This document shows, piece by piece, positions 1 to 64,000 of a DNA stretch of 64,000 bases. Position 1 is the first letter of the stretch, and each line of letters starts with the position of its first letter. This DNA comes from Paraflavitalea soli (lineage in GTDB: Bacteria > Bacteroidota > Bacteroidia > Chitinophagales > Chitinophagaceae). The notes under the pieces are model-generated. The model was given only the letters and a program-made list of their open reading frames with translations. It was not told the DNA's origin and did no database searches. The position numbers were made by a program, and so were the translations under genes. The stretch covers positions 8,188,546-8,252,545 of the forward strand of contig NZ_CP032157.1 of the NCBI RefSeq assembly GCF_003555545.1, given 5' to 3'.

Positions 1-2254
1 TACCAGCACCGAGCGCAATATCCTTGTATAGCCGGCTTAATTTAAAAGAAGCCTCCGGCACTTCCTGTCCATTTTGGTACTCTTTACTCCAGATATTACC
101 AATATCAACAAATAAAGCACTGTTCACTTTCACGCCGGCAATCGTAGTAATGTTAAAACGATATTCAGCATTGAACTCCAACTGCATATTGCCAAACCGG
201 TCTACCCGCGTGGTATCAGATGTGTCGTAGATCGTGGAAGAGCCCGGACCCAGCCTTCGCACCTGCCAGGCCCGCATGCTATAAGGGCCTCCTGCAAAAA
301 AGGCCTTGAAAAAGGGTAGGTTATGTTCTTTGACGATCACTCCGTTCGTATCCGTTTTACCATAAATGAAGGCTACGCCCCCAAAAGCACGGAATGCCCA
401 GGACGACCGCTTGCGGTTGATATAGTGCTTCACCTCCGCATCTACTTTCACAAAGCGCCGCAGATCACCCAGTTCCAGGCTTTTGATAAGTCCAAACAAG
501 GCGCCGCTTTCCTCAATACGTCCCCGGATGATCACCAGGCGCTTGTCATTGTCAAACTGCCGGGCTGCTGTGGCACTGAAAACAGTGCTGATGATCATGC
601 CATCATTAAAGGCAAACCGGTAGGCAGGGATAGCTTCCTCCAGTTTCCGCAAACTGTCTGTTTTATGCAGGTCCGTATATTCAAAATTAAAAGGCGTCAA
701 CACATAACTCTTCGTCCAGCGCTGCGTTGCATTATCCGGGTCCGAAGCCCGGGTCTTTCTCCGCGTCCATTCATAACCCCAGGAAGTATTGAAGGAGGGG
801 GCTCTGAAAAAGTCGCGCCGGTCTGTGTAAGCGCCTGTCAGGTTCAGCACCGTACGCCGGGCCAGCGTGCGTTCATTACCCTCTGTCTTGCGTGGAAACC
901 AGTCCAGCAGGAATTTGGGCAGGATGATCTTGGGGAAGTAAATATTATGCGAAAGACTCGCCTGCAGCGTTTGCACCAGGTGCGTACCGATCTCAATACC
1001 AAACCTGGCATTCGTACTGGTCTGGATCGCTTCCCGGTAGGCATTGCGGTTCAGCAGCCGGAAGTTAAGTCCCAATCCAAAATAAGTGCCCTGCGAAAGG
1101 AAGTCACTTACGTTACGACTCGTTTCGAAATCCACATTGAGACTGTGTTTCATGGCCGGATAGAGCCGTAGCACCGCATCCAGCAAGGGCACACTGTCAT
1201 ACCTTTCCTGCAGCGTAAGGTCCACATTTTGCCAGGCGCCCAGTTGGTTAAATGTATTGATCACCCGGTAATAGCGGCGCTGCGAATAAGCCGTACCAGG
1301 CCGCAGGCGGATATTGGTGGCAATGAACGGCAGCTTGAACCGCCTGGAATTAAAGAAGAATTGATATCCCTGGATAGTCGCGCTGTCTTTCGTAACCGGC
1401 ACAGAATCTTCCAGGATCGATAGATCGGGGTATACCCGCACATTACCCATATAGAATTTACGGATATGCGCACTGTCCTTCAGCGGCCGTTGTCTGATCG
1501 TTATATTGATCGTAGGCTTTTCCCGCTTTTTGCTCAGCGAGTCCAGCAACCGCAGCTGCTCAAAAGGGTCGAGCGTAGGGTCGATCAGGGCCGCTACCAC
1601 CGTATCCCGCTCTGCATAAATATTCTCCTTCGAAAACTTATAATAGCCACTGTCCCGGTAAATAGCCAGTAACCGGTCAAGCTCCCCATTCACCTTTTGA
1701 TCAGAGTAAGGTTCCCCTTTTTTCAGCAGCGACCCATTCATTGATTTGAGCGCCAGTGCCTGCAGTTCCGGCGTTTCCAGCGCATACCCGATCGAGTCCA
1801 GACGCATGGCTATTCCCGGCGTTACCGTGAAAGTAGTGTAGACCCTTTTTTGTTCCCCATGTTGTTTATTGGCAACCGTATCAATGTAAAAGGTATCCTG
1901 AACCACCGGGTTGAAATAGCCCAGCGAATGGAGCAGGTTTGTAATGAATATTTTCGACCGCCCAATGTTTAAGGAGTCAAAAACAGGCGGATTTTTGAGC
2001 GCCCGGAAAAACACCCAGGAGGAGATCAATCTTGTCTTCAGGCTGTCATCTACCTGATCCTGCAGCTTGGTTTGCAATTCCAGCCGGTCATACTCCGGTG
2101 TTTTACCCACCAGGTTGATCGTCGTCCGGTAGGGGAATGGCTTACTGGAATTATAATTCCTTACTGAACAGGACGTAGCCAGCAGCATACAGAGCAGGCC
2201 ATATAAAGACCATCTGGAAAATGTAAAAAAGGTAACTTGCCGGCCGGATGTCAT
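1..2254 (-). CDS. tamL: TamL-type BamA/TamA-family outer-membrane lipoprotein (3' end outside window)
   Basis: This is the BamA-family partner of TamB that Bacteroidota carry as a lipoprotein, involved in assembly or insertion of outer-membrane and surface components. The frame is open from the ATG at 2254 to the window edge (about 751 codons), so only the last barrel strands are missing. The N-terminus has a hydrophobic stretch ending in the lipobox LATSC and continues SVRNYN, as expected for a lipidated exported protein. POTRA-like segments follow, and the C-terminal half is a surface-antigen (D15) barrel with the family signature GGPYSMRAWQVRRLGPGS near residue 690. It is divergent from a SpoU methyltransferase gene with only 21 bases between the start codons. 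Its presumed partner tamB lies at 41-46 kb rather than adjacent. Family assignment is confident; the name TamL rests on the lipobox and is an inference. Confidence 0.88.
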   Translation of the reverse strand, partial: MTSGRQVTFFTFSRWSLYGLLCMLLATSCSVRNYNSSKPFPYRTTINLVGKTPEYDRLELQTKLQDQVDDSLKTRLISSWVFFRALKNPPVFDSLNIGRSKIFITNLLHSLGYFNPVVQDTFYIDTVANKQHGEQKRVYTTFTVTPGIAMRLDSIGYALETPELQALALKSMNGSLLKKGEPYSDQKVNGELDRLLAIYRDSGYYKFSKENIYAERDTVVAALIDPTLDPFEQLRLLDSLSKKREKPTINITIRQRPLKDSAHIRKFYMGNVRVYPDLSILEDSVPVTKDSATIQGYQFFFNSRRFKLPFIATNIRLRPGTAYSQRRYYRVINTFNQLGAWQNVDLTLQERYDSVPLLDAVLRLYPAMKHSLNVDFETSRNVSDFLSQGTYFGLGLNFRLLNRNAYREAIQTSTNARFGIEIGTHLVQTLQASLSHNIYFPKIILPKFLLDWFPRKTEGNERTLARRTVLNLTGAYTDRRDFFRAPSFNTSWGYEWTRRKTRASDPDNATQRWTKSYVLTPFNFEYTDLHKTDSLRKLEEAIPAYRFAFNDGMIISTVFSATAARQFDNDKRLVIIRGRIEESGALFGLIKSLELGDLRRFVKVDAEVKHYINRKRSSWAFRAFGGVAFIYGKTDTNGVIVKEHNLPFFKAFFAGGPYSMRAWQVRRLGPGSSTIYDTSDTTRVDRFGNMQLEFNAEYRFNITTIAGVKVNSALFVDIGNIWSKEYQNGQEVPEASFKLSRLYKDIALGAG

Positions 2255-2275
2255 ATAACTTATAAACGAGGTGCA

Positions 2276-3010
2276 ATGTTGGTTAAATCGCAGGTCAAAT
2301 ATATTCAAAGTTTAAGCCAGAAAAAATCAAGAGATGAAGAAGGCGTATTTATCGCAGAAGGCCCCAAGTTAATTAACGAACTCTTAAGCACACCCAACGT
2401 ACAGCTAAAGCAGTTGTATGCGGTGCCGGAGTGGATAAGCCAACACCCCCAAATGCAGACTGGTAGCGTTGTTGAGGTCAAAGAGCAGGAGTTGGAACGC
2501 CTGTCTTTTCTCCAGACACCCAACCAGGTGGTAGGCGTTTTTCGTAAGCCCGTATTTCCTAAAATCACCAGTTACCGGGGGCAGCTTTCCCTGATGCTCG
2601 ATGCCATCCAGGACCCCGGCAATCTCGGCACCATCATCCGTTGTGCCGACTGGTTTGGCATCAATACCGTCATTTGCAGCCCGGAATCTGCCGACGTTTT
2701 CAGTCCCAAAGTGGTACAGTCAACCATGGGCAGCATCAGCCGCGTGCAGGTCATATACGAAGATCTGGTCCCCTTTATGGAGCAGCATGCCGGTATCCCT
2801 GCCTATGCAGCTACCCTGCACGGCACCAGTTTGTACGACCTGCAGCCATTGCAGCAAGGCATACTCGTCATTGGTAATGAGTCAAAAGGTATCCGCGAAG
2901 AATTATTGAAACTTTGCCGCCACCGCATCACCATTCCCAGAAAGGGAGAGGCCGAATCCCTGAACGCCGCCGTAGCTACCGGCATCATCCTATCGCATAT
3001 CGTTCGATAG
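2276..3010 (+). CDS. TrmH/SpoU-family RNA 2'-O-methyltransferase
   Basis: A 244-residue SPOUT-class methyltransferase that transfers a methyl group from S-adenosylmethionine to a ribose 2'-OH in rRNA or tRNA. The N-terminal substrate-binding domain has the typical opening KSQVKYIQSL and FIAEGPKLINELL. The SpoU catalytic knot shows motif 1 (DAIQDPGNLGTIIRCADWFG), motif 2 (VIGNESKGI) and motif 3 (IPRKGEAESLNAAVATGI). The ATG at 2276 was chosen because homologues begin with M-L-x-K-S-Q; a TTG at 2237 in the same frame would add 13 residues with no family support. It is divergently transcribed from tamL. The exact modified nucleotide cannot be told from sequence. Its stop codon overlaps the first word of an inverted heptamer repeat. 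Confidence 0.93.
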   Translation: MLVKSQVKYIQSLSQKKSRDEEGVFIAEGPKLINELLSTPNVQLKQLYAVPEWISQHPQMQTGSVVEVKEQELERLSFLQTPNQVVGVFRKPVFPKITSYRGQLSLMLDAIQDPGNLGTIIRCADWFGINTVICSPESADVFSPKVVQSTMGSISRVQVIYEDLVPFMEQHAGIPAYAATLHGTSLYDLQPLQQGILVIGNESKGIREELLKLCRHRITIPRKGEAESLNAAVATGIILSHIVR

Positions 3011-3091
3011 CTACGAGCAAATACAAAGCGATGGGTTTAATGGCTAAAGGCTGTTGGCTCGCAGCTCGAAGCTCGTCGCTCGCAGCTGGTC
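3008..3091. repeat. Family A heptamer element, copy 1 (inverted arms)
   Basis: The right arm at 3054-3088 is five consecutive 7-mers (TTGGCTC, GCAGCTC, GAAGCTC, GTCGCTC, GCAGCTG). The left arm TAGCTACGAGC at 3008-3018 is its inverse and is followed by AAATACAAAGC, a core shared with the other three copies. The element fills the gap between two convergent genes and overlaps the stop codon of the methyltransferase gene. Confidence 0.75.
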
Positions 3092-4324
3092 TTAACTGAA
3101 TCGAATGGCTTTCACCGGCTGTACTTTCTTGACAATGATCGTGGGGATCAGCAGTACCAGGAAGCACACCAGGAAGGTGCCCGCATCTACCAGCACCACA
3201 TGCCACCATACCACGTCTGCTACCGCTTTGGAGATCCAGTAAGCCTCTTCCGGTAATGGAATGAAGCCATATCGTTGTTGCAGCCAGCAGATACCCAATC
3301 CGATCACATTGCCCAGCAGTAAACCAAAAAAGGTAATAAATGTACCATGATACAGGAATACCTGTTGCACAGTTTGGTTGCGGGCGCCCAGCGCTTTCAG
3401 CACACCGATCATGCGCGTGCGTTCCAATACCAGTATCAGCAGGCAGGTGATCAGGTTCAGCGTAGCGATCACGATCATAATGATAAGAACAATAGCGATC
3501 GTTTTATTCTGCAGCGCCAGCCAGTCGAAGATATTCGGATAAATATTCTTGATCGTGGTCGACTTCAGACCAATAGGCAGCTCTTGTACAATGTCCTCAC
3601 TAACCTTGTCCATTTTATTATAATCATGCAGGAATATTTCATAGCCGCCTACCTGGTTGCTGTCCCAGTCATTCAGCCGCTGGATCAGCTTCAGGTCACC
3701 GATCGCAATATGCTTGTCGTAATCCTCAATACCCGTTTTGAAGATACCCGCTACCGTCAGCTTCCTGGGGCGGAAATTGGGATTCCCCCGCTGTATAAAA
3801 TAAATGATCAGTTGATCATTCACCTTCAGGTTAAGCTGCGTAGCCGTATACACCGATAAATTGATCTCATTGCTATAGCCGCTATCCGTAAAATGTATCC
3901 AGCGGCCTTCTACCAGGAAGTTTTGTAAATTGTTGAAATCATAGCTTTTTTCTACCCCTTTCACCAATACCGCCTCAATGGTGGCCGCCGTTTTCAAAAT
4001 GGCATTTTTCGTGGCAAATGCCTGTACCGTTTTGATTTCCGGAACCTTTTTCTTCAGGTGGAGGACCGAATCATTTTTGAGGATGGGCACTTCTTCTGCA
4101 ATCGATACCGCCGTGGCATCAAAGCTCTGCACCCGCACATGCCCCCAGAAACTGAATACTTTCTGGCTGATCGTTTTCTGAAAGCCATTGGCAAAGGCAA
4201 TCGTCAGGATCATAACAGCCACACTGATCACCGTGGCGCCTATCGAAAGGCGTATCACAAACCGGGAAAAGGACCGTTGTTGATTAAAAGCGATACGGCG
4301 GGCTATAAAGGCGGCGATATTCAA
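3092..4324 (-). CDS. LolC/LolE-type ABC transporter permease (FtsX/MacB superfamily)
   Basis: A 410-residue inner-membrane permease of the lipoprotein-releasing (LolCE) type, expected to work with a LolD-like ATPase, which is not in this window. It has one N-terminal membrane segment (IGATVISVAVMILTIAF), a large periplasmic MacB-PCD-like domain, and a C-terminal FtsX domain with three membrane segments, including the motif RTRMIGVLKALGARN. No in-frame ATG lies near the 5' end. The TTG at 4324 gives MNIAAFIARRIAF, which matches how family members begin, so it was preferred over the TTG at 4378 that adds 18 atypical residues. Role in lipoprotein sorting is inferred from family; Bacteroidota carry several FtsX-like permeases. 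Confidence 0.85.
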   Translation of the reverse strand: MNIAAFIARRIAFNQQRSFSRFVIRLSIGATVISVAVMILTIAFANGFQKTISQKVFSFWGHVRVQSFDATAVSIAEEVPILKNDSVLHLKKKVPEIKTVQAFATKNAILKTAATIEAVLVKGVEKSYDFNNLQNFLVEGRWIHFTDSGYSNEINLSVYTATQLNLKVNDQLIIYFIQRGNPNFRPRKLTVAGIFKTGIEDYDKHIAIGDLKLIQRLNDWDSNQVGGYEIFLHDYNKMDKVSEDIVQELPIGLKSTTIKNIYPNIFDWLALQNKTIAIVLIIMIVIATLNLITCLLILVLERTRMIGVLKALGARNQTVQQVFLYHGTFITFFGLLLGNVIGLGICWLQQRYGFIPLPEEAYWISKAVADVVWWHVVLVDAGTFLVCFLVLLIPTIIVKKVQPVKAIRFS

Positions 4325-4415
4325 TCGGCATTGATTTTTCGGTCGTAAAAATAACAGAAAGCAACCATACCATTCCAAAAAGCTGTCTTTTAGAGGATTT
4401 CTATAACTTCAGCAC

Positions 4416-5705
4416 ATGAAACGATGCATTCTATCCTGGTTATTACTGTCGGTTTTCCTGGTACAGCTCCTGCCTGTTCAGGCCCAGATACCCGATGCAG
4501 TCTATTCACCACGAATTAAAACAGTGCTGTTGCACCCTACCGGCAACCAGCTGGGGCCACCCATTATGCAACTCGGCGGTATCGGCTCCCTGGAGCTCCA
4601 TTTCGACGACCTTGATGCCAATGTTAAAAATTACTCCTATACGTTTCAGCTGTGCAATGCCGATTGGACTCCCGCTATTCTCAGCCAGTTTGATTTTATC
4701 AGCGGCTTTTCACAACAGCGCATCAATACCTACCGCGTTTCCTCCATCGCCTTTACCCGTTATACCCATTACCAGGCCGCCTTGCCCGACAGGAATTGCA
4801 TGCCCACCAAATCCGGCAATTATATATTGAAGGTTTTCCTGAATGGCGATACCTCTAAAACCATCTTCACCAAGCGGATGTTGGTATACAGGGAACAGGC
4901 CGCCATTACCGCCCAGGTACAACAGCCATTTAACGGACAGATATTCCGCACCCACCAGAAGATTCAGTTTAAAGTAGCGCTGAATGAAGGGTTGAATGTC
5001 GTCAACCAGTTTCAACAGATCAACGTAGTGATAATGCAAAATTATCGTTGGGACAATGCCGTCTCCAATATCCGCCCATCTTTCTTTTCCAGGAATGTGC
5101 TGGAGTACAATACAGAAAATGATGCTGTTTTTCCTGCTGGAAAGGAGTGGCGTTGGCTCGACCTGCGCAGCTTCCGTTTTCAAAGCGACCGGATTGAGAA
5201 GGTAAAATATGGAAATGGCAGTACCGATGTGATCGTCCGGCCCGATGCCAACAGAAGCAGCCAGCGCTTCAATTTCTTCCGCGATAATAATGGTATGTTC
5301 ACTATCGAGACCACCGAAAGCGTCAATCCCTATTGGCAGGGCGACTATGCTACCGTCAACTTTACTTTTGTGCCGGGCAACAACGTCCCTTTTCCCGATA
5401 AAGATGTATTTATTGTAGGGCAATTGACCAACTACAACCTCAACGATTCGGCTAAAATGGTGTTCAATACAGAGAAAGGAGCCTATGAAAGGTCACTCTT
5501 CCTGAAAATGGGGTACTATGATTATTGTTACGCCACCATCGACCGCAACGATCCAAAGCGCAAAGCCTCTTTTGATTTCACCGAAGGCAATTATTGGGAA
5601 ACCGAAAACAACTATACCATTTTGGTCTATTATCGTCCATTGGGTGGCCGCGCAGATGAATTGGTAGGTCTCACCACTATTAATTCACTCACCAACAGGC
5701 CTTAG
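4416..5705 (+). CDS. Type IX secretion system plug protein (DUF5103 family)
   Basis: A 429-residue protein with a clear signal peptide (cleavage likely after PVQAQ). It matches the DUF5103 family, whose characterised member is the Plug subunit that closes the periplasmic side of the SprA/Sov translocon of the type IX secretion system. Family landmarks visible are FDDLDANVKNYSYTFQLCN with DW, the FDFISGF segment, the Y-THYQAALPD region and a conserved SGNY-L-VF stretch near residue 140. The C-terminal half has the FVVGQL-like motif (here DVFIVGQLTNYNLND), which resembles a carbohydrate-binding-like fold. It is divergent from the LolC/E-type permease. A secreted T9SS substrate (the M43 protease at 29-32 kb) is consistent with an active system. 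Confidence 0.88.
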   Translation: MKRCILSWLLLSVFLVQLLPVQAQIPDAVYSPRIKTVLLHPTGNQLGPPIMQLGGIGSLELHFDDLDANVKNYSYTFQLCNADWTPAILSQFDFISGFSQQRINTYRVSSIAFTRYTHYQAALPDRNCMPTKSGNYILKVFLNGDTSKTIFTKRMLVYREQAAITAQVQQPFNGQIFRTHQKIQFKVALNEGLNVVNQFQQINVVIMQNYRWDNAVSNIRPSFFSRNVLEYNTENDAVFPAGKEWRWLDLRSFRFQSDRIEKVKYGNGSTDVIVRPDANRSSQRFNFFRDNNGMFTIETTESVNPYWQGDYATVNFTFVPGNNVPFPDKDVFIVGQLTNYNLNDSAKMVFNTEKGAYERSLFLKMGYYDYCYATIDRNDPKRKASFDFTEGNYWETENNYTILVYYRPLGGRADELVGLTTINSLTNRP

Positions 5706-5706
5706 C

Positions 5707-5830
5707 AATTATCGAATTATTGATTACTGATTAGTAGTGCCGTCATGAGTTGATTACTGCACAAAACGGTGTGTATTATTGGTTTGATTGTCTCAAATGA
5801 ATAATTAATTAATCAATAATTAGTAATCAA
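5707..5830. repeat. Heptamer repeat with inverted arms (word TGATTAC / TAATCAA)
   Basis: The left arm at 5707-5734 is four 7-mers (AATTATC, GAATTAT, TGATTAC, TGATTAG). The right arm at 5810-5830 is three 7-mers (TAATCAA, TAATTAG, TAATCAA), inverse to the left. About 75 bases of unremarkable sequence separate them. The element lies just after the plug-protein stop codon and just upstream of the SRP RNA promoter. Confidence 0.65.
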
Positions 5831-5854
5831 TGAATGTAATTCGTTGTTTTGCCA

Positions 5855-5862
5855 TATCTTTG
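5855..5862 (+). promoter_or_regulatory. Bacteroidota-type -7 box for the SRP RNA
   Basis: TATCTTTG matches the Bacteroidota -7 consensus TAnnTTTG exactly and ends six bases before the first base of the SRP RNA helix, the spacing expected for a transcription start at about 5868. A matching -33 TTTG is not evident. Confidence 0.65.
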
Positions 5863-5867
5863 CAGCC

Positions 5868-5962
5868 GGCAGGTCTTACACGACCAGCTCCTGCTGAACC
5901 CCCCCAGGACCGGAAGGTAGCAAGGGTAGGCGGTTGTAGCGGTGCGATGTAAGTAATCTGCC
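5868..5962 (+). ncRNA. ffs: Signal recognition particle RNA (small bacterial 4.5S type)
   Basis: A roughly 95-nt RNA carrying the SRP domain IV core: CCAGGACCGGAAGGTAGCA (5904-5922) contains the asymmetric and symmetric loop bases that bind Ffh (M domain). The ends pair as one long hairpin: GGCAG-GT-CTTACA at 5868-5880 with TGTAAG-TAAT-CTGCC at 5949-5962. A T-run (5963 onward) follows immediately, so the molecule ends in its own terminator, and a -7 box sits directly upstream. It acts with Ffh and FtsY in co-translational targeting of membrane proteins. The small form lacking an Alu domain is usual in Bacteroidota. Confidence 0.93.
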
Positions 5963-5980
5963 TTTTTTTCTTTTTTTTAT
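5963..5980 (+). terminator. T-tract terminating the SRP RNA
   Basis: A run of T residues broken by a single C directly follows the closing helix of the SRP RNA, so the RNA's own terminal stem plus this tract form an intrinsic terminator. Confidence 0.7.
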
Positions 5981-6089
5981 CCAAGAGCATGGCCAATGGT
6001 AACCTGCACACATCTTCCGCTCCTGCAAGATCGCTCCCCGTTCAATGGCCATCCGCATGTTCTAATCAACATCTCAAAACTTTAATAGT

Positions 6090-6767
6090 ATGAAATTTTT
6101 TATTGATACAGCCAACCTGGCTCAGATCAAAGAAGCGCATGAATTAGGTATCCTCGATGGTGTTACGACCAACCCTTCCCTGATGGCCAAAGAAGGCATC
6201 AAAGGCGAAGAAGCCGTTATGAAACACTACCTCACCATTTGTGAAATGGTTGATGGCGATATCAGTGCTGAAGTTATTTCTACCGAGTTCAAAGACATCA
6301 TAGAAGAAGGAAAGAAACTGGCCGCTATTCACCCCAACATTATCGTGAAAGTGCCCATGATCAAAGATGGTATCAAAGCCATCAAATACTTCTCCGACAA
6401 TGGCATCAAAACAAATTGTACCCTGGTATTCTCTGCTGGTCAGGCTATCCTGGCTGCCAAAGCAGGCGCTACCTACCTTTCTCCCTTCATCGGCCGTGTT
6501 GATGACAGCAATTGGGATGGTATTCAACTCATTGAGCAGATCTCTCATATCTATAACCTGCAAGGGTATAAAACAGAGATCCTGGCCGCTTCTATCCGCA
6601 GCGCCCTCCACATTGTAAAATGTGCTGAAGCCGGTGCAGATGTAATTACCAGCCCCCTGGAGCCCATCTTAGGATTACTGAAACATCCGTTGACCGATAT
6701 TGGCCTGGCCAAGTTCCTGGAAGATGCGAAGAAAACCTATGCTCCCGCACTGGCAGGCGCCAAGTAA
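6090..6767 (+). CDS. Transaldolase / fructose-6-phosphate aldolase-like protein
   Basis: A 225-residue class I aldolase of the small transaldolase (TalC/FSA) group, a TIM-barrel enzyme acting on sugar phosphates in the pentose-phosphate pathway. The N-terminus KFFIDTANLAQIKEA and GVTTNPSLMAKEG are the family signature. The Schiff-base lysine lies in NIIVKVPM near residue 86, and TNCTLVFSAGQA and SPFIGRVDD are conserved barrel segments. It is a single-gene unit with a strong terminator just downstream. Sequence alone does not separate transaldolase from fructose-6-phosphate aldolase activity; most members of this length in Bacteroidota are annotated as either. Confidence 0.93.
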   Translation: MKFFIDTANLAQIKEAHELGILDGVTTNPSLMAKEGIKGEEAVMKHYLTICEMVDGDISAEVISTEFKDIIEEGKKLAAIHPNIIVKVPMIKDGIKAIKYFSDNGIKTNCTLVFSAGQAILAAKAGATYLSPFIGRVDDSNWDGIQLIEQISHIYNLQGYKTEILAASIRSALHIVKCAEAGADVITSPLEPILGLLKHPLTDIGLAKFLEDAKKTYAPALAGAK

Positions 6768-6794
6768 GCGACTGAAAAATAATTGATTATGAAG

Positions 6795-6820
6795 GGTGTC
6801 TCTTATGAGACACCTTTTTT
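6795..6820 (+). terminator. Intrinsic terminator of the transaldolase gene
   Basis: A perfect 8-bp stem GGTGTCTC / GAGACACC with loop TTAT is followed by six T residues. Confidence 0.85.
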
Positions 6821-6960
6821 AATGGTCATACCACCAGATCTTTCATTTCCCATCAGATAGCCGAAAGGGGATAAGATGCCCGTCCTTTTCGCCGGGGATC
6901 AGCCGTAGATATGCCGTGGATATAGGATAGATTCGCCTACTTTTAGCCCCGGCGGTTAAA

Positions 6961-7006
6961 AGCCAGTTCCAGCCCAGTCCCAAGCCAGTAGCAAGCCAAT
7001 AGTAAG
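6961..7006. repeat. Degenerate ~11-nt tandem repeat (word AAGCCAGTAGC)
   Basis: Four degenerate units are built on AGCCAGT. The last two, AAGCCAGTAGC at 6982-6992 and AAGCCAATAGT at 6993-7003, are exact 11-nt periods. It lies in the 440-nt gene-free stretch 6821-7259, which otherwise holds a short tandem duplication (7119-7159) and a heptamer array (7205-7249) and no credible gene. Confidence 0.5.
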
Positions 7007-7118
7007 AAAACATGCCTCAAATGCAGGCTGGACGCGGAAATGTCCATTTAGGCACATTGTGAAGTAGGTATATGTTGTTGAAGATCATTGACATATGAAG
7101 GAATAAAATGCTTCCTTG

Positions 7119-7159
7119 TTATTCCGGATCTCACTTTTGTTATCGGATCTCACTTTTTG
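7119..7159. repeat. Imperfect 20-nt tandem duplication
   Basis: Two adjacent copies of a unit reading TTAT(TC)CGGATCTCACTTTTG, the second lacking one base, lie head to tail. No gene is involved. Confidence 0.6.
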
Positions 7160-7204
7160 TTTCGACCGCAGGGAGAAATCCGCTATCGAAGCAAACGTAT
7201 TCAC

Positions 7205-7249
7205 GATTGCCGACTGCCGATTGCCGCCGATTCACGATTGCCGATTCAC
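7205..7249. repeat. Heptamer array (word GATTGCC / GATTCAC)
   Basis: The order is GATTGCC, GACTGCC, GATTGCC, a 3-nt slip GCC, then GATTCAC, GATTGCC, GATTCAC. Six units share a 7-nt period. The array abuts the 3' end of the minus-strand gene that stops at 7260. Confidence 0.75.
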
Positions 7250-7259
7250 GCCTCCCGCC

Positions 7260-7700
7260 TCAGCTCCCTTTTCGTCCCCGCCGTCGGCCGCCCGGGCTAC
7301 CCGGTAATACCTCCTCCATCGTTTTCAGCCGTTCCAGCGTATCCACCGTTTTCATATAGATCGTTATTTCCTTCCATACCTTGGGATTGCTCTTCAGGGC
7401 CGCTTTAACGGCAACTGTAGCCCCTTTAAACGAGGTATCAACAATCAGGCTATTGCCATCAAACCTGCCGGCAGAAGCCGTAAAATTCAATTCCCGGGCC
7501 GTAAGCGGTTGCCAGCGGCCATCCGTCAGTTTCCCGTCCACATTGATATAATTGTGCACCCCTTTCTTCAGACTGTCTGTGTACAGGTGAAAGTAAATAC
7601 TGTCTACCTGTTGCCCCTGCGCTGCACGGCCACTCAATACCAGTACCCCAAATATGATGTAAAAGAATAATTTCAAGTGTAAAGCTTTGCTTGTTTTCAA
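7260..7700 (-). CDS. Secreted hypothetical protein
   Basis: I do not recognise this protein. The start was placed at the TTG at 7700 because it gives MKTSKALHLKLFFYIIFGVLVLSG, a well-formed signal peptide ending near GRAAQGQQ. The frame stays open upstream to another TTG at 7751. The mature part (about 120 residues) has alternating beta-like segments (VDSIYFHLYTDSLKKG, SLIVDTSFKGATVAVKAAL) and ends in a Gly/Arg-rich basic tail (PGGRRRGRKG). It reads like a small extracytoplasmic domain, possibly immunoglobulin-like, but no family can be named. It is divergent from the AraC-MGMT gene; TATATTTA at 7741-7748 on the minus strand resembles a -7 box. Expression from a TTG start is uncertain. Confidence 0.6.
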   Translation of the reverse strand: MKTSKALHLKLFFYIIFGVLVLSGRAAQGQQVDSIYFHLYTDSLKKGVHNYINVDGKLTDGRWQPLTARELNFTASAGRFDGNSLIVDTSFKGATVAVKAALKSNPKVWKEITIYMKTVDTLERLKTMEEVLPGSPGGRRRGRKGS

Positions 7701-7810
7701 GACACGGAATATCCCTGAACAGTTGTATTTCTGCCTTGTTAAATATAGCAAGTTTCAGGTTGAACAGGCGGGTAAATACAGGCAATTTGCATACACTAAT
7801 AAAAATTACC

Positions 7811-8686
7811 ATGCTATCAGAAAAAATATTAAATTTTGAGCCAGTGGCTACCAATGCTTACCAATACCAGCAAATAGCAACGGCAATCGATTACCTGTAT
7901 GTAAATTTCCGTAACCAGCCCAGCCTCGAAGAAGTGGCTGCCCAGGTCAATATGAGCGCTTTTCATTTTCAGCGCATGTTTACCGAATGGGCAGGTATCA
8001 GCCCCAAAAGGTTTTTACAATTCCTCACCACCGATTACCTGAAACACCGCATTACCGGGTTCGACAACCTGCTCGATGCCGCAGATGCCGCCGGCTTGTC
8101 AAGCCAGTCACGCGTATACGACCTGTTTGTAAACCTCGAAGCCGTAACACCCCAGGAATACAAAGAGAAGGGTAGTGGCATCCTGATCGAATATGGATTC
8201 CATGCCACTCCGTTCGGCGAATGTATCATCGGCGTTACAGGACGCGGTATCTGTCATTTGTCATTCCTGCAGGAAGACAACCGGAGCACAGCCATTGAAG
8301 AACTGGAAAGCGCCTGGGGCAACGCTTCTGTGCGCGAGAACAGCCGGAATACCGAAGTAATGGCCAATGCCATTTTTCACCGTAAGCCAGGCGCCCAGGA
8401 AAAACTAAGCGTACTGGTAAAGGGAACCAACTTCCAGGTGAAGGTTTGGAACGCTTTGCTGGAAGTGCCTTATGGAACAGTGAGCACCTATCAGTCCCTC
8501 GCCCGGCATATTGAAGAACCCAAGGCATTGCAGGCGGTGGGAACCGCCGTAGGTGCCAATCCTATTGCCTACCTCATACCCTGCCACCGGATCATCCGCA
8601 AGAACCTGATCATCGGTGAATACCATTGGGGTACCGAACGCAAGAAAGCCATGCTCGGTTGGGAAATGGCGAAGACTGCTATCTAA
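7811..8686 (+). CDS. AraC-type regulator fused to methylated-DNA-protein-cysteine methyltransferase
   Basis: A 291-residue fusion related to Ada but without its N-terminal zinc/phosphotriester domain. Residues about 15-115 are an AraC helix-turn-helix pair (LEEVAAQVNMSAFHFQRMFTEWAGISPKRF). The remainder is an O6-alkylguanine-DNA alkyltransferase with the helix-turn-helix VWNALLEVPYGTVSTYQSLA and the suicidal cysteine in IPCHRII (Cys258). It should remove alkyl groups from O6-alkylguanine and may act as an alkylation-responsive activator. The ATG at 7811 begins MLSEKILNF; earlier in-frame codons have no support. No alkA or alkB partner is adjacent. Fusions of this form are common in Bacteroidota. 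Confidence 0.92.
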   Translation: MLSEKILNFEPVATNAYQYQQIATAIDYLYVNFRNQPSLEEVAAQVNMSAFHFQRMFTEWAGISPKRFLQFLTTDYLKHRITGFDNLLDAADAAGLSSQSRVYDLFVNLEAVTPQEYKEKGSGILIEYGFHATPFGECIIGVTGRGICHLSFLQEDNRSTAIEELESAWGNASVRENSRNTEVMANAIFHRKPGAQEKLSVLVKGTNFQVKVWNALLEVPYGTVSTYQSLARHIEEPKALQAVGTAVGANPIAYLIPCHRIIRKNLIIGEYHWGTERKKAMLGWEMAKTAI

Positions 8687-8790
8687 AGCATCATCGGAGC
8701 TCATTCGCCAGCCTTCCCGGCGCACGCATGTCGGGATGACGGCTATTTCAAAGCCTCCGGCTTTGCACCATTGCTTGTCAGGCGTGTATG

Positions 8791-8866
8791 GTGCCCCATC
8801 GGGGCACCCGCTTTGTAGCAAACATCGTATCGAGAGTTTTTTGTGCCCCTTTAGGGGCTACCCGCT
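8791..8866. repeat. Two copies of a GTGCCCC...GGGGC hairpin unit
   Basis: Copy one (8791-8813) reads GTGCCCC-atc-GGGGCA-CCCGCTT and copy two (8843-8866) GTGCCCC-ttta-GGGG-cta-CCCGCTT. Each can form a G+C-rich hairpin and both end with CCCGCTT. They sit just beyond the stop codon of the NUDIX gene and may act as terminator or mRNA-end structures. Confidence 0.55.
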
Positions 8867-8873
8867 TAACGCT

Positions 8874-9497
8874 TCAATCAAAATACGCCGCTGAACCCCG
8901 TTCCCCTGCCAGCTTGTACAACAATTCAATCTGTGAACGAAGGATGCGGTCTTCCGACAACTCCGGCAACTGATCAACCGGAAAGAAGCCCACATCCAGG
9001 ATATCAAACCCCTTTTGCAGCCGCAGTTCCCCCGTCACTTCACACAGCAACCCAAATTTGTACACATAAAATGCCTGCGGCGGGTGCGGATGACAGCGTT
9101 TATCAAAAACGGCCAACAGCCGGGTGGCCTTTACTTCCAGGCCTGTTTCCTCCCGGAATTCTTTTTCTATCACTTGCGAGGGCGATAGGCCGATATCCGC
9201 CCAGCCGCCGGGCAAGGTCCATTTGCCATCAGCCATTTCCCGGGCCAGCAGTATTTCCCCCGCTTCATTGAGCAGCAGGCCGCGCACATCCACTTTGGGC
9301 GTAGGATAATCTTTATTCGGCGCATAAAAGTTCCTGATCACTTCCACAGGCTGGCCGATCAATGTGCTGGTCAACTCATGACTGATCTCCAATAACTCCG
9401 CATACCGTTCCCGGTCGTAATCATTGGTATTGTATACCAGTCCTGTATCGGCAATTGATTTGATGCGTTTGGCGAGGTTCAGAATAGCGTCCGTCAC
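8874..9497 (-). CDS. NUDIX hydrolase, YjhB-like (ADP-ribose pyrophosphatase-like)
   Basis: A 207-residue hydrolase of nucleoside-diphosphate-linked substrates, with an N-terminal helical NUDIX-associated domain (about residues 1-60) followed by the catalytic domain. The Nudix box is LPGGWADIGLSPSQV followed by EKEFREETGLEV. The REEEGL part that binds metal is intact. The first acidic position of the canonical box is Leu, a substitution also usual in the YjhB subfamily with its GGWADIG motif. The GTG at 9497 gives the family-like start MTDAILNLAKRIKSIAD; the TTG further upstream lies in sequence without family support. A single-gene unit; the substrate is unknown. Confidence 0.85.
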   Translation of the reverse strand: MTDAILNLAKRIKSIADTGLVYNTNDYDRERYAELLEISHELTSTLIGQPVEVIRNFYAPNKDYPTPKVDVRGLLLNEAGEILLAREMADGKWTLPGGWADIGLSPSQVIEKEFREETGLEVKATRLLAVFDKRCHPHPPQAFYVYKFGLLCEVTGELRLQKGFDILDVGFFPVDQLPELSEDRILRSQIELLYKLAGERGSAAYFD

Positions 9498-9756
9498 AAT
9501 AAGATGTTGAAGTAATAGGGTATTATATAATAGATGCGACAAAAGTAGTATTTACTAATATAACCAACTTTATTATAGGACTTTATGGCATATTGTGTTT
9601 TAAACCCTGCTTTAACTGTAAGACTTATTCACTGTGCAATGCCATTTTATCCACAAGTTGCCGGGGATATCCACATGGTGCAGTGTTTGTGTATAATTCC
9701 ATGTGGGTAATCCTGTGGGTAACTATTGGCCTATGTATTTTGTACCCCTATTCTTC

Positions 9757-9764
9757 TATATTTG
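9757..9764 (+). promoter_or_regulatory. Putative -7 box for smc
   Basis: TATATTTG is an exact TAnnTTTG match 23 bases before the GTG start of smc. Upstream TTTTG at 9738-9742 could be a -33 element but the spacing is shorter than usual. Confidence 0.5.
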
Positions 9765-9787
9765 CTGTCCTTAAAAATTAAGACACT

Positions 9788-12700
9788 GTGCGATTAAAGA
9801 GCTTAGAAATTAAAGGTTTTAAAAGTTTTGCCGACAAGACCGTACTGAACTTCGATGAAGGTATTACCGGCGTTATCGGACCCAATGGTTGCGGTAAAAG
9901 TAATATCATCGACAGTATCCGGTGGGTAATCGGCGAACAGAAGATCAGTCACCTGCGTAGTGAAAACCTGGAAAGCCTGGTGTTCAACGGTTCAAAAACA
10001 CGTTCCGCCAGCGGCCTGGCCGAGGTGAGCCTCACCTTTGAAAATACCCGGAACCTGCTCCCTACAGAGTTCAATACCGTTACTGTTACCAGGAAGTTCT
10101 ATAAAAGCGGCGAAAGCGAATACCGCCTCAATGATGTACAGTGCCGCCTGAAAGATATCCAGAACCTCTTTATGGATACCGGTGTGAGTACCGACAGCTA
10201 TGCCATTATTGAGTTGGGTATGGTGGATGAGATCATCAAGGACAAGGAAAATAGCCGTCGCCGCATGCTCGAGCAGGCTGCCGGTATCACCATTTATAAA
10301 ACCCGCAAGAAGGAAGCCAAGCAAAAGCTGGATGCCACCGAACAGGATCTTGCCCGTATTGAAGACCTGCTGTTCGAGATCAACAACCAGTTGAAGAGCC
10401 TCGAAAACCAGGCGAAGAAAGCAGAGAAGTATTACGAGATCAAAAAAGAATACCGGGAAGTAAGCATTGAACTGGCCAAGGCCTCCCTGGAAGGATTCAA
10501 CCACACCTGGCGCGACCTGAATGCCCAGTCTGAGGCTGAAATCGATAAGAAGATCAGGTTGGAAGCTGAAATAGCCAATGAAGAAGCCGTAATAGAACAG
10601 GAGAAAGTAGGCTTCATTGAAAAAGAACGCGCCCTGCAAAGCATGCAGCATGAGTTCAACGACCTGTTACAAACCTTACGCACCAAAGAGAATGATAAGA
10701 ACCTCGCTTCCCAAAGACTGAACTTCCTGAAAGAAAAGGAAAACAGTCTGCAGGAGTTCCTCAACAAAAGTGAAGGACAACTCAAGGGAATCGAAGAAGG
10801 CATTGAATTCACCCAACTGCAGGTAGGAGAGGAAGCTGGTAAACTGGAAAGCCTGCAACAGCAGCTGGAAGACCTGAAAGAAGCTACAGAAGAAAGACGC
10901 AAAGTGTTTGATGAGAAGCGTTCACATGTAGACAGCCTGCGTAGCGAGAACCTCAACATGCAGCGCAACCAGTTTGAGGCAGAGAAGAAAGTAGCCATCG
11001 CCGATAACTCTATCCGCAACCTCGAGCAAAGCATTGCCCGGCTGGAAGAAGAGCAGGAAGTACGTACCAGCCAGCTCAAACAATTGGAAGAAGAGCACAT
11101 CACCAAAGAAGAAGAACTCGAAAGCCGCCAGCGTGATCTCCGGCAACTCCAGGAACAGCACGAGCGCACGAAAGAACAAATACTGGAAGCGCAGGGCGAA
11201 ATGGAAAGACTCCGTCAGGAACTGGCCGGGGAAAGCCGTAAGCTGGATGCCAAAAAAAATGAGTACGACCTGCTGAAAAGCCTCATCGACTCAATGGAAG
11301 GCTATCCCGAAAGTGTGAAGTTCCTCCATAAGAACCCCAACTGGAATCATACAGCGCCTATTCTGTCAGATATTATATATGTAAAGGAAGAGTTCCGTGC
11401 TGCCGTGGAAAACGTGCTGGAACCCTACCTCAACTATTACGTGGTGAATGACCTGCAGGAAGGTTTGCAGGCAGTACACCTCCTCGACGCCAACAAAAAA
11501 GGAAAGGCCAACTTTTTCCTGTTGGATAAGCTCAACGGCAATGTAGAACCCGCTGCCCATCAGCCCGAAGGCTCCATCCCTGCCATGCAGGTGATAGAAG
11601 TAGACCCCCAATACCGTCAACTGGCAGAACACTTGCTGGGACAGGTTTTCATTGCCGAAAATGAAGATGCCCTTGCCAACAGCAATGGTTCCATCGTATT
11701 GGAGAAACACGGTAAATACGTAAAAGGAAAATATTCACTGACCGGTGGTAGCGTTGGGATATTTGAGGGTAAGAAGATCGGTCGTGCCAAGAACCTCGAA
11801 AAGCTGTATGAGCAGATACAGGTGCAGGAGCGCATTGTAAATGAGCTCAAGGCAGCCATCCAGGAGAAGCACAACGAAGTGGTCAGCTACAACGAGCAAC
11901 TGAAGGAAACTGCCATCAAGCAGGCTCAGGAAGATATCAACCGTCTTACCAACCTCGTGTTCTCTTTGCAAAATAAGATCGAGAACCTGCATGGCATGAA
12001 GAGCACTTCACAAAACAGGTTGGAGGAATTGCAGATCAACCTGGAAAATACCACGGCCTCTATCTCCGGTACCCGCGAAGAATGGCAACAACTGGTAGCC
12101 CAGCTCAACGAAGTGCGGGAGAAACTGCAGGCTGCCGAAGGCGATTACAAATCTGCCGAGAGCCAATACCACAGCGCATTGGCCAGCTACAATGAATTCA
12201 ACCTGCAGGTTACCCGTCAGCAAAGTAAGATCACCGCCCTGACACAGGAGCTGGAATTCAAACGCAACCAGCTTACTGGTCTCCGCACCCAGATAGAAAC
12301 CAATGCCTCCCAGTTGAAACAAACAGTGGAGAACATTACTGAAAGTGCCGAAACATTGGAAGCTGCTGAAAATGGTTTGGTAGACCTGATGCGCAAGAAA
12401 GAAGAAGCCGAAAAGGTATTGAACGAAACTGACCAGGCTTATTATAACCTGCGCAATACACTCAACGAGAAGGAAAGCGAACTTCGCCATAAGACCAAAG
12501 AGCGCGAAATGCTCGAGCACCTCCTTACCGAGATCAAAGACAGGCTCAACGAACTGAAACTGCAGTTGGCCGGTATGAAAGAAAGGCTCAATGTGGAGTT
12601 CCGCATCAACCTCGATGACATCATCGACCAGCCAAGGACCGGTGAAGTGCCAACAGAAGAATTGCAGGAAAAGAGCGACCGGATGAAGAAGCGCCTGGAG

Positions 12701-13309
12701 AACCTGGGTGAGGTAAACCCCACCGCCATTGAGGCCTTCCAGGAAATGAAAAAAAGATATGAGTTCATCCTCGAACAGAAGAATGACCTGGTTACTGCCA
12801 AGGATAGCCTGCTCCAGACTATCCAGGAAGTGGAAGCTACCGCCAATCAGCAGTTCCTCGACACCTTCAACCGCGTGCGCGATAACTTCCAGAAGGTATT
12901 TAAAGCCCTCTTTACAGAAGATGATACCGCAGATATGGTGTTGGAGAATCCGGAGAACCTGGCCGAAACCAGCATCGATATCATTGCCAAGCCCAAGGGT
13001 AAACGGCCTTCATCCATTACCCAGTTGAGTGGTGGAGAAAAGACCCTCACCGCTACCGCCCTGCTGTTTGCGATTTACCTCATCAAGCCGGCGCCATTCT
13101 GTATCCTCGATGAGGTGGACGCCCCACTTGATGATGCCAACGTAGGTAAGTTCACCAACATGATCCGTAAGTTCAGCGAAGAAAGCCAGTTCATCATTGT
13201 TACCCACAACAAGATGACCATGAGCTCAGTGGATGTTATTTACGGTGTCACCATGCAGGAGCCCGGTGTAAGTAAACTGGTACCCGTGGATTTCCGCAGC
13301 CTCAATTAA
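9788..13309 (+). CDS. smc: Chromosome segregation protein SMC
   Basis: A 1173-residue condensin ATPase that compacts and helps segregate the chromosome as a dimer with ScpA/ScpB (not in this window). Walker A is GPNGCGKSNIID at residues 32-43. Long coiled coils (about 170-500 and 690-1010) flank a hinge near 505-680 (GYPESVKFLHKNPNW to SVGIFEGKKIGRAKNLEKL). The ABC signature QLSGGEKTLTATALLFAIY and Walker B FCILDEVDAPLDDANV are near residues 1075-1125, followed by the H-loop IIVTHNKMTM. The start is the GTG at 9788, which gives MRLKSLEIKGFKSFADKT exactly as in the family. It is transcribed alone and ends at a bidirectional terminator. Confidence 0.97.
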   Translation: MRLKSLEIKGFKSFADKTVLNFDEGITGVIGPNGCGKSNIIDSIRWVIGEQKISHLRSENLESLVFNGSKTRSASGLAEVSLTFENTRNLLPTEFNTVTVTRKFYKSGESEYRLNDVQCRLKDIQNLFMDTGVSTDSYAIIELGMVDEIIKDKENSRRRMLEQAAGITIYKTRKKEAKQKLDATEQDLARIEDLLFEINNQLKSLENQAKKAEKYYEIKKEYREVSIELAKASLEGFNHTWRDLNAQSEAEIDKKIRLEAEIANEEAVIEQEKVGFIEKERALQSMQHEFNDLLQTLRTKENDKNLASQRLNFLKEKENSLQEFLNKSEGQLKGIEEGIEFTQLQVGEEAGKLESLQQQLEDLKEATEERRKVFDEKRSHVDSLRSENLNMQRNQFEAEKKVAIADNSIRNLEQSIARLEEEQEVRTSQLKQLEEEHITKEEELESRQRDLRQLQEQHERTKEQILEAQGEMERLRQELAGESRKLDAKKNEYDLLKSLIDSMEGYPESVKFLHKNPNWNHTAPILSDIIYVKEEFRAAVENVLEPYLNYYVVNDLQEGLQAVHLLDANKKGKANFFLLDKLNGNVEPAAHQPEGSIPAMQVIEVDPQYRQLAEHLLGQVFIAENEDALANSNGSIVLEKHGKYVKGKYSLTGGSVGIFEGKKIGRAKNLEKLYEQIQVQERIVNELKAAIQEKHNEVVSYNEQLKETAIKQAQEDINRLTNLVFSLQNKIENLHGMKSTSQNRLEELQINLENTTASISGTREEWQQLVAQLNEVREKLQAAEGDYKSAESQYHSALASYNEFNLQVTRQQSKITALTQELEFKRNQLTGLRTQIETNASQLKQTVENITESAETLEAAENGLVDLMRKKEEAEKVLNETDQAYYNLRNTLNEKESELRHKTKEREMLEHLLTEIKDRLNELKLQLAGMKERLNVEFRINLDDIIDQPRTGEVPTEELQEKSDRMKKRLENLGEVNPTAIEAFQEMKKRYEFILEQKNDLVTAKDSLLQTIQEVEATANQQFLDTFNRVRDNFQKVFKALFTEDDTADMVLENPENLAETSIDIIAKPKGKRPSSITQLSGGEKTLTATALLFAIYLIKPAPFCILDEVDAPLDDANVGKFTNMIRKFSEESQFIIVTHNKMTMSSVDVIYGVTMQEPGVSKLVPVDFRSLN

Positions 13310-13332
13310 GTCATCAGTCATTAGGAAAAATA

Positions 13333-13360
13333 AAAGATCCCGCTCTTGAGCGGGATCTTT
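13333..13360. terminator. Bidirectional intrinsic terminator between smc and ferritin
   Basis: AAAGATCCCGCTC and its perfect complement GAGCGGGATCTTT leave a minimal loop. A and T tracts on both sides allow it to serve the two convergent genes. Confidence 0.85.
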
Positions 13361-13385
13361 GTTTATAGACTTGATGGAGTTTCCA

Positions 13386-13907
13386 TTAATGGCCGCCTTT
13401 TCCTTTGCCGCCACCTTGTGGATTCATGGCGCCCAAGTCACGGTCAAAAAGGTACATACCACCTTTATCTTCCCCGATAAGTTTTAGTTTGTCCAGGATC
13501 TGGCGGGCCAGACTTTCTTCTTCGATCTGCTCTGTCACATACCATTGCAGGAAGTTGTGTGTGGTATAGTCTTTCTCCTGTATGCAAAGCTCTACCAGCG
13601 CATTGATCTCGTTCGATACTTTTATTTCATGAGAGTGAACGATCTCAAAGATCTCCTGGATATTCTTAAAGTCAGTTTGGGGCGCGGCAAAGGGAGGTAC
13701 GATAGCGTGCCCGCCACGATCATTGATGTAGTGGAACAACTTCAGCATATGCGTACGCTCTTCATCAGAATGGTGGTACAGGAACTGCGCTACACCATTG
13801 TACCCTTTTACTTCTGCCCAGGAGCCCATAGCCAGGTAATACATGGAAGAAAAGCCTTCCAGGTCGATCTGCTTGTTGAGGGCTGCGTCTATTTTACTCG
13901 ATATCAT
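13386..13907 (-). CDS. Ferritin (FtnA-like)
   Basis: A 173-residue non-haem ferritin that oxidises Fe(II) and stores it as a mineral in a 24-subunit shell. All ferroxidase-centre residues line up with E. coli FtnA: Glu in DLEGFSS, Glu and His in DEERTHM, Glu in SHEIKVS, and Gln and Glu in TEQIEEE. The NFLQWYVTEQ segment is highly typical. The C-terminus carries a short Gly/Lys/His tail (GGGKGKGGH) beyond the usual length. It is convergent with smc and divergent from a DUF486 membrane protein gene. No Fur box could be identified by eye. Confidence 0.95.
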   Translation of the reverse strand: MISSKIDAALNKQIDLEGFSSMYYLAMGSWAEVKGYNGVAQFLYHHSDEERTHMLKLFHYINDRGGHAIVPPFAAPQTDFKNIQEIFEIVHSHEIKVSNEINALVELCIQEKDYTTHNFLQWYVTEQIEEESLARQILDKLKLIGEDKGGMYLFDRDLGAMNPQGGGKGKGGH

Positions 13908-13983
13908 ACGTTGATAGTTTTGTAATTGAATATACGAATTTATAATTTTGACACTTTATAACTGGTAGTAAAATTAACCCATT

Positions 13984-14313
13984 ATGCGCACCATCATCCT
14001 GTTATTGCTGTCAAACATATTTATGACCATCGCCTGGTACGGTCATTTAAAACAGCAACACCTGCCCTTGTGGAAGGCTATTCTGCTAAGCTGGGGGATC
14101 GCATTCTTTGAGTATTGCCTGATGGTGCCTGCCAACCGCTGGGGTTTTTCCAATGGCTTCAATGGTTTTCAGCTCAAAATGACACAGGAAGTGATTACCC
14201 TCATTGTATTTACAGTCTTTGCTGTTGTCTACCTCAAAGAACCCTTTCACTGGAAATACCTGGTCAGTTTCTGTTTCCTGATTGGCGCTGTTTATTTCAT
14301 GTTTAAGAAGTAG
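13984..14313 (+). CDS. DMT-superfamily small membrane protein (DUF486)
   Basis: A 109-residue inner-membrane protein with four hydrophobic helices, matching the DUF486 family: IAWYGHLK near residue 20, FFEYCLMVPANRWG and QLKMTQEVITL in the middle, and a final FLIGAVYFMFKK. Family members resemble half of a drug/metabolite transporter and are thought to pair. No substrate is known. The start at 13984 (MRTIILLLLSNIFMT) is the only sensible one. The gene ends one base before the stop codon of the convergent Ycf48-like gene, so the two share their 3' junction. Confidence 0.9.
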   Translation: MRTIILLLLSNIFMTIAWYGHLKQQHLPLWKAILLSWGIAFFEYCLMVPANRWGFSNGFNGFQLKMTQEVITLIVFTVFAVVYLKEPFHWKYLVSFCFLIGAVYFMFKK

Positions 14314-14314
14314 G

Positions 14315-15316
14315 TTACCACACTAGTTTCCCGATCCGTCCCTTGCCCCCTGCTAAATACACTGCTTTCCCTTTCTTAGCTTTCTGGCATACATGATACC
14401 CATCCGGGGAGATCAGCTTCCAGTTATTACCACCGTCTATTGAAATATCAACCCCGGGAACGCCGCAAGTGATCAGTTGCTCAGGCGTGATATAGGCTAC
14501 ACAACTACGGTAGGCACGTGGACCTGTAACCGGCGCATGCCAGGTTTTCATACCATCTGTCGAAAGCAGGCAGTTCCCTGTAGTATCAGGCTGGTTATCA
14601 TAATCGCCGGCTACAATAACCGCATGATTGCCGTTGATCGCGATCGAATTGGGCCCTGTCATTTCACGCCCCTGGATAATGTCCAGCGTAACAGTGCGCT
14701 GCGGATCAAGCAGCCTGGCCACCTTGCCGCCCGATACGATCGTGAAAAGCCCGTTTTTTTGATACCGGATATTGGTACCACTGGCGGCGAAGAATCCTTC
14801 CCCTTCCATGGCAGGCAGGGTAGTGGCAGTGAACTTTTTCCAGCTGCTGCCACCGTCATCTGTGGTGGCTAAATATACCTTTCCGTCAATGGGATCGCCT
14901 ACTACGATGCCCCTTTTGTTGTCTATAAAATCCATGGCGTCGAGGAACATGCCTTTGGTGGTATCTGTAAATACCGTTTTCCAGGTTTTGCCCCCATCCG
15001 TTGTTTTAAGGATATTGGCTGGTTCTGCGATGGCTATGATAACGGCTGTCTTTTCATCAAAAGCTTCGATATCCCGGAAATCCCGCTGTTCATAACCCGG
15101 CACCGTTGTCCATATCCAGGTCTTCCCTCCGTCCATCGAACGGCCCACCTTGCCCTTGCTGCCACTTACCCATATTACCGCGTCATTCACCACACTAAGC
15201 CCTCTAAGGCTCGTTTCCGTGCCGCTGGTGAGCAATTCGATATGTTGCGCCTGCACGGTTGTTCCGGAAAAGAGGCAGGATAGCAGAAACAGTACACTGA
15301 TGGATTTAGTAATCAT
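14315..15316 (-). CDS. Secreted Ycf48-like beta-propeller protein (BNR/Asp-box repeats)
   Basis: A 333-residue exported protein with a signal peptide (MITKSISVLFLLSCLFSG to AQH) followed by a propeller built from Asp-box repeats: GRSMDGGKTW, LKTTDGGKTW, ATTDDGGSSW, LSTDGMKTW and ISIDGGNNW. It belongs to the broad Ycf48/photosystem-stability-factor-like and sortilin-like repeat group, which in heterotrophs is often annotated as an oxidoreductase without evidence. The function here is unknown. The ATG at 15316 was preferred to an upstream in-frame start six codons earlier because it starts the signal peptide. It appears monocistronic. Confidence 0.85.
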   Translation of the reverse strand: MITKSISVLFLLSCLFSGTTVQAQHIELLTSGTETSLRGLSVVNDAVIWVSGSKGKVGRSMDGGKTWIWTTVPGYEQRDFRDIEAFDEKTAVIIAIAEPANILKTTDGGKTWKTVFTDTTKGMFLDAMDFIDNKRGIVVGDPIDGKVYLATTDDGGSSWKKFTATTLPAMEGEGFFAASGTNIRYQKNGLFTIVSGGKVARLLDPQRTVTLDIIQGREMTGPNSIAINGNHAVIVAGDYDNQPDTTGNCLLSTDGMKTWHAPVTGPRAYRSCVAYITPEQLITCGVPGVDISIDGGNNWKLISPDGYHVCQKAKKGKAVYLAGGKGRIGKLVW

Positions 15317-15338
15317 AGATGGGAAGATAAGCAAAAAT

Positions 15339-15375
15339 CAAAAAGCCATCGCTCCGTAGAAGTGATGGCTTTTTG
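15339..15375 (-). terminator. Strong intrinsic terminator, probably for a minus-strand transcript
   Basis: A perfect 12-bp stem, CAAAAAGCCATC at 15339-15350 with GATGGCTTTTTG at 15364-15375, has a 13-nt loop. On the minus strand it is followed by a further T-rich tract (GATTTTTGC). No recognised gene ends here on either strand, so it implies an unannotated minus-strand transcript across 15.4-15.7 kb or a distal terminator of the aminopeptidase transcript. Confidence 0.7.
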
Positions 15376-15950
15376 AATGTCTTAATCTTTCAGTCGATCG
15401 AAGGTAAACTCATTTCAAAGGTATTGGATGTCCTGGCACGATCTGTTTTTGGCGGCTGGGTTTTCAGGATATCGACTGGGTTTTCACATACTATCGGATC
15501 TTGATCTTTTCAGGTATTGGATATTACTATTGGTCTTTCAGGATTTTTCTAAGAAACCTTTTGCTACTATCAGGATCACAGGATAAAAACCCGCAGGTTT
15601 CTGGTAGAGAATTTTGAACAGGATCTTCAGATGATATTGGATGCCGGATATTGGTGGCGGTATTTCTGTGGGGATATTGGATCAACTAATTCAAAGATAA
15701 CGTCTGAACATTTATTGACATAGCGCAAATATGCCCTGTTTTTTGGCTTCAGTTATTCCCCTGCGTATCGTAAAAGTTACTATCAGATATAGAGATATTA
15801 CCTTTAATTATATAGTGTTTTTGCGAAAAACAACCTATTTGTGGGTAGAAACACTCGCTATTTATTCGTATTTATACGGTTTTTGCCCGGCTGGTCCCGG
15901 AAATATACTTTAGCAGGTAGGGGCCCCTGTTCCGCACGGAAAGCGCAGGC
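15376..15950. other. 580-nt region without a recognisable gene
   Basis: No credible coding sequence is visible. The left half (15420-15685) repeats the word (A)TATTGGAT at least five times, along with (T)TTCAGGAT and GGATCTT. A 39-codon minus-strand frame (15393-15509, stop at 15390-15392) would encode a Pro-rich peptide ending TFEMSLPSID, but it has no usual start codon apart from a late ATG seven codons before the stop. The right half is A+T-rich and unremarkable. A non-coding RNA or a decayed gene is possible. Confidence 0.4.
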
Positions 15951-16000
15951 GGGCATGGATTTTATAGCGCTCAAAGCCCTTTACAGGCCCTTCTGAATGC

Positions 16001-16032
16001 AAAGAGGCAGCCCTGAAGGGAAGCACCTCTTT
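16001..16032 (-). terminator. Terminator downstream of aminopeptidase P
   Basis: AAAGAGG at 16001-16007 pairs with CCTCTTT at 16026-16032, with inner CCCT/GGG pairing, 25 bases past the stop codon of the minus-strand peptidase gene. Confidence 0.6.
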
Positions 16033-16057
16033 CGTATGTCAACCCGTTTAAAGCGTT

Positions 16058-17530
16058 CTAAAAGCCTTTTTTGGCAGCCTTTAGTTTAGGCAAAATGAAG
16101 TTATCAAGCGGACTTTTCTCCGCCACCAGCTTTTCAATATCGCTGATCTTACGGGGAGCCGCCCAGGAAAGCAATTCATAGTCCTTTTCTTTGATCAGCA
16201 CATCATCTTCGATCCGTACCGCGATCGCCCACCATTTTTTATCACAGGGACTATTCTCCGGGATATAAATGCCTGGCTCAATAGTGATCACCATATTCTT
16301 CTTCAGCTTGGACGAAGCGCTCCGGTCGTGTACATCCAGTCCAATATGATGGCCCAGCCCATGCGGATAGTATTTATTCGCCTCTTCTTTCTTGCTGATA
16401 ATACCCAGCTTTATTAAACCTTCTGCAATGATGTTCCTGGATACCTTGTCCAGCTCCTGCCAGGTAGTACCTTCCTTGCAAAGCTTGAAAGCTGCTTCCT
16501 GCGCTTCATATACCAGTTCATAAATCGCTTTTTGCTCTGCTGTAAACTTTCCGGTGGTAGGCACCGTGCGCGTTACATCAGCCGTGTATCCATGGTATTC
16601 GGCGCCCACATCCATTAAGAGCATCTTATTGGCCACATGCAGTTTTTCATTCTCCGTGTAGTGCAGCACACAACCATTGTTGCCAGCGCCTACGATCGAA
16701 GGATAACCTACATATTCGGCACCGTATTTCTTATGTACAAACTCGTGTAATCCCTGTACTTCCCTTTCCGACATATCCGGACGCACCGCCTTCATTACTT
16801 CAGCCTGCCCCTGGCAGGATATCTCCACTGCCTTGCGCAACAGCGTAAGCTCTTCTTCTGTTTTTATTTCCCGCAGCTGGCCTGTGTATTGCCTGAATTC
16901 GGCAGTACCAAATCGTTTGTCCTGCGCATAATTGTCTGTGATCTGTGCCTTTTCCTTCAATTGTTTGATCAGGTCATACAGATCAGCATTGTCATAGCGC
17001 GCATCTGCAAGGTCTGTTGGCAGGCGGTCAAGAATGATCTTTTCAAATTTGGAGAAGTCGATCGTCGTATTCTTAAAGTCTTCGCCATTGTATACCTGCG
17101 TAAGACCCAATTTTTGTTTGGCGCCTTCTACGCCCATTCTTTTGCCTGTCCATTGTTCAGCCTGCGCATTGCGTTTTTGTACAAACAGCATTTCCTTGTA
17201 AGTGCTGCCATCGGCCGCTGTCTGCGGTTCTTTGAAAACCAGCAACAATGAATGCGGTTCCTTATACCCCGTGAAATAATATAGATCAGGGTTCTGGTGA
17301 TATACATAATCTACATCATTGGAAAAATTGCGAACGGGATAAGCCCATACAACTGCTACTGAATTAGCAGGCATTAATTGCCGCAGCGAATCCCGGCGGC
17401 TGGCATGAAAAGCGGGCGTAAGATAATCTTCCGGCAGATCATCCGATTGGGCAAAGATGGGGGTGGTTAGCAGCATGGAAGCCACCATAACGAAATGGCG
17501 TAAACGCATAGTTGGTTTTTTAAACTTCAT
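16058..17530 (-). CDS. Secreted Xaa-Pro aminopeptidase (aminopeptidase P, M24B)
   Basis: A 490-residue metallopeptidase that removes an N-terminal residue preceding proline. Unlike the cytoplasmic PepP it has an N-terminal signal (RHFVMVASMLLTTPIFAQS). The N-terminal creatinase-like domain (about 40-200) contains DVDYVYHQNPDLYYFTGY. The pita-bread catalytic domain shows the five metal ligands: two Asp in LLMDVGAEYHGYTADVTRT, His in GLGHHIGLDVHD, Glu in ITIEPGIYIP and Glu in AVRIEDDVLI. The ATG at 17530 adds seven residues ahead of a second in-frame ATG at 17509; both are compatible with export. TATATTTA at 17540-17547 on the minus strand is a near-match to the -7 box. Confidence 0.94.
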   Translation of the reverse strand: MKFKKPTMRLRHFVMVASMLLTTPIFAQSDDLPEDYLTPAFHASRRDSLRQLMPANSVAVVWAYPVRNFSNDVDYVYHQNPDLYYFTGYKEPHSLLLVFKEPQTAADGSTYKEMLFVQKRNAQAEQWTGKRMGVEGAKQKLGLTQVYNGEDFKNTTIDFSKFEKIILDRLPTDLADARYDNADLYDLIKQLKEKAQITDNYAQDKRFGTAEFRQYTGQLREIKTEEELTLLRKAVEISCQGQAEVMKAVRPDMSEREVQGLHEFVHKKYGAEYVGYPSIVGAGNNGCVLHYTENEKLHVANKMLLMDVGAEYHGYTADVTRTVPTTGKFTAEQKAIYELVYEAQEAAFKLCKEGTTWQELDKVSRNIIAEGLIKLGIISKKEEANKYYPHGLGHHIGLDVHDRSASSKLKKNMVITIEPGIYIPENSPCDKKWWAIAVRIEDDVLIKEKDYELLSWAAPRKISDIEKLVAEKSPLDNFILPKLKAAKKGF

Positions 17531-17794
17531 TGAATGTAATAAATATAGAACTTGTTGCTTATTACTCCCCCACAGAATAGGGTGGGCGGCGAAGGGAAGC
17601 GCCTGAATGGGAAGTTTTTAGTGGTATTTGGGTAGATCGCCTGAGGGTAAAAGTGGAATTTACGTAGGGCTGTTCAAAAGCCGCAAAGGGGCATCGTATT
17701 TTATGCAGGAGGGGTCAAGGTAGTAATACTGAAAAAGGAAAAATATGCAATATTTCGTTCTTTTTTGACGATTTTACAGGGTAATGTCAGCTAA

Positions 17795-18499
17795 GTGAAA
17801 AGTCAAATTTACCAGTTCGTATCCTACTTCACGATCATCATGTCTTTCGTGCCTGCGGTGATCGTAATGCTTAAAAAACTTTGGCAGGCAACTCCTTTCC
17901 AATACTTTGCCATCTACTGGTTCATCAACGGGCTTGTGAATACTATGTTTGTGATAGAAGGCCTGCCCAAAAAATTCATAGAAGTGACCAGCGTGATCTA
18001 CAATTCCCTCGATATTCCCATGATGGTAGGCATCATTTACCTCTCAGCCTTCTCTATCGCTTTGAAGAAGTTCATTCGTATCGGCCTCGTGGTCTTCATA
18101 CTGTTTGAATTATTTTGCCTTATCCAGGGAGGTTTTAAATATGCTGCATTGAAATATGTGCTGGGTGTGGGACTATTGTTCCTGATGACCATCATCATCT
18201 GGCAGATCTCTCTCTACCTCCAGCAAGTGGTGCATGTAACCCGTGAAAAAGCTTTGCTCCTCATACATGGCGCTTTGTTGTTTCAGTACGGTACTTATAT
18301 CGTCGTCTATATTTTTGATTACTTCATTGTTGATGTAGCCGATGGCATCGACAAATTCCTGATCTACTATATCTCCACTATCATATCCATCAGTATCGGC
18401 AGCAGCGGATTGCTGCTGAAGGGCCTGCAGAAATTGCCCTCTACAACCGCCATCAGAAGGTCTTTCTGGGCTGAATCACAGGAAAGGCCTGTAAGGTAA
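17795..18499 (+). CDS. Hypothetical seven-helix membrane protein
   Basis: I do not recognise this family by name. The 234-residue protein is almost entirely hydrophobic with about seven membrane helices, for example FTIIMSFVPAVIVMLKKL, YFAIYWFINGLVNTMFVIEG, MVGIIYLSAFSIAL and FLIYYISTIISISIGSS, and a short charged C-terminal tail (RRSFWAESQERPVR). Similar seven-helix proteins of about this size are common and uncharacterised in Chitinophagaceae. The start is the GTG at 17795 (MKSQIYQFVSYF); no ATG is available upstream. It stands alone between the divergent peptidase gene and a convergent transglutaminase-like gene. Confidence 0.75.
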   Translation: MKSQIYQFVSYFTIIMSFVPAVIVMLKKLWQATPFQYFAIYWFINGLVNTMFVIEGLPKKFIEVTSVIYNSLDIPMMVGIIYLSAFSIALKKFIRIGLVVFILFELFCLIQGGFKYAALKYVLGVGLLFLMTIIIWQISLYLQQVVHVTREKALLLIHGALLFQYGTYIVVYIFDYFIVDVADGIDKFLIYYISTIISISIGSSGLLLKGLQKLPSTTAIRRSFWAESQERPVR

Positions 18500-18540
18500 C
18501 AATCATTAAAAGTTAATTGGAAGAATCCTGCCGGTATTCC

Positions 18541-19461
18541 TCAGAGGTCGATGATCGCATAGGCCTTTTCACTCAGGTAAGGACCGCCGGGATGTTTGGC
18601 CGTGTAATCCATGTTGATCCAATACTGCCCATTTTGCTCATGGTAGTAAATATTGTCAATGGGCCGGTCGCCAAAGAGGTATATGATGGCCTGCTGCAGG
18701 CGGTCGAAGGCTTTCTTATCACCCGCATACATTTCAGGATAAAGGTGCCCTTCCGAAAGCACCATGCGGCAATGCGCCCCAATAGCCTTGAGTGATGATA
18801 CCATCAGGATCGTATGGTCGTCACAATCACCACCCAATCCATTCAGGATCGTCTCGCGGGCCGTAGCAAAATACTCATCCCGCTCCGAATCCGGCACATA
18901 CTTAAAGTGCGTATTGATGTACTTGAAAAGAGAGAGATGCCTTACCACAGGCCCATACTTCGTATGATATTCATCAAAGCTTTCCAGTGAATGCTGTACC
19001 GCAAAGTTCCGTACTATGGAGTCCTTGAAGTCAACCTTCGATTGCAGTATTTTGATCGTCTTTGTAAGCGGGCCGTCAAAGATACCCGGCGTGAGCACCA
19101 GGTCAGTCTCTTTCTGGCCATTACGGCCCCAGTTGTTTTCCACCATCGTTCTGTAATCAGTGACCATATGGCTGAAACCATACCCGTTGGTGAGCTGGTT
19201 GTATAACAGTACAAGAATACAGAGGGCAACGGCTGGTATGAGGAGAAAACGGAATATCCGTAATACCAGCCAGGTGGCCAGGCCCGCCAGGATCACCGAT
19301 ACAGCCAGGTCTAGGTTCCAGTCGCCTACCATCAGCGGTGGAATATAGCGGTTGATGAGCGGGGCCAGGGGCAATACGGTAAGTACGCTGACAATGATCA
19401 GCAACACCTTACGTATTTTTACATATTTATCATCATTGAAGTTCATACCTGTAGCATCCAT
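18541..19461 (-). CDS. Membrane-anchored transglutaminase-like protein
   Basis: A 306-residue protein with two or three N-terminal membrane helices (VLLIIVSVLTVLPLAPLI and LATWLVLRIFRFLLIPAVALCIL) and a C-terminal domain of the transglutaminase-like fold. The catalytic triad is visible as Cys in GLGGDCDDHTILMVSSLKAIG, His in EGHLYPEMY and Asp in YWINMDYTAKHPGG. Such domains act as peptidases or amide-exchange enzymes on peptides or cell-wall substrates. The domain's side of the membrane is not certain. The ATG at 19461 (MDATGMNFNDD) was used; the ATG at 19446 (MNFNDDKYVK) is equally possible. The gene is single and ends 41 bases from the convergent membrane-protein gene. Confidence 0.78.
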   Translation of the reverse strand: MDATGMNFNDDKYVKIRKVLLIIVSVLTVLPLAPLINRYIPPLMVGDWNLDLAVSVILAGLATWLVLRIFRFLLIPAVALCILVLLYNQLTNGYGFSHMVTDYRTMVENNWGRNGQKETDLVLTPGIFDGPLTKTIKILQSKVDFKDSIVRNFAVQHSLESFDEYHTKYGPVVRHLSLFKYINTHFKYVPDSERDEYFATARETILNGLGGDCDDHTILMVSSLKAIGAHCRMVLSEGHLYPEMYAGDKKAFDRLQQAIIYLFGDRPIDNIYYHEQNGQYWINMDYTAKHPGGPYLSEKAYAIIDL

Positions 19462-19701
19462 TTGTCCACGTAAAATTGTACCAAGTTTACACACTCCTGC
19501 TTCACGGGTAGTATGGCTAAACAGGTCGGTTTAAGAAAAGGTTCGTTAGCGTATACAGTACACCCTGAATTTATACATTTTTACGTTAACCAGAACATAA
19601 TATTGTGGTGGCCTTGCTGGAAATAAAGTACTGACTGTAGTGACTATAAGTGGAAAGATGTAGTGGGGGCTGGCCGGGAAAGTAGAATAGCGGGAAAAAT
19701 G

Positions 19702-19745
19702 ATAAACCGGCTCCGGGTAGTCTGGGCTTCCGGGAGCCGGTTTAT
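19702..19745 (-). terminator. Terminator of the small acidic-protein gene
   Basis: ATAAACCGGCTCC at 19702-19714 pairs perfectly with GGAGCCGGTTTAT at 19733-19745. On the minus strand it runs into a T-rich tract. It lies immediately after the stop codon of the 94-residue gene. Confidence 0.75.
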
Positions 19746-19749
19746 ATTA

Positions 19750-20034
19750 CTAGTCGTCATCTTCTTCGTAATAGGCGTCCTGATTATCATTGTAAACAGA
19801 TTCCCATTCCTTCACTTTGTCATCACTCAGCAGCTCCAGTATATCGAAGATGGGGTCGGTTTTCTTCTTCCATTCCAATACCGGCACCTCCGCATAATTG
19901 GTCACATACAGGCAATAATCTGTATCTACCGTTACTTTGATCAGCGATACAGGACTTTCTTCTTTTTCCTGTATCAGGTAATAACAACCAGACTCTAATA
20001 ATGCATACGAATACATACAATCTCCCTCCACCAT
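19750..20034 (-). CDS. Small acidic hypothetical protein (94 aa)
   Basis: I do not recognise a family. The protein opens MVEGDCMYSYALLESGCYYLIQ, has a beta-rich middle (VSLIKVTVDTDYCLYVTNY) and finishes with a strongly acidic helix and tail (DKVKEWESVYNDNQDAYYEEDDD). There is no signal peptide or membrane helix, so it is probably cytoplasmic. It is a real gene rather than a chance frame because a strong terminator follows it directly and its composition is protein-like throughout. The upstream gap 20035-20442 holds promoters for it and for the GAPDH gene, plus an imperfect G+C-rich dyad near 20210-20235, and no other gene that I can support. Confidence 0.65.
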   Translation of the reverse strand: MVEGDCMYSYALLESGCYYLIQEKEESPVSLIKVTVDTDYCLYVTNYAEVPVLEWKKKTDPIFDILELLSDDKVKEWESVYNDNQDAYYEEDDD

Positions 20035-20442
20035 TTTAGTTAAGTGTTTTAATAAGAAACTTAATCGGTTATAGTAAGTAACAACCCTGCCTTGCAGGCA
20101 TACTTTTTCAAAGGCAAATGAACCTGGTAGAATTTAATGGATGTAGCGGGGGTTGGTTTGGTAGAATTCTGATAGGTTGGTAAGGCCAAATTTAGGATAA
20201 TAATGGTAATCGCCGGGCCGGGGATTCGGCCGGGCGTAAAATTTTTACCGAAGCTTAATAATTGAACCAATTTTGTATTGATTTATAATTACTTATAAAT
20301 TGTGTATTAAATCATAAATGTCCGGTTTACCGGATCCAGCGGGTCCAAAACCTTCCAGATCACCCAAATTTGGCCCCAAAACAGGGGAGGGATTATTATC
20401 CGCTTCTTTGCGATATTTGCAGCATTTTTAAAACCTGAGCAT

Positions 20443-21438
20443 ATGCGTATTGCGATTAATGGAATGGGAAGAATTGGCCGTTTGCTATTCAGAAGACTGG
20501 TAGGGCATGAAGCGATAGAGCTGGTGGCTATTAATGATATTATGGAGCCGGATAACCTGGCCTACCTGCTGAAATATGATTCCGTATACGGCACTTTCCC
20601 TGACCCGATCACTTTACAAGATGATGACAGGTTGCTGGTAAATGGCCAATCCATCGCTGTCCTGCAGGAGCCCGATCCGATCAAACTGCCCTGGAAAGCC
20701 CTGGGAGTGGATGTCGTGCTCGAATGCTCAGGACGCTTTACCAGCAGGGCCGGCGCTTCTGCCCACCTGGCCGTCGGCGCCAAAAAAGTACTGCTGTCGA
20801 CCACCGGATCACCGGAAATACCCCTCATGATCTATGGGTTCAACCAGCACCTCCTGACACCCGAAACGGATATTATTTCACCGGGCGGTTGCATGACCAA
20901 CTGCTCCACCCATATCCTCTACCTCCTCAATTCCATCGGTATTGAATCTGCCCACATCAATGTATTGCATTCCTATACTTCCCGCCAGGGCATTGTGGAT
21001 GCCCAGCACAAACAGTTCCGCCGGGGAAGAGCCGCTGCTGAATCCATCATCCCCGTGGAAATAGACCTGGCCCATTCTTTGGAAAACCTGTTCTCGGTAT
21101 TGCAGAACAGGATTGCCGCCGTATCCACCCGCGTACCCGTGGCCAACGGCGCCCTGGCCGATTTTACCATTCAGTTGAAACAGCCTACCACGGCTATGGA
21201 GATCAACCAGCTTTTCCGCACAGCCGCCGCTAAGGAATACAAAGGCATTCTTGATTATACCGAAGAACAATTGGTATCCCTCGATATCAAGGGCAATACC
21301 CACTCCTGTATTGTGGATGGCACCCTCACTTCTGTAGTAGGCAATCATGTGAAGCTCATTACCTGGTTTGATAATGAGTTTGGCTACACCAGCCGTATGC
21401 TCGATTGGCTCCTTTACTGGAAACGTGTGTTGGGTTAA
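20443..21438 (+). CDS. Glyceraldehyde-3-phosphate dehydrogenase family protein, divergent, Epd-like
   Basis: A 331-residue NAD(P)-dependent phosphorylating aldehyde dehydrogenase. The Rossmann start is RIAINGMGRIGRLLFRRLVG. The catalytic pair Cys150 and His176 are in place, but the usual SNASCTTN box reads SPGGCMTN and HAYTGDQ reads HSYTSRQ. The C-terminal half (SIIPVEIDLAH, HSCIVDGTLTSVVGNHVK, WFDNEFGYTSRMLDW) resembles erythrose-4-phosphate dehydrogenase (Epd) more than glycolytic GapA, which has STGAAKA here. It could therefore serve pyridoxal-phosphate synthesis or be an alternative GAPDH. GATATTTG at 20412-20419 is a near-match to the -7 box. Enzyme class is certain; the physiological substrate is not. 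Confidence 0.88.
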   Translation: MRIAINGMGRIGRLLFRRLVGHEAIELVAINDIMEPDNLAYLLKYDSVYGTFPDPITLQDDDRLLVNGQSIAVLQEPDPIKLPWKALGVDVVLECSGRFTSRAGASAHLAVGAKKVLLSTTGSPEIPLMIYGFNQHLLTPETDIISPGGCMTNCSTHILYLLNSIGIESAHINVLHSYTSRQGIVDAQHKQFRRGRAAAESIIPVEIDLAHSLENLFSVLQNRIAAVSTRVPVANGALADFTIQLKQPTTAMEINQLFRTAAAKEYKGILDYTEEQLVSLDIKGNTHSCIVDGTLTSVVGNHVKLITWFDNEFGYTSRMLDWLLYWKRVLG

Positions 21439-21552
21439 ATGAGAAAGAATAATATGTAAGGTGCTCCACAATTTTTTTGAAGTATACCGTTATGTGTATG
21501 CGTTAATATCCTGTGGAAAACCAAGCGTTTATTCACCTCTAAATCTAACCCA

Positions 21553-22143
21553 ATGAAGAAGTTAACCAACCTGCTGTTGGCCGCTATGGTCATGTCCCTA
21601 TCTGTGCATGCACAATTCAGGATCGATAAAGATCCATCGCCCGGCTTTATCAAAGCTGTAGAAACCATCCTGGGAGATTTCCCTTACAATTACCGGCATA
21701 TTACAGGCGACCTGGTAGAGGCTACCGGCGACTGGCACCAATATGCATCTACGGTAAGTTTGCCAGGCTCTGAAGCCTGCCTCGTAGGTCTTTATCATTC
21801 CGAGCTCGACACTACTGCCAGCTGGCAGGCCCTCATGTTCCGGAGCGAGACCTTTGGTAAAGCTGCTTCTGCTTACAAGCGCCTGTACCAGCAACTGAAA
21901 CTATGTAAACTACGCATGGTGGATGGTACTGTCTATTACCTCGATGGTGATTATGAAGAAGCCTCCGAGGACGTGGACTTCACCACCAGCGCACTCAGGA
22001 TCGAAACCGCTGATGAGCGCTTCCGGGAATTCCACATTGAACTGGAACTGCTGTACAAGCTCGACGAGTGGGTAGTGAATGTCAACATGGTGAGCAAGAA
22101 AAAGGATAGCGAAATGCGCCCCGATTGGATGACCGGCAAATAA
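21553..22143 (+). CDS. Secreted hypothetical protein (196 aa)
   Basis: No named family is recognised. A signal peptide (MKKLTNLLLAAMVMSLSVHAQ) precedes about 175 residues with a mixed alpha/beta pattern: a helix SPGFIKAVETILGDFPYNY, strands DWHQYASTVSLPGSEACLVGLYH, and a second half KLRMVDGTVYYLDGDYEEASE continuing into DVDFTTSALRIET. Proteins of this type, with a conserved F-I-K-A-V-E-x-I-L-x-D-F start, occur in Chitinophagaceae as uncharacterised exported proteins. It follows the GAPDH gene by 114 bases with no terminator obvious between, so cotranscription is possible. A strong terminator follows. Confidence 0.7.
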   Translation: MKKLTNLLLAAMVMSLSVHAQFRIDKDPSPGFIKAVETILGDFPYNYRHITGDLVEATGDWHQYASTVSLPGSEACLVGLYHSELDTTASWQALMFRSETFGKAASAYKRLYQQLKLCKLRMVDGTVYYLDGDYEEASEDVDFTTSALRIETADERFREFHIELELLYKLDEWVVNVNMVSKKKDSEMRPDWMTGK

Positions 22144-22199
22144 CCCAACAATACCAAATAACCTGGGGTTGACGCACCCCTATGCTTATGTTACCTGAT

Positions 22200-22233
22200 A
22201 GCAAAAGCCGCCTGTTGTGAGGCGGCTTTTGCT
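22200..22233 (+). terminator. Intrinsic terminator after the secreted hypothetical gene
   Basis: A 14-bp perfect stem, AGCAAAAGCCGCCT / AGGCGGCTTTTGCT, with loop GTTGTG. It can also act on the minus strand for the convergent cupin gene. Confidence 0.85.
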
Positions 22234-22284
22234 TTATATCCTTTGCCGGTCGCACGCATTCAATGCGGTGACCGCAGTTACGTT

Positions 22285-22605
22285 TTAATCAACCCTGTAA
22301 TCATCCCTCACAGGGGAGAAGGCGTCCAGTACCCGACAGTCGGTCAATGCAATGGCGCTGTGTGGTACATTGCCGGGTATCACATGGGTCATACCTTGCG
22401 TAAGTACCATCTTTTCTCCGCCGATCACCATTTCCAGTTCTCCTTCCAGTATGAAAGTTACCTGTTCGTGCGGGTGCTTATGCTCGGGCAGCGGGCTGCC
22501 TTTTTTGATATCCACTATAGACAAAGTGAGCTTGTCGCCATGCACAAAGCGTCCGAAATAACCGGGTACGATCTCTTTTCCTTTAATATCATTGAGGTGT
22601 TGCAT
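22285..22605 (-). CDS. Cupin-domain protein
   Basis: A 106-residue single-domain cupin. Metal-binding motif 1 is PEHKHPHEQVTFILEGELEM and motif 2 is HVIPGNVPHSAIA. The fold supports many roles (sugar isomerase, dioxygenase, ligand sensor), so function cannot be assigned. The ATG at 22605 (MQHLNDIKGKEIVPG) was preferred because the upstream in-frame start would lie inside the preceding gene, which stops at 22640. It directly follows the ATP-grasp-like gene on the same strand with a 34-base gap and is probably cotranscribed with it. Confidence 0.88.
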   Translation of the reverse strand: MQHLNDIKGKEIVPGYFGRFVHGDKLTLSIVDIKKGSPLPEHKHPHEQVTFILEGELEMVIGGEKMVLTQGMTHVIPGNVPHSAIALTDCRVLDAFSPVRDDYRVD

Positions 22606-22639
22606 ACAGGTATGTTTGAAGTAGTGATCAGCTGCAGGT

Positions 22640-23833
22640 CTAATGTTCAAAATAGCACACACTGCCGCCTACCCATTCCTTGTCCTTATTGTAGTCTACA
22701 CCGATCATTTTGCCTTTGCTCAACCTCGCCAGGTTGATAGCGGGGCGGGGTCTGTCCCAGCCATCCTTCCACAGGTACATAATGCGTATCTCCACTTTGG
22801 CCGGTACATCGGGCGTAGGGATTACCTCGGCGTATTTCACCTTCCGTTGCAGTATCCAGTTCTCCGGGTCCTTTGTATTGGTAATGTGTTCCGGTGTTAC
22901 GTCGATTACCACCCCCTGTCCTGCAAAAGAGAACAATGGCTTCAATACATAATTTTCCAGGTCTGCCGGCACCTGTTTCAGTTCATTTAAGAACCAGGTG
23001 GCCGGTACATAAGGGTGACGGATAAAGGGAAGTGTGAATTTACTGATGCGGTAAAACCAATTGGGGTGCGGCACCCATTCTACTTCCAGGTCCTGTGTAA
23101 TATCCACAAATTTGCCTAGCGAAGCTTTTTGCGCCCGCAGGTCATCAAAGATCATGCGGTTATAAATGCGCTTTACCTGCGTTTGCTGCCCGTCTTTCAG
23201 GTAATAGAGTTTTTTCCCTTCCTGTATCAGGTCTGTAATACAAACAGGTTCAATGCCCAGGTATTCTTGGGTACAATAGAAATCAATCTTTGTCTTTTGT
23301 TCATGCGGCTTTATCTCCAGCAGGATCACATTTTCTACCGGCAGATCGCCCATGATCACTTCCTTCAATTGTTGGAGGTAGCTGTCATGGTTCAGGCCAT
23401 TGAGGTATTGCGAATAATTGTCCGGTACCGGGAAGTATTGCCGCATCAGGTCGGGGTACCAGGCCTGAAAGCCAAACAGGGTAGGGAAGCCCTGCATTTC
23501 TATCAGTTGCGGTTCCAATACGCCTTCCTCATTGGCGCAAACACCAAAGTCAAAAGCGATCATATGCGCATGCCCATTCTCATTCGGCACTCTTTCCGCC
23601 ACCGGTATGGAACGCTCGGTAATGGTCTTAAAAGAAGGGTCCGTGATCACATCGATGATGCTTTCACAGGCATCAAACATTTTCTGTGCAAACGCCTTGT
23701 CGGCAAATACAGGTGTTTCTGCCAGGCGGAATTCAATGGCGCCGGGATATTTACTGTTGAGGGCTTTCAGAAAGGCATTAAACTGCTCAACCTTGAAGGT
23801 TTCGTTATACACTTTGCGCAGCTCGGGTACCAT
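22640..23833 (-). CDS. ATP-grasp-like protein, first amidoligase block
   Basis: A 397-residue cytoplasmic protein. I infer an ATP-grasp-like ligase fold from a lysine-containing ATP-site segment (ENYVLKPLFSFAGQGVVIDV) near residue 290, the late metal/nucleotide segment VEIRIMYLWKDG and the closing INLARLSKGKMIGVDYN. The N-terminal part contains EPQLIEMQGFPTLFGFQAWYPDL, which may be a substrate site. It is conserved among Bacteroidota as a hypothetical protein as far as I recall; no reaction is known to me. Neighbours on the same strand are a class I glutamine amidotransferase upstream and a cupin downstream, and a second ATP-grasp gene with a GCS2 ligase lies 9 kb away. A family A repeat separates it from the amidotransferase. 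Confidence 0.7.
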   Translation of the reverse strand: MVPELRKVYNETFKVEQFNAFLKALNSKYPGAIEFRLAETPVFADKAFAQKMFDACESIIDVITDPSFKTITERSIPVAERVPNENGHAHMIAFDFGVCANEEGVLEPQLIEMQGFPTLFGFQAWYPDLMRQYFPVPDNYSQYLNGLNHDSYLQQLKEVIMGDLPVENVILLEIKPHEQKTKIDFYCTQEYLGIEPVCITDLIQEGKKLYYLKDGQQTQVKRIYNRMIFDDLRAQKASLGKFVDITQDLEVEWVPHPNWFYRISKFTLPFIRHPYVPATWFLNELKQVPADLENYVLKPLFSFAGQGVVIDVTPEHITNTKDPENWILQRKVKYAEVIPTPDVPAKVEIRIMYLWKDGWDRPRPAINLARLSKGKMIGVDYNKDKEWVGGSVCYFEH

Positions 23834-23866
23834 AGCAGGTGAGTTTTAAGGGAAGATACGAATTTT

Positions 23867-23907
23867 AAGCTACGAGCCGTGAGCTACGAGCCACGAGCGA
23901 ATACAGC
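23867..23907. repeat. Family A heptamer element, copy 2
   Basis: Five consecutive 7-mers, AAGCTAC, GAGCCGT, GAGCTAC, GAGCCAC and GAGCGAA, run into TACAGC, giving the AATACA core shared with the other family A copies. Only one arm is present here. Confidence 0.75.
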
Positions 23908-23927
23908 TTTTACTTCGATAGCGGATC

Positions 23928-24767
23928 TCAGGCTTCTACTGTTACGAGGTGCTCAATAGATTGGTGGAGAAAATTAGGGATCACATGGGAGTTCGTATGC
24001 CCGATCTTGTCCGGGTCATTGAGCTGCTCGATCATGGATTGCCATTTCTCAAAACCATGGCTTTCGATCACCGTGTGCTTTTTATCTTCCCGCTGCAGGT
24101 ACATGCTCATACCGGAGGCATCCGCTTCCGGGTGAAATTGGGTGCCGATCATGTACTCATTGAACCGGATGGCCATAATGGCCCTTTCCAGCGGTATATG
24201 GGGACGTTCTTTTTCGATGGCCAATAAGGAGGCGCCCAGTTTGCGTAATTGTTTGGTATCCGGTTGTATCACCTGGTAATCCCGGCTGTCTACTGCATAG
24301 AAGGGATCGTGCAGGCCGGCAAATACCGGTTCTTCCCGCCCCGTATCCAGCATGTGCACCGGAAATACACCAAAAGCCGTAGACCTTCTTTTGGCTACCT
24401 GCGCTACTTTAAAATAACGGCAGGCCAGCTGGAAGGAATGGCAAATAAATAATACGCTTTTTTTAACGGGGTTGTGTGCTGCGTTGTTGTAGGCTTCAAT
24501 AGTTGCTAACCAATTGAAATACTGGGTTTCCCACACGCTGCCCTCACTATCCAGGGGTGACCCCGGGCCGCCACTGGAGATATACATGTCATACGAGAGA
24601 TCAGGCAGCTCATTTTTAAGCCGTACATCAAATTCATCCCAACTGATATTGAGCTGGTGCGCGTCCCCATATTGGGTTAACAATTCCCGGATACAGCGCA
24701 TGCCCTGATTGGGCTGGCCTTCATAGAGATCGAGAATAGCTATATGTATCTGTTTCTTATCGCTCAT
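23928..24767 (-). CDS. Class I glutamine amidotransferase-like protein
   Basis: A 279-residue GATase-1 fold protein. The probable triad is Cys in LFICHSFQLACRYF (the nucleophile elbow, here CHS rather than the common CLG), with His and Glu in IGTQFHPEADASG. SSGGPGSPLD is the conserved oxyanion-side loop. Canonical members hydrolyse glutamine to supply ammonia to a synthetase; in this setting the likely partner is an ATP-grasp or GCS2 ligase encoded nearby. The C-terminal 60 residues are outside the core fold. The ATG at 24767 (MSDKKQIHIAILDLYEG) was chosen; upstream in-frame starts give atypical N-termini. Role is inferred from neighbours. Confidence 0.85.
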   Translation of the reverse strand: MSDKKQIHIAILDLYEGQPNQGMRCIRELLTQYGDAHQLNISWDEFDVRLKNELPDLSYDMYISSGGPGSPLDSEGSVWETQYFNWLATIEAYNNAAHNPVKKSVLFICHSFQLACRYFKVAQVAKRRSTAFGVFPVHMLDTGREEPVFAGLHDPFYAVDSRDYQVIQPDTKQLRKLGASLLAIEKERPHIPLERAIMAIRFNEYMIGTQFHPEADASGMSMYLQREDKKHTVIESHGFEKWQSMIEQLNDPDKIGHTNSHVIPNFLHQSIEHLVTVEA

Positions 24768-24847
24768 ATACATGCCTGCAAACATAAGGATTTTTGCTGT
24801 TTTGTCTATGGCAGGCATTATCAATAACAGGAGGCGAAACTATCAGT

Positions 24848-25516
24848 TTATTTTCCCAACGCTTTTAACATTTGCTCTGCAACGAGTTGGTTACCCTTTT
24901 CGTTGAGGTGCACGCCATCCGTGGTGAGTATATTTCTGTCTTTGTTCTCTGGATTATTGGCCAGGTTATAATCCAGGAAAGCTTTGCGGAGATCAATCAG
25001 GTCTACATTGTTCTTTTGTGCAATCTGGCGGATGATATTAGCGTATTTATTAAGATCGCCATCCAATTCATTGCTGAAGTCTGTTTTTTCGCCAATAGCA
25101 GCCGGCGTACAGATCAATACCTTGATATTTTTGGCTTGCAGTTTTTTGATGATCGCATTGTAGAACTTCTCAAACTTATCGGCATCCGTACCGGTACCGG
25201 ACGTCTTTTTATGCCACACATCATTTACGCCTACCCATATCACCACCGTATTGGGATCCTTTGCCAGCACATCCTCTTCCATCCGCAAATAAAGATCATA
25301 CACTTTATTGCCGCCAATACCAGCACCAATAAGCTCATACTGCTCCTGCACGCCTTTCTGCTTGTACATATCACCCAATACTGTAATATAGCCGCCGGGT
25401 TTTACACCAGCCTGGGTGATAGAATCACCAAAGAATACAATGCGCTGTTTTTTCTGGGGAATAGTAAAAGCCATAAGAATGTTGAAGAATACAGTAAGAA
25501 TGATCAGTTTTTTCAT
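24848..25516 (-). CDS. Secreted SGNH/GDSL-family hydrolase
   Basis: A 222-residue esterase-like enzyme with a signal peptide (KKLIILTVFFNILMAFTIPQ). The four SGNH blocks are present: Ser in VFFGDSITQ, Gly in GAGIGGNK, Asn in IWVGVNDVWH, and Asp/His in TTDGVHLNEKG. Family members deacetylate sugars or hydrolyse lipids and sialate esters; this one resembles lysophospholipase L1-like and rhamnogalacturonan acetylesterase-like proteins, and the substrate is unknown. It follows the amidohydrolase and amidase genes on the same strand but is separated from them by a 120-base gap full of heptamer repeats. Confidence 0.92.
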   Translation of the reverse strand: MKKLIILTVFFNILMAFTIPQKKQRIVFFGDSITQAGVKPGGYITVLGDMYKQKGVQEQYELIGAGIGGNKVYDLYLRMEEDVLAKDPNTVVIWVGVNDVWHKKTSGTGTDADKFEKFYNAIIKKLQAKNIKVLICTPAAIGEKTDFSNELDGDLNKYANIIRQIAQKNNVDLIDLRKAFLDYNLANNPENKDRNILTTDGVHLNEKGNQLVAEQMLKALGK

Positions 25517-25544
25517 ATGTGGGAAGACTTAGAAGTCAAATATA

Positions 25545-25572
25545 GAATACAGAATCCAGAATACGGAATACG
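25545..25572. repeat. Heptamer array (word GAATACG)
   Basis: Four exact 7-nt periods: GAATACA, GAATCCA, GAATACG, GAATACG. Confidence 0.8.
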
Positions 25573-25582
25573 AAAGTTCGAA

Positions 25583-25624
25583 GTCTGAGGTCTGACTTCA
25601 GACTTCTGACCTCTGAACTCTGAC
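25583..25624. repeat. Heptamer array (word TTCTGAC), partly self-complementary
   Basis: Six 7-nt periods: GTCTGAG, GTCTGAC, TTCAGAC, TTCTGAC, CTCTGAA, CTCTGAC. Within it GAAGTCTGA (25580-25588) and TCAGACTTC (25598-25606) are inverted copies able to form a hairpin. It lies ten bases from the GAATACG array but is unrelated to it in sequence. Confidence 0.8.
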
Positions 25625-25635
25625 CTCCTGTTTCG

Positions 25636-27264
25636 CTATCTCTCAAATACTTTTTCTCCCTGTATCCAGGTGGATAATACCTGTACTTGTAATAATTCAG
25701 TGTCCGGCGCCTTGAGCAGGTCCCTGTCGAGAATAACAAAGTCGGCCATCTTGCCTGCTTCCAGGCTTCCTTTTTCTTTCTCTTCAAAGTTAGACCGGGC
25801 TGCCCAGATCGTCATACCGCGCAAAGCATCCTGGCGGCTCAGGGCATTTTCCATCTGGTAGCCGCCGGCGGGCCAGCCTTTGGCATCCTTGCGTACAACA
25901 GCCGCATAAAATGTTTTAAAGGGGGAAATATCTTCTACCGGGAAATCAGTGCCCAGGGGTATCCAGCCATTTTGCTTCAACAGGTCATTGAAAGCATAGG
26001 CTCCTTTCACCCGCTGTGGTCCCAGGCGGTCACCGGCCCAATACATATCACTGGTAGCATGAGTAGGTTGTACGGAAGGGATGATGTTGTATTGACCAAA
26101 GAGGTTAAAATCATGTTCGTTGATCACCTGTGCATGTTCAATACGCCAGCGCAGGTCATTTTTACCAGTCAGGTATTTCCCATAGATATTCAGGATGGTA
26201 CGGTTGGCCGAATCTCCGATGGCATGTGTGCACATCTGGAAATCTTTTTTGAACAGCACGCTGGCTACTGAATCAAAATGAGCCTGGTTGCTCAATAGAA
26301 AGCCTTTCCAGTCGGGCCGGTCGGTATAGGGTTCCAACAGGCAGGCGCCTCTTGATCCCAATGCGCCATCGGCATATACTTTGAAAGCGCGAACGTTCAG
26401 CCTGTCGGTCTTTATTTTTCCTTTAGAGAAGATAAAGTCATAATTCTTCTGCGCATCACTCAACATGGCGTAGACACGTATCTTAAGATCTCCGGAACGA
26501 TGCAGGCTGTCAATAAATGTGATCTCTTCGTGGTCCAGGCCACAATCGTCCACCGTGGTTAGCCCCAGTGCAAAACAGTTGGCCTGTGCCTGTAATACCC
26601 CTTTCTTAATTTGATCAGTAGTTGGTGAAGGAACTTTTATCCTCACCAGGTCAATAGCATTATCGATCAATATGCCCGTCAGCTTTCCCTTTTTTACCTC
26701 TACCGTGCCACCGGTAAGTGTGGTGCCTGGCTTTACACCTGCAAGGTCCAGGGCCCGCTGGTTGGCGATGGCGCCATGTCCGTCTATACGACCCAGTATC
26801 ACGGGCCTGTCAGGAAATAATTGATTGAGCTTTTCATTGGTGGGAAACTCTTTTACCACCCAGTCATTTTGATCCCAGCCACGGCCAGTGATCCAACCCT
26901 GGGGATTTTCAGCGGCAAAGGCCTCTACCTTTTTGATCACCTCTTCCCAACTGGTCGTTCCTACCAGGTCGGCCGATTGTAATCCTGTTCCATACCGGAA
27001 AAAATGGGCATGCGCATCGATCAGTCCCGGGTAGATGAACTTGCCTTGCGCGTCTCTTTTATCTTTTGCCTCGTATTGCGCCAGCAGGTCGGCCGATTTG
27101 CCGGTGGCAATGATCTTACCCTCTTTCACTACCAGTGCTTCTGCAGCAGAGAAGGCCGAATCTACGGTGTAGATCGTGGCATTGTATACAATCAGGTCTG
27201 CCTGCTTTTTACTGTTACAGGCTATTAATGAGGATAGCAGCAGGATACAATAGATCGTTCTCAT
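25636..27264 (-). CDS. Amidohydrolase, YtcJ-like, exported lipoprotein
   Basis: A 542-residue metal-dependent hydrolase of the amidohydrolase superfamily (composite beta-sandwich plus TIM barrel). The N-terminus is a lipoprotein signal with lipobox SLIAC after Leu-rich residues. The metal-binding HxH is in YPGLIDAHAHFF near residue 85; WITGRGWDQNDW is characteristic of the YtcJ group, and RIEHAQVI and GTDFPVEDISPF carry the later metal-site His and Asp. YtcJ-like proteins hydrolyse amides or formamides, but the substrate is usually unknown. It lies six bases downstream of an amidase gene and is almost certainly in the same operon, which suggests joint breakdown of an amide-containing nutrient. 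Confidence 0.93.
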   Translation of the reverse strand: MRTIYCILLLSSLIACNSKKQADLIVYNATIYTVDSAFSAAEALVVKEGKIIATGKSADLLAQYEAKDKRDAQGKFIYPGLIDAHAHFFRYGTGLQSADLVGTTSWEEVIKKVEAFAAENPQGWITGRGWDQNDWVVKEFPTNEKLNQLFPDRPVILGRIDGHGAIANQRALDLAGVKPGTTLTGGTVEVKKGKLTGILIDNAIDLVRIKVPSPTTDQIKKGVLQAQANCFALGLTTVDDCGLDHEEITFIDSLHRSGDLKIRVYAMLSDAQKNYDFIFSKGKIKTDRLNVRAFKVYADGALGSRGACLLEPYTDRPDWKGFLLSNQAHFDSVASVLFKKDFQMCTHAIGDSANRTILNIYGKYLTGKNDLRWRIEHAQVINEHDFNLFGQYNIIPSVQPTHATSDMYWAGDRLGPQRVKGAYAFNDLLKQNGWIPLGTDFPVEDISPFKTFYAAVVRKDAKGWPAGGYQMENALSRQDALRGMTIWAARSNFEEKEKGSLEAGKMADFVILDRDLLKAPDTELLQVQVLSTWIQGEKVFER

Positions 27265-27270
27265 GTTGGG

Positions 27271-28917
27271 TTACTGTTTGAATTTTTCAGGATGTACTTT
27301 ATGAAAGTTGGTGGCCTCCTGGTAGGCTTTCGCTACTGCCAGTATGGTGGCCTCCTCATACAAATTGCCCAGCAGCGTAATACTGGCAGGCAGTCCGTTT
27401 TGATTGAAACCTACCGGGAATACCACTACCGGGTGACCTGTAAGATTGGTCATCGCCAGTTGATTGCCGCTGAAGGTGGGCACAATAATAACATCGTATT
27501 GCCGGGTAAAGGCATTCAGGTTTTCAATGAGGGTAGACCGGTGCCGGTTGGCATTGATGTATTCAACAGCCGGAATGAAACGTGAACCCCGAAAACTGTT
27601 GGGCCAGAAATTCTTGTCCTGCCGCCGGATGAGGTCATCCTGGTTGCTGCGGGTAAGTTCATCAAAAGCAGCCGCCGATTCTGAACTGATCACCACATCC
27701 ATGATGTTAAACGGATAGATCGCCGAATCGGGGAAGTTGACTTCTTTGATGGTGGCGCCCGCCTTGCGCAAGGTTTCCAGTACGCCCCATTGTGGTGCAG
27801 CCGCCGGCAGGTTCTTGAAATAATTGCCGGCATAGGCAATGCGCAGTTTCCGGAAATCAGCTTTACCCGTATAATTAAAGGCGCGTGTAATGGCGCTCGC
27901 ATCTTTGCCATCGGTTCCTTTGAGGTAATAGAATACAACGGCTGCATCGGCGGCACTGCGGCAAATAGGACCGGCCTTATCGAGGCTCCAGCTCAGTACC
28001 ATGGCGCCGCTGCGGCTTACTGATCCAAAAGTAGGACGCAGGCCTGTAGCCCCGCAGGTATGGGAAGGCGATACGATAGACCCCCAGGTTTCGGTACCAA
28101 TGGCAAAAGGCAGCAGGCCGGCCACGGTAGCGGAAGCGGAGCCTGCTGATGAACCACTGGAGCCCAGTTGAAGGTTCCAGGGATTGCGCGTGCGTCCGCC
28201 AAACCATAGGTCGGCATAGGCCAGTTCACCCAGGGTAAGCTTGGCGCAAAGTACGGCCCCGGCTTTTTTTAGCTGGGTATATACAAAAGCATCTTCATCG
28301 ATCACCTGGTCTTTATAGGGCACAGATCCCCAGGTGGTCTTATATCCTTTCACAGCAAACAGGTCTTTTAGCCCATAGGGAATGCCGTGCAATGGTCCTT
28401 TGTATATTCCTTTTTTGGTCAATTCATCGGCTTCCCTGGCTTGTGCAAGGGCCAGTTCGGGCGTGAGGGTGATCACGCATTCCAGGGTATCGCCCCATTT
28501 CTTAAGGCGGTCAAGAAAGAACGTAGTGAGTGCTACCGAACTGATCTTTTTGTATTTGATGAGTGAAGCAAGATCCAGCAAGGAATAAAAGGCCAGCTCA
28601 TTCCTGTCGGCCGGCAGTGTTACATTGGCCGGAATATTCCAGTTGATGGCTGTTTGTTTTACCGGGGCTACCATTCCATGGGGAGCCGGGTTGAAGGCAA
28701 AAGGATAGGCCAGGTCATTGGGAATGGACAGCTGGTGCATCTTACGGTAATGCTGCAGGTTGTCATTCAGGCCATCTGCCATCGAATCTTTTTCGGGTGC
28801 CGTAAAGGTGAGGTCGATGAGCCTGGCCGCCTGGGTGATGGCAGCTGTATCTATTTTTTCCTGCGCCTGTAGTGACCCAATGGCAAAAAGGGAGAGTGTC
28901 AAATAAAAATGCTTCAT
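27271..28917 (-). CDS. Exported amidase-signature hydrolase
   Basis: A 548-residue amidase-signature enzyme with a signal peptide (KHFYLTLSLFAIGSLQAQ). The Ser-cisSer-Lys triad is complete: Lys in HGIPYGLKDLFAV, cis-Ser in LGSSGSSAGSASA and the nucleophile Ser in GTETWGSIVSPS. The roughly 90 residues before the domain are typical of periplasmic members. It is not GatA because it is exported and there are no gatB or gatC neighbours. It forms a tight two-gene operon with the YtcJ-like amidohydrolase. Substrate unknown; peptide amides or aryl amides are possible. Confidence 0.93.
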   Translation of the reverse strand: MKHFYLTLSLFAIGSLQAQEKIDTAAITQAARLIDLTFTAPEKDSMADGLNDNLQHYRKMHQLSIPNDLAYPFAFNPAPHGMVAPVKQTAINWNIPANVTLPADRNELAFYSLLDLASLIKYKKISSVALTTFFLDRLKKWGDTLECVITLTPELALAQAREADELTKKGIYKGPLHGIPYGLKDLFAVKGYKTTWGSVPYKDQVIDEDAFVYTQLKKAGAVLCAKLTLGELAYADLWFGGRTRNPWNLQLGSSGSSAGSASATVAGLLPFAIGTETWGSIVSPSHTCGATGLRPTFGSVSRSGAMVLSWSLDKAGPICRSAADAAVVFYYLKGTDGKDASAITRAFNYTGKADFRKLRIAYAGNYFKNLPAAAPQWGVLETLRKAGATIKEVNFPDSAIYPFNIMDVVISSESAAAFDELTRSNQDDLIRRQDKNFWPNSFRGSRFIPAVEYINANRHRSTLIENLNAFTRQYDVIIVPTFSGNQLAMTNLTGHPVVVFPVGFNQNGLPASITLLGNLYEEATILAVAKAYQEATNFHKVHPEKFKQ

Positions 28918-28971
28918 GTTGACAATGCGTTTTGGTGAGCAATACCCGCAGGCTTAAAGATATGTATAAAA

Positions 28972-29012
28972 CAAATGAGTCGTCCGGGCACAAAACCCGG
29001 ACGACTCATTTG
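28972..29012 (-). terminator. Terminator downstream of the M43 protease
   Basis: A 17-bp perfect stem, CAAATGAGTCGTCCGGG with its inverse at 28996-29012, and a 7-nt loop. On the minus strand it is followed by TTTTATAC. Confidence 0.85.
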
Positions 29013-29031
29013 ATTGTTGATATATGCTTTT

Positions 29032-32000
29032 TTAGTAAGGTCTCTTGATAATGCGCTGTGTCTCCACCTTGGTGTCATAGATCATTCTGAGGGTATACAC
29101 GCCATTGGCAAAGCGGCTGAGGTCTACCTTGATGCTATTGGCAGCATTGCCATTGTATGATTTTTGGTACACTACCTGTCCTGATGAACTGATCACCACC
29201 ATGCCCTTCAGGTTAGTGGGTGGTATCAGGTGCCGTACCTCAAAGGCGCCGCTGAACGGATTGGGATAGATGAGGTACCCATCTGATTTCAGTTTGGCTG
29301 GCAGTATTACCGTAGAGATATTGATATTGTCCAGGTAGGTGTTGTTGCCTGCATTGCTGGTATTCTTGAATATCACCTGGAAGCTGCTCTTTCCATTCAC
29401 GTACCGGGTAACATCAATGAATTCTTTTCTCCAGTAATTGCTGTTGGGCACAAAACCAATCGGGTCTGTCGTGTGGTCGTACTGCGGTGCAGTATTGGGA
29501 TCACCTAGTGTTTGCAGTTCAATACCCCATTTCTTGTAAACCGTAGTATAAGTAAGACCACAATCTGAAGTGACCAGTACTTCCAGGGTATCCATCGGCA
29601 AAGCAGTGCTGCCGGGGAATACCGCGGTTGCATGGGCTACATCAAAACGAACATAGATGGAATCAACTGTTTCGAGTTTGATGATGGGAGAATACAGGTT
29701 ATCTGTTTGTCCTGAAGTGCTGCGATAATTGCGTACCCAGGCAGAGGCGGTCTTTTCAGTTGAGCTAAGGGTATTTCTCTCCCATGTATATGCTGATCCG
29801 GAGGTGGACAGTCCCCATCCCTCGGGCGGGAAGGTACCTGATTCAAACCCTTGTACGATCGGTGCATTCACCGGTGTAAAGATGGTAAACCCTACCCGTA
29901 GTGTATCATTGGTTACATCCTGGTCGGGACCATTATTAGGCTCTGAAGTATACACAGTGAGCACGTGAGCGCCTGCAGGCAGGTTAGACAAAGTACCGAG
30001 AGCATAATCCACAGAGGTTCCTTTGGCAAGGTTGCCATTCCAGGTCACGGTGGTGACTGCATTGTTGTCAATACGGAAATTGATCTTTACCGTAGTGAGG
30101 TTGGCCTTCGCTTTGTTGGCGAGGGTGATGACCGGTTTAATGCTGAAATCATTACACTGGAAGGCGGGTACACCCTTTATGGCTGCAACAGCAGCATCCC
30201 TGGTAGCCTGAACAGCTGCTGTAACGCCAATATCATCAATGAAAATATTGTTGCCGTAGGCATTGATATTCCTGAACCGGAAGATCAGTTTCTGCCCGCT
30301 GCCGATGAAGGGTGTCAGATTTACTTTTTCTGTACGCCATAGCTTTGGATCATCTTCAGGATCAAATGCACCGGACTCCGTATCTTTTTGTGTTTCGAGG
30401 TCTGTACCTGTTTTTTTATAGACCAGGAACCAGGTTTGCCCGCCATCATTGGATGCCTGTACTTCCAGGCCATCCCAGGTATAACTGGGATCATCATACC
30501 GGGCATGTGCTACGCGGAAGCTGAGTACGGAGCTATCGAAAGCGCCGAAATCTATAGGAGGTGTAACCAGGTCCTCAAACTGCCCCACTTCATTGTAATC
30601 ATAGTTGGGCGCTGCTACCGCACCTTCGGTAAAGAATCCATAACTATCACTCAGGTACCATGAGTTGCCGCCTGTTGGATTATTCACATACCACAGGTCA
30701 TTGGCGGTAGTGAGCCGCGGTGGAAAGAAGGCGCCATTAAAGTTCTCTGTGAAAGGAGCCGTGAGGGAATTGGTGCGTATGTTGACCCTGGAGGTCAGGG
30801 TATCATTGCTCAGATAATTATCTGTACCACCATTGGGTGCAGAGGTATAAACGACTACTGTGTGATTGCCTCTTGCGCCGGAGATATTACCCAGGGTAAG
30901 GGTAGAGTCGCTCATTACAGCGAGCGACAGCGGAAAAGTAGTTGGTACAACAGCTCCACCATCAATTTGTACATTCAACGTCACGGATGTGAGTGGGGTA
31001 GTACCGTAATTGCGGATGGTAGCCTTAATGGGTGTATTGTTGAGAATGGGACTTCTGTTATCACATTTACCCATCGGCGTAATGCTTAGCAGGTAAGCGT
31101 CTGTAACAGGAGCCGGCGGTGTGGCGCCATCGGAGGTTTTTAAACTGGCGCGGTACATATCCATGGTAGCGACTACTCTTTCTTTCTGTCCGTTGGTGAA
31201 AAAGAACAGAGAGCGGTCATCAAAATAGTTCATGAAGTTCATGTACATCATACCGGATGGTGTACATCCGTCGGTATACAGGCCGCTCACATTCCCATAC
31301 ATGGTGTTGTCATCGGCTTTCTCCGGAGGGGTATCATCATTGGAAGCTGCGGGGGTGAGTGGCCATCCGGTCTGTATCCTGAAGTCGAGATCATTACAGG
31401 CTGCATTGTCTCCGAAGGTATGCCAGAGGTAAAGGTAGTGTCCTACTTCATGGGAAAGGGTGGCGCCTTCGTTGTACAAAGGAGAATAATAACCACGGCA
31501 GGGATTGGCGCCCAGGGTAGCCAGGTGGATGGCAACGCCCTGTGGTCCAATGGATGCTGAGTTGGTAAATGGAAAGGTAGCAATACCCAACAGGTTATCT
31601 GAAAATGTAGCACACCAGATATTGAGGTACTTGCTTACATCCCAGGGATCCAAACCGCCAAGGGCAGTACTCTTCAATTGATTGATGGTGGTTTGGGTAA
31701 AGGTCTTGGTAGTGACAAGCCGTTCAATACCATTCGTGCCTGTGCCTGCAGGCGTGCGCCTGGCCAATACAAACCGTACGGGTACATTACCGATGGCCGA
31801 TAAGAAGGCAGGCGAGAAAACACCATTGGCTTTATAGTAATCGGCTTTGTGGCCGGCAAAATCATTGTTGAGGATCTCCAGTTGCTCATAGATATCCCGG
31901 TCGGGGATCACATTTAATACCGTGCTGGCGCCTACGAGGTGGAATACAACAGGGATAATAATTTCACCCGCCTGTATACGCTGGCCGCTTTGATCCTCTT

Positions 32001-32217
32001 TTCGCTGAAGATATGCCTGGTATTGTTGCTGGCCTTCTTCCTGCCATTTTCCTACAATGGAGGGATCTTCCTGTATGATCTTATTGAGGAGTTCCATGGT
32101 CCCGCACCGATGGTTTTGGTGGGGATCCGGAAGGCGTTTTTGTTTTTGTGCGGAAGCAAACAAGCTTATGCATACACATATACCTGCTGCAGCAGTACGT
32201 AGAGTAGATTTTCTCAA
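29032..32217 (-). CDS. Secreted M43 (pappalysin-like) metalloprotease with T9SS type A sorting domain
   Basis: A 1061-residue secreted zinc protease. A signal peptide (RKSTLRTAAAGICVCISLFASAQ) leads into a pro-region and the M43 domain. The zinc motif HEVGHYLYLWH lies near residues 256-266, and the Met-turn segment is SGMMYMNFMNY. Two CARDB-like and two jelly-roll (MAM/adhesion-like) domains follow in alternation. The last 80 residues are a type A sorting domain (YLIYPNPFSGAF to GVYTLRMIYDTKVETQRIIKR) that directs secretion through T9SS and surface attachment. No in-frame ATG precedes the domain, so the TTG at 32217 was chosen because it opens a proper signal peptide; TTG at 32238 and 32256 are alternatives. 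It is an isolated gene with its own terminator. Confidence 0.9.
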   Translation of the reverse strand: MRKSTLRTAAAGICVCISLFASAQKQKRLPDPHQNHRCGTMELLNKIIQEDPSIVGKWQEEGQQQYQAYLQRKEDQSGQRIQAGEIIIPVVFHLVGASTVLNVIPDRDIYEQLEILNNDFAGHKADYYKANGVFSPAFLSAIGNVPVRFVLARRTPAGTGTNGIERLVTTKTFTQTTINQLKSTALGGLDPWDVSKYLNIWCATFSDNLLGIATFPFTNSASIGPQGVAIHLATLGANPCRGYYSPLYNEGATLSHEVGHYLYLWHTFGDNAACNDLDFRIQTGWPLTPAASNDDTPPEKADDNTMYGNVSGLYTDGCTPSGMMYMNFMNYFDDRSLFFFTNGQKERVVATMDMYRASLKTSDGATPPAPVTDAYLLSITPMGKCDNRSPILNNTPIKATIRNYGTTPLTSVTLNVQIDGGAVVPTTFPLSLAVMSDSTLTLGNISGARGNHTVVVYTSAPNGGTDNYLSNDTLTSRVNIRTNSLTAPFTENFNGAFFPPRLTTANDLWYVNNPTGGNSWYLSDSYGFFTEGAVAAPNYDYNEVGQFEDLVTPPIDFGAFDSSVLSFRVAHARYDDPSYTWDGLEVQASNDGGQTWFLVYKKTGTDLETQKDTESGAFDPEDDPKLWRTEKVNLTPFIGSGQKLIFRFRNINAYGNNIFIDDIGVTAAVQATRDAAVAAIKGVPAFQCNDFSIKPVITLANKAKANLTTVKINFRIDNNAVTTVTWNGNLAKGTSVDYALGTLSNLPAGAHVLTVYTSEPNNGPDQDVTNDTLRVGFTIFTPVNAPIVQGFESGTFPPEGWGLSTSGSAYTWERNTLSSTEKTASAWVRNYRSTSGQTDNLYSPIIKLETVDSIYVRFDVAHATAVFPGSTALPMDTLEVLVTSDCGLTYTTVYKKWGIELQTLGDPNTAPQYDHTTDPIGFVPNSNYWRKEFIDVTRYVNGKSSFQVIFKNTSNAGNNTYLDNINISTVILPAKLKSDGYLIYPNPFSGAFEVRHLIPPTNLKGMVVISSSGQVVYQKSYNGNAANSIKVDLSRFANGVYTLRMIYDTKVETQRIIKRPY

Positions 32218-32381
32218 AGCAATAAAGTTTTGGTTCAAATAATAGTAGCGTGTCAAAAGTTACTTCCCTCAATTTACTGTTTTTTTAACATACTTTCCGG
32301 CCGGGTTTAATTTTTATTTCCCTGAATGCTGTTCCAGTCTGTATTTTACAGAACTTCAATAATTGATTAAATGCTTTCCTC

Positions 32382-32827
32382 ATGTATAAATACTACGTGT
32401 ACGGGTTATTGGTATGGTTTTTCATTGCCAGCGCCTGTTAAAATAAGCATACTACCCAAACACCCGGAGCCGACTATTTTAATACAGGCGATACAGGAAT
32501 GCGGGTAGCAGGTATTAAGATGATACCGGTACGCACACCCGCCGGCACTTTTAAAGTATGGACCAAACGATTTGGCAATAATCCCGCTACGAAAGTATTG
32601 CTTTTGCATAGAGGACCGGCCATGACGCATGAATACATGGAATGTTTTGAAAGCTTCTTCCCACAGGAAAGCATTGAGTTCTATGAATATGATCAATTGA
32701 GTGGATGAGCACACAGGTGCAAAAAGGCAATTACCTCTATTGTCCCAATGGCAGCCACCTGTCTATGTGGGATGACCAGCAGGTGTTTATGAAAGGGGTG
32801 ATTAAGTTTATTAAGTCAATCCGCTAA
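32382..32827 (+). pseudogene. Proline iminopeptidase pseudogene (alpha/beta hydrolase)
   Basis: A decayed copy of a proline iminopeptidase-like lipoprotein gene. Read in pieces, the start MYKYYVYGLLVWFFIASAC is a lipoprotein signal but is followed at once by a TAA stop. The frame continues through GIKMIPVRTPAGTFKVWTKRFGNN, where the oxyanion motif HGGPG has become HRGPA, to YDQLSG and a TGA. The C-terminal piece, NYLYCPNGSHLSMWDDQQVF, follows immediately, so roughly 200 residues holding the catalytic Ser and Asp have been deleted. Its 3' end overlaps the stop region of the convergent carboxylate-amine ligase gene. It cannot make an active enzyme. Confidence 0.85.
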
Positions 32828-33926
32828 GAAACTGGCTTTGAATGTAATCCACTACACTGCTCAGGCTTTGTGTTTGTTCAAATACCTTTAACTGCCTGTC
32901 GGCGCCCGTTCCTTCTTCCATCATGCGGGCCACATAATTGACGGCATGGCGGCTGCCGAGCGGATCTACCACATCATCAATAAAGTCCAGCAGCTCATAG
33001 ATGAGCACGCGGGCATTTACTTCCTCTTCCTTACCAAAGTCAATGAGGCGGCCATCAATACCATAGCGGCTGGCGCGCCATTTATTTTCATTGATCAGGG
33101 CCCGTGAGTATTGTATGAAGTTGAGGTTTTGATTGCGCAGCTTGTATATTTTGGCACAGATGCCCTGGAACAGGGCGGCAATGGCAATGGTTTCCGGCAC
33201 GGTCATGGGTACATCACAGATGCGGAATTCCACGGTATTGAAAAAGGGGTGTACCCGCAGGTCCCACCAGATCTTTTTGGCATTGTCAATGCAATTGGTC
33301 TTTACCAGCAGCTTGATGTAATTGTCATAAGATTCTATGGAATCAAAGGTCTCCGGTATGCCTGTGCGGGGGAATTTGTCAAACACTTTGGTACGGAATG
33401 ACTTGTACCCGGTATGCCGGCCCTCCCAAAATGGTGAATTGGTGCTGAGGGCATAAATATGTGGTAAAAAGTAACGGGTGGAATTGGCAATATGATTGGC
33501 CATTTCCCGGCTTTCCATACCTACATGCACATGCAACCCAAATATGAGGTTGCTGCGTGCCGCCTCCTGCAATTCATTGACGATCTCATTGTACCGGATA
33601 TGGTCTGTGATCAGCTGGCTTTCCCAGTGGCTGAAGGGGTGGGTGCCGGCAGCGCCCATGCTGAAGCCGAATTGATGCGCAATGCCTGCAATGGTCTTAC
33701 GCAGGGTGGCTACATCATGGAAGGCCTCATCCACATTCTGACAGATATCGGTGCCTACTTCCACTACGGCCTGGTGCATCTCGGCTTTTACCTTGTCCTT
33801 GATCACTTTCTGGCCTTCTGTTACGATTTTCTGTTCATGACTTTTCAGCTCACGGGTATTGGGATCCAATACCATGTACTCTTCCTCTATGCCCAGCGTA
33901 AATTGCTTATAATTTGTATTTGACAT
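32811..33926 (-). CDS. Carboxylate-amine ligase, GCS2/YbdK family
   Basis: A 371-residue member of the glutamate-cysteine ligase type 2 family. The family start FTLGIEEEYMVLDPNT contributes metal-binding glutamates; SMGAAGTHPFSHW, GLHVHVGMES and WWDLRVHPFFNTVEFRICD are the other landmark segments of the active-site barrel. Members join a carboxylate to an amine using ATP; E. coli YbdK has weak glutamate-cysteine ligase activity. The ATP-grasp gene lies 78 bases upstream on the same strand, the gap occupied by an octamer repeat. Together they suggest a two-step peptide or amide synthesis rather than glutathione synthesis, because no clear gshB is present. Confidence 0.92.
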   Translation of the reverse strand: MSNTNYKQFTLGIEEEYMVLDPNTRELKSHEQKIVTEGQKVIKDKVKAEMHQAVVEVGTDICQNVDEAFHDVATLRKTIAGIAHQFGFSMGAAGTHPFSHWESQLITDHIRYNEIVNELQEAARSNLIFGLHVHVGMESREMANHIANSTRYFLPHIYALSTNSPFWEGRHTGYKSFRTKVFDKFPRTGIPETFDSIESYDNYIKLLVKTNCIDNAKKIWWDLRVHPFFNTVEFRICDVPMTVPETIAIAALFQGICAKIYKLRNQNLNFIQYSRALINENKWRASRYGIDGRLIDFGKEEEVNARVLIYELLDFIDDVVDPLGSRHAVNYVARMMEEGTGADRQLKVFEQTQSLSSVVDYIQSQFLSGLT

Positions 33927-33933
33927 TAATTAA

Positions 33934-33997
33934 TTTGATAGTTTGAAAATATGATAATTTGAAAATTGGCAAGCAGTGCTCAAATTTCAAACTAATT
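33934..33997. repeat. Octamer array with inverted tail (word TTTGAAAA)
   Basis: Four 8-nt periods at 33934-33965: TTTGATAG, TTTGAAAA, TATGATAA, TTTGAAAA. After a short spacer an inverted arm, CAAATTTCAAACTAATT, ends near 33997. It occupies the whole gap between the GCS2 and ATP-grasp genes. Confidence 0.65.
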
Positions 33998-34004
33998 AAA
34001 CCTG

Positions 34005-34958
34005 CTACACAAGTGGCAGTTTCGCAGCACTGTGTTTGATGTATTCTCCCCAGGTCAGGTTATCCCGTTTCGGTTCATGCGCCAATGCCCTTTCGATGGC
34101 GTAATTGGCGGATGTTTCCACCACCCAGTTGAAATTGTCTTCTCCCACGCTGGGCAGATCGGCATCCGGAGCAGGATTACAGAAATCAATAGCATAGGGA
34201 ATGCCATCACGTATTGCCAGCTCTACGGTGTTGAAATCATAACCCAGGTATTGATTGATGCGCAAAACGATCTCCTCCATTTGTTGCAACCGTTCGGGGC
34301 TGGGATGGAAATTATGGGTATAGCGAAGGTGGTGCGGGTTCCGCGGTTCATACCCCATGATGCGCACATATTTGCCGCCGATGCAATAGCAACGGTAATA
34401 TTCATCAAAGATGATCTCTTCCTGCAGCAGCATCACCAGTTGACCGGTCTCACCATGCTTGCGGTAAAAATCTTCCATATCATGCAGCTTGTATACATTC
34501 TTCCAACCGCCGCCGGCAAATGGTTTCATGTAAGCCGGAAATCCAACATAATTGAAAATACCTTCCCAGTCGAGCGGGTAGGTAAGATTGCTGAAGGATT
34601 GATCGGATGTATCGGTGGGCAGTTCGTAAGAAGGTAAGATGACCGTTTTGGGAACCGGTACGCCTATTTTGACGGCCAGGCAGTTGTTGAAGAATTTTTC
34701 GTCTGCACTCCACCAAAAGGGGTTGTTAATGACGGCTGTGCCGCAAATAGCTGCATTTTTCAGGAAAGCCCGGTAAAATGGAACGTCCTGTGAAATGCGG
34801 TCTACGATCACAGCATATTCATCCGCAGCGCCTTGTATCACTTTGTCTATCCGGACCGGCTCAGCTACCACCCCGTTCACCCCCTTGCTATTGATTCTTT
34901 CCACAAATGCCATGGGGAATGACCTTTCCTTGCCAAATAGAATACCTATCTTTTTCAT
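34005..34958 (-). CDS. ATP-grasp ligase (RimK-like), second amidoligase block
   Basis: A 317-residue ATP-grasp enzyme. It opens with a pre-ATP-grasp Rossmann-like domain (MKKIGILFGKERSFP). The ATP-binding lysine is in AYMKPFAGGGWKNVYKLHD with its Gly-rich loop, MLLQEEIIFDEYYRCYCIGG follows, and the magnesium-binding end is ELAIRDGIPYAIDFCNPAPDAD. Such enzymes activate a carboxylate as acyl phosphate and join it to an amine or thiol. It is just upstream of the GCS2 ligase on the same strand and divergent from an esterase gene 119 bases away. The product is unknown. Confidence 0.9.
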   Translation of the reverse strand: MKKIGILFGKERSFPMAFVERINSKGVNGVVAEPVRIDKVIQGAADEYAVIVDRISQDVPFYRAFLKNAAICGTAVINNPFWWSADEKFFNNCLAVKIGVPVPKTVILPSYELPTDTSDQSFSNLTYPLDWEGIFNYVGFPAYMKPFAGGGWKNVYKLHDMEDFYRKHGETGQLVMLLQEEIIFDEYYRCYCIGGKYVRIMGYEPRNPHHLRYTHNFHPSPERLQQMEEIVLRINQYLGYDFNTVELAIRDGIPYAIDFCNPAPDADLPSVGEDNFNWVVETSANYAIERALAHEPKRDNLTWGEYIKHSAAKLPLV

Positions 34959-35062
34959 GTGCGCTCATTTTTTATGTTGAATGAAGTGTGCGGAGAGTAG
35001 TAACCAAATTTATCAGAATGAAAGGGAAATACCAAATGTGAGTTAGGGGTGCCGAAATTCCC

Positions 35063-35070
35063 TAATTTTG
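35063..35070 (+). promoter_or_regulatory. -7 box directly ahead of the esterase start codon
   Basis: TAATTTTG matches TAnnTTTG exactly and ends only seven bases before the ATG at 35078, so the predicted transcript starts at or within a few bases of the start codon. Confidence 0.55.
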
Positions 35071-35077
35071 CCGGAAT

Positions 35078-35905
35078 ATGCACACTGAGATCAGCACCGG
35101 CATCATCGTTGAGACCGTAGCATTGCCATCTGAATTCCTGGGACGAACTGTAACAGTGAATTTTTACCTGCCAACCAATATTTCCCGGCCCGAAGACATT
35201 AGTCTTCTGCTGGTAAATGACGGCCAGGACCTGGAAGCGATGGGATTTGATAAAATGATCAGCTACTTGTCAGAGACCAACCAGATTACCCCCCTTTTGG
35301 TAGCAGGTATTCATGCAGGAGACGACCGCCTCAATGAATACGGCATGCAGATAGGCCCCGATTTTAAAGACCGTGGTACCAGGGGAGCAGCTTACCAGCG
35401 TTTTGTTATAGAAGAGCTTTTGCCATTTATTTATGGTCATTATAAGATCACTTCTTTCAAAGAAAGGGCATTTGCCGGTTTTTCACTCGGTGGTCTGAGC
35501 GCGATGGATATCGTATGGAATCATCCCGAAGTATTTTCTAAAGTAGGTGTATTCTCCGGTTCCTTGTGGTGGCGTTCAAAAGACAAAGACGCCAAGGATT
35601 ACAATGGCGATAAACACCGCATGATGCATCGCCAGGTGAGGGAAGGTAGCTACCATCCCGGACAAAAATTCTTCTTTCAATGCGGCCTGTTGGATGAAGC
35701 CGAAGACCGCAACAAAAATGGCGTAATCGATTCCATTGACGATACGATCGACCTGATGCGTGCCTTGTTGCAGCAGGGATACAAAGAAGGAAAAGATATG
35801 TACTACCTGCAATTGCCCAAAGGAAAGCACGATGTACCTACCTGGGCCAAAGCTTTACCCGTATTCCTGAAATGGGGATGGCGCGGCAAAGGAGAAGAAC
35901 AATAG
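35078..35905 (+). CDS. Alpha/beta-hydrolase esterase (enterochelin esterase / esterase D-like)
   Basis: A 275-residue cytoplasmic serine esterase of the YbbA/IroE-like group. The nucleophile elbow is FAGFSLGGLSAMD (Ser near residue 140), the acid lies after CGLLDEAEDRNKNGV and the catalytic His is in LPKGKHDVPTWAKA. It has no signal peptide. It is divergent from the ATP-grasp and GCS2 genes and may cleave or proof-read the ester or amide product they make; that is inference from position. A -7 box ends seven bases ahead of the ATG, implying a leaderless or nearly leaderless mRNA. Confidence 0.88.
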   Translation: MHTEISTGIIVETVALPSEFLGRTVTVNFYLPTNISRPEDISLLLVNDGQDLEAMGFDKMISYLSETNQITPLLVAGIHAGDDRLNEYGMQIGPDFKDRGTRGAAYQRFVIEELLPFIYGHYKITSFKERAFAGFSLGGLSAMDIVWNHPEVFSKVGVFSGSLWWRSKDKDAKDYNGDKHRMMHRQVREGSYHPGQKFFFQCGLLDEAEDRNKNGVIDSIDDTIDLMRALLQQGYKEGKDMYYLQLPKGKHDVPTWAKALPVFLKWGWRGKGEEQ

Positions 35906-35918
35906 CACAAAATAGGAT

Positions 35919-35964
35919 AAAATTAAAAGGGTCGGCTTCGTTTGAAGCCGACCCTTTTAATTTT
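35919..35964. terminator. Bidirectional terminator between the esterase and the Oar-like receptor
   Basis: A 21-bp perfect stem, AAAATTAAAAGGGTCGGCTTC with its inverse, and loop GTTT, flanked by A and T tracts, between convergent genes. Confidence 0.9.
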
Positions 35965-35978
35965 ATATAATCTTCAGA

Positions 35979-38900
35979 TTAATTAAAGATATAACGCAGA
36001 CCTAACTGTATACCCCATGTGCTGGTAGTAGAGTAGTTAGCCTGGTAGCCAGATTTAGGCAGATTATCTGCATCAAGTGTAAACGTAGGATTGTCCTTGT
36101 TGAAGTTAGAAGGCTTCCCAAGGATACCCATATCCTGGAAGGTACCCAAAGTATACTGGTAGCGATAACCCCACTGTGAATTGATCAGGTTAAGTGCATT
36201 GAGCAGGTCAACACTGAACTGAATAGTGTGTTTTCTTCCACCGGCTGTGAAATTGAAATCCTGCAATACCCGGATGTCAAGCGTGTGTGACCAGGGAAGC
36301 AAGGCTCCATATTTTTCAATATACTGACCTTTGTGCTTACGCAGGTATTTGTCGCTTTCAATGAAAGCAAAGAACGCATCGCTTTGTTCCTTGGCCGTAT
36401 AGGTTCTTGGGTTAGTGGTACTGGGTTTGTATCCTTCCACAAATTTGATCTCAGAAGCATCTTTGGGTATGTACAACATGTCGTTGGACTGACCATCGTT
36501 GTTAATATCAGTACCATAGCGATAAGTATACCTTTCCTGCGGTTGCGCACTGTAGAACAGGCCAATGGTGGTAGCTGTTCTGCCACCCCAGTAATTGAAG
36601 CGTTTAGACGCGTTGGCTACAATACGGTGAGGAATGGCATAATTAGATGGTCCCTGGTCGGGTTTGTTTGGATTATAGATGATATTGTTGGTGTTGAAAC
36701 CGCTGGCGCTTTGGTCTGAGCTACCGATGGCTACTTCTTCAGCCAATGTCCAGGTATAAGCTAAACCAGCTTCCCAGTTATTAGCGAAGGTTTTTTGTAT
36801 CTGGCCTGTTAGCGAAAAGCTGTAGCCCTTGCTGGTATTATCCAATACGATCATTTGGTTGATATTGTCATTCAACCGGGTATTATAATAAGGTCTCTTG
36901 TCTGCACCCGCCAGGTTGCCGTTTTGTGCTCCCAGGTTGGCGTTCCGGAAAAAGGCATTATTTACCTGTTTGGTATAAATGGCTTCGAGGGTGAAGACAT
37001 AATTACCGGCAAAACGTTTGTCAACAGCCAGGTTACTTCTCCATACCTGCGGCATTTTAAAGTCCTTATCTACCGCGCTATAAGAAGGACGTCCTGCCGG
37101 GATGCTGGTGCCTACCGGAGGTATATCGCCCTGTGCAGGGATATAGGTGTTCCGGTCAGGGTTGTAAAGGATGTCGGCGAGCTTCGGATTGGAGCTTGCA
37201 GCATTACTAGCGATGAATGCAGCCCGGATCACTCCATTATCACCTACCTGGTTTACCAGCCAGATGAAAGGAATACGGCCAGTGAATAAGCCGGTACCAC
37301 CACGTACAATGATTGACTTATCGCCTTCTGGGTCATAGGTAAAACCTACACGGGGAGAGAACAAAGGTTTTTGGTCAGGCCATTTGCTTACGTCAAAATG
37401 TTCGTCATTGCCATCGGGATCTTTGAAGGTAATGCCTTCAAGGGCAGGATTACGATCAGGCTTATAAGGATAGAAAGGCAGATCCACCCGCAAACCATAG
37501 GTCAGCTTAAACTTGTTGGAAGGTGCCCATACATCCTGTGCATAGATACCCAATTGCGCAAACTTGGCTTCGGGTACTTTAATGCCAAGACGGTTAGTTG
37601 GATCATAAGCTACTGTAAACTGAACAGGGGCTTTTTTGTCCAGGAAGTCCTGCAAAGAAGCATAGCGATAGTATGAGGGACCAGCTCCACTGGTAAATGA
37701 ATTGGCGAATTGCATGTAGTCATAACTAACACCACCTGTAACCGTATGCTGACCCAGGTTAATGGTTACGTTATTGGCAATGTTCAGGGCCTTATCGCTG
37801 ATGCTGTTCTGATAAGAGAAAAGATCTGTACCAAATGAAGTATACACGTTGTCGGCATCACGCATGATATCAACAAAAGCGGCCGTACTGTTGGGGACAC
37901 GCTTCAATTGGTTGTCGGTATAAGAAGCAATCAACTGGTTGGTTATCTTGGAGCTGAAATTAGAGTTCAGTTCCAATACACCCGATTTTACGATCACATT
38001 GTTCTTGAAGTTAGAACCGGAGAAATTCAAACCACCCGTACCGCGGCCACCACGACGGCTGTTGCTGTTGATACGGTTGATGGGACCACTGGTTGAGTTG
38101 ATCTGGTCATCATCATTGGTTTCAGACTGCGTATAGCGGAGGGTTAAACGGTGCTTGGAAGTAATGTTCCAATCTATACGGCCCAGGAATTTCTTATTGT
38201 CCGTCTTGAAATCATACCCCTGGTAGATACCTGGATCATATTTATATTCGGTGAGCAGGAATTGCTTTAATTTATCCAGGTCGCTGGCCAGTACGCCGGT
38301 CACGTTGGGGCCTGCATCTGCCGCATCTTTCTTGGCTACAAAGGTTTGGCCGGGTTGTGTTCTGTCTTCCTGCTCATAGTTAACAAAGAAAAACAGTTTG
38401 TCCTTAATGATCGGACCACCAATGCTGGCGCCAAAGGTCTTATTTGAACGGTCGGCATTGGGTACAGTCTGGCCTTTTACTTTTTTACCGTTAAAATCCT
38501 GGTTACGGTAATAGCCATACACAGTTCCATACCAGTTATTGGTACCACGGCGGGTAACGGCATTGATACCACCACCTACGAAGCCCGACTGGCGTACATC
38601 GTAAGGTGCAATGTTCACCTGTATCTGGTCTACCGCATCAATGGAGATGGCAGAAGAGGCGCCGCCAGGCACCATACCATCACCGCTGCGGCCAAAGTTG
38701 TTGTTGAACAAAGAACCGTCAATGGTAATATTGTTATAACGATTATTCATACCGGCAAAGCTGTTGCCGTTGGCTTGTGGGGTAAGACGGGTGAGGTTGG
38801 TGAGGTTACGGGCCACGTTGGGCAGGTTCTGTACCAGCCTGTTGCTGATGTTGGTAGAAGCGCCGGTCTTGACGGTATTGCTTCTGCGGCCGGCACTGAT

Positions 38901-39263
38901 GGTTACCGCCGTCAATTCCACACCTGCACCGGCCAGCGTGGCCTGCAGGTCAAACTTTTCGCCCAACGGAATATTAATGTCCCCTCTGGTAAAATCTGAA
39001 TACCCTACATAAGAAACTTTTACGGAGTAAGGACCACCGGGAGGGATGTTGGCTACATCAAAGCGGCCGCCGGTTCTTGTTACCACGGTAAATACGGATC
39101 CCGTAGGTTCATGTTTAAGGGTCACAGTAGCTCCCACCAACGCATCTCCCTTATCGGTTTTGATAACGCCGGTGATACTACTGGTAGTGACCTGCGCCAC
39201 CACGTTGATGGTGCTGACAACCGCCAGCAAAAAACACAAAATGATCTGTGTGGATCTTCTCAT
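35979..39263 (-). CDS. TonB-dependent receptor, Oar-like
   Basis: A 1094-residue outer-membrane protein. A signal peptide (RRSTQIILCFLLAVVSTINVVAQ) is followed by a carboxypeptidase-regulatory-like domain (TGVIKTDKGDALVGATVTLKH), a plug domain containing RYNNITIDGSLFNNNFG and ISIDAVDQIQVNIAPYDVRQ, and a long beta-barrel ending LGLRYIFN. The plug segment is characteristic of Oar-type receptors, which in Myxococcus and Bacteroidota are linked to surface transport or protein export rather than siderophores. No SusD-like partner is adjacent, so it is not a typical polysaccharide locus. The ATG at 39263 starts the signal peptide. TTTCTTTG at 39288-39295 on the minus strand is a near -7 box. Confidence 0.93.
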   Translation of the reverse strand: MRRSTQIILCFLLAVVSTINVVAQVTTSSITGVIKTDKGDALVGATVTLKHEPTGSVFTVVTRTGGRFDVANIPPGGPYSVKVSYVGYSDFTRGDINIPLGEKFDLQATLAGAGVELTAVTISAGRRSNTVKTGASTNISNRLVQNLPNVARNLTNLTRLTPQANGNSFAGMNNRYNNITIDGSLFNNNFGRSGDGMVPGGASSAISIDAVDQIQVNIAPYDVRQSGFVGGGINAVTRRGTNNWYGTVYGYYRNQDFNGKKVKGQTVPNADRSNKTFGASIGGPIIKDKLFFFVNYEQEDRTQPGQTFVAKKDAADAGPNVTGVLASDLDKLKQFLLTEYKYDPGIYQGYDFKTDNKKFLGRIDWNITSKHRLTLRYTQSETNDDDQINSTSGPINRINSNSRRGGRGTGGLNFSGSNFKNNVIVKSGVLELNSNFSSKITNQLIASYTDNQLKRVPNSTAAFVDIMRDADNVYTSFGTDLFSYQNSISDKALNIANNVTINLGQHTVTGGVSYDYMQFANSFTSGAGPSYYRYASLQDFLDKKAPVQFTVAYDPTNRLGIKVPEAKFAQLGIYAQDVWAPSNKFKLTYGLRVDLPFYPYKPDRNPALEGITFKDPDGNDEHFDVSKWPDQKPLFSPRVGFTYDPEGDKSIIVRGGTGLFTGRIPFIWLVNQVGDNGVIRAAFIASNAASSNPKLADILYNPDRNTYIPAQGDIPPVGTSIPAGRPSYSAVDKDFKMPQVWRSNLAVDKRFAGNYVFTLEAIYTKQVNNAFFRNANLGAQNGNLAGADKRPYYNTRLNDNINQMIVLDNTSKGYSFSLTGQIQKTFANNWEAGLAYTWTLAEEVAIGSSDQSASGFNTNNIIYNPNKPDQGPSNYAIPHRIVANASKRFNYWGGRTATTIGLFYSAQPQERYTYRYGTDINNDGQSNDMLYIPKDASEIKFVEGYKPSTTNPRTYTAKEQSDAFFAFIESDKYLRKHKGQYIEKYGALLPWSHTLDIRVLQDFNFTAGGRKHTIQFSVDLLNALNLINSQWGYRYQYTLGTFQDMGILGKPSNFNKDNPTFTLDADNLPKSGYQANYSTTSTWGIQLGLRYIFN

Positions 39264-39295
39264 ATATGCATGTTTAATTTCAGGGCGCAAAGAAA

Positions 39296-39825
39296 CAATG
39301 ATCTAATTCGCTTACTGATCCTGGTCACATTATCAAATGATTAACTTCTGGTCGCAATAGAGCAACACTCATTGTTTCTGGGTAAAATGGAACCTTATTG
39401 CCTATCATAGACAAACTAGCATCGGTGGAGAGTTTCAAGGGGATCCAGGTTACTTTTTCGATTGATGCGGCAAATGTAACAGAAATAAAAAGGAAATGTT
39501 AAAATTGGATACACAGGTTATTCACAGCGATTCCCAACCAGCGATCCCTACCCAAAAACCCTCAAACTCTATTGTACCGGCCTTTTGTAAAACTTCTATT
39601 ACAGGGCAAAGACGGAAGGGAAAGTGCTGCATCTTCATACAGGGATAATATGGGTTGTGCGCTTCCTGTGCCGCAGCAACCTTTTCCTTATTTCCGGCGT
39701 TATACTAACTGGTTGCAACGCTTTCTGTAAGCTGTTCCGGGTTGCCAGATAAGAGTTGACTATTAATCAATTACTTATGATGGAATTGGGAGAAAGCAAC
39801 ACCTTGTAACTTGTACCTTAATTAG
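39296..39825. other. 530-nt gene-free divergent intergenic region
   Basis: This lies between the divergent Oar-like receptor and ribBA genes. I see promoters at both ends but no open frame worth calling, no repeat array and no recognisable riboswitch. In particular, no FMN aptamer core is visible upstream of ribBA. Confidence 0.5.
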
Positions 39826-39833
39826 TAACTTTG
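39804..39833 (+). promoter_or_regulatory. Promoter of ribBA
   Basis: TTG at 39804-39806 and an exact -7 box TAACTTTG at 39826-39833 are separated by 19 bases, matching the Bacteroidota -33/-7 layout. The ATG follows 16 bases later. Confidence 0.6.
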
Positions 39834-39849
39834 CGTCAAATTTAGCTCC

Positions 39850-41052
39850 ATGCTCGATACAATAGAAAGTGCGATAGAGGATATCAAAAACGGGAAGATG
39901 GTCATTGTGGTAGATGACGAGGACCGCGAAAATGAAGGTGATTTCATTACGGCCGCCCGCAATGTAACACCCGAGGTGATCAATTTCATGAGTAAGCACG
40001 GCCGGGGCCTTATCTGTACTCCTTTGCCGGAAGCCCGTTGTGAAGAATTACAGCTGGGACTGATGGTTAATAATAATACAGCCCTGCACGAAACAGCTTT
40101 TACCGTTTCTGTCGACCTGCTGGGCCATGGCTGCACTACCGGCATCTCCGCCCACGACCGGGCCAAAACGATACAGGCATTGATCGACCCGGCTACCAAA
40201 CCGGAAGACCTGGGCCGCCCGGGGCATATCTTTCCCTTGCGTGCCAAAACAGGTGGGGTTTTACGCCGGGCCGGCCATACAGAAGCTACTGTAGACCTGG
40301 CTCAACTGGCTGGTTTTGAACCTGCTGGCGTATTGGTAGAGATCATGAATGAAGATGGTTCTATGGCGCGGCTGCCGGAACTGGAAGAAATAGCCAAAAA
40401 GTTTGACCTTAAGATCATTTCTATAAAAGACCTTATTGAATACCGTATCAAACGCGATAGCCTCATTGAAGAAATTGTACGCGTAGATATGCCCACGCAG
40501 TTCGGTCATTTCAAGCTGATCGCTTTCCGGGAAAAGAGCACGGATATGGAACACCTGGCCCTGATAAAAGGGGAGTGGAAACCAGATGAACCAGTACTGG
40601 TAAGGGTGCATTCTTCCTGTTTTACCGGCGATATCCTGGGTTCTATGCGCTGTGATTGTGGCGATCAGCTGCACACGGCCATGGAAATGGTGGAAAAAGA
40701 AGGCAAGGGTGTTATTGTATACATGAACCAGGAGGGCAGGGGCATTGGCCTTGTCAATAAACTGAAAGCATATAAACTCCAGGAAAATGGATACGATACG
40801 GTAGAAGCCAATCTCCATTTGGGTTTCCCGATGGACAAACGTGATTATGGTATCGGCGCACAAATACTGCGGGCATTGAATGTGACCAAATTGCGTCTCA
40901 TGAGCAACAACCCCAAGAAAAGGGCGGGTCTCCTGGGCTATGGACTGGAGATCGTGGAAGCAGTGCCTATTGAGATATGCCCCAACCCACACAATGAAAA
41001 ATACCTCACTACCAAGCGTGATAAGTTAGGTCACGAAATATTGAAAGGATAG
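39850..41052 (+). CDS. ribBA: Bifunctional DHBP synthase / GTP cyclohydrolase II
   Basis: A 400-residue bifunctional enzyme of riboflavin synthesis. The N-terminal RibB domain (about 1-205) makes 3,4-dihydroxy-2-butanone 4-phosphate from ribulose 5-phosphate: [24 protein letters not shown] and [17 protein letters not shown] hold its metal and substrate residues. The C-terminal RibA domain (about 210-400) opens GTP: zinc cysteines in [17 protein letters not shown] and the catalytic segment [18 protein letters not shown]. Both sets of active-site residues are intact. It is transcribed alone from a good promoter; the remaining rib genes are not here. Confidence 0.97.
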
Positions 41053-41070
41053 AAAACAGCTTCGGACTGC

Positions 41071-41150
41071 TAGCTACGAGCTTCGAGCCCCTTTGTATAC
41101 GAAGGGGCTTTTTGTATTTAGCTCGCGGCTCGTAGCTCAAAGCTCGTGGC
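41071..41150. repeat. Family A heptamer element, copy 3 (inverted arms around a terminator)
   Basis: The left arm at 41071-41091 reads TAGCTAC, GAGCTTC, GAGCCCC. The right arm at 41120-41147 reads AGCTCGC, GGCTCGT, AGCTCAA, AGCTCGT. The conserved core appears inverted as TTTTTGTATTTAG just before the right arm. A terminator hairpin occupies the centre. Confidence 0.8.
41086..41113 (+). terminator. Terminator of ribBA
   Basis: AGCCCCTT at 41086-41093 pairs with AAGGGGCT at 41102-41109, followed by a T tract. It sits inside the family A repeat. Confidence 0.8.
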
Positions 41151-41153
41151 TTT

Positions 41154-44100
41154 TTACGGCTTGCCTGCTGTATCTGACTTACTGCTATCCGTTGCAGAGG
41201 TTGCATTGGTAGAATCCTTTACCCGTCTTTCTTCAGCTTTCTCTTTCCTTTTTCGTTCAGTGCGGAAGATATCGCCCAGCCGGTCAAAGTCGTGCCGGTA
41301 ACTGATGCTGGCGCCGGAACGGTTTTGCCGGGCGCCTACGCCGCTCATATAGTTGTAGGAATCCCGGTAGAAGAAGGTTAATACCACTTTACCATCCGCC
41401 CTTACTTTCCATTCGGCTGTGATATCCGGCAGGAATTGCAGGTTCTGCGTAGCCTGTACCTGTTGAGAGCTGAGGCCAAAGTCCAGTGCACTGCCAAAGG
41501 TAAAGGTCAGCCGCTCATCGAGGAAGCTTTTACCAATATTGAAGTTGAGGTTAGTGCGATCGATATTAAGCTTGTTGTTGGAGTTGTCAATAAAGTTCGA
41601 TCCGCTGTACATCTGCGCATTGAAGTTGACCTTGATGCTTTTATCGTTGAATATCTTCTGGAAGATATTAGAGAACTGCCTGCTCAATGTATTGGACAGG
41701 ATGCCCGAGATACTATTGATCACCACTCCTTCAAATGCCAGGTTGGCCAGGTTACCCTGACTATTGGAAGTTGACAAGGGGCCAAAGCTATTGAACACAA
41801 TGAGGAAGGCCACCTGCTTGTTCAATTCATTTTCATCATTCTGGATACGCTGCAGGATGGCCAACGCATCGGCATCATTCTTCAGGGTACTATTTTGTGG
41901 CATTTCTATCTGGAAGCTGATATCGGGCTTCATGAGTTTGTTCTTAAGGGTAGCTACCACTATTACTTCCCCCCGGTACTTCCGTACATTGTTATTGATA
42001 CCACCATTTGTATTAGAACCCGATTGCAGGGAAAACGCATCCAGGCCCAGGTCGCTGAAACGCACGTTCTCGGCTTTGTATTCTGCATCTATCTTGATGG
42101 TAGCTGCATAAGGATCACCCTGCCATTGAATGTAGTTGCCCACATTGGGACGCAGGGTAAACGGCTTGCGCAACACCGACTGGAAATTGAAATTGTAATT
42201 ACCCCTGTCAATATCATAACGGCCTGTAATGGAGAATTCACCATCTGTACGGGCGGTCATTTTAAGGTTGCCATGGCCTACAGCCTGGATCACATCACCG
42301 GTTAGCTCGTCCAGGATCACATTCATCTTGATGTAATTATTGGCCGTTACATCGAGTGTTACACTCAGGTTGCTTTCTTTGAAGGCATCCACTGCTTTCA
42401 TTTCCCTGCCATACACTTTCCAAACAATGTAATCTGTTTCGCCACTTTGTTTGGAGCCGGAACCGGAGCGGATAAACAGCTTGGAACTGTCAGCAGGCTC
42501 GCCCCTGATGTCCATCTTCATGTCTTCCAGCCTGTCCTTCAGGGTCATGTTGACCTTGGCGAACACGGTACCGAAGAAAGGGTCTTTTCCGGTGCCGTCG
42601 GTAGCCAGCACCAGCATTTTATTGCTGTTGATCGCAAAATCAAAATCGAGGTCATCGAAGCCATGGTGTTTTAGGATGCCACGGCTTACGGTGCCGGTAT
42701 TGCCAAATTCATCCCTGATGGTGAAGGAACCGAAATTGATCTGGTCTTCTTTAAAATCAAAAGTAGCAGCCGGTATCTTGTACAATACATTCGTGTAGTT
42801 TACCCGCAGGGCGGCATCGCGCAACTGCACCTTGCCCAGGTATTTCAGGTTGTCGGTAGGGCCGGTGATCCTCAACTGGCCAGTAGCCAGACCGCTAATA
42901 TTCTTAAATACGCCGGAGAGGTATTTCTCCAGTACATTGATCTTGGTATCCTGGAAATTGCCGGTAATATCCAGCGGTGTTTGATTGTCGGCGCTGTCCA
43001 GCAGGTTGTAGAGGCCCTTCATGTCAAATACATAATCCTTATTGTTGGATACCGCTGCAAAGTTTACCGCACCGCTCCGCTGGTTGTAGTTGGCATTCAA
43101 TTGTATTTTGCCCAGGGAGTCATTGTCGAGCCTGAACTGGTCGGCCTCTCCGTTCATCTCCACCTGTATCTTACCAAATGGGTTCATCACATCCACAGTT
43201 GCATTCAACAATCCTTCCAGCCGGGTGGATTTGGTGATATAAGGAGCAAAGTCCCCTATGTTGATCTTCTTCAGGTCTACTTTGATATCGTTGGTATTGC
43301 CAATATCGGAAGGTTGGGTGGTGACGAGTATTTCCTGGTCGCCGCTGTATATTTTCACCCCATCGGCGGTTACCAGCTCTTCACTCAATACCAACTCGCC
43401 GTTCTTCTCTATCACCCAGTTCTTGCCATTCACATCAAAGTGCGATTCATTGAAAACAATGCGTACTCCCTTGGGCATGGTTTGTACCCGGGCCACCACA
43501 TTGGCGGAGTTCAGCGTTTGACTGGCGCTTGTTTTGAGGGTGATATCTGAAATGTCGTTGGCCGAGTGAATGTTGATGGTAGAGCCCGGAAAGTGCAGGC
43601 TGTCGTTGATGTACACATCCGCAATGGAGTTCTCCAATGAAAGGCTGTCCAGGTTACCCGTGCCTTTCAGGGCTACATTGTAAAAGGCGATATTCTTATA
43701 GCTGAACTGGGGCACTTCTGCATTCAGGTCCAGCATATTCTCTTTGGTATTGATACGGCCGGTAACGGTGCTGTAGTTAAAACCATTGAGGTTCTTGTCA
43801 AAAAAGTCGAGGTATTCATCCACCTTCTTGGTAGTGACCACAAAACTGAAGTTCTCATCGTGCTGCATGGTACGCCCTTCGCCGATATAGCTGGGATAGT
43901 ATTTGTGCAGGAAGGTGCGGAAAGAGGAGGGAAGGTCGCGGATGGAAAACTGGCCTACCAGCGCTGCGTCAAATTCATTGCTCAGTACGGTGATGACCTT
44001 ATTGGTCCCCAAAGTTTTGGACTCTATGTTGAGTGAATCAAAAGAGATCCGTTTTCCTTTTTTGAATACCGATGCTTCATACACACGGGCTGTACCGAGG

Positions 44101-45998
44101 AAGTTGTCGATATTGTCGCCGCTGAAGTTGAACCTGAACTTACCGGTTACTTCTACACTATCCTTCAACAGTTTAATGTTCTTCAGATCGGCCTTTACAA
44201 TATTGGCGTCGAAATTAAACTGGGGGATATCCTTGCTGAGGTCAACGAGACCATTTAACTGGAATTGCAGGTTGGGATCATCAGATGTCAGCTCTCCATT
44301 GAAGAGGCGCTTGGCCACCGTACCCTTCACTATAATGTTCTGATACGTATAGCCATTTACTTCCAGTGATCTGATGGTGCCATCCAGTTTGGCATTCAGG
44401 CTATTGGCTTTCATACCCAGGCCGTATACGCCGCCATTAAAGCTGATCTTGCCTATCTGCGCCATATCTACAAACTGGCCCAGGTTGAAACTATCAGTTC
44501 TCAGCTTACCGGAATAAGTAGGCGCTCCATTGGCCGGGAACTTCATGTTGAGGTCACTCACGATGGTGCCCAGACCGGTACGTATGGTTCCATAGGTAAC
44601 AAAGTCGTTGATGAAGCCGGTGAAGTTGCCCCTGAACTGCAGGTATTCCAGTTTGTCTATTCTTGGTTGCTGAATATTCTTTAATTGAGGGATAATGGTA
44701 ATGGCATCGGGATAAGTGGTCCGGAAATCATTGGCTACAAAGTCGATAAAGGTATTGTTGATATCCGGTAAACCTTTGATGCTGATATTACCATTGAGGT
44801 AGGTATTTTTTCCGGCCTCTACGATCAGTTTGCGGGCAGTGAGGTTCTCAACGGGGCCTTTTATCTTACCACTGATGCGGATCTGCTTTTTCCAGTTTTG
44901 CATTTCAGGTGCAAAGAAGGCAATATCATCACTGTCCAGATCGGCATCGTTAAAGTCTGCTTCCATGCGTACCAGGGAAATAAAATCGCCCATGTCATCA
45001 AACGTATTGTAATGCATGGCGAAGTAATCGTGCAGGTGGCTCCGGTTGGTGAGCAGGTCAAGCTGATGAAATTCCATCGCTTCCGGATGTATCCGCACCT
45101 GGGCATTCAACTTCTTTACGATAAATCCACTGCGCTCCTTTGTATTGAGCTGCATGTTGACCAGGATAGAATCCTGCTTAAAAGCTACCTGTTTGAAAGT
45201 GCCATTGATATCACTGAAGTGGATATGATTGGGATCAAAATAAGAGACAAGGGGATCATCCGTTTGGCGGTCACTTTTAAACGTGCCTTTTTCGAGGGTT
45301 ACTTCATTGATAGCAATACTCCATTTGCCGGGATTCCAGCGCAGGTGGGCCGTATCGTTCACAATGGTTTCTTCTACGTACCTGGGACGTAAGGAATCGG
45401 GCCGGTTGCCGGTATAGTTATAGATGGAAAATACAGGATGATCGAGATGCAGGCTATTGATCCGTATCAGGCGCTCCTGGAGGTCGAGTTTTTCAGCATC
45501 GATATTCAAGGTAGCAAACTGCAGCTGCATATCTTCTCCCCGCCAGCCATCTCTTTGCAGGAGGGATACATTGTCAAACTCTACTTTTTTCAGGTCGAGG
45601 TTGACGGAACCTTTTTGGGTGGTGGTCTTTTTAGGGCCGCTGAAGTAATCGGCCAGGAAGCGATAATTCCAGGTAGAATCCTGTCGTTCCAGGTGGATCA
45701 CGGCATCTTCCAGCCCAATATATTTCAGTTCGATCCGGTCCTTGAAGAAAAACCAGTCGGTGATATTCACTTTTACAGCACCGGCATACAACAGGGTATC
45801 CTGTTGCTGGTCTTTCACCAGGGTGCCTTCCAGCAGCATTTTATTAAATAAGGCAAAATCTACATGTTTGATCTGAACGGTCGTGTGGAGGTCTTTGGAA
45901 AGTCGTTTGGTCACCTGGTGTACCAGCCAGTTCTGTACCGGGGTAGTCTGGATGGCCATCCATGCCAGCAAGATCAGGGCGATCAGCACCAGCAGCAC
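41154..45998 (-). CDS. tamB: TamB-like translocation and assembly protein (DUF490 / AsmA-like)
   Basis: A protein of at least 1614 residues that spans the periplasm as a long beta-groove and works with the TamL/TamA barrel in envelope assembly or lipid transport. It has one N-terminal membrane anchor (VLIALILLAWMAIQ), an AsmA-like start (VKDQQQDTLLYAGAVKVNIT), a very long beta-repeat body, and a C-terminal DUF490 domain containing GRYDIDRGNYNFNFQSVL and the final FTFGSALDFGLSS. The GTG at 45998 is the first usual start codon. However, the frame is open for 12 further codons and encodes LRKFWKISRT immediately upstream, which looks like the true N-terminus, so initiation at CTG 46028 is possible. 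It is convergent with ribBA. Confidence 0.9.
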   Translation of the reverse strand: MLLVLIALILLAWMAIQTTPVQNWLVHQVTKRLSKDLHTTVQIKHVDFALFNKMLLEGTLVKDQQQDTLLYAGAVKVNITDWFFFKDRIELKYIGLEDAVIHLERQDSTWNYRFLADYFSGPKKTTTQKGSVNLDLKKVEFDNVSLLQRDGWRGEDMQLQFATLNIDAEKLDLQERLIRINSLHLDHPVFSIYNYTGNRPDSLRPRYVEETIVNDTAHLRWNPGKWSIAINEVTLEKGTFKSDRQTDDPLVSYFDPNHIHFSDINGTFKQVAFKQDSILVNMQLNTKERSGFIVKKLNAQVRIHPEAMEFHQLDLLTNRSHLHDYFAMHYNTFDDMGDFISLVRMEADFNDADLDSDDIAFFAPEMQNWKKQIRISGKIKGPVENLTARKLIVEAGKNTYLNGNISIKGLPDINNTFIDFVANDFRTTYPDAITIIPQLKNIQQPRIDKLEYLQFRGNFTGFINDFVTYGTIRTGLGTIVSDLNMKFPANGAPTYSGKLRTDSFNLGQFVDMAQIGKISFNGGVYGLGMKANSLNAKLDGTIRSLEVNGYTYQNIIVKGTVAKRLFNGELTSDDPNLQFQLNGLVDLSKDIPQFNFDANIVKADLKNIKLLKDSVEVTGKFRFNFSGDNIDNFLGTARVYEASVFKKGKRISFDSLNIESKTLGTNKVITVLSNEFDAALVGQFSIRDLPSSFRTFLHKYYPSYIGEGRTMQHDENFSFVVTTKKVDEYLDFFDKNLNGFNYSTVTGRINTKENMLDLNAEVPQFSYKNIAFYNVALKGTGNLDSLSLENSIADVYINDSLHFPGSTINIHSANDISDITLKTSASQTLNSANVVARVQTMPKGVRIVFNESHFDVNGKNWVIEKNGELVLSEELVTADGVKIYSGDQEILVTTQPSDIGNTNDIKVDLKKINIGDFAPYITKSTRLEGLLNATVDVMNPFGKIQVEMNGEADQFRLDNDSLGKIQLNANYNQRSGAVNFAAVSNNKDYVFDMKGLYNLLDSADNQTPLDITGNFQDTKINVLEKYLSGVFKNISGLATGQLRITGPTDNLKYLGKVQLRDAALRVNYTNVLYKIPAATFDFKEDQINFGSFTIRDEFGNTGTVSRGILKHHGFDDLDFDFAINSNKMLVLATDGTGKDPFFGTVFAKVNMTLKDRLEDMKMDIRGEPADSSKLFIRSGSGSKQSGETDYIVWKVYGREMKAVDAFKESNLSVTLDVTANNYIKMNVILDELTGDVIQAVGHGNLKMTARTDGEFSITGRYDIDRGNYNFNFQSVLRKPFTLRPNVGNYIQWQGDPYAATIKIDAEYKAENVRFSDLGLDAFSLQSGSNTNGGINNNVRKYRGEVIVVATLKNKLMKPDISFQIEMPQNSTLKNDADALAILQRIQNDENELNKQVAFLIVFNSFGPLSTSNSQGNLANLAFEGVVINSISGILSNTLSRQFSNIFQKIFNDKSIKVNFNAQMYSGSNFIDNSNNKLNIDRTNLNFNIGKSFLDERLTFTFGSALDFGLSSQQVQATQNLQFLPDITAEWKVRADGKVVLTFFYRDSYNYMSGVGARQNRSGASISYRHDFDRLGDIFRTERKRKEKAEERRVKDSTNATSATDSSKSDTAGKP

Positions 45999-46206
45999 GG
46001 TCCGGGATATTTTCCAAAATTTTCTCAGGAAACTACGTTATTCGGGTGTAAAATTAGGTATTCCCCATTGCTGAGCAAATTCAGTACCAATGAATTGAAA
46101 TGATTTGATAAATATCGGCATTAAGATGGGGTTAACAGGAGACCTGAAATATGGCAAATACAGTGTATTCGTAATTGATTCAAGGAAAGGTGCCCGTGAA
46201 ATTCCT

Positions 46207-46764
46207 TTAGATCCGCGGCGCATTTGCCGGATCTTTAATCCCCTCACTGGCATTGTATTCGGCTGATTTTCCGGGTTCTATCGACAGGCTTTTCCAGGAT
46301 TGGTCTTTGAGCATACGGCCGATATACACAATTTGTCCTACATGATAGGGATAGTGGGCCAACTGGCGGTTGATGGCGTCGATCACGATCAATGGCTCCT
46401 GGCGGATGGTGATCGTTTTCAGGAGATCAGCTTCGGTTAGGGATTCGAGGGTGTCGAGGAAACAAGCCCATCCTTTTTCCCACTTGTCCAGCAATTGTAC
46501 TTTGGAGTATTGGATCACGCCAAATTCTTCATCCCGCTTGCGCCAGTCTTTTTCTCCATCTTCGGTAAGGAAATTGGTCCAGCGGCTCAGCATATTCCCA
46601 TGCAGGTGCTGGATGATCATGGCAATGCTGTTGGAGGCGGCATTTGGCTGGTAGAGGAAATCCTTTTCTTCCAGTTGTTCAAAGGTCCGTTCGCCCAATA
46701 ATTTATAGTAACGCAGGCGCTTAATGGCGCTTGATAAGAATACTGTACCCACTGAGTTCGACAT
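46207..46764 (-). CDS. DinB-like protein (DUF1572 family)
   Basis: A 185-residue four-helix-bundle protein of the DinB/DUF1572 group, putative metal-dependent enzymes that include thiol transferases. The likely metal ligands are His in MIIQHLHGNMLSRW and the His pair in LAHYPYHVGQIVYIGRM; FLTEDGEKDWRKRDEEF is also typical of DUF1572. No reaction is known. The ATG at 46764 (MSNSVGTVFLSSAIKRL) was used. It is on the same strand as the gamma-glutamyltransferase gene upstream, but a family A repeat lies between them. Confidence 0.85.
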   Translation of the reverse strand: MSNSVGTVFLSSAIKRLRYYKLLGERTFEQLEEKDFLYQPNAASNSIAMIIQHLHGNMLSRWTNFLTEDGEKDWRKRDEEFGVIQYSKVQLLDKWEKGWACFLDTLESLTEADLLKTITIRQEPLIVIDAINRQLAHYPYHVGQIVYIGRMLKDQSWKSLSIEPGKSAEYNASEGIKDPANAPRI

Positions 46765-46794
46765 GATCACCTGTTTGTAACAAAGTTAGGAAGA

Positions 46795-46881
46795 AAGCTT
46801 CGAGCCGCGAGCTGCGAGTCTGTTGCTTCGAATGGCTTCTCTGTATTTAGCTCACAGCTCGTAGCTCGCGGCTCGCAGCTG
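46795..46881. repeat. Family A heptamer element, copy 4 (inverted arms)
   Basis: The left arm at 46795-46822 reads AAGCTTC, GAGCCGC, GAGCTGC, GAGTCTG. The right arm at 46849-46881 reads AGCTCAC, AGCTCGT, AGCTCGC, GGCTCGC, AGCTG. CTGTATTT directly before the right arm is the shared AATACA core on the other strand. Confidence 0.82.
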
Positions 46882-46884
46882 TTT

Positions 46885-48600
46885 TCAGTATCCTGCTGCA
46901 TGATCATCTCCCCGCTTGTCACCTACGGCTTCAAAACTGCCATCGGGCAATACACGGATCACTTCGGTGCGGCCGATAGCGCCACGTACGGTGATCTTAT
47001 AACCCATTTGCTGCAGCTTTTCGCGTACAGCCTGGGGGAAGTCTCTTTCCACCATCACTTCATCGGGTAACCACTGGTGGTGGAATTTGGGTTTGTTCAC
47101 CGCATCATCGGCATTCATATCAAACTCCAGGATGTTGACCAGTGTTTGAAATACAGAAGTGGTAATGGTGGTACCGCCGGGCGTACCTACTACGAGGTAA
47201 GGCTTACCGTTTTTCAGCACGATGGTGGGCGTCATGGAGCTCAACATACGTTTGCCGGGCACAATGGCATTGGCATCGCCGCCTACAGCGCCGTACATAT
47301 TGGGTACGCCGGGTTTTACACTGAAATCGTCCATCTCATTGTTGAGCAGGAATCCGGCGCCGCCTACTACCGTCTTGCTGCCATACCCACCATTGAGGGT
47401 AGTGGTGACGGCTACGGCGTTGCCCTGGCTGTCATATACACTTAAGTGGGTAGTCTCTTCGCTTTCCGGTACGATGCCTGCCTGCACGGCAGTGCTGCTG
47501 CCTGCTTTGTTGGGGTCATAGTCCTTCATTCGTTGTTTGGCATACGCATCACTGGTGAGTGTTTTGATGGGCACTTTGTAGAAGTCCACATCCCCCAGGA
47601 ATTTGGCGCGGTCGGCATAGGCCCTGCGCTCTACTTCGGTCATCAGTTGTACGGATTGTACCGTCTGGAAACCATAGCTCTTGATAGGTTTGTCTTCGAT
47701 CATCTTCATCATCTGGGGCAGTAATACGCCGCCGCTGCTGGGCAGTGGCATGGTCACTACTTTATATCCCTTGTAATCAAAAATGGAAGGCTGTCTGTCC
47801 CGGGCGGCATAGCTCTTCAGGTCATCATACGTGATGATGCCTTTGCCGCGTTGCATTTCTGCTACGATGAGCCGGGCGGTCTCTCCTTCATAAAATCCGG
47901 CCTGTCCGTTATCGCGTATGCGCTTCAACGTGTTGGCCAGGTCTTTCTGTACCAGGGTATCACCGGCTTTCCAGGGACTGGCTTTTACAAAGGCGGGTGT
48001 TACAGTGTTATATTTAATAAAGGCTTCGCGGGAACGGTTCAGGTCGCTGGCCTCATCGGCTGTGATCACAAAGCCTTTTTCGGCCAGGTCGATGGCGGGC
48101 TGTATGAGTTTCCTGAAGGGCAGCTTGCTGTATTTTGCGGCTGCGAACAGGCCGGCCACGGTGCCCGGCACACCCGATGCCAGGTGGCCATTCACGCTGA
48201 GGGCTGTAATGGCATTGCCATTGGCATCGAGGTACATATCGCGGGTGGCAGCGCCGGGCGCCTTCTCGCGGTAATCCAGCGTAACATCTTTGCCATCAGC
48301 CAGATGGGCTACGAGGAAACCACCGCCGCCGATATTGCCGGCAGCGGGATACACAACGGCTAATGTGAGTTGGGTGGTAATAGCGGCATCAATGGCATTG
48401 CCGCCCAGTTTTAATATAGCGAGACCTGCTTCACTGGCGAGTGGATGTGCAGAGACCACGGCGCCATGTGTGCCTGTTGCTTTCTTCTGTACAGTATACT
48501 GGTATGGGTTTACCTGTTTAGGACTTATTATGGCACGGTTGCCACCACAGGCATACAAGCATACAGCTACCAGTAATATATAGGTGTTCTTTTTTCTCAT
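46885..48600 (-). CDS. ggt: Gamma-glutamyltransferase, lipoprotein
   Basis: A 571-residue Ntn-hydrolase that splits gamma-glutamyl bonds (for example glutathione) or transfers the glutamyl group. It is made as a proenzyme that cleaves itself before the catalytic threonine, here the second Thr in ESEETTHLSVYDSQGNAVAV. The N-terminus is a lipoprotein signal with lipobox CLYAC, so it acts in the periplasm or at the surface. Other family blocks are HPLASEAGLAILKLGGNAIDAA, GGGGFLVA and MLSSMTPTIV. It is probably monocistronic or cotranscribed with the DinB-like gene. Confidence 0.95.
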   Translation of the reverse strand: MRKKNTYILLVAVCLYACGGNRAIISPKQVNPYQYTVQKKATGTHGAVVSAHPLASEAGLAILKLGGNAIDAAITTQLTLAVVYPAAGNIGGGGFLVAHLADGKDVTLDYREKAPGAATRDMYLDANGNAITALSVNGHLASGVPGTVAGLFAAAKYSKLPFRKLIQPAIDLAEKGFVITADEASDLNRSREAFIKYNTVTPAFVKASPWKAGDTLVQKDLANTLKRIRDNGQAGFYEGETARLIVAEMQRGKGIITYDDLKSYAARDRQPSIFDYKGYKVVTMPLPSSGGVLLPQMMKMIEDKPIKSYGFQTVQSVQLMTEVERRAYADRAKFLGDVDFYKVPIKTLTSDAYAKQRMKDYDPNKAGSSTAVQAGIVPESEETTHLSVYDSQGNAVAVTTTLNGGYGSKTVVGGAGFLLNNEMDDFSVKPGVPNMYGAVGGDANAIVPGKRMLSSMTPTIVLKNGKPYLVVGTPGGTTITTSVFQTLVNILEFDMNADDAVNKPKFHHQWLPDEVMVERDFPQAVREKLQQMGYKITVRGAIGRTEVIRVLPDGSFEAVGDKRGDDHAAGY

Positions 48601-48723
48601 ATAACGCTTTTCGATTGGGGGATTAAAAATACCAAAGCTAATTCAATAAAATATTTTATCTTACAGATATCAAATGTATGGCCATGGGGCCGCATATAAC
48701 CAAAACAAACCGGACTCCAGATT

Positions 48724-51700
48724 ATGAGAAAATTTATCTACCCAATTCGTGGGGTGAGTGTTCTTACATTCTTTTTACTCACCTTCCTGACAACTTTCGC
48801 TCAAACTACCGGTACTATTCATGGAATTGTAAAAGACGCCAGCGGTAACCCGTTGTCCGGCGCTTCTGTTGCTATAGAAGGACAGAAGGGCGGCGCCATA
48901 ACGGATGCCAGCGGCAGCTATACCCTGCGGGTGCCTTCCGGTTCCTATACCCTCCTGATCAGCTTTGTAGGCCAGGAAACACAACGCTACCAGGTGGTGG
49001 TAGCAGCAGGCAGCACGGTACAACAGGATGCTTCTCTGAAAGTGCTGGCCGACCTCGGCAGTGTGGTCGTCATTGGTTCCCGTTCCCGGCAGCCCCGCAG
49101 TAAACTGTCTACAGCGGTACCGGTGGATGTGATCAGCACCCGGGAAATAAAACAATTTGCACAGGCCGACGTATCGCAGTTGCTCACTTATGCAGCGCCT
49201 TCCTTCCAATCGGCCCGCCAAACGATCTCCGATGGTACAGACCATATCGATCCGGCAGGATTGCGTGGCCTGGGGCCTGATCAAACGCTGGTGCTGGTGA
49301 ATGGCAAGCGCCGGCATACCACGGCCCTGGTCAATATCAATGGCACCGTTGGACGTGGATCAGTAGGCACCGATCTCAATGCTATACCAGCCGCTGCCAT
49401 CGAGCGCATTGAAGTATTGCGCGATGGTGCTGCCGCACAATATGGTTCTGATGCCATTGCCGGTGTGATCAACGTGGTATTGAAGAAAAGCTATAAAGGG
49501 TTTAATATATCCGGTCTGGCCGGACAAAATGTGACCACCATGCCCTATGCGGGTGGTGTTGACATCACCGACGGGCTCAACAGGCAGATCGACTTCAGCG
49601 GAGGGTATGCCTGGAAAAATGGCGCTTATATCAACCTTAGCGGCCAATGGCTGAAACGCGATGGCAGCAACCGCAGCGGGCTCGATAATATCCCCCTCAT
49701 CTATTATGGCAATGCAGGATCATTGCCTCCTGCCGCCGCTATACCGCCCGGGGTTCATCCTACGGATTATTATCGCTGGCTGATAGATAAGGACAAAGCC
49801 TTTGCCGATAGTCGCCAATATGATCGTCGCAATATCGTAGCGGGTAACTCTTCCGCCAACAACCTCGGCGCTTTCCTCAATGCAGGGTTCACCATTCATG
49901 AAAAGGTAGAAGCTTATTTCACTGCAGGCGCTTCACACCGTACAGGTGCTGCCAGTGGCTTTAGCCGCAACCCCAATTCCTGGAGCCAGCAGCCGGTACT
50001 GGAGGATGGACAACGTTATTATTACGACGGCTTCCTGCCACAGATCCATACCACCATCGATGATAAATCGCTGATTGCCGGCGTTAAATTCCCGGTCAGT
50101 GATTGGAGTTTCGATATCAGCAATACCGTGGGTCAGAATACGATCCGCTATGATATCAAGAACACCGGCAATGCTTCATTGCCTGCAAGCAGCCTGGTGC
50201 AAACAGAGTTCTACGCAGGTAAACTCGGCTTTTTGCAGAATACGGTGAACCTGGATGTAACAAGGCAATTGTCCGTAGGTGCCGGCACCTCGCTCAACAT
50301 CGCCTTTGGTGCTGAATACCGCTACGAACAATACAAGATCAATCCGGGTGAATTAAACTCCTGGCAGGACACTTCGGTGAATGGAAGAAGATTCCAGCCC
50401 GAGCCGGTTCCTTCCTATCCCGGTACTTCACTGATCTATACACCGCCGGGTGGGCCCGCAGTGCCGGGTGCGCAGGTGTTTCCGGGTTTCCGTCCTTCTG
50501 ATTCCACCAAGGCCCACCGCAATATCTATGCACTATACCTGGATGGTGAATTGCAGGGAGATAAATTCATACTGGGCGGCGCTGTTCGCTATGAGCGATA
50601 CAAAGAATTTGAAGCCGATTACGACAACCTCAGTGGTAAGATCACCGGTCGTTACAATATCAATAAAGACCTTGCCGTACGTGGTTCGGTGAGCACCGGT
50701 TTCCGCGCGCCTTCCCTGCACCAGCGTTATTTCCAGAATACTTCCACCCAGTTTGTAGGTGGATTGCCTTCTACAGCCTTAACTGCCAATAACTATAATC
50801 CCATCGTAAGGGACGCATTTGGTATCAAGGAATTGAAGCCTGAAACTTCCCTCAGCTTTTCCGGAGGTGTGGTAGGTACGATTGGTAACCACCTCACCTT
50901 TACGGTAGATGCCTACTTCATTAAAATTGATGACCGGATAGTATTGTCTACCCAGTTTGCCCGCAGCAATAACCTGGTCGATTCTATCATGAAGAAGAAC
51001 AATGTACCTGCCTCTGTAAATGCACTGCAATTCTGGACCAATGCCATCAATACGGAAACCAAAGGCATTGATGTGGTGGTAACGGAAAGATTTAAAATGG
51101 GTAAAGGCAATGCTAATTTATCTGTAGCGGCCAACTTCAATGAGAATACGGTAGTAGGTGGGTTGAATACCAATTCTGTGATCGATGATCCGAAGGTAAA
51201 CCCCAGCTGGAACAATCCCAATGCCAATCCGGCCAATGACCTCAGTACCGGCCTGTTCGACCGTCAGCAAAAATCACGTATTGAAGTAGCACAACCCAAG
51301 AGCAAGATCAATATCACGTTCATTTATGACCTGCCCAAGTGGAACTTTATGGCACGCACCGTACGTTTTGGAAAGGTTGAATACATACACAACCTGGACC
51401 CTTACTCCACCAATCCCTCTACAGGCGCTTACTTCAACGATGTAGGACTGGGTACCGATCAAACCTTTGATGCCAAGTGGACTACCGACCTGGTGGTGAC
51501 CTATAAAGTAACACGCGGTCTGAGTCTTACTGTAGGCGCCAATAACCTGTTTGATATTTACCCAGACAGGATATACATTGATCCACGCAATGATCCTGCT
51601 GCCTATTATGCTACACCGGTTGCCGGTGCAAACAAGGCAGCCGGCGGCTACAATGCATCGAGGGATGCCTCCAACAGGGGCCGTTTCCTGTTTCCCGCCA

Positions 51701-51798
51701 ACCAGTTTGGTTTCAATGGCCGCTTCCTGTTTGCCAGGATCAATGTGGATGTGGTTGATCTGGCGAAGACCATCAAAAGCGCCATTCCTAAAAAGTAG
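48724..51798 (+). CDS. TonB-dependent receptor with carboxypeptidase-regulatory-like domain
   Basis: A 1024-residue outer-membrane receptor. A signal peptide (to TTFAQT) precedes a CarboxypepD_reg-like domain (HGIVKDASGNPLSGASVAI). A classical plug follows (DVISTREIKQF, LRGLGPDQTLVLVNGKRR, IERIEVLRDGAAAQYGSDAI) and then a 22-strand barrel with RGSVSTGFRAPSLHQRYF and DAYFIKIDDRIVLS. The plug is of the ligand-uptake type (siderophore, cobalamin or other small molecule) rather than the SusC type, and there is no SusD partner. The ligand is unknown. It is followed by a terminator and an M14 carboxypeptidase gene; it is divergent from ggt. Confidence 0.94.
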   Translation: MRKFIYPIRGVSVLTFFLLTFLTTFAQTTGTIHGIVKDASGNPLSGASVAIEGQKGGAITDASGSYTLRVPSGSYTLLISFVGQETQRYQVVVAAGSTVQQDASLKVLADLGSVVVIGSRSRQPRSKLSTAVPVDVISTREIKQFAQADVSQLLTYAAPSFQSARQTISDGTDHIDPAGLRGLGPDQTLVLVNGKRRHTTALVNINGTVGRGSVGTDLNAIPAAAIERIEVLRDGAAAQYGSDAIAGVINVVLKKSYKGFNISGLAGQNVTTMPYAGGVDITDGLNRQIDFSGGYAWKNGAYINLSGQWLKRDGSNRSGLDNIPLIYYGNAGSLPPAAAIPPGVHPTDYYRWLIDKDKAFADSRQYDRRNIVAGNSSANNLGAFLNAGFTIHEKVEAYFTAGASHRTGAASGFSRNPNSWSQQPVLEDGQRYYYDGFLPQIHTTIDDKSLIAGVKFPVSDWSFDISNTVGQNTIRYDIKNTGNASLPASSLVQTEFYAGKLGFLQNTVNLDVTRQLSVGAGTSLNIAFGAEYRYEQYKINPGELNSWQDTSVNGRRFQPEPVPSYPGTSLIYTPPGGPAVPGAQVFPGFRPSDSTKAHRNIYALYLDGELQGDKFILGGAVRYERYKEFEADYDNLSGKITGRYNINKDLAVRGSVSTGFRAPSLHQRYFQNTSTQFVGGLPSTALTANNYNPIVRDAFGIKELKPETSLSFSGGVVGTIGNHLTFTVDAYFIKIDDRIVLSTQFARSNNLVDSIMKKNNVPASVNALQFWTNAINTETKGIDVVVTERFKMGKGNANLSVAANFNENTVVGGLNTNSVIDDPKVNPSWNNPNANPANDLSTGLFDRQQKSRIEVAQPKSKINITFIYDLPKWNFMARTVRFGKVEYIHNLDPYSTNPSTGAYFNDVGLGTDQTFDAKWTTDLVVTYKVTRGLSLTVGANNLFDIYPDRIYIDPRNDPAAYYATPVAGANKAAGGYNASRDASNRGRFLFPANQFGFNGRFLFARINVDVVDLAKTIKSAIPKK

Positions 51799-51839
51799 TT
51801 AAGTACACTTCTATATTACAGTCACATGAGGAATCTCAG

Positions 51840-51868
51840 GGCATCCCGCACACGGGGATGCCTTTTTT
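51840..51868 (+). terminator. Terminator of the TonB-dependent receptor gene
   Basis: A perfect stem GGCATCCC / GGGATGCC is followed by six T residues. Confidence 0.85.
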
Positions 51869-51873
51869 ATTCC

Positions 51874-51916
51874 GGATGTAGGATTTCAGATCCTCCTAAA
51901 TCCTAAATTCTACATT
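51874..51916. repeat. Family B heptamer element, copy 1 (word TCCTAAA)
   Basis: The left arm is GGATGTA, GGATTTC (51874-51887). The right arm, inverse to it, is TCCTAAA, TCCTAAA, TTCTACA (51894-51914). It lies just after the receptor's terminator. Confidence 0.78.
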
Positions 51917-51956
51917 CAAAATTGTTCCTTATTTTCATGGCTTATACGTACATATC

Positions 51957-54476
51957 ATGAAGAAAGCCCTGGCCTTATGGCTCTTAGTCTCTGCTGCAAT
52001 GATTGGATATACCCAGGTAAAATCGCCCGAACAGTTCCTGGGATACAAGATCGGAACCCGCTATACCCCGCATTACAATGTGGTCAATTATTTTAAGGAA
52101 ATAGCCGCTACGGCTTCCAATATGGTGAAGCTGGAAGAATATGGCCGTACCAATGAGGGCCGCCCCTTATTGCTGGCCTATATCGCTTTGCCCGACAACC
52201 TGGCGCGCCTGGAACAGATCAGGCTCAACAACCTGCGCCTGGCAGGCATAGCCAACGATAAAGCCGCGCCCGATGAAAAAGGACCGGCCATTGTATGGCT
52301 GAGCTACAATGTGCATGGCAATGAAACTTCTTCTTCTGAAGCCGCCATGCTTACCTTGTATGAACTGGTCAACCCGGCCAATGCCAAAACCAAAGAGTGG
52401 CTGAAGAATACAGTGATCATTATTGACCCCTGTATCAATCCCGATGGCCGCGACCGCTATGTCAACTGGTTCAACAGTGTGGTAGGTCTTACGCCCAATG
52501 CACAACCTTTTACACGCGAGCACAGTGAACCCTGGCCCGGGGGGCGCTCCAATCATTACAATTTTGACCTTAACCGCGACTGGGCCTGGCAAACACAGGT
52601 AGAATCGCAACAGCGGCTGGCCAAATACAGCCAGTGGTTACCGCAGATACATGTTGATTACCACGAGCAGGGATACAATGAACCCTATTATTTTGCGCCT
52701 GCTGCTGAACCTTTTCATGAGGTCATTACGCCCTGGCAAAGAGAATTCCAGGTATTGATCGGTAAGAACAATGCGAAATATTTTGATGAGAATGGCTGGT
52801 TGTTCTTCACCAAAGAACGCTTTGATCTTTTCTATCCCAGCTATGGTGATACCTATCCCATTTACCGGGGAGCAATTGGTATGACCTACGAACAAGGCGG
52901 TCATAGCCGTGGCGGCGCAGCTGTGATCAATGAAGATGGCGATACCCTCACACTGTGGGACCGCCTGTACCACCATTTTACCACCGGCATGGCCACTATT
53001 GAAGTGAGCTCACAAAATGCCGGTAAACTGGTGGGTGAGTTTAAGAAGTATTATGACAAGGCGCGTACCTCGCCTCCCGGAGAGTTCAAAGCCTATGTGG
53101 TAAAAGCCGATGCAGGTGATAAACTGACCCGTTTAAAGAAAATGCTCAGCAGGAACGGTATTGACTGGAGTTATGCCAATGCTGCTACCTACACGGGGCT
53201 CAACTATTTTACTGCCAAATCAGAAGCATTTAAAACCGTACAGGGAGATATTGTGATCAATGCCAACCAGCCCAATGCCAACCTGGTCGATGTGTTGTTT
53301 GAAAGAACCTCTAAATTATCCGACTCGGCCACCTATGATATTACCGCCTGGTCATTGCCTTTTGTATACGGGCTCAACACTTATGGTCTCAATGCCTACG
53401 TGACTGCTACTACCAAAGAACTTTCTATTGTAGCGCCGCCGCAAGGGAAGGCTTCGCTGGCTTATGCCGTTCGCTGGAACGGTCTGCACAGCGCCCGTTT
53501 CCTGGCTGAGTTGCTGAAGAAGAAAGTGAAAGTGCGTTTTTCGGAAGAACCTTTTACGGCAGCAGGCGAGCAATTTGAGCGGGGCACCTTGCTCATTGCC
53601 CGTACCAGCAATGCGGCTTTGGGTGAATCGCTGCATACTATTGTAGCGGATGCTTCCACTTTGACCAATGTACATTGCTATGCTATCGGGTCTGGCTATG
53701 TAGAGAAAGGGTTTGACTTCGGCTCCGGCAAAGTGCGCATCATCAATGCACCTAAAGTAACCTTGTTGGCGGGTGATGGAGTTTCTTCCCTCGGTATGGG
53801 TGAAGTATGGCATTTCCTGGAAAAGGAACTGGGTTATCCTGTCAATATAGTATGGACCAGCGACCTGAATGGAAATGTATTGAAGCAAACGGATGTCTTG
53901 ATCCTGCCCGATGGTAATTATCGCCTGTTTGGTGATAAGGCCATGAACGATAACCTGAAGGAATGGGTAAGCAATGGCGGTAAGATCATTGCTATCGAGG
54001 GCGCCGTATCGCAATTGTCAAGGGCTGAATGGGGTATCAAGCAAAAGGAAGACAAAAAAGACGATAAGAAGGATGAGAAGAAAGATGATTACAGCATGCT
54101 GAAGCGGTATGAGAATCGCGAGCGTGACTACCTGCCCGGCTTCAACCCCGGCTCTATTTTCAAGGTGGAACTGGACAATTCTCACCCCCTGGCTTTTGGG
54201 TACGACAATTTCTACTACACCCTCAAGCAGGACGATAATATCTACGAATTTTTCAAAGATGGCAACTGGAATGTAGGGATCATTAAAAAAGACAACCAGG
54301 TGGCTGGATTTGTGGGCGCCAGACTGAAAGAAAAACTGAAGGATGGCGTCTTATTTGGAGTGCAGGATTATGGGAGGGGATCTGTAGTGTACCTGGCTGA
54401 TAATCCGCTGTTCAGGAACTTCTGGGAAAATGGCAAGCTCCTGTTCTGTAATGCGGTATTCTTAGTGGGGCAGTAA
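51957..54476 (+). CDS. Secreted M14-family zinc carboxypeptidase
   Basis: An 839-residue exported metallopeptidase. A signal peptide (KKALALWLLVSAAMIGYTQ) precedes the M14 catalytic domain (about 35-370). Zinc ligands are His and Glu in LSYNVHGNETSSSEA and His in PQIHVDYHEQG; the catalytic Glu is in AIGMTYEQGGHSRGG; NPDGRDRYVNW and NFDLNRDW are substrate-pocket motifs. The C-terminal half is a GATase-like/beta domain interrupted by a very Lys/Asp-rich loop (KEDKKDDKKDEKKDDYS) near residue 700, presumably flexible. It releases C-terminal residues from peptides. It is bracketed by two copies of the same family B repeat. Confidence 0.94.
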   Translation: MKKALALWLLVSAAMIGYTQVKSPEQFLGYKIGTRYTPHYNVVNYFKEIAATASNMVKLEEYGRTNEGRPLLLAYIALPDNLARLEQIRLNNLRLAGIANDKAAPDEKGPAIVWLSYNVHGNETSSSEAAMLTLYELVNPANAKTKEWLKNTVIIIDPCINPDGRDRYVNWFNSVVGLTPNAQPFTREHSEPWPGGRSNHYNFDLNRDWAWQTQVESQQRLAKYSQWLPQIHVDYHEQGYNEPYYFAPAAEPFHEVITPWQREFQVLIGKNNAKYFDENGWLFFTKERFDLFYPSYGDTYPIYRGAIGMTYEQGGHSRGGAAVINEDGDTLTLWDRLYHHFTTGMATIEVSSQNAGKLVGEFKKYYDKARTSPPGEFKAYVVKADAGDKLTRLKKMLSRNGIDWSYANAATYTGLNYFTAKSEAFKTVQGDIVINANQPNANLVDVLFERTSKLSDSATYDITAWSLPFVYGLNTYGLNAYVTATTKELSIVAPPQGKASLAYAVRWNGLHSARFLAELLKKKVKVRFSEEPFTAAGEQFERGTLLIARTSNAALGESLHTIVADASTLTNVHCYAIGSGYVEKGFDFGSGKVRIINAPKVTLLAGDGVSSLGMGEVWHFLEKELGYPVNIVWTSDLNGNVLKQTDVLILPDGNYRLFGDKAMNDNLKEWVSNGGKIIAIEGAVSQLSRAEWGIKQKEDKKDDKKDEKKDDYSMLKRYENRERDYLPGFNPGSIFKVELDNSHPLAFGYDNFYYTLKQDDNIYEFFKDGNWNVGIIKKDNQVAGFVGARLKEKLKDGVLFGVQDYGRGSVVYLADNPLFRNFWENGKLLFCNAVFLVGQ

Positions 54477-54480
54477 TTCC

Positions 54481-54614
54481 GGATGTAGGATGTAGTATTT
54501 AGAATTCTACTACTCTCAGAATTGTACTACGTGGTTCAGGCAGGCTGAAAATGCAGGCAGTTGCCTATGTATTGCGATTTAGAGACAAAGAATCCTAAAT
54601 CCTAAATTCTACAT
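54481..54614. repeat. Family B heptamer element, copy 2 (inverted arms)
   Basis: The left arm is GGATGTA, GGATGTA, GTATTTA (54481-54501). The right arm is TCCTAAA, TCCTAAA, TTCTACA (54593-54613), identical in sequence to the right arm of copy 1. About 90 bases of other sequence separate the arms. Confidence 0.78.
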
Positions 54615-54701
54615 CAGTAATCGTTAAATTTATACCAACGGGGCAGTATACTGCCCCGCTTTTGCTTACTTTGGCCAATCGTTGTAAAACCAAGCTGTTC
54701 C

Positions 54702-57224
54702 ATGATGCGAATTTTTTACTCCAAACAAGCTTTCTTTTCTTTACTGCTCTTACTGAATACCGTCACGCTGCCGGCGCAAACGCCGCCTGCCTATACTGCC
54801 GGAGATATTTACCTGCAGATCAAAAAGCTGAAAGTACTGGGTTCTGTATTATACATTGCCGCTCACCCCGATGATGAGAATACCCGTTTACTGGCCTACC
54901 TGTCGAAGGACCGCCTGTACCGTACTGGTTACATGTCATTGACCCGTGGCGATGGTGGACAAAACCTCATTGGGGATGAACAGGGTATTGACCTGGGGCT
55001 CATCCGTACGCAGGAGCTATTGGCTGCCCGCCGTATAGATGGAGCAGAACAATTCTTCTCCCGTGCTTTTGATTTTGGATTCAGCAAAAGCACCGATGAA
55101 GCACTGGCTACCTGGGGTAAGGAAAAAATATTGTCGGATGTGGTATGGGTGATCCGTCGCTTTCAGCCCGATGTGATCATTACCCGTTTTCCGGAAGATG
55201 CCCGTGCGGGCCATGGTCATCACTCCGGTTCAGCTGTACTGGCGCATGAGGCTTTCCGCCTGGCTGCCGATCCCACTGCTTTTCCCGAGCAATTGAAGCT
55301 GGGTGTAAAACCCTGGAAAGCGAAACGGATTATGTGGAACACCTTCAACTTCGGCGGCAACAATACCACGTCCAACGATCAACTGAAAATAGATGTTGGC
55401 GGTTACAACGCCGTACTGGGAAAAGGATATGGCGAAGTAGCAGCCGAAAGCAGGAGCCAGCACAAGAGCCAGGGTTTTGGTGTACCCGCCAGCAGGGGAG
55501 TGGCCTGGGAGTATTTTACACCCGTGGAAGGTGCCCCTGCAAAGACGGACATTATGGATGATGTCAACATGAGCTGGTCGGCAGTAGAAAAAGGCGCTCC
55601 TATTGACGCTAAGATCGATGAGGTCCTCAACAACTATTCATTGCTCCATCCCGAACGTTCTGTGCCGGCATTGGTGAGCTTATATAAAGACATCCGCAGC
55701 CTGCCGGAAGGCTATTGGCGCAACCAGAAATTGCAGGAAGTACAGCAACTGGTAGAACGCTGCAGTGGCTTGTGGATGGATGTTACCTCGGCTACTGAGT
55801 TTGTAGTGCAGGGCGATACCATGCGCGTGTTGGCTGCCATCAACAATCGGTTGGGGGCTAATGCACAATTGGTGCGCTTTACCCTGGATGTTTTTGATTC
55901 TACTTTCAACAAGCCCCTGGCTGCCAATACCAACACGGTATTCACCAGGCCCATTTATGTATTTACTACCAAGCCGGTAACACAACCCTACTGGCTGGAA
56001 CACAAAATGAGTGAAGGTTCTTTCACTGTAAATGAGCAAACCTTTATTGGTCGTCCGGAAAGTATTCCTTCTTACCAGGCAACTATTGAAATAACAATAG
56101 AAGGAGAGCCTTTTACCTTTACAAGAGCCGTACAATATAAATTTACCGATCCGGTAAAAGGGGAGTTGTACAGGCCGCTGGTAGTAGTGCCTTCCGCTAC
56201 TGTGAGCACCGACCCCGGTATTGTGATCTTCCATAAAGGAGAAAAAGCCACGCAGGATATTCTGCTAAAGGTGACCGCCAATAAAACATTTGATCACTAT
56301 ACGGCCAAGGTTTCCAAAAGACTGAAGAATGATAATTCGATCGTAACCGATACCAATTTCTCCCTCATCAAAGGGTTGAGCAAGCCTTATTATTTTACCA
56401 TCAATAATGGTATGCTGAAAGGGTTGGAGCAGGACAATGTGCAGGCCTTTGTAGAATTGAAGAACGGCAAAGAAGAGCAGCCTGCCTGGCTGAATATGAC
56501 CAGCATCGAGTATGACCATATCCCTCCGATCCATTATTTCTACCAGGATGCGGTGAAAGTACTGAATATAGACCTGAAGACAGCCGGCAAGCGGATCGGT
56601 TATATTGAAGGTGCTGGCGATAAAGTACCTGCTGCCTTGGAGCAAATGGGCTATGAAGTAGTGGTACTAAAAGAAAAAGATATTACACCGGCTGTATTGA
56701 AGCAGCTGGATGCGGTGATGACCGGTGTGCGTGCTTATAATGTACACGATTTCATGTTTGCCAAATACGATGTGCTGATGGATTACGTGAAGAATGGCGG
56801 CAACCTCATCATCCAGTACAATACCAACAACCTGATCAGTACGGTGAAGAGCCGCATCGGGCCCTATCCCTTCAATATTTCCCGCAACCGCATTACAGAT
56901 GAGAAAGCCAAAGTAAGTTTTCTTTTACCTGAGCACCCGGTGTTGAATTACCCCAATAAGATCACGGAGAAAGATTTTGATGGCTGGATACAGGAACGCG
57001 GTATCTATTTCCCCGAGCAACTGGATTCGGCCTATAAATCACCTTTGTCCATGGCTGATCCGGGTGAGCAGCCTTTGAACAATAGCCTCGTCATTGCAGA
57101 TTATGGCAAGGGTAAGTTTGTGTACACGGGACTGGTATTTTTCCGGGAGCTGCCGGCTGGTATTCCGGGCGCCTACCGGTTGCTGGCCAATATCATTGCA
57201 TTGAACAAAAAGAAAGGATTTTAA
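54702..57224 (+). CDS. PIG-L (LmbE)-family deacetylase with C-terminal GATase-like domain, exported
   Basis: An 840-residue exported protein. After the signal peptide (to LPAQT) comes a PIG-L zinc deacetylase domain: AHPDDEN at residues 54-60 and the second metal site GHGHHSGSAVLAHE near 170. PIG-L enzymes remove N-acetyl groups from GlcNAc-linked substrates. The middle is beta-sandwich-like. The last 200 residues (GYIEGAGDKVPAALEQMGYEV, VKNGGNLIIQYNT) resemble the class I GATase-like domain seen in large exported Bacteroidota members. An ATG one codon later is also possible. It leads an operon: the next ATG directly follows its stop codon. Confidence 0.92.
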   Translation: MMRIFYSKQAFFSLLLLLNTVTLPAQTPPAYTAGDIYLQIKKLKVLGSVLYIAAHPDDENTRLLAYLSKDRLYRTGYMSLTRGDGGQNLIGDEQGIDLGLIRTQELLAARRIDGAEQFFSRAFDFGFSKSTDEALATWGKEKILSDVVWVIRRFQPDVIITRFPEDARAGHGHHSGSAVLAHEAFRLAADPTAFPEQLKLGVKPWKAKRIMWNTFNFGGNNTTSNDQLKIDVGGYNAVLGKGYGEVAAESRSQHKSQGFGVPASRGVAWEYFTPVEGAPAKTDIMDDVNMSWSAVEKGAPIDAKIDEVLNNYSLLHPERSVPALVSLYKDIRSLPEGYWRNQKLQEVQQLVERCSGLWMDVTSATEFVVQGDTMRVLAAINNRLGANAQLVRFTLDVFDSTFNKPLAANTNTVFTRPIYVFTTKPVTQPYWLEHKMSEGSFTVNEQTFIGRPESIPSYQATIEITIEGEPFTFTRAVQYKFTDPVKGELYRPLVVVPSATVSTDPGIVIFHKGEKATQDILLKVTANKTFDHYTAKVSKRLKNDNSIVTDTNFSLIKGLSKPYYFTINNGMLKGLEQDNVQAFVELKNGKEEQPAWLNMTSIEYDHIPPIHYFYQDAVKVLNIDLKTAGKRIGYIEGAGDKVPAALEQMGYEVVVLKEKDITPAVLKQLDAVMTGVRAYNVHDFMFAKYDVLMDYVKNGGNLIIQYNTNNLISTVKSRIGPYPFNISRNRITDEKAKVSFLLPEHPVLNYPNKITEKDFDGWIQERGIYFPEQLDSAYKSPLSMADPGEQPLNNSLVIADYGKGKFVYTGLVFFRELPAGIPGAYRLLANIIALNKKKGF

Positions 57225-57386
57225 ATGAGTGCACCTTCGAGAGCAAAGGGGCAGGTAGCCCTGGTGGTAGCAATTGTGGCGGGTCTTATAATTGGTAAGC
57301 TGATCAGGAAAGCTACTGTTGGTATAGCCATCGGCGCGATACTGGGATTAATGGTACTGATGATCTTGTCTAGTAAAAAACGATAA
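57225..57386 (+). CDS. Small membrane protein (53 aa)
   Basis: The start codon directly follows the TAA of the deacetylase gene, so translation is very probably coupled. The peptide has a basic N-terminus (SAPSRAKGQ), two hydrophobic helices (VALVVAIVAGLIIG and TVGIAIGAILGLMVLMIL) separated by KLIRKA, and a basic end SSKKR. It resembles a two-helix hairpin with small-residue (GxxxG-like) packing. No family is recognised. Its position in the operon points to a role as an accessory membrane peptide of the deacetylase or symporter. Confidence 0.7.
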   Translation: MSAPSRAKGQVALVVAIVAGLIIGKLIRKATVGIAIGAILGLMVLMILSSKKR

Positions 57387-57401
57387 CGATTGCCCAACAA
57401 T

Positions 57402-57527
57402 ATGTCAGCATCTTCAAATGAAAAAGTACCTGTATTCAGAAAGTGGGGCCACTGGTACTGGCTCGTCATTGGCTTTTTGGCCTTGCTGATCCTATTGTTT
57501 TACTTGTTTATCAAACATTACGCATGA
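57402..57527 (+). CDS. Single-helix membrane peptide (41 aa)
   Basis: It starts 15 bases after the preceding small gene and its stop overlaps the start of the symporter gene (ATGA), a sign of translational coupling. The peptide is SASSNEKVPVFRKWGHWYW, then a single hydrophobic helix (LVIGFLALLILLFYLFIKHY). It resembles the small helper subunits that accompany some sodium:solute symporters, though no family can be named with certainty. Confidence 0.75.
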   Translation: MSASSNEKVPVFRKWGHWYWLVIGFLALLILLFYLFIKHYA

Positions 57528-59254
57528 ACTTTTCCCGGTTAGACTGGATCGTATTAGCGGTCACCTTGCTGTGCATTATACTCTATGGGGTGTATAAGAG
57601 CCGTGCGACCAAAGACCTGGATGGTTACTTCCTCAATGACCGGCAAACGCCGTGGTGGATCGTGATGTTGAGCATTATGGGCACTCAGGCGAGTGCAGTC
57701 ACCTTTTTGTCGGCGCCCGGCCAGGCCTACACCGATGGGATGCGTTTTGTACAATATTATTTTGGTTTGCCCCTGGCCATGGTGGTGGTCTGTATCTTCT
57801 TTGTGCCCATATTCCGCCGGCTGAAAGTATATACCGCCTATGAATTCCTGGAGCAGCGCTTTGACCTCAAAACCAGGTTGCTCACCTCCCTGTTGTTTAT
57901 GTTGTCGCGCAGTTTGTCTACCGGTATCAGCATCATTGCGCCGGCACTTGTGCTGCATAGCATGCTGGGCTGGGACCTTACCATTACCAATATCTTCATG
58001 GGCGGCCTGCTCCTGATCTATACTACTACGGGCGGCGCTAAAGCTGTGGCGTATACCCAGCAGTTACAATTTGTGGTGATCTATGCCGCCATGTTTGCGG
58101 CTGCCTGGTGGGCCATCAGAATGTTGCCCGAAGGAGTAGGGGTCAGTGAAGCCCTGCACATCAGCGGTAAATCGGGCAAGTTGAATGTGATCACTTCCGG
58201 CTTTACAGAAAATGGTTTTGACTGGAAAGACCGTTTCAATATCTGGAGTGGGGTGATCGGCGGCTTATTCCTTACCCTCAGTTATTTTGGTACCGATCAA
58301 AGCCAGGTGGGCCGCTATCTTACTGCCCGCAGTGAGGGAGAAAGTAAACTTGGCCTCTTGCTGAATGGTGTGGTGAAAGTGCCCTTGCAGTTTGGCATTC
58401 TGCTGATCGGGATTTTCATTTTCTCCTTTTACCAGTTTCATAAAACACCTGCTTATTTCAACCTGGCCGAAGAGCGTAATGCTAAGTCGGGCAAATATGC
58501 AGGCGAATACATCGCTGCAGAAACCCAATACCAGCAATTGCAGGAAGAAAAACGCGGTACTCTTGGTGAGCTGGCAGCAGCCATCAAAGTGAATGATGAG
58601 ACTGCCATCAGCCGGTACCGCGAAGAGCTGCAATTGCATGAAGTAGCAGCCAAACGCCAGCGTGATTCTGTGAAAGCCATTATCAGGAAAGCCAATCCCG
58701 GTAGTGATGGCAATGATACCAATTATATCTTCCTTCGTTTTGTAGGTGATACTTTGCCCAATGGCCTGGTGGGACTGATCATCGCCATTATATTCCTGGC
58801 TGCCTGGGGCAGCATTGCACCGGCGCTCAACTCACTGGCATCTTCTACGATGGTGGACTACCATAAACGGCTTACAAAGCGCCCCATTACCCCCTTGCAA
58901 GAGTATAAATGGTCTAAACGATATACTTTGTTATGGGGCATTGTGTGCATCATCATGGCCCAATTTGCTTACAACCTGGGCAATAGTTTGATCGAAGCGG
59001 TGAATATCCTGGGCTCCTTATTCTACGGACCTATTTTGGGTATCTTCCTCGTAGCATTCTGGCTGAAGCGGGTAGGAGGTCATGCTGTATTTACTGCCGC
59101 TGCCCTGGCGGAAGTAGTCGTGCTCACCGTATACTTTTTGAAGATCGTTTCCTTCCTTTGGCTGAATGTGATCGGGGCATTGGCTGTGATTTTGTTTAGT
59201 CTTGTGCTGCAGCCTTTTTGTCCGGCGAAGAAGCAGGTGGTGAAGGAAGGGTAG
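57524..59254 (+). CDS. Sodium:solute symporter family protein
   Basis: A 576-residue inner-membrane transporter of the SSS family. The start MNFSRLDWIVLAVTLLCII overlaps the stop of the 41-residue gene. Family features include YFLNDRQTPWWIVMLSIMGTQASAVTFLSAPGQAY (split here only by its length), the GGAKAVAYTQQLQ segment and SYFGTDQSQVGRYLTA. An unusual polar insertion of about 85 residues (roughly 310-395, from NLAEERNAKSGKYAGEY to RKANPGSDGNDTNY) with coiled-coil character interrupts the helices. Substrates of the family include sugars, sialic acid and amino acids; which one applies is unknown. It ends the operon headed by the PIG-L deacetylase. Confidence 0.92.
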   Translation: MNFSRLDWIVLAVTLLCIILYGVYKSRATKDLDGYFLNDRQTPWWIVMLSIMGTQASAVTFLSAPGQAYTDGMRFVQYYFGLPLAMVVVCIFFVPIFRRLKVYTAYEFLEQRFDLKTRLLTSLLFMLSRSLSTGISIIAPALVLHSMLGWDLTITNIFMGGLLLIYTTTGGAKAVAYTQQLQFVVIYAAMFAAAWWAIRMLPEGVGVSEALHISGKSGKLNVITSGFTENGFDWKDRFNIWSGVIGGLFLTLSYFGTDQSQVGRYLTARSEGESKLGLLLNGVVKVPLQFGILLIGIFIFSFYQFHKTPAYFNLAEERNAKSGKYAGEYIAAETQYQQLQEEKRGTLGELAAAIKVNDETAISRYREELQLHEVAAKRQRDSVKAIIRKANPGSDGNDTNYIFLRFVGDTLPNGLVGLIIAIIFLAAWGSIAPALNSLASSTMVDYHKRLTKRPITPLQEYKWSKRYTLLWGIVCIIMAQFAYNLGNSLIEAVNILGSLFYGPILGIFLVAFWLKRVGGHAVFTAAALAEVVVLTVYFLKIVSFLWLNVIGALAVILFSLVLQPFCPAKKQVVKEG

Positions 59255-59413
59255 TATTGTTAAAAAATATTTGCTATTTCGTTAGTATGCTTTGGCCGTT
59301 TATTTGTTATAATAATAGGACATAGCGAGTATTCATCGAGTTTAATTATTTATTCCCGTAGATACTGCTTTTGTTATTTGAATGTTGCTGAAATAAACAT
59401 TTAAAATACCCTA

Positions 59414-59941
59414 TTGAGAGAACATAAGCACTCCTTTCTTATTGACAAAATAACCAATAGTATTGAAGATGCATTGACTGGAACGAGCCATGATACTGAT
59501 GTTGTCCCTATATTGCTAACTGATTTTAGAGTTGTTCTCAAAAAAAACGGATGGCGATTTAACTGGAAGGACGAATTGAAAAATAAGGATCGGCAGTTAT
59601 ATAAGATATTAGTACAAGGAGATAGGACAATTCAAGGTATGATCAGCTTGCAAATTATTGAAAACTACATAGAATTGCACCTGATAGAAACTGCTCCACA
59701 TAATTACGGTAAATCGAAAAAATACATAGGCGTACCTGGTAATCTGGTAGCTTTTGCCTGTAAAATGAGCTTTGATTTAGGCTTTGAAGGTTTTGTAGGA
59801 TTCAGGGCTAAAACGCAACTGATTCAGCATTATATTGATACGTTAGGCGCGACGCTGATATTCAAAGATCGGATGTGTATTTCAGGCGATTCTGCCAAAA
59901 AATTAGTAAATTCGTACTACAAAAATTGTCTAAGTGGCTGA
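59414..59941 (+). CDS. GNAT-like acetyltransferase domain protein in an A+T-rich island
   Basis: A 175-residue protein. The second half (YGKSKKYIGVPGNLVAFACK to GFVGFRAKTQLIQHYIDTLGA) has the layout of a GNAT fold, with a K-Y-x-G-V-P-G-N-L-V acetyl-CoA loop and a following helix. The first half (DKITNSIEDALTG, DFRVVLKKNGWRFNWKDELK) is a family-specific extension. Base composition is clearly more A+T-rich than the surroundings, suggesting acquisition. The only usable start is TTG at 59414; a basic 54-residue gene overlaps its 3' end by eight bases. The arrangement invites comparison with GNAT toxin-antitoxin pairs, but the order (GNAT first) is atypical. Function unknown. Confidence 0.75.
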   Translation: MREHKHSFLIDKITNSIEDALTGTSHDTDVVPILLTDFRVVLKKNGWRFNWKDELKNKDRQLYKILVQGDRTIQGMISLQIIENYIELHLIETAPHNYGKSKKYIGVPGNLVAFACKMSFDLGFEGFVGFRAKTQLIQHYIDTLGATLIFKDRMCISGDSAKKLVNSYYKNCLSG

Positions 59942-60098
59942 TAAAAAGCAATATTACGGACTGGATGAAATTGGGTTCGTTGGAACCCAGGAGAAGCGGA
60001 CAAATGCCCAGATCAAAAAGGACATTGAACAGACCATACGGTACATAAAAGCCAGCAAATCTAAAAAGGATCTAAAAGGATTGTCTAAGATTAAATAG
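59934..60098 (+). CDS. Small basic protein overlapping the GNAT-like gene (54 aa)
   Basis: It starts at GTG 59934, overlapping the last codons of the GNAT-like gene by eight bases, so the two are translationally coupled. The peptide MADKKQYYGLDEIGFVGTQ continues into a Lys-rich helical C-terminus (KKDIEQTIRYIKASKSKKDLKGLSKIK). There is no signal or membrane helix. It could be a regulator or antitoxin-like partner; no family is recognised. A terminator follows after 26 bases. Confidence 0.65.
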   Translation: MADKKQYYGLDEIGFVGTQEKRTNAQIKKDIEQTIRYIKASKSKKDLKGLSKIK

Positions 60099-60124
60099 GT
60101 ACAATCTTGTATATTTTTTATCAG

Positions 60125-60149
60125 AGCCGTCCAACCCGACGGCTTTTTT
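60125..60149 (+). terminator. Terminator of the GNAT-like two-gene unit
   Basis: A perfect stem AGCCGTC / GACGGCT with loop CAACCC is followed by a T tract. Confidence 0.85.
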
Positions 60150-60158
60150 CGTCTAAGG

Positions 60159-60710
60159 TCACGTCATCACATATTCACTCCAGGGATAAGTAGTGAGCGA
60201 CTGATTATATTGCCGTCGGAATGCGCGGTCATGGAGACGGTATAGCGCTAGCGAAAGTGGAAGTTTCTTCTCTTTGATTGGTTCAACCGATCGTCCCTTA
60301 CGGTCCCTTAATCGCTGTGATTTATGGCCGAAAGGAGCTCTCAACGCCACCACTTTAGGTTCCTGCTGCAGCTTAATAACGGGCTGGCCATATTGTTTTA
60401 ACAGGTAAGTGATAATTTCTTCTTCTTTCCATTCATATTTCAACCAGGTCATGGCTTCGCCGGTGAGTTTGCGGTAGAGGGTATGTCGTTTCCTTTCTGC
60501 CGGCAGCGCTGCATATATTTTCGATCCGATGCGGGAGGCCTTGCCCAGCAGGGCGGCATATAGCATCGTCTTGCGGAAGGCAGGGTCCTTCTTCACCCGC
60601 TTGCCAGTGAGGGAGCTGCGGGTGCGCATAAAATACCTGCCATACATCTGGTAGATGCAAACAGGACCAATAGTGCCTGTAACAGGTGGTATGCAATTAA
60701 ATCTGGCCAT
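60159..60710 (-). CDS. Basic hypothetical protein (183 aa)
   Basis: The N-terminus has the pattern IPPVTGTIGPVCIYQMYGRYFMR then TRSSLTGKRVKKDPAFRKTM, which I associate with a group of uncharacterised Bacteroidota proteins sharing T-G-T-I/L-G...Y-x-M-x-G-R-Y-F. The whole protein is rich in Arg and Lys, with a C-terminal half (FGHKSQRLRDRKGRSVEPIKEKK) that is probably disordered or nucleic-acid-binding. No signal peptide or membrane helix is seen. It is convergent with the GNAT-like unit and stands alone. Function unknown. Confidence 0.7.
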   Translation of the reverse strand: MARFNCIPPVTGTIGPVCIYQMYGRYFMRTRSSLTGKRVKKDPAFRKTMLYAALLGKASRIGSKIYAALPAERKRHTLYRKLTGEAMTWLKYEWKEEEIITYLLKQYGQPVIKLQQEPKVVALRAPFGHKSQRLRDRKGRSVEPIKEKKLPLSLALYRLHDRAFRRQYNQSLTTYPWSEYVMT

Positions 60711-61108
60711 AAGACATATGCTGCTTTAAATTAATAAATAGATTGATGCCAGCCAACGGATAGAAGGGCTAAAAAGGAAACCAGGTTTCAAATGCCGGGC
60801 AAAATGCCGGGCTCCACTTATCCCTGGCCTTATCCTTCGCTTATCCAGGCAGGTAAAGGCGCACTTGAGAAGCACGAATTCGGTACTCCCAACCTGGCCT
60901 CAACCATGTGTGAACCTTGTACCATCCATGTAGGTTAAAGCGCACTTTACACATAGCTCACACAAGGATGGGGCAACCTTGGTACTTCCTTCACCGATCT
61001 GCAATAAGTTGTATATCATTTATTTGTGATCCTATTGCACTTGTGGCGAGTATTTATTAATTTTCATGGAGCAATGTATTCAAGGCCTTCACTTACCCTA
61101 TCTGAACC
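60711..61108. other. 400-nt gene-free intergenic region with short repeats
   Basis: No gene is visible. It contains a duplicated AAATGCCGGGC (60788-60810), and three copies of CTTATCC at about 11-nt spacing (60818-60850). It also has a TAAAGCGCACTTTACACAT segment near 60935-60955. The right end presumably carries the promoter for the PH-domain gene. Confidence 0.45.
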
Positions 61109-61687
61109 ATGATACCCAATACCGACCCTTCACCCGGATTTGACCAGGTATTAGACAGCGATGAAAAGATACTATGGATAGAAAAACCGCTGAAGTTGCC
61201 TTATCTGGCTGCAGGGTTCGGGGTATTCTTTATTTGTTTCTTTTTATTAGGCGGCTTCCTGCTTTACCACAATGCATCGCAACAGGCCCCGGTCCTGGGA
61301 GTATATTTGATGGGGGTAGCGGTCATGGTATTTTCCACTTTTGAATTTATACAGCGGCGATTGTACGTGAGGCATATCTGCTATGCTTATACCAATAAAC
61401 GGATCCTTATGCGGCATGGCTTCCGGGGGAAAAAGATCAAAGTAATTGAATTTGAAAATGTGGTGGAGATAACGGTAGACATCAATTCCATTGAACGATA
61501 TTATGGCGCCGGTTCAATAAAATTGTTTACCGGGGAAATATCTTATAGTGATGCCGGTACTCCGGAGAAGATGTATGTTGACCTGGAAGCCATTATCGAT
61601 CCATACGTTGTGTTCCATAACCTAAAGAATGTGATGTCTGATTTTAAAGCTACTCAGTATGAACTCGCTCAAATACCTGCCTTTTGA
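61109..61687 (+). CDS. Membrane protein with bacterial PH-like domain
   Basis: A 192-residue inner-membrane protein with two helices (YLAAGFGVFFICFFLLGGFLLY and APVLGVYLMGVAVMVFSTFEF) followed by a bacterial PH domain (bPH_2/DUF304) in the cytoplasm: HICYAYTNKRILMRHGFRGKK, then VIEFENVVEITVDINSIER and GAGSIKLFTG. YAYTNKRI is the family hallmark. These domains are thought to bind membrane or protein ligands; no role is known. The next gene starts 29 bases before this one ends, in another frame, so the two are coupled. Confidence 0.82.
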   Translation: MIPNTDPSPGFDQVLDSDEKILWIEKPLKLPYLAAGFGVFFICFFLLGGFLLYHNASQQAPVLGVYLMGVAVMVFSTFEFIQRRLYVRHICYAYTNKRILMRHGFRGKKIKVIEFENVVEITVDINSIERYYGAGSIKLFTGEISYSDAGTPEKMYVDLEAIIDPYVVFHNLKNVMSDFKATQYELAQIPAF

Positions 61688-62198
61688 AAGTTATACCTTA
61701 GAAGCAAAACTAAGCATTACGGAAGTCCGGGCCAGACTGGAAGCCAATATTGAATCCCGTCAAGGTATCAGAAACAATAATAGGCTATCCGGTAATACAG
61801 GTAAGCCTTACGAAGGAAAAATGACCAGTGATAGTTTTGAGATCAGCAGGGTGATCAATTACAGGAACTCTTTTTTGCCGGTGATCAAAGGGCGTATTGA
61901 TACATACCTCGGCAAGACGCGCATTACCATAAAAATGAGAACGGTAATATTTGTGATGGTATTCATATTTTTCTGGTTAGGTATTGTAGGCCTCGTATGC
62001 CTGGGTATATTAATAATGGGTATTATTCAAATCAGAGAGTTATTGCAACATGGTTTTTCACCGGTGGTATTAATCCCTTTTGGGATGTTTGCTTTGGGCA
62101 GCCTGTTGTTCACCTTTGCATTCAAGGCAGAAAGCAAAAAAGCCAATTCCTTCCTGAGCGATCTGTTAGAGGGCCAGGAAGTAGAAAAAGCCTCGTAG
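61659..62198 (+). CDS. Hypothetical membrane protein (179 aa), overlapping partner of the PH-domain gene
   Basis: I recognise no family. The N-terminal cytoplasmic part (FESYTLEAKLSITEVRARLE; SDSFEISRVINYRNSFLPVI; KGRIDTYLGKTRITIKMR) is a compact alpha/beta domain. Two helices (TVIFVMVFIFFWLGIVGLVC and VVLIPFGMFALGSLLFTFAF) close the protein. The strand FLPVIKGRI just before the helices is typical of uncharacterised two-helix proteins found in Bacteroidota. It overlaps the upstream PH-domain gene by 29 bases and so is probably made in matched amounts with it. Confidence 0.72.
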   Translation: MNSLKYLPFESYTLEAKLSITEVRARLEANIESRQGIRNNNRLSGNTGKPYEGKMTSDSFEISRVINYRNSFLPVIKGRIDTYLGKTRITIKMRTVIFVMVFIFFWLGIVGLVCLGILIMGIIQIRELLQHGFSPVVLIPFGMFALGSLLFTFAFKAESKKANSFLSDLLEGQEVEKAS

Positions 62199-62214
62199 TT
62201 CGTACCTTGCAACC

Positions 62215-63069
62215 ATGAAGGGCATCACCATCATACCACCGCCACCGCACCTGAGCAGGCATGTCAGGAGTTTCTGGTATGCCGGACCTTCCACACAGCA
62301 GCAACACTATCAGGTACTGGCAGATGGTGCTCCTGGACTGATCTTCCAACACAACAATGGACATTCGGGTATCACCTGGCAAGGCGTACATAAGCTACCC
62401 CTTGCATTCGTCTATGGACAGGCCACCGTACCAGGAAACAACATTATGGAAGCTGGCACCTCGTGTTTGGGTATACATTTCCGGCCCCATGTGTGGAAAT
62501 CGCTCTTTCAGGTGGACGCCAGCGAAGTCACCAATACCCTCATCGAATTGGATAACCTGTCTGGCCTGAGAATAACGGAGCAATTATTGAATACGGCAGA
62601 TCCTTTACAAATAGCAAAGCTGCTGGGTGATTGCCTGTGGCAGAATATTGTCCGCAAACAACAGGAAGATGCCATCATTACAAATAGCGTACACGAAATA
62701 GCCGCACATATTACTGTTGTTCATAGCAGTGAACTGTCGGGTAAATACAACCTCTCGCAGCGCCAATACCAACGGCGATTTAAACAACATATGGGCGTGT
62801 CACCTGAAACCTATATCCGCATACTAAAATTTCAGCATGCCTTGCAGGCGATCAACCGAAGATCGTTCAGCAAGCTATCCGATATAGGTTATGAGCTTGG
62901 CTTTGCCGATCAATCACATTTCATCCGGGAGTTCAGGTTATTCTCCGGTTATACGCCCAAAGATCTGCTGCAACAACAACAGCCTGTGCCGGTAGAGAGT
63001 ATGACTGCCTCGCTGGAAACCGGCCACCCAGGTATACCGTCCACCCGCCTGCTGATCTGCCCACAATAA
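62215..63069 (+). CDS. AraC-family transcriptional regulator
   Basis: A 284-residue regulator. The N-terminal sensing domain (about 1-150, PPHLSRHVRSFWYAG and LGIHFRPHVWKSLF) is of the type common in Bacteroidota AraC proteins (DUF6597-like). The C-terminal DNA-binding domain has two helix-turn-helix motifs; the second is KLSDIGYELGFADQSHFIREF, the classic AraC signature, preceded by LSQRQYQRRFKQHMGVSPE. It starts 16 bases after the hypothetical membrane gene. The metallo-hydrolase gene follows after 72 bases and may be its target. Confidence 0.92.
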   Translation: MKGITIIPPPPHLSRHVRSFWYAGPSTQQQHYQVLADGAPGLIFQHNNGHSGITWQGVHKLPLAFVYGQATVPGNNIMEAGTSCLGIHFRPHVWKSLFQVDASEVTNTLIELDNLSGLRITEQLLNTADPLQIAKLLGDCLWQNIVRKQQEDAIITNSVHEIAAHITVVHSSELSGKYNLSQRQYQRRFKQHMGVSPETYIRILKFQHALQAINRRSFSKLSDIGYELGFADQSHFIREFRLFSGYTPKDLLQQQQPVPVESMTASLETGHPGIPSTRLLICPQ

Positions 63070-63141
63070 CGTCGCTACCGTTCTATTTTGCCTGCTGAAC
63101 GCCTGCTAGTTTTGTACTACCTGCTATTAAAACAGGAAAGT

Positions 63142-63897
63142 ATGAAAAACATATATCACCTCAACTGTGTAGACATCGATTCGCCCATGGGCGCCAAAGG
63201 CATCGGCCACTGTCTCTTGCTGGAAGATGAACAAGGGCTCATCCTGATAGATGCGGGCATTGGCCTGCTGGATACGCGCGACCCGGAAGGACGCCTGGGC
63301 ACGCAAATGATAGAGAAGGCAGGATTGCAATTTGATGAGCAGCTCACGGCTTACCGGCAAATTGAACAACTGGGATTTCGCCCGGAGGATGTAAGGCATT
63401 GTATCATTACCCACCTTGATTGTGACCATATAGGAGCCGTGATAGATTTTCCGGATATGGAACTGCATGTAGGGAAAGAAGAGTATGACAACTTCTACAG
63501 TGGCAATCCCCGTTACCTGCTGCACCAATTGGCGCACAGACCAACAATCCATACTTATGATACAAGCAGTGAAAAATGGTTTGGCCTGGAAGCGCGGAAA
63601 GTAGCGACTGGTTTTGAAACAGAGATATTGTTGGTGCCATTGCCGGGCCATTCGATGGGACATTGTGGGGTGGCGATCAGGATGGGCAAGGGATGGTTGT
63701 TCCATATCGGTGATGCTTATTATTACCGGGTGGAATTGGCTCAGGACGACCACCCCGTGTCACAACTGGCGGCACGTAATGCTGACGACAATGAACTGCG
63801 CATTCAATCACTGGAAGTCATCAGGCAATTGATGAAGGACCATCCGGAGATCACCATCTTCAGTTTTCATGATCCGGCTGAGTTTCCCGGAGTATAG
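63142..63897 (+). CDS. MBL-fold metallo-hydrolase
   Basis: A 251-residue metallo-beta-lactamase-fold hydrolase without signal peptide. The metal motif is ITHLDCDHIGAV (His-x-Asp-x-Asp-His; the second position is Asp instead of the more common His), followed by PGHSMGHCGVAI, FHIGDAYYYRVE and the final FSFHDPAEF His. The layout is that of AHL-lactonase-like and glyoxalase II-like members. The ATG at 63142 was chosen because an AGGAAAGT ribosome-binding site precedes it and the protein begins MKNIYHLNCVDID. It lies downstream of an AraC regulator on the same strand. Confidence 0.9.
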   Translation: MKNIYHLNCVDIDSPMGAKGIGHCLLLEDEQGLILIDAGIGLLDTRDPEGRLGTQMIEKAGLQFDEQLTAYRQIEQLGFRPEDVRHCIITHLDCDHIGAVIDFPDMELHVGKEEYDNFYSGNPRYLLHQLAHRPTIHTYDTSSEKWFGLEARKVATGFETEILLVPLPGHSMGHCGVAIRMGKGWLFHIGDAYYYRVELAQDDHPVSQLAARNADDNELRIQSLEVIRQLMKDHPEITIFSFHDPAEFPGV

Positions 63898-63913
63898 CCA
63901 TGCAATTACCAGT

Positions 63914-63955
63914 GGTGACACCTTTGCCCTTGAGTGGCAGACAAAAGGTGTCACC
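63914..63955 (+). terminator. Terminator of the MBL-fold gene
   Basis: GGTGACACCTTTG at 63914-63926 pairs with (C)AAAAGGTGTCACC ending at 63955, followed by TCTTT. Confidence 0.7.
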
Positions 63956-64000
63956 TCTTTAGACTACCTCTTTAGGCTTGATCCTTCTGCGCTATAATAA

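Follow-up and report, generated by a model that had tools for sequence, protein, structure and literature searches.

Heptanucleotide arrays between the genes of the window

The window, a 64,000-nucleotide stretch of the Paraflavitalea soli genome, contains tandem arrays of 7-nt units, all of which sit between genes called with a simple Markov model. Tandem Repeats Finder placed period-7 arrays at 3057, 7204, 7228, 23868, 25539, 25591, 41119, 46796, 46849, 51894/51896, 54481 and 54591, thereby matching the arrays of a preliminary description, except for the one at 5707-5830, where the program gave only an imperfect 15-nt repeat at 5796-5841. In a profile search with PF05635, the 23S-rRNA-IVP / four-helix-bundle family (hereafter IVP), the window copies had arms and no IVP ORF.

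Arms with the word GAGCTRC lie at 3048..3093 (minus strand; array 3057-3087), where a right arm abuts the gene at 3092 at its stop codon and has a short left partner, TAGCTACGAGC, at 3008-3018 (fold of 3008-3091, z −1.4), and at 23857..23904 (plus strand, a lag-7 array). The same word forms two mini-elements of two arms each, one between convergent genes with its left arm at 41057..41093 (plus) and its right arm at 41114..41154 (minus; fold z −4.8), the other with arms at 46792..46822 (plus) and 46843..46886 (minus; fold z −7.3). An inverted AT-rich element at 5714..5845, with GAATTATTGATTACTGATTAG on the left and AATTAATTAATCAATAATTAGTAATCAAT on the right (fold z −3.3), has a word that by eye is like those of IVP loci L149 and L151 in two genomes of the same genus. 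The TCGGCAR (GATTGCC/GATTCAC) arm at 7195..7260 (minus), whose word is that of IVP locus L097 of the own genome, gave no stem in RNA folding (z +1.95) and is adjoined at 7172..7192 (minus) by a REP-like dispersed motif, GCTTCGATAGCGGATTTCTCC, which has 71 genomic matches at up to 3 mismatches against 0 for a control. The AGAATAC arm at 25535..25577 (plus) has the word of own locus L094, and the matching gap of the related genome G002 holds a diverged array-like stretch. Beside it, the TTCTGAC/GTCAGAA array at 25579..25628 is itself an inverted pair (gap fold z −1.5), and none of the own IVP loci has its word. TAGGATG (TCCTAAA) arms occur at 51891..51922 (minus), with the word of the right arm of own locus L096, and as a pair at 54474..54507 (plus), which starts at the upstream gene's stop codon, and 54590..54617 (minus; AATCCTAAATCCTAAATT). 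Three of the six fold scores obtained for window elements are not notable.

Identity at fixed lags was measured in the window together with 20 stretches of 20 kb each, spaced evenly along the genome, with seven gaps longer than 1200 bp left out, and compared with 20 dinucleotide shuffles. An intergenic lag-7 excess over shuffles, on which the preliminary description had staked its claim, was found (0.2753 against 0.2596, sd 0.0018, z 8.5), with further peaks at lags 14 and 21, and it reached beyond the window into the evenly spaced stretches; coding sequence of the same sample had no lag-7 peak. Since lags 3, 4, 9, 11 and 33 likewise exceeded the shuffles by more than 4 sd, lag 7 is one signal among several. 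Arrays scoring at least 12 at lag 7 numbered 14 in intergenic DNA against 0 in 10 shuffles, and a sixfold larger amount of coding sequence gave 2; at other lags, the harmonic lag 14 gave 9 and the next, lag 11, gave 6. These counts, the lag test and the array-density comparison below draw on the window and the evenly spaced stretches alone as regards this genome, and counts after the lag test left out gaps longer than 1000 bp. In the whole 8.44-Mb genome, GAGCTACGAGCTACGAGC had 263 matches at up to 2 mismatches against 5 for the reversed control. A single dispersed repeat is ruled out, as many unrelated words have a common step. A fixed footprint within the unit is weakly indicated, the two most variable positions being adjacent in 31 of 70 arrays against one in three by chance.

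Inverted arrays on both sides of IVP genes

Four IVP genes were found in the genome, and inverted 7-nt arrays flank all four. Each locus has a different word, the four making up four of the six words of the preliminary description, and all four recur in the genome as arrays without an IVP gene. The four proteins scored 92.8-120.4 bits with TIGR02436 (curated cut-off 24) and also passed the PF05635 cut-off; below cut-off they matched two hypothetical-protein families and, in two of the four, Avd. A profile of 16 IVPs matched the solved ring-forming proteins 2gsc (E 2.5e-33) and 2rld (E 4.7e-31), which identifies the family, at the level of sequence, as homologous to them; a relative is described as forming a five-fold ring (PMC4990558; reference title in PMC10053308). 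The IVP genes showed low omega values (0.02-0.13 in five pairs), which are rough because dS exceeded 1.7 in four of the five.

We extended the comparison to 58 distinct IVPs of the own and related genomes, reduced from 72 matches (an earlier listing gave 130). Arrays scoring at least 9 lay upstream at 25 loci, downstream at 35 and on both sides at 23, and no lag from 4 to 13 other than 7 exceeded 6 per side. For 42 of these IVPs, in 13 genomes, the counts were 21, 29 and 21, compared with 88, 95 and 22 for 831 other genes of the same genomes. At 80 named IVP loci from many phyla (split 45 and 35 by record title, and all counted, including some cut by contig ends), arrays occurred upstream at 42, downstream at 49 and on both sides at 34; lag 8 came next with 9, 10 and 7. 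Among the 52 full-length named loci, 17 were two-sided, against 0 of 52 at control sites 1.4 or 2.4 kb away, where one-sided arrays numbered 3 and 5 (1.4 kb) and 1 and 2 (2.4 kb). At the thresholds used, two-sided arrays are absent at 35 of the 58 related and 46 of the 80 named loci. A period-7 excess adjoins IVP genes in many phyla.

Arms were inverted at 20, direct at 1 and unclear at 2 of 23 two-sided loci, and at 28, 6 and 3, respectively, of another 37, so that direct arms occur in 7 of 60, including L172. The word distance from arm to arm was 0.205 within a locus and 0.521 between loci, and rose to 0.501 when the reverse complement was not taken. By eye, core positions agree and variable positions differ between arms, which rules out exact palindromes. 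These data demonstrate that arrays flank IVP genes on both sides, mostly inverted and matching; the arrays of the preliminary description occur mostly as inverted arms of one element. In the own genome, 62 of 96 arm-bearing gaps have one arm only and 13 of 40 neighbouring arm pairs do not face inward, and these two counts lean to the GAGC word because a further twenty stretches were partly picked at known GAGC matches.

On both flanks of IVP loci the G-rich strand points inward in the 5′ to 3′ direction: arms with G>C outnumbered those with C>G by 56 to 13 upstream and 69 to 16 downstream (ties excluded). Such a polarity would suit a telomerase-like process, in which both 3′ ends of a break are extended with 7-nt repeats by a polymerase copying a template and are then joined around a spacer, and the sub-threshold resemblance of two of the four own IVPs to Avd, the partner of a reverse transcriptase (PMC10053308), points the same way. 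The words, however, differ among loci within one genome, and we regard this process as highly improbable.

Period, word and occurrence by genome

Among 29 loci of relatives of a period-8 IVP, 15 had period 8 and none period 7, whereas among 28 loci of relatives of a period-7 IVP, 18 had period 7 and none period 8 (Fisher 1e-9). In borderline cases, L347, a period-8 candidate, scored 9.5 at lag 7, and the period-7 loci L368, L369 and L373 scored 9-11 at lag 8 and higher at lag 7. Counted by genus the test becomes 5 against 12, because one genus supplies 10 of the 15 period-8 loci and another 5 of the 18 period-7 loci. In an IVP tree labelled by period, many forks are unresolved and 8 of 98 loci were left out (ambiguous, or periods 6 and 9). 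Both periods occur within one genome in G088, G169 and G363. The period, 7 or 8, thus follows the IVP subfamily.

The word does so among close relatives. Nine of 20 cross-genus IVP pairs with at least 50% identity and different sites have the same word, whereas permutation gave a mean of 1.0 and none of 5000 runs reached 9, the pairs not being mutually independent. The core GTGA was found at 16 of 21 loci near L172, spanning 10 of 14 genera, against 13 of 95 others. Over all pairs, protein distance and word distance showed no significant rank correlation (r −0.06); the signal is confined to close pairs. Of the constant step with changing, unrelated words that had been claimed, the step and the many unrelated words stand; the words are not free, since they form dispersed families and, like the step, are tied to IVP subfamilies.

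Away from IVP genes (gaps within 700 bp of one excluded), 108 arrays were counted in 164.4 gap-kb of 13 IVP-bearing genomes, those other than G000 sampled mostly in stretches centred on IVP loci, against 2 in 69.7 gap-kb of nine IVP-less genomes (p 1.6e-4). Both of the latter were in G022, and two IVP-less members of the same genus had none in the 22.4 gap-kb sampled. G014 has seven IVP genes, yet no arrays elsewhere in its sample. The GTCAGA and TTAGC families correspond to no IVP with such a word in the own genome; G004 has 51 GTCAGA-type matches (control 10), but its two IVPs carry other words. IVP genes and scattered arrays co-occur by genome across the sample.

These distributions bear on three other readings. 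Neutral slippage, put forward by Mrazek 2007 as told in PMC4679880, would have DNA polymerase slip in 7-nt steps, so that heptamers would arise, whatever their word, where intergenic DNA is under weak constraint. Heptamers are reported, at second hand, to outnumber the other classes of long repeats in most genomes, and the variation of units inside our arrays resembles drift; slippage alone, however, yields no inverted paired arms with the same word, and it is strained both by the bare same-genus genomes and by single genomes whose IVP subfamilies differ in period, 7 in one and 8 in the other. We hold it to be very unlikely.

Alternatively, the host may select stems 3′ of stop codons as terminators or mRNA 3′-end hairpins, a function that the preliminary description had also entertained. 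Arrays abut stops in 38 cases and starts in 11, and array-bearing gaps make up 16 of 70 convergent, 44 of 324 tandem and 4 of 90 divergent gaps (both sets of counts leaning to the GAGC word through the choice of stretches); the two GAGC mini-elements also fold at z −4.8 and −7.3. Against this, arrays also stand against start codons in tandem gaps, a terminator requires no 7-nt tandem structure, and the gap at 23834-23927 that holds the array 23857-23904 has no lag-7 array in the relatives G001, G002, G003, G004 and G006. Because of these starts and absences, and because the sampled IVP-less genomes are nearly bare (arrays in one of nine, and in neither of the two from the same genus), termination is at most a side effect, and its being the origin of the arrays is very unlikely. 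Host-wide polymerase slippage and plain terminators fail to account for the arrays.

Finally, the arrays might have come first and merely serve IVP genes as a landing site or shelter, as four IVP genes among many IVP-less arrays in the own-genome sample could suggest. Almost no arrays exist in the sampled IVP-less genomes, however, and period and word track the IVP subfamily even at different sites. In G003 the L094 site consists of a bare gap of 10 nt between a gene's stop and the next start codon with no IVP element, although loss there is possible; in G004 only a right-arm remnant is kept. This order of events is, in our judgement, unlikely. Protein ORFs that have homologs in relatives adjoin L094 and L095. 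No target-site duplication was evident at the two sites compared, the species that supplied the empty sites being about 75-85% identical in flanking sequence. In the pairs compared within the genus, IVP orthologs lie at the same site and no transposition was seen; movement was therefore not seen directly.

A probable element built around the IVP family and its relation to known repeats

Taken together, the arrays probably represent the arms of one kind of small inverted-repeat element, built around the IVP family. The element would consist of a 7-nt tandem array, an IVP gene or short spacer, and an inverted 7-nt tandem array; a complete element would carry the IVP gene, and the window copies would be IVP-less relatives with the same words. 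We know of no nuclease or transposase activity for IVP. The protein, if like its solved relative a ring of five four-helix bundles, may contact or help copy the arms in 7- or 8-nt steps, which would keep the spacing while the word drifts. The preliminary guess of a protein bound to the repeated steps was, on our count, right, with IVP as the candidate and the contact putative. Gene-less copies may stay behind or spread in trans, and in transcripts the arms could pair to form a stem, as they do in 23S rRNA intervening sequences.

Those of Coxiella and Leptospira with an S23/IVP ORF have complementary flanks that form a stem, are excised from RNA by RNase III and are called selfish elements in PMC4990558. 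As in them, an IVP ORF lies between complementary flanks at all four own loci; unlike them, the elements here lie between protein genes, outside rRNA, and include many IVP-less copies. Arms here are tandem 7- or 8-nt arrays.

MITEs are small intergenic inverted-repeat elements with non-coding copies beside gene-bearing ones. Similarly, the same word families occur here at coding IVP loci and in IVP-less gaps. Unlike MITEs, the ends have a common period and a drifting word rather than a fixed sequence, and no transposase was among the matches of the four own genes, which instead exceeded the TIGR02436 cut-off.

The heptanucleotide STRR of cyanobacteria include the word CCCCA(A/G)T, which was absent among the period-7 units listed by Tandem Repeats Finder in the window. 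The likeness to STRR proposed earlier is borne out in form, both being tandem heptanucleotide arrays in intergenic DNA; in filamentous cyanobacteria, three words are described in one Calothrix strain, and GGGGA(T/C)T, the complement of CCCCA(A/G)T, in Nostoc (PMC4692102). Downstream of an IVP locus of Anabaena sp. UHCC 0204 (L285; one arm only, short IVP match) we found AATCCCCAATCCCCAGT, and the genome has 34 occurrences of CCCCARTCCCCART against 0 for a control; a second cyanobacterium, G040, had 0 matches of this word (control 8). TAACTGA repeats of Beggiatoaceae, cyanobacteria and five Bacteroidetes, some of the last with other heptamers beside them, are likewise intergenic 7-nt direct repeats near gene boundaries with a patchy distribution, whereas they consist of one word and are explained by a post-transcriptional regulator, with IVP unmentioned in the consulted part of PMC4679880. 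The 7-nt GGGAATC arrays of Xanthomonas form close inverted pairs, 70 of them in Xcc and 75 in Xac, and, unlike ours, are seen in PMC4692102 as G-quadruplex formers generally not tied to mobile elements. X. campestris encodes XCC0516, a solved IVP-family protein. In the literature searched, we found no earlier link of heptanucleotide repeats to IVP.

More broadly, and with somewhat less than even confidence, we propose that IVP proteins may mark out a class of small selfish elements that occurs in many phyla and has its ends set by step (7 or 8 nt, per subfamily) and loosely by sequence. Decayed and gene-less copies might then make up much of the unexplained heptanucleotide content, including STRR, TAACTGA and GGGAATC repeats, and rRNA intervening sequences might be the special case that landed in rRNA. 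Earlier heptanucleotide reports from cyanobacteria, Xanthomonas and Beggiatoaceae had separate explanations, and the preference for seven was ascribed to DNA polymerase. Elements around one little-understood protein family would give a testable reason for seven-letter repeats between bacterial genes: as IVP subfamilies differ in arm period, 7 or 8, even where a single genome holds both, the question "why seven" becomes answerable by binding assay. This also places the IVP family, which is known from 23S rRNA fragmentation and is related to Avd, in a genomic context and supplies it with a candidate substrate.

Heptanucleotide arrays in intergenic DNA of Paraflavitalea soli

The preliminary description held that unrelated intergenic words share one 7-nt period. 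Tandem Repeats Finder recovered period-7 arrays at nearly all of the places named there; position 5707-5830 held only a degenerate inverted AT-rich element. Autocorrelation was performed on the window and 20 evenly spaced 20-kb stretches of the genome (8,443,189 bp, one contig), a sample with 64 kb of gaps. Intergenic identity at lag 7 was 8.5 sd higher than in dinucleotide shuffles, upholding the claimed period. The signal had harmonics at 14 and 21, coding DNA of the same sample gave no lag-7 peak, and lags 3, 4, 9, 11, and 33 were likewise raised in intergenic DNA. At a score of at least 12, there were 14 explicit lag-7 arrays in the 64 kb of gaps versus none in 10 shuffles. Lower-scoring arrays displayed GAGCTRC, AGAATAC, TTAGCTG, TCGGCAR, GGGTTTC, TAGGATG, GTCAGAA, and GTGAGAT, among others. 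The repeats are real, and so is their constant step.

In 41 stretches of this genome including the window, partly picked at GAGC matches, gaps between tandem genes carried arrays in 44 of 324 cases, those between convergent genes in 16 of 70, and those between divergent genes in 4 of 90. The arrays lay close to genes, with 39 of 79 no more than 8 nt from a gene boundary versus 12.5 expected; the boundaries within 15 nt of arrays were 38 stops (of 464) and 11 starts (of 504). Array orientation tended to follow the side of the gap on which the array lay: in 23 of the 31 left arrays and 32 of the 40 right arrays, ties excluded, the inward strand had more G than C. A word-template scan found 96 gaps with such arrays, hereafter arms (62 single, 28 double, and 6 with more than two). 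Of 40 adjacent arm pairs, 27 faced inward (21 of the same word family, 6 mixed) and 13 were arranged otherwise. When six window elements were folded, three were clearly better than shuffles (z of -7.3, -4.8, and -3.3), and the others scored -1.5, -1.4, and +1.95.

For two window gaps with arrays, the corresponding gaps of relatives were examined. The array at 23857-23904 had no counterpart in the corresponding gap of five relatives. At 25517-25635, a diverged array-like stretch was present in G002, the gap was far longer in G001 and G003, and it was long in G004 and G006. In other gaps of this comparison, separate arrays were seen in G002 and G004 and none in G001, G003, and G006.

Besides lag 7, there was a lesser series of period-11 intergenic arrays (window 6963-7006; L018:19440-19493, L022:18140-18384, and L024:8827-8919 in other stretches), numbering 5 in P. 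soli, 8 each in G002 and G004, 1 in G006, and 0 in G001 and G003. A REP-like dispersed motif, GCTTCGATAGCGGATYTCTCC (window 7172-7192), had 71 matches in the genome versus 0 in the control; a heptamer array stood directly beside it in 5 of 8 contexts inspected by eye. Further dispersed intergenic repeats of P. soli included 12-mers such as AGGGTGAGCCGC and GAGCTTGTCGAA, present in 13 and 8, respectively, of 503 gaps.

IVP genes between inverted arms

Two long arm-bearing gaps each contained an ORF of the four-helix-bundle family of 23S-rRNA intervening sequence proteins (IVPs), overlooked by the gene caller used. The P. soli genome has four PF05635 matches, and inverted 7-nt arms flank all four genes. 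Their arm words, AGAATAC (L094), GAGCTGC (L095), GGATGTA/TAGGATG (L096), and TCGGCAA (L097), cover four of the six given in the preliminary description. The fifth, TGATTAC/TAATCAA, is similar to arms at IVP loci L149 and L151 of two same-genus genomes; for the sixth, TTCTGAC, no IVP partner was found among the loci examined. To the right of the L095 element, a GAGC-type 7-nt array lies with open frame inside an ORF (L023:6778-8313), which we take to be a glutamyl-tRNA synthetase gene.

PF05635 matches, 130 in total, were found in 29 of 39 genomes searched (P. soli and 38 relatives). Among 58 distinct IVPs analysed from this set (array score at least 9), lag-7 arrays were upstream of 25, downstream of 35, and on both sides of 23, and no other lag in the range 4-13 exceeded 6 per side. 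At 42 IVP loci in 13 of these genomes, 21 had arrays upstream, 29 downstream, and 21 on both sides; for 831 other genes of the 13 genomes, the figures were 10.6%, 11.4%, and 2.6%. The best 80 loci of a named-genome scan comprised 45 from Bacteroidota and 35 from other groups, including cyanobacteria, Chloroflexota, Planctomycetota, Acidobacteriota, and Clostridia, with arrays upstream of 42, downstream of 49, and on both sides of 34. Of 52 full-length loci among these, 17 were two-sided; at positions 1.4 or 2.4 kb away, none of the 52 were. Another 27 loci, from six genomes and partly repeating those of the named scan, gave 18, 18, and 14. Period-11 arrays were hardly ever next to IVP genes, either for the 58 IVPs or for the best 80 named loci. 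IVP homologs also occurred on 27 plasmid records, 12 of them predicted conjugative; the 25 records listed were mostly cyanobacterial (e.g. Nostoc, Calothrix).

The arms of two-sided loci were mostly inverted (20 inverted, 1 direct, and 2 unclear of 23 in the first set; 28, 6, and 3 of 37 in the second, score at least 8). Direct copies of one word formed the two arms at IVP loci L172, L192, L196, L203, L219, L236, and L237. The upstream flank of L172 carried an unusually long near-perfect array of GTGAAAC/GTGAATC (score 156), suggestive of a recent expansion.

Arrays away from IVP genes followed the presence of the family by genome. With gaps less than 700 bp from an IVP gene excluded, 13 genomes with IVP had 108 lag-7 arrays in 164.4 gap-kb, and nine genomes without had 2 in 69.7 gap-kb (Mann-Whitney p 1.6e-4). 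The same-genus genomes G001 and G003, without IVP, had 0 arrays in 22.4 gap-kb. The exceptions were G014, with 7 IVPs and 0 arrays elsewhere in 5.8 kb, and G022, without IVP and with 2 arrays.

IVP orthologs compared within the genus of P. soli occupied the same site, and no active movement was observed. Omega was 0.02-0.13 in five IVP pairs and the sixth was saturated, all rough values with dS above 1.7 in four. At the L094 site, G003 had nothing more than a stop codon and the following ATG separated by 10 nt, and G004 had a right-arm remnant only; the L095 site in G004 held a GAGC-type piece without IVP. We interpret these as probable leftovers of IVP elements that lack the gene, or as derivatives of such elements.

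Dependence of period and word on the IVP protein

Within a locus, arm-to-arm word distance was 0.205 with one arm reverse-complemented versus 0.501 without; between loci it was 0.521. Protein and word distance were not correlated over all pairs (r -0.06). Nevertheless, a word was common to 9 of 20 cross-genus IVP pairs with at least 50% identity at different sites, versus 1.0 expected (0 of 5000 permutations; the pairs are non-independent).

By period, 98 labelled IVP loci fell into 79 with seven, 15 with eight, 2 with six, and 2 with nine nucleotides; inverted period-8 arms were seen at L240, L245, L246, L257, L330, and L341. The period label required 7 changes on a 90-IVP tree versus 12.4 when shuffled, and 0 of 500 shuffles were as low. 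Prediction of the period was tested at 30 loci nearest a period-8 IVP and 30 nearest a period-7 IVP (395 genomes each). Weak secondary scores aside, 29 readable period-8 neighbours comprised 15 with period 8, 0 with period 7, 13 without, and 1 other, and 28 readable period-7 neighbours comprised 18 with period 7, 0 with period 8, 9 without, and 1 other; counted by genus, the result was 5 (period 8) versus 12 (period 7). G088, G169, and G363 each had one period-7 and one period-8 IVP locus. In addition, among the period-7 neighbours, GTGA recurred in phase at 16 of the 21 loci that had a period-7 arm, versus 13 of 95 other loci. These results show that the period depends on the IVP subfamily, and the word partly so.

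Relation to known elements and possible mechanism

The word of the cyanobacterial STRR repeats is the reverse complement of GGGGA(T/C)T. The latter heptamer is given in PMC4692102. Relatives of IVP are described as five-membered rings of four-helix bundles (PMC4990558; a title cited in PMC10053308), and PMC10053308 relates IVP to Avd, the reverse transcriptase partner in diversity-generating retroelements. NCBIfam Avd matches, under the cut-off, were obtained for two of the four P. soli IVPs. Intervening sequences of rRNA already show the basic arrangement of an IVP ORF flanked by complementary arms, and the arm stem would, by analogy with those in 23S rRNA, be cleaved by RNase III. In a search that covered few papers of subscription journals, none of the papers listed, judged by title and abstract opening, joined IVP proteins and heptanucleotide arrays; what appears to be new is the definition of the ends by step, their occurrence across phyla, and the connection with dispersed heptamer repeats. 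The IVPs are the protein family to which the constant 7-nt step is linked. Judging from its known relatives, IVP would most likely bind the arms at regular intervals, either as an RNA stem or as DNA, and this putative binding, or copying in which IVP takes part, would most likely keep the step while the words drift.
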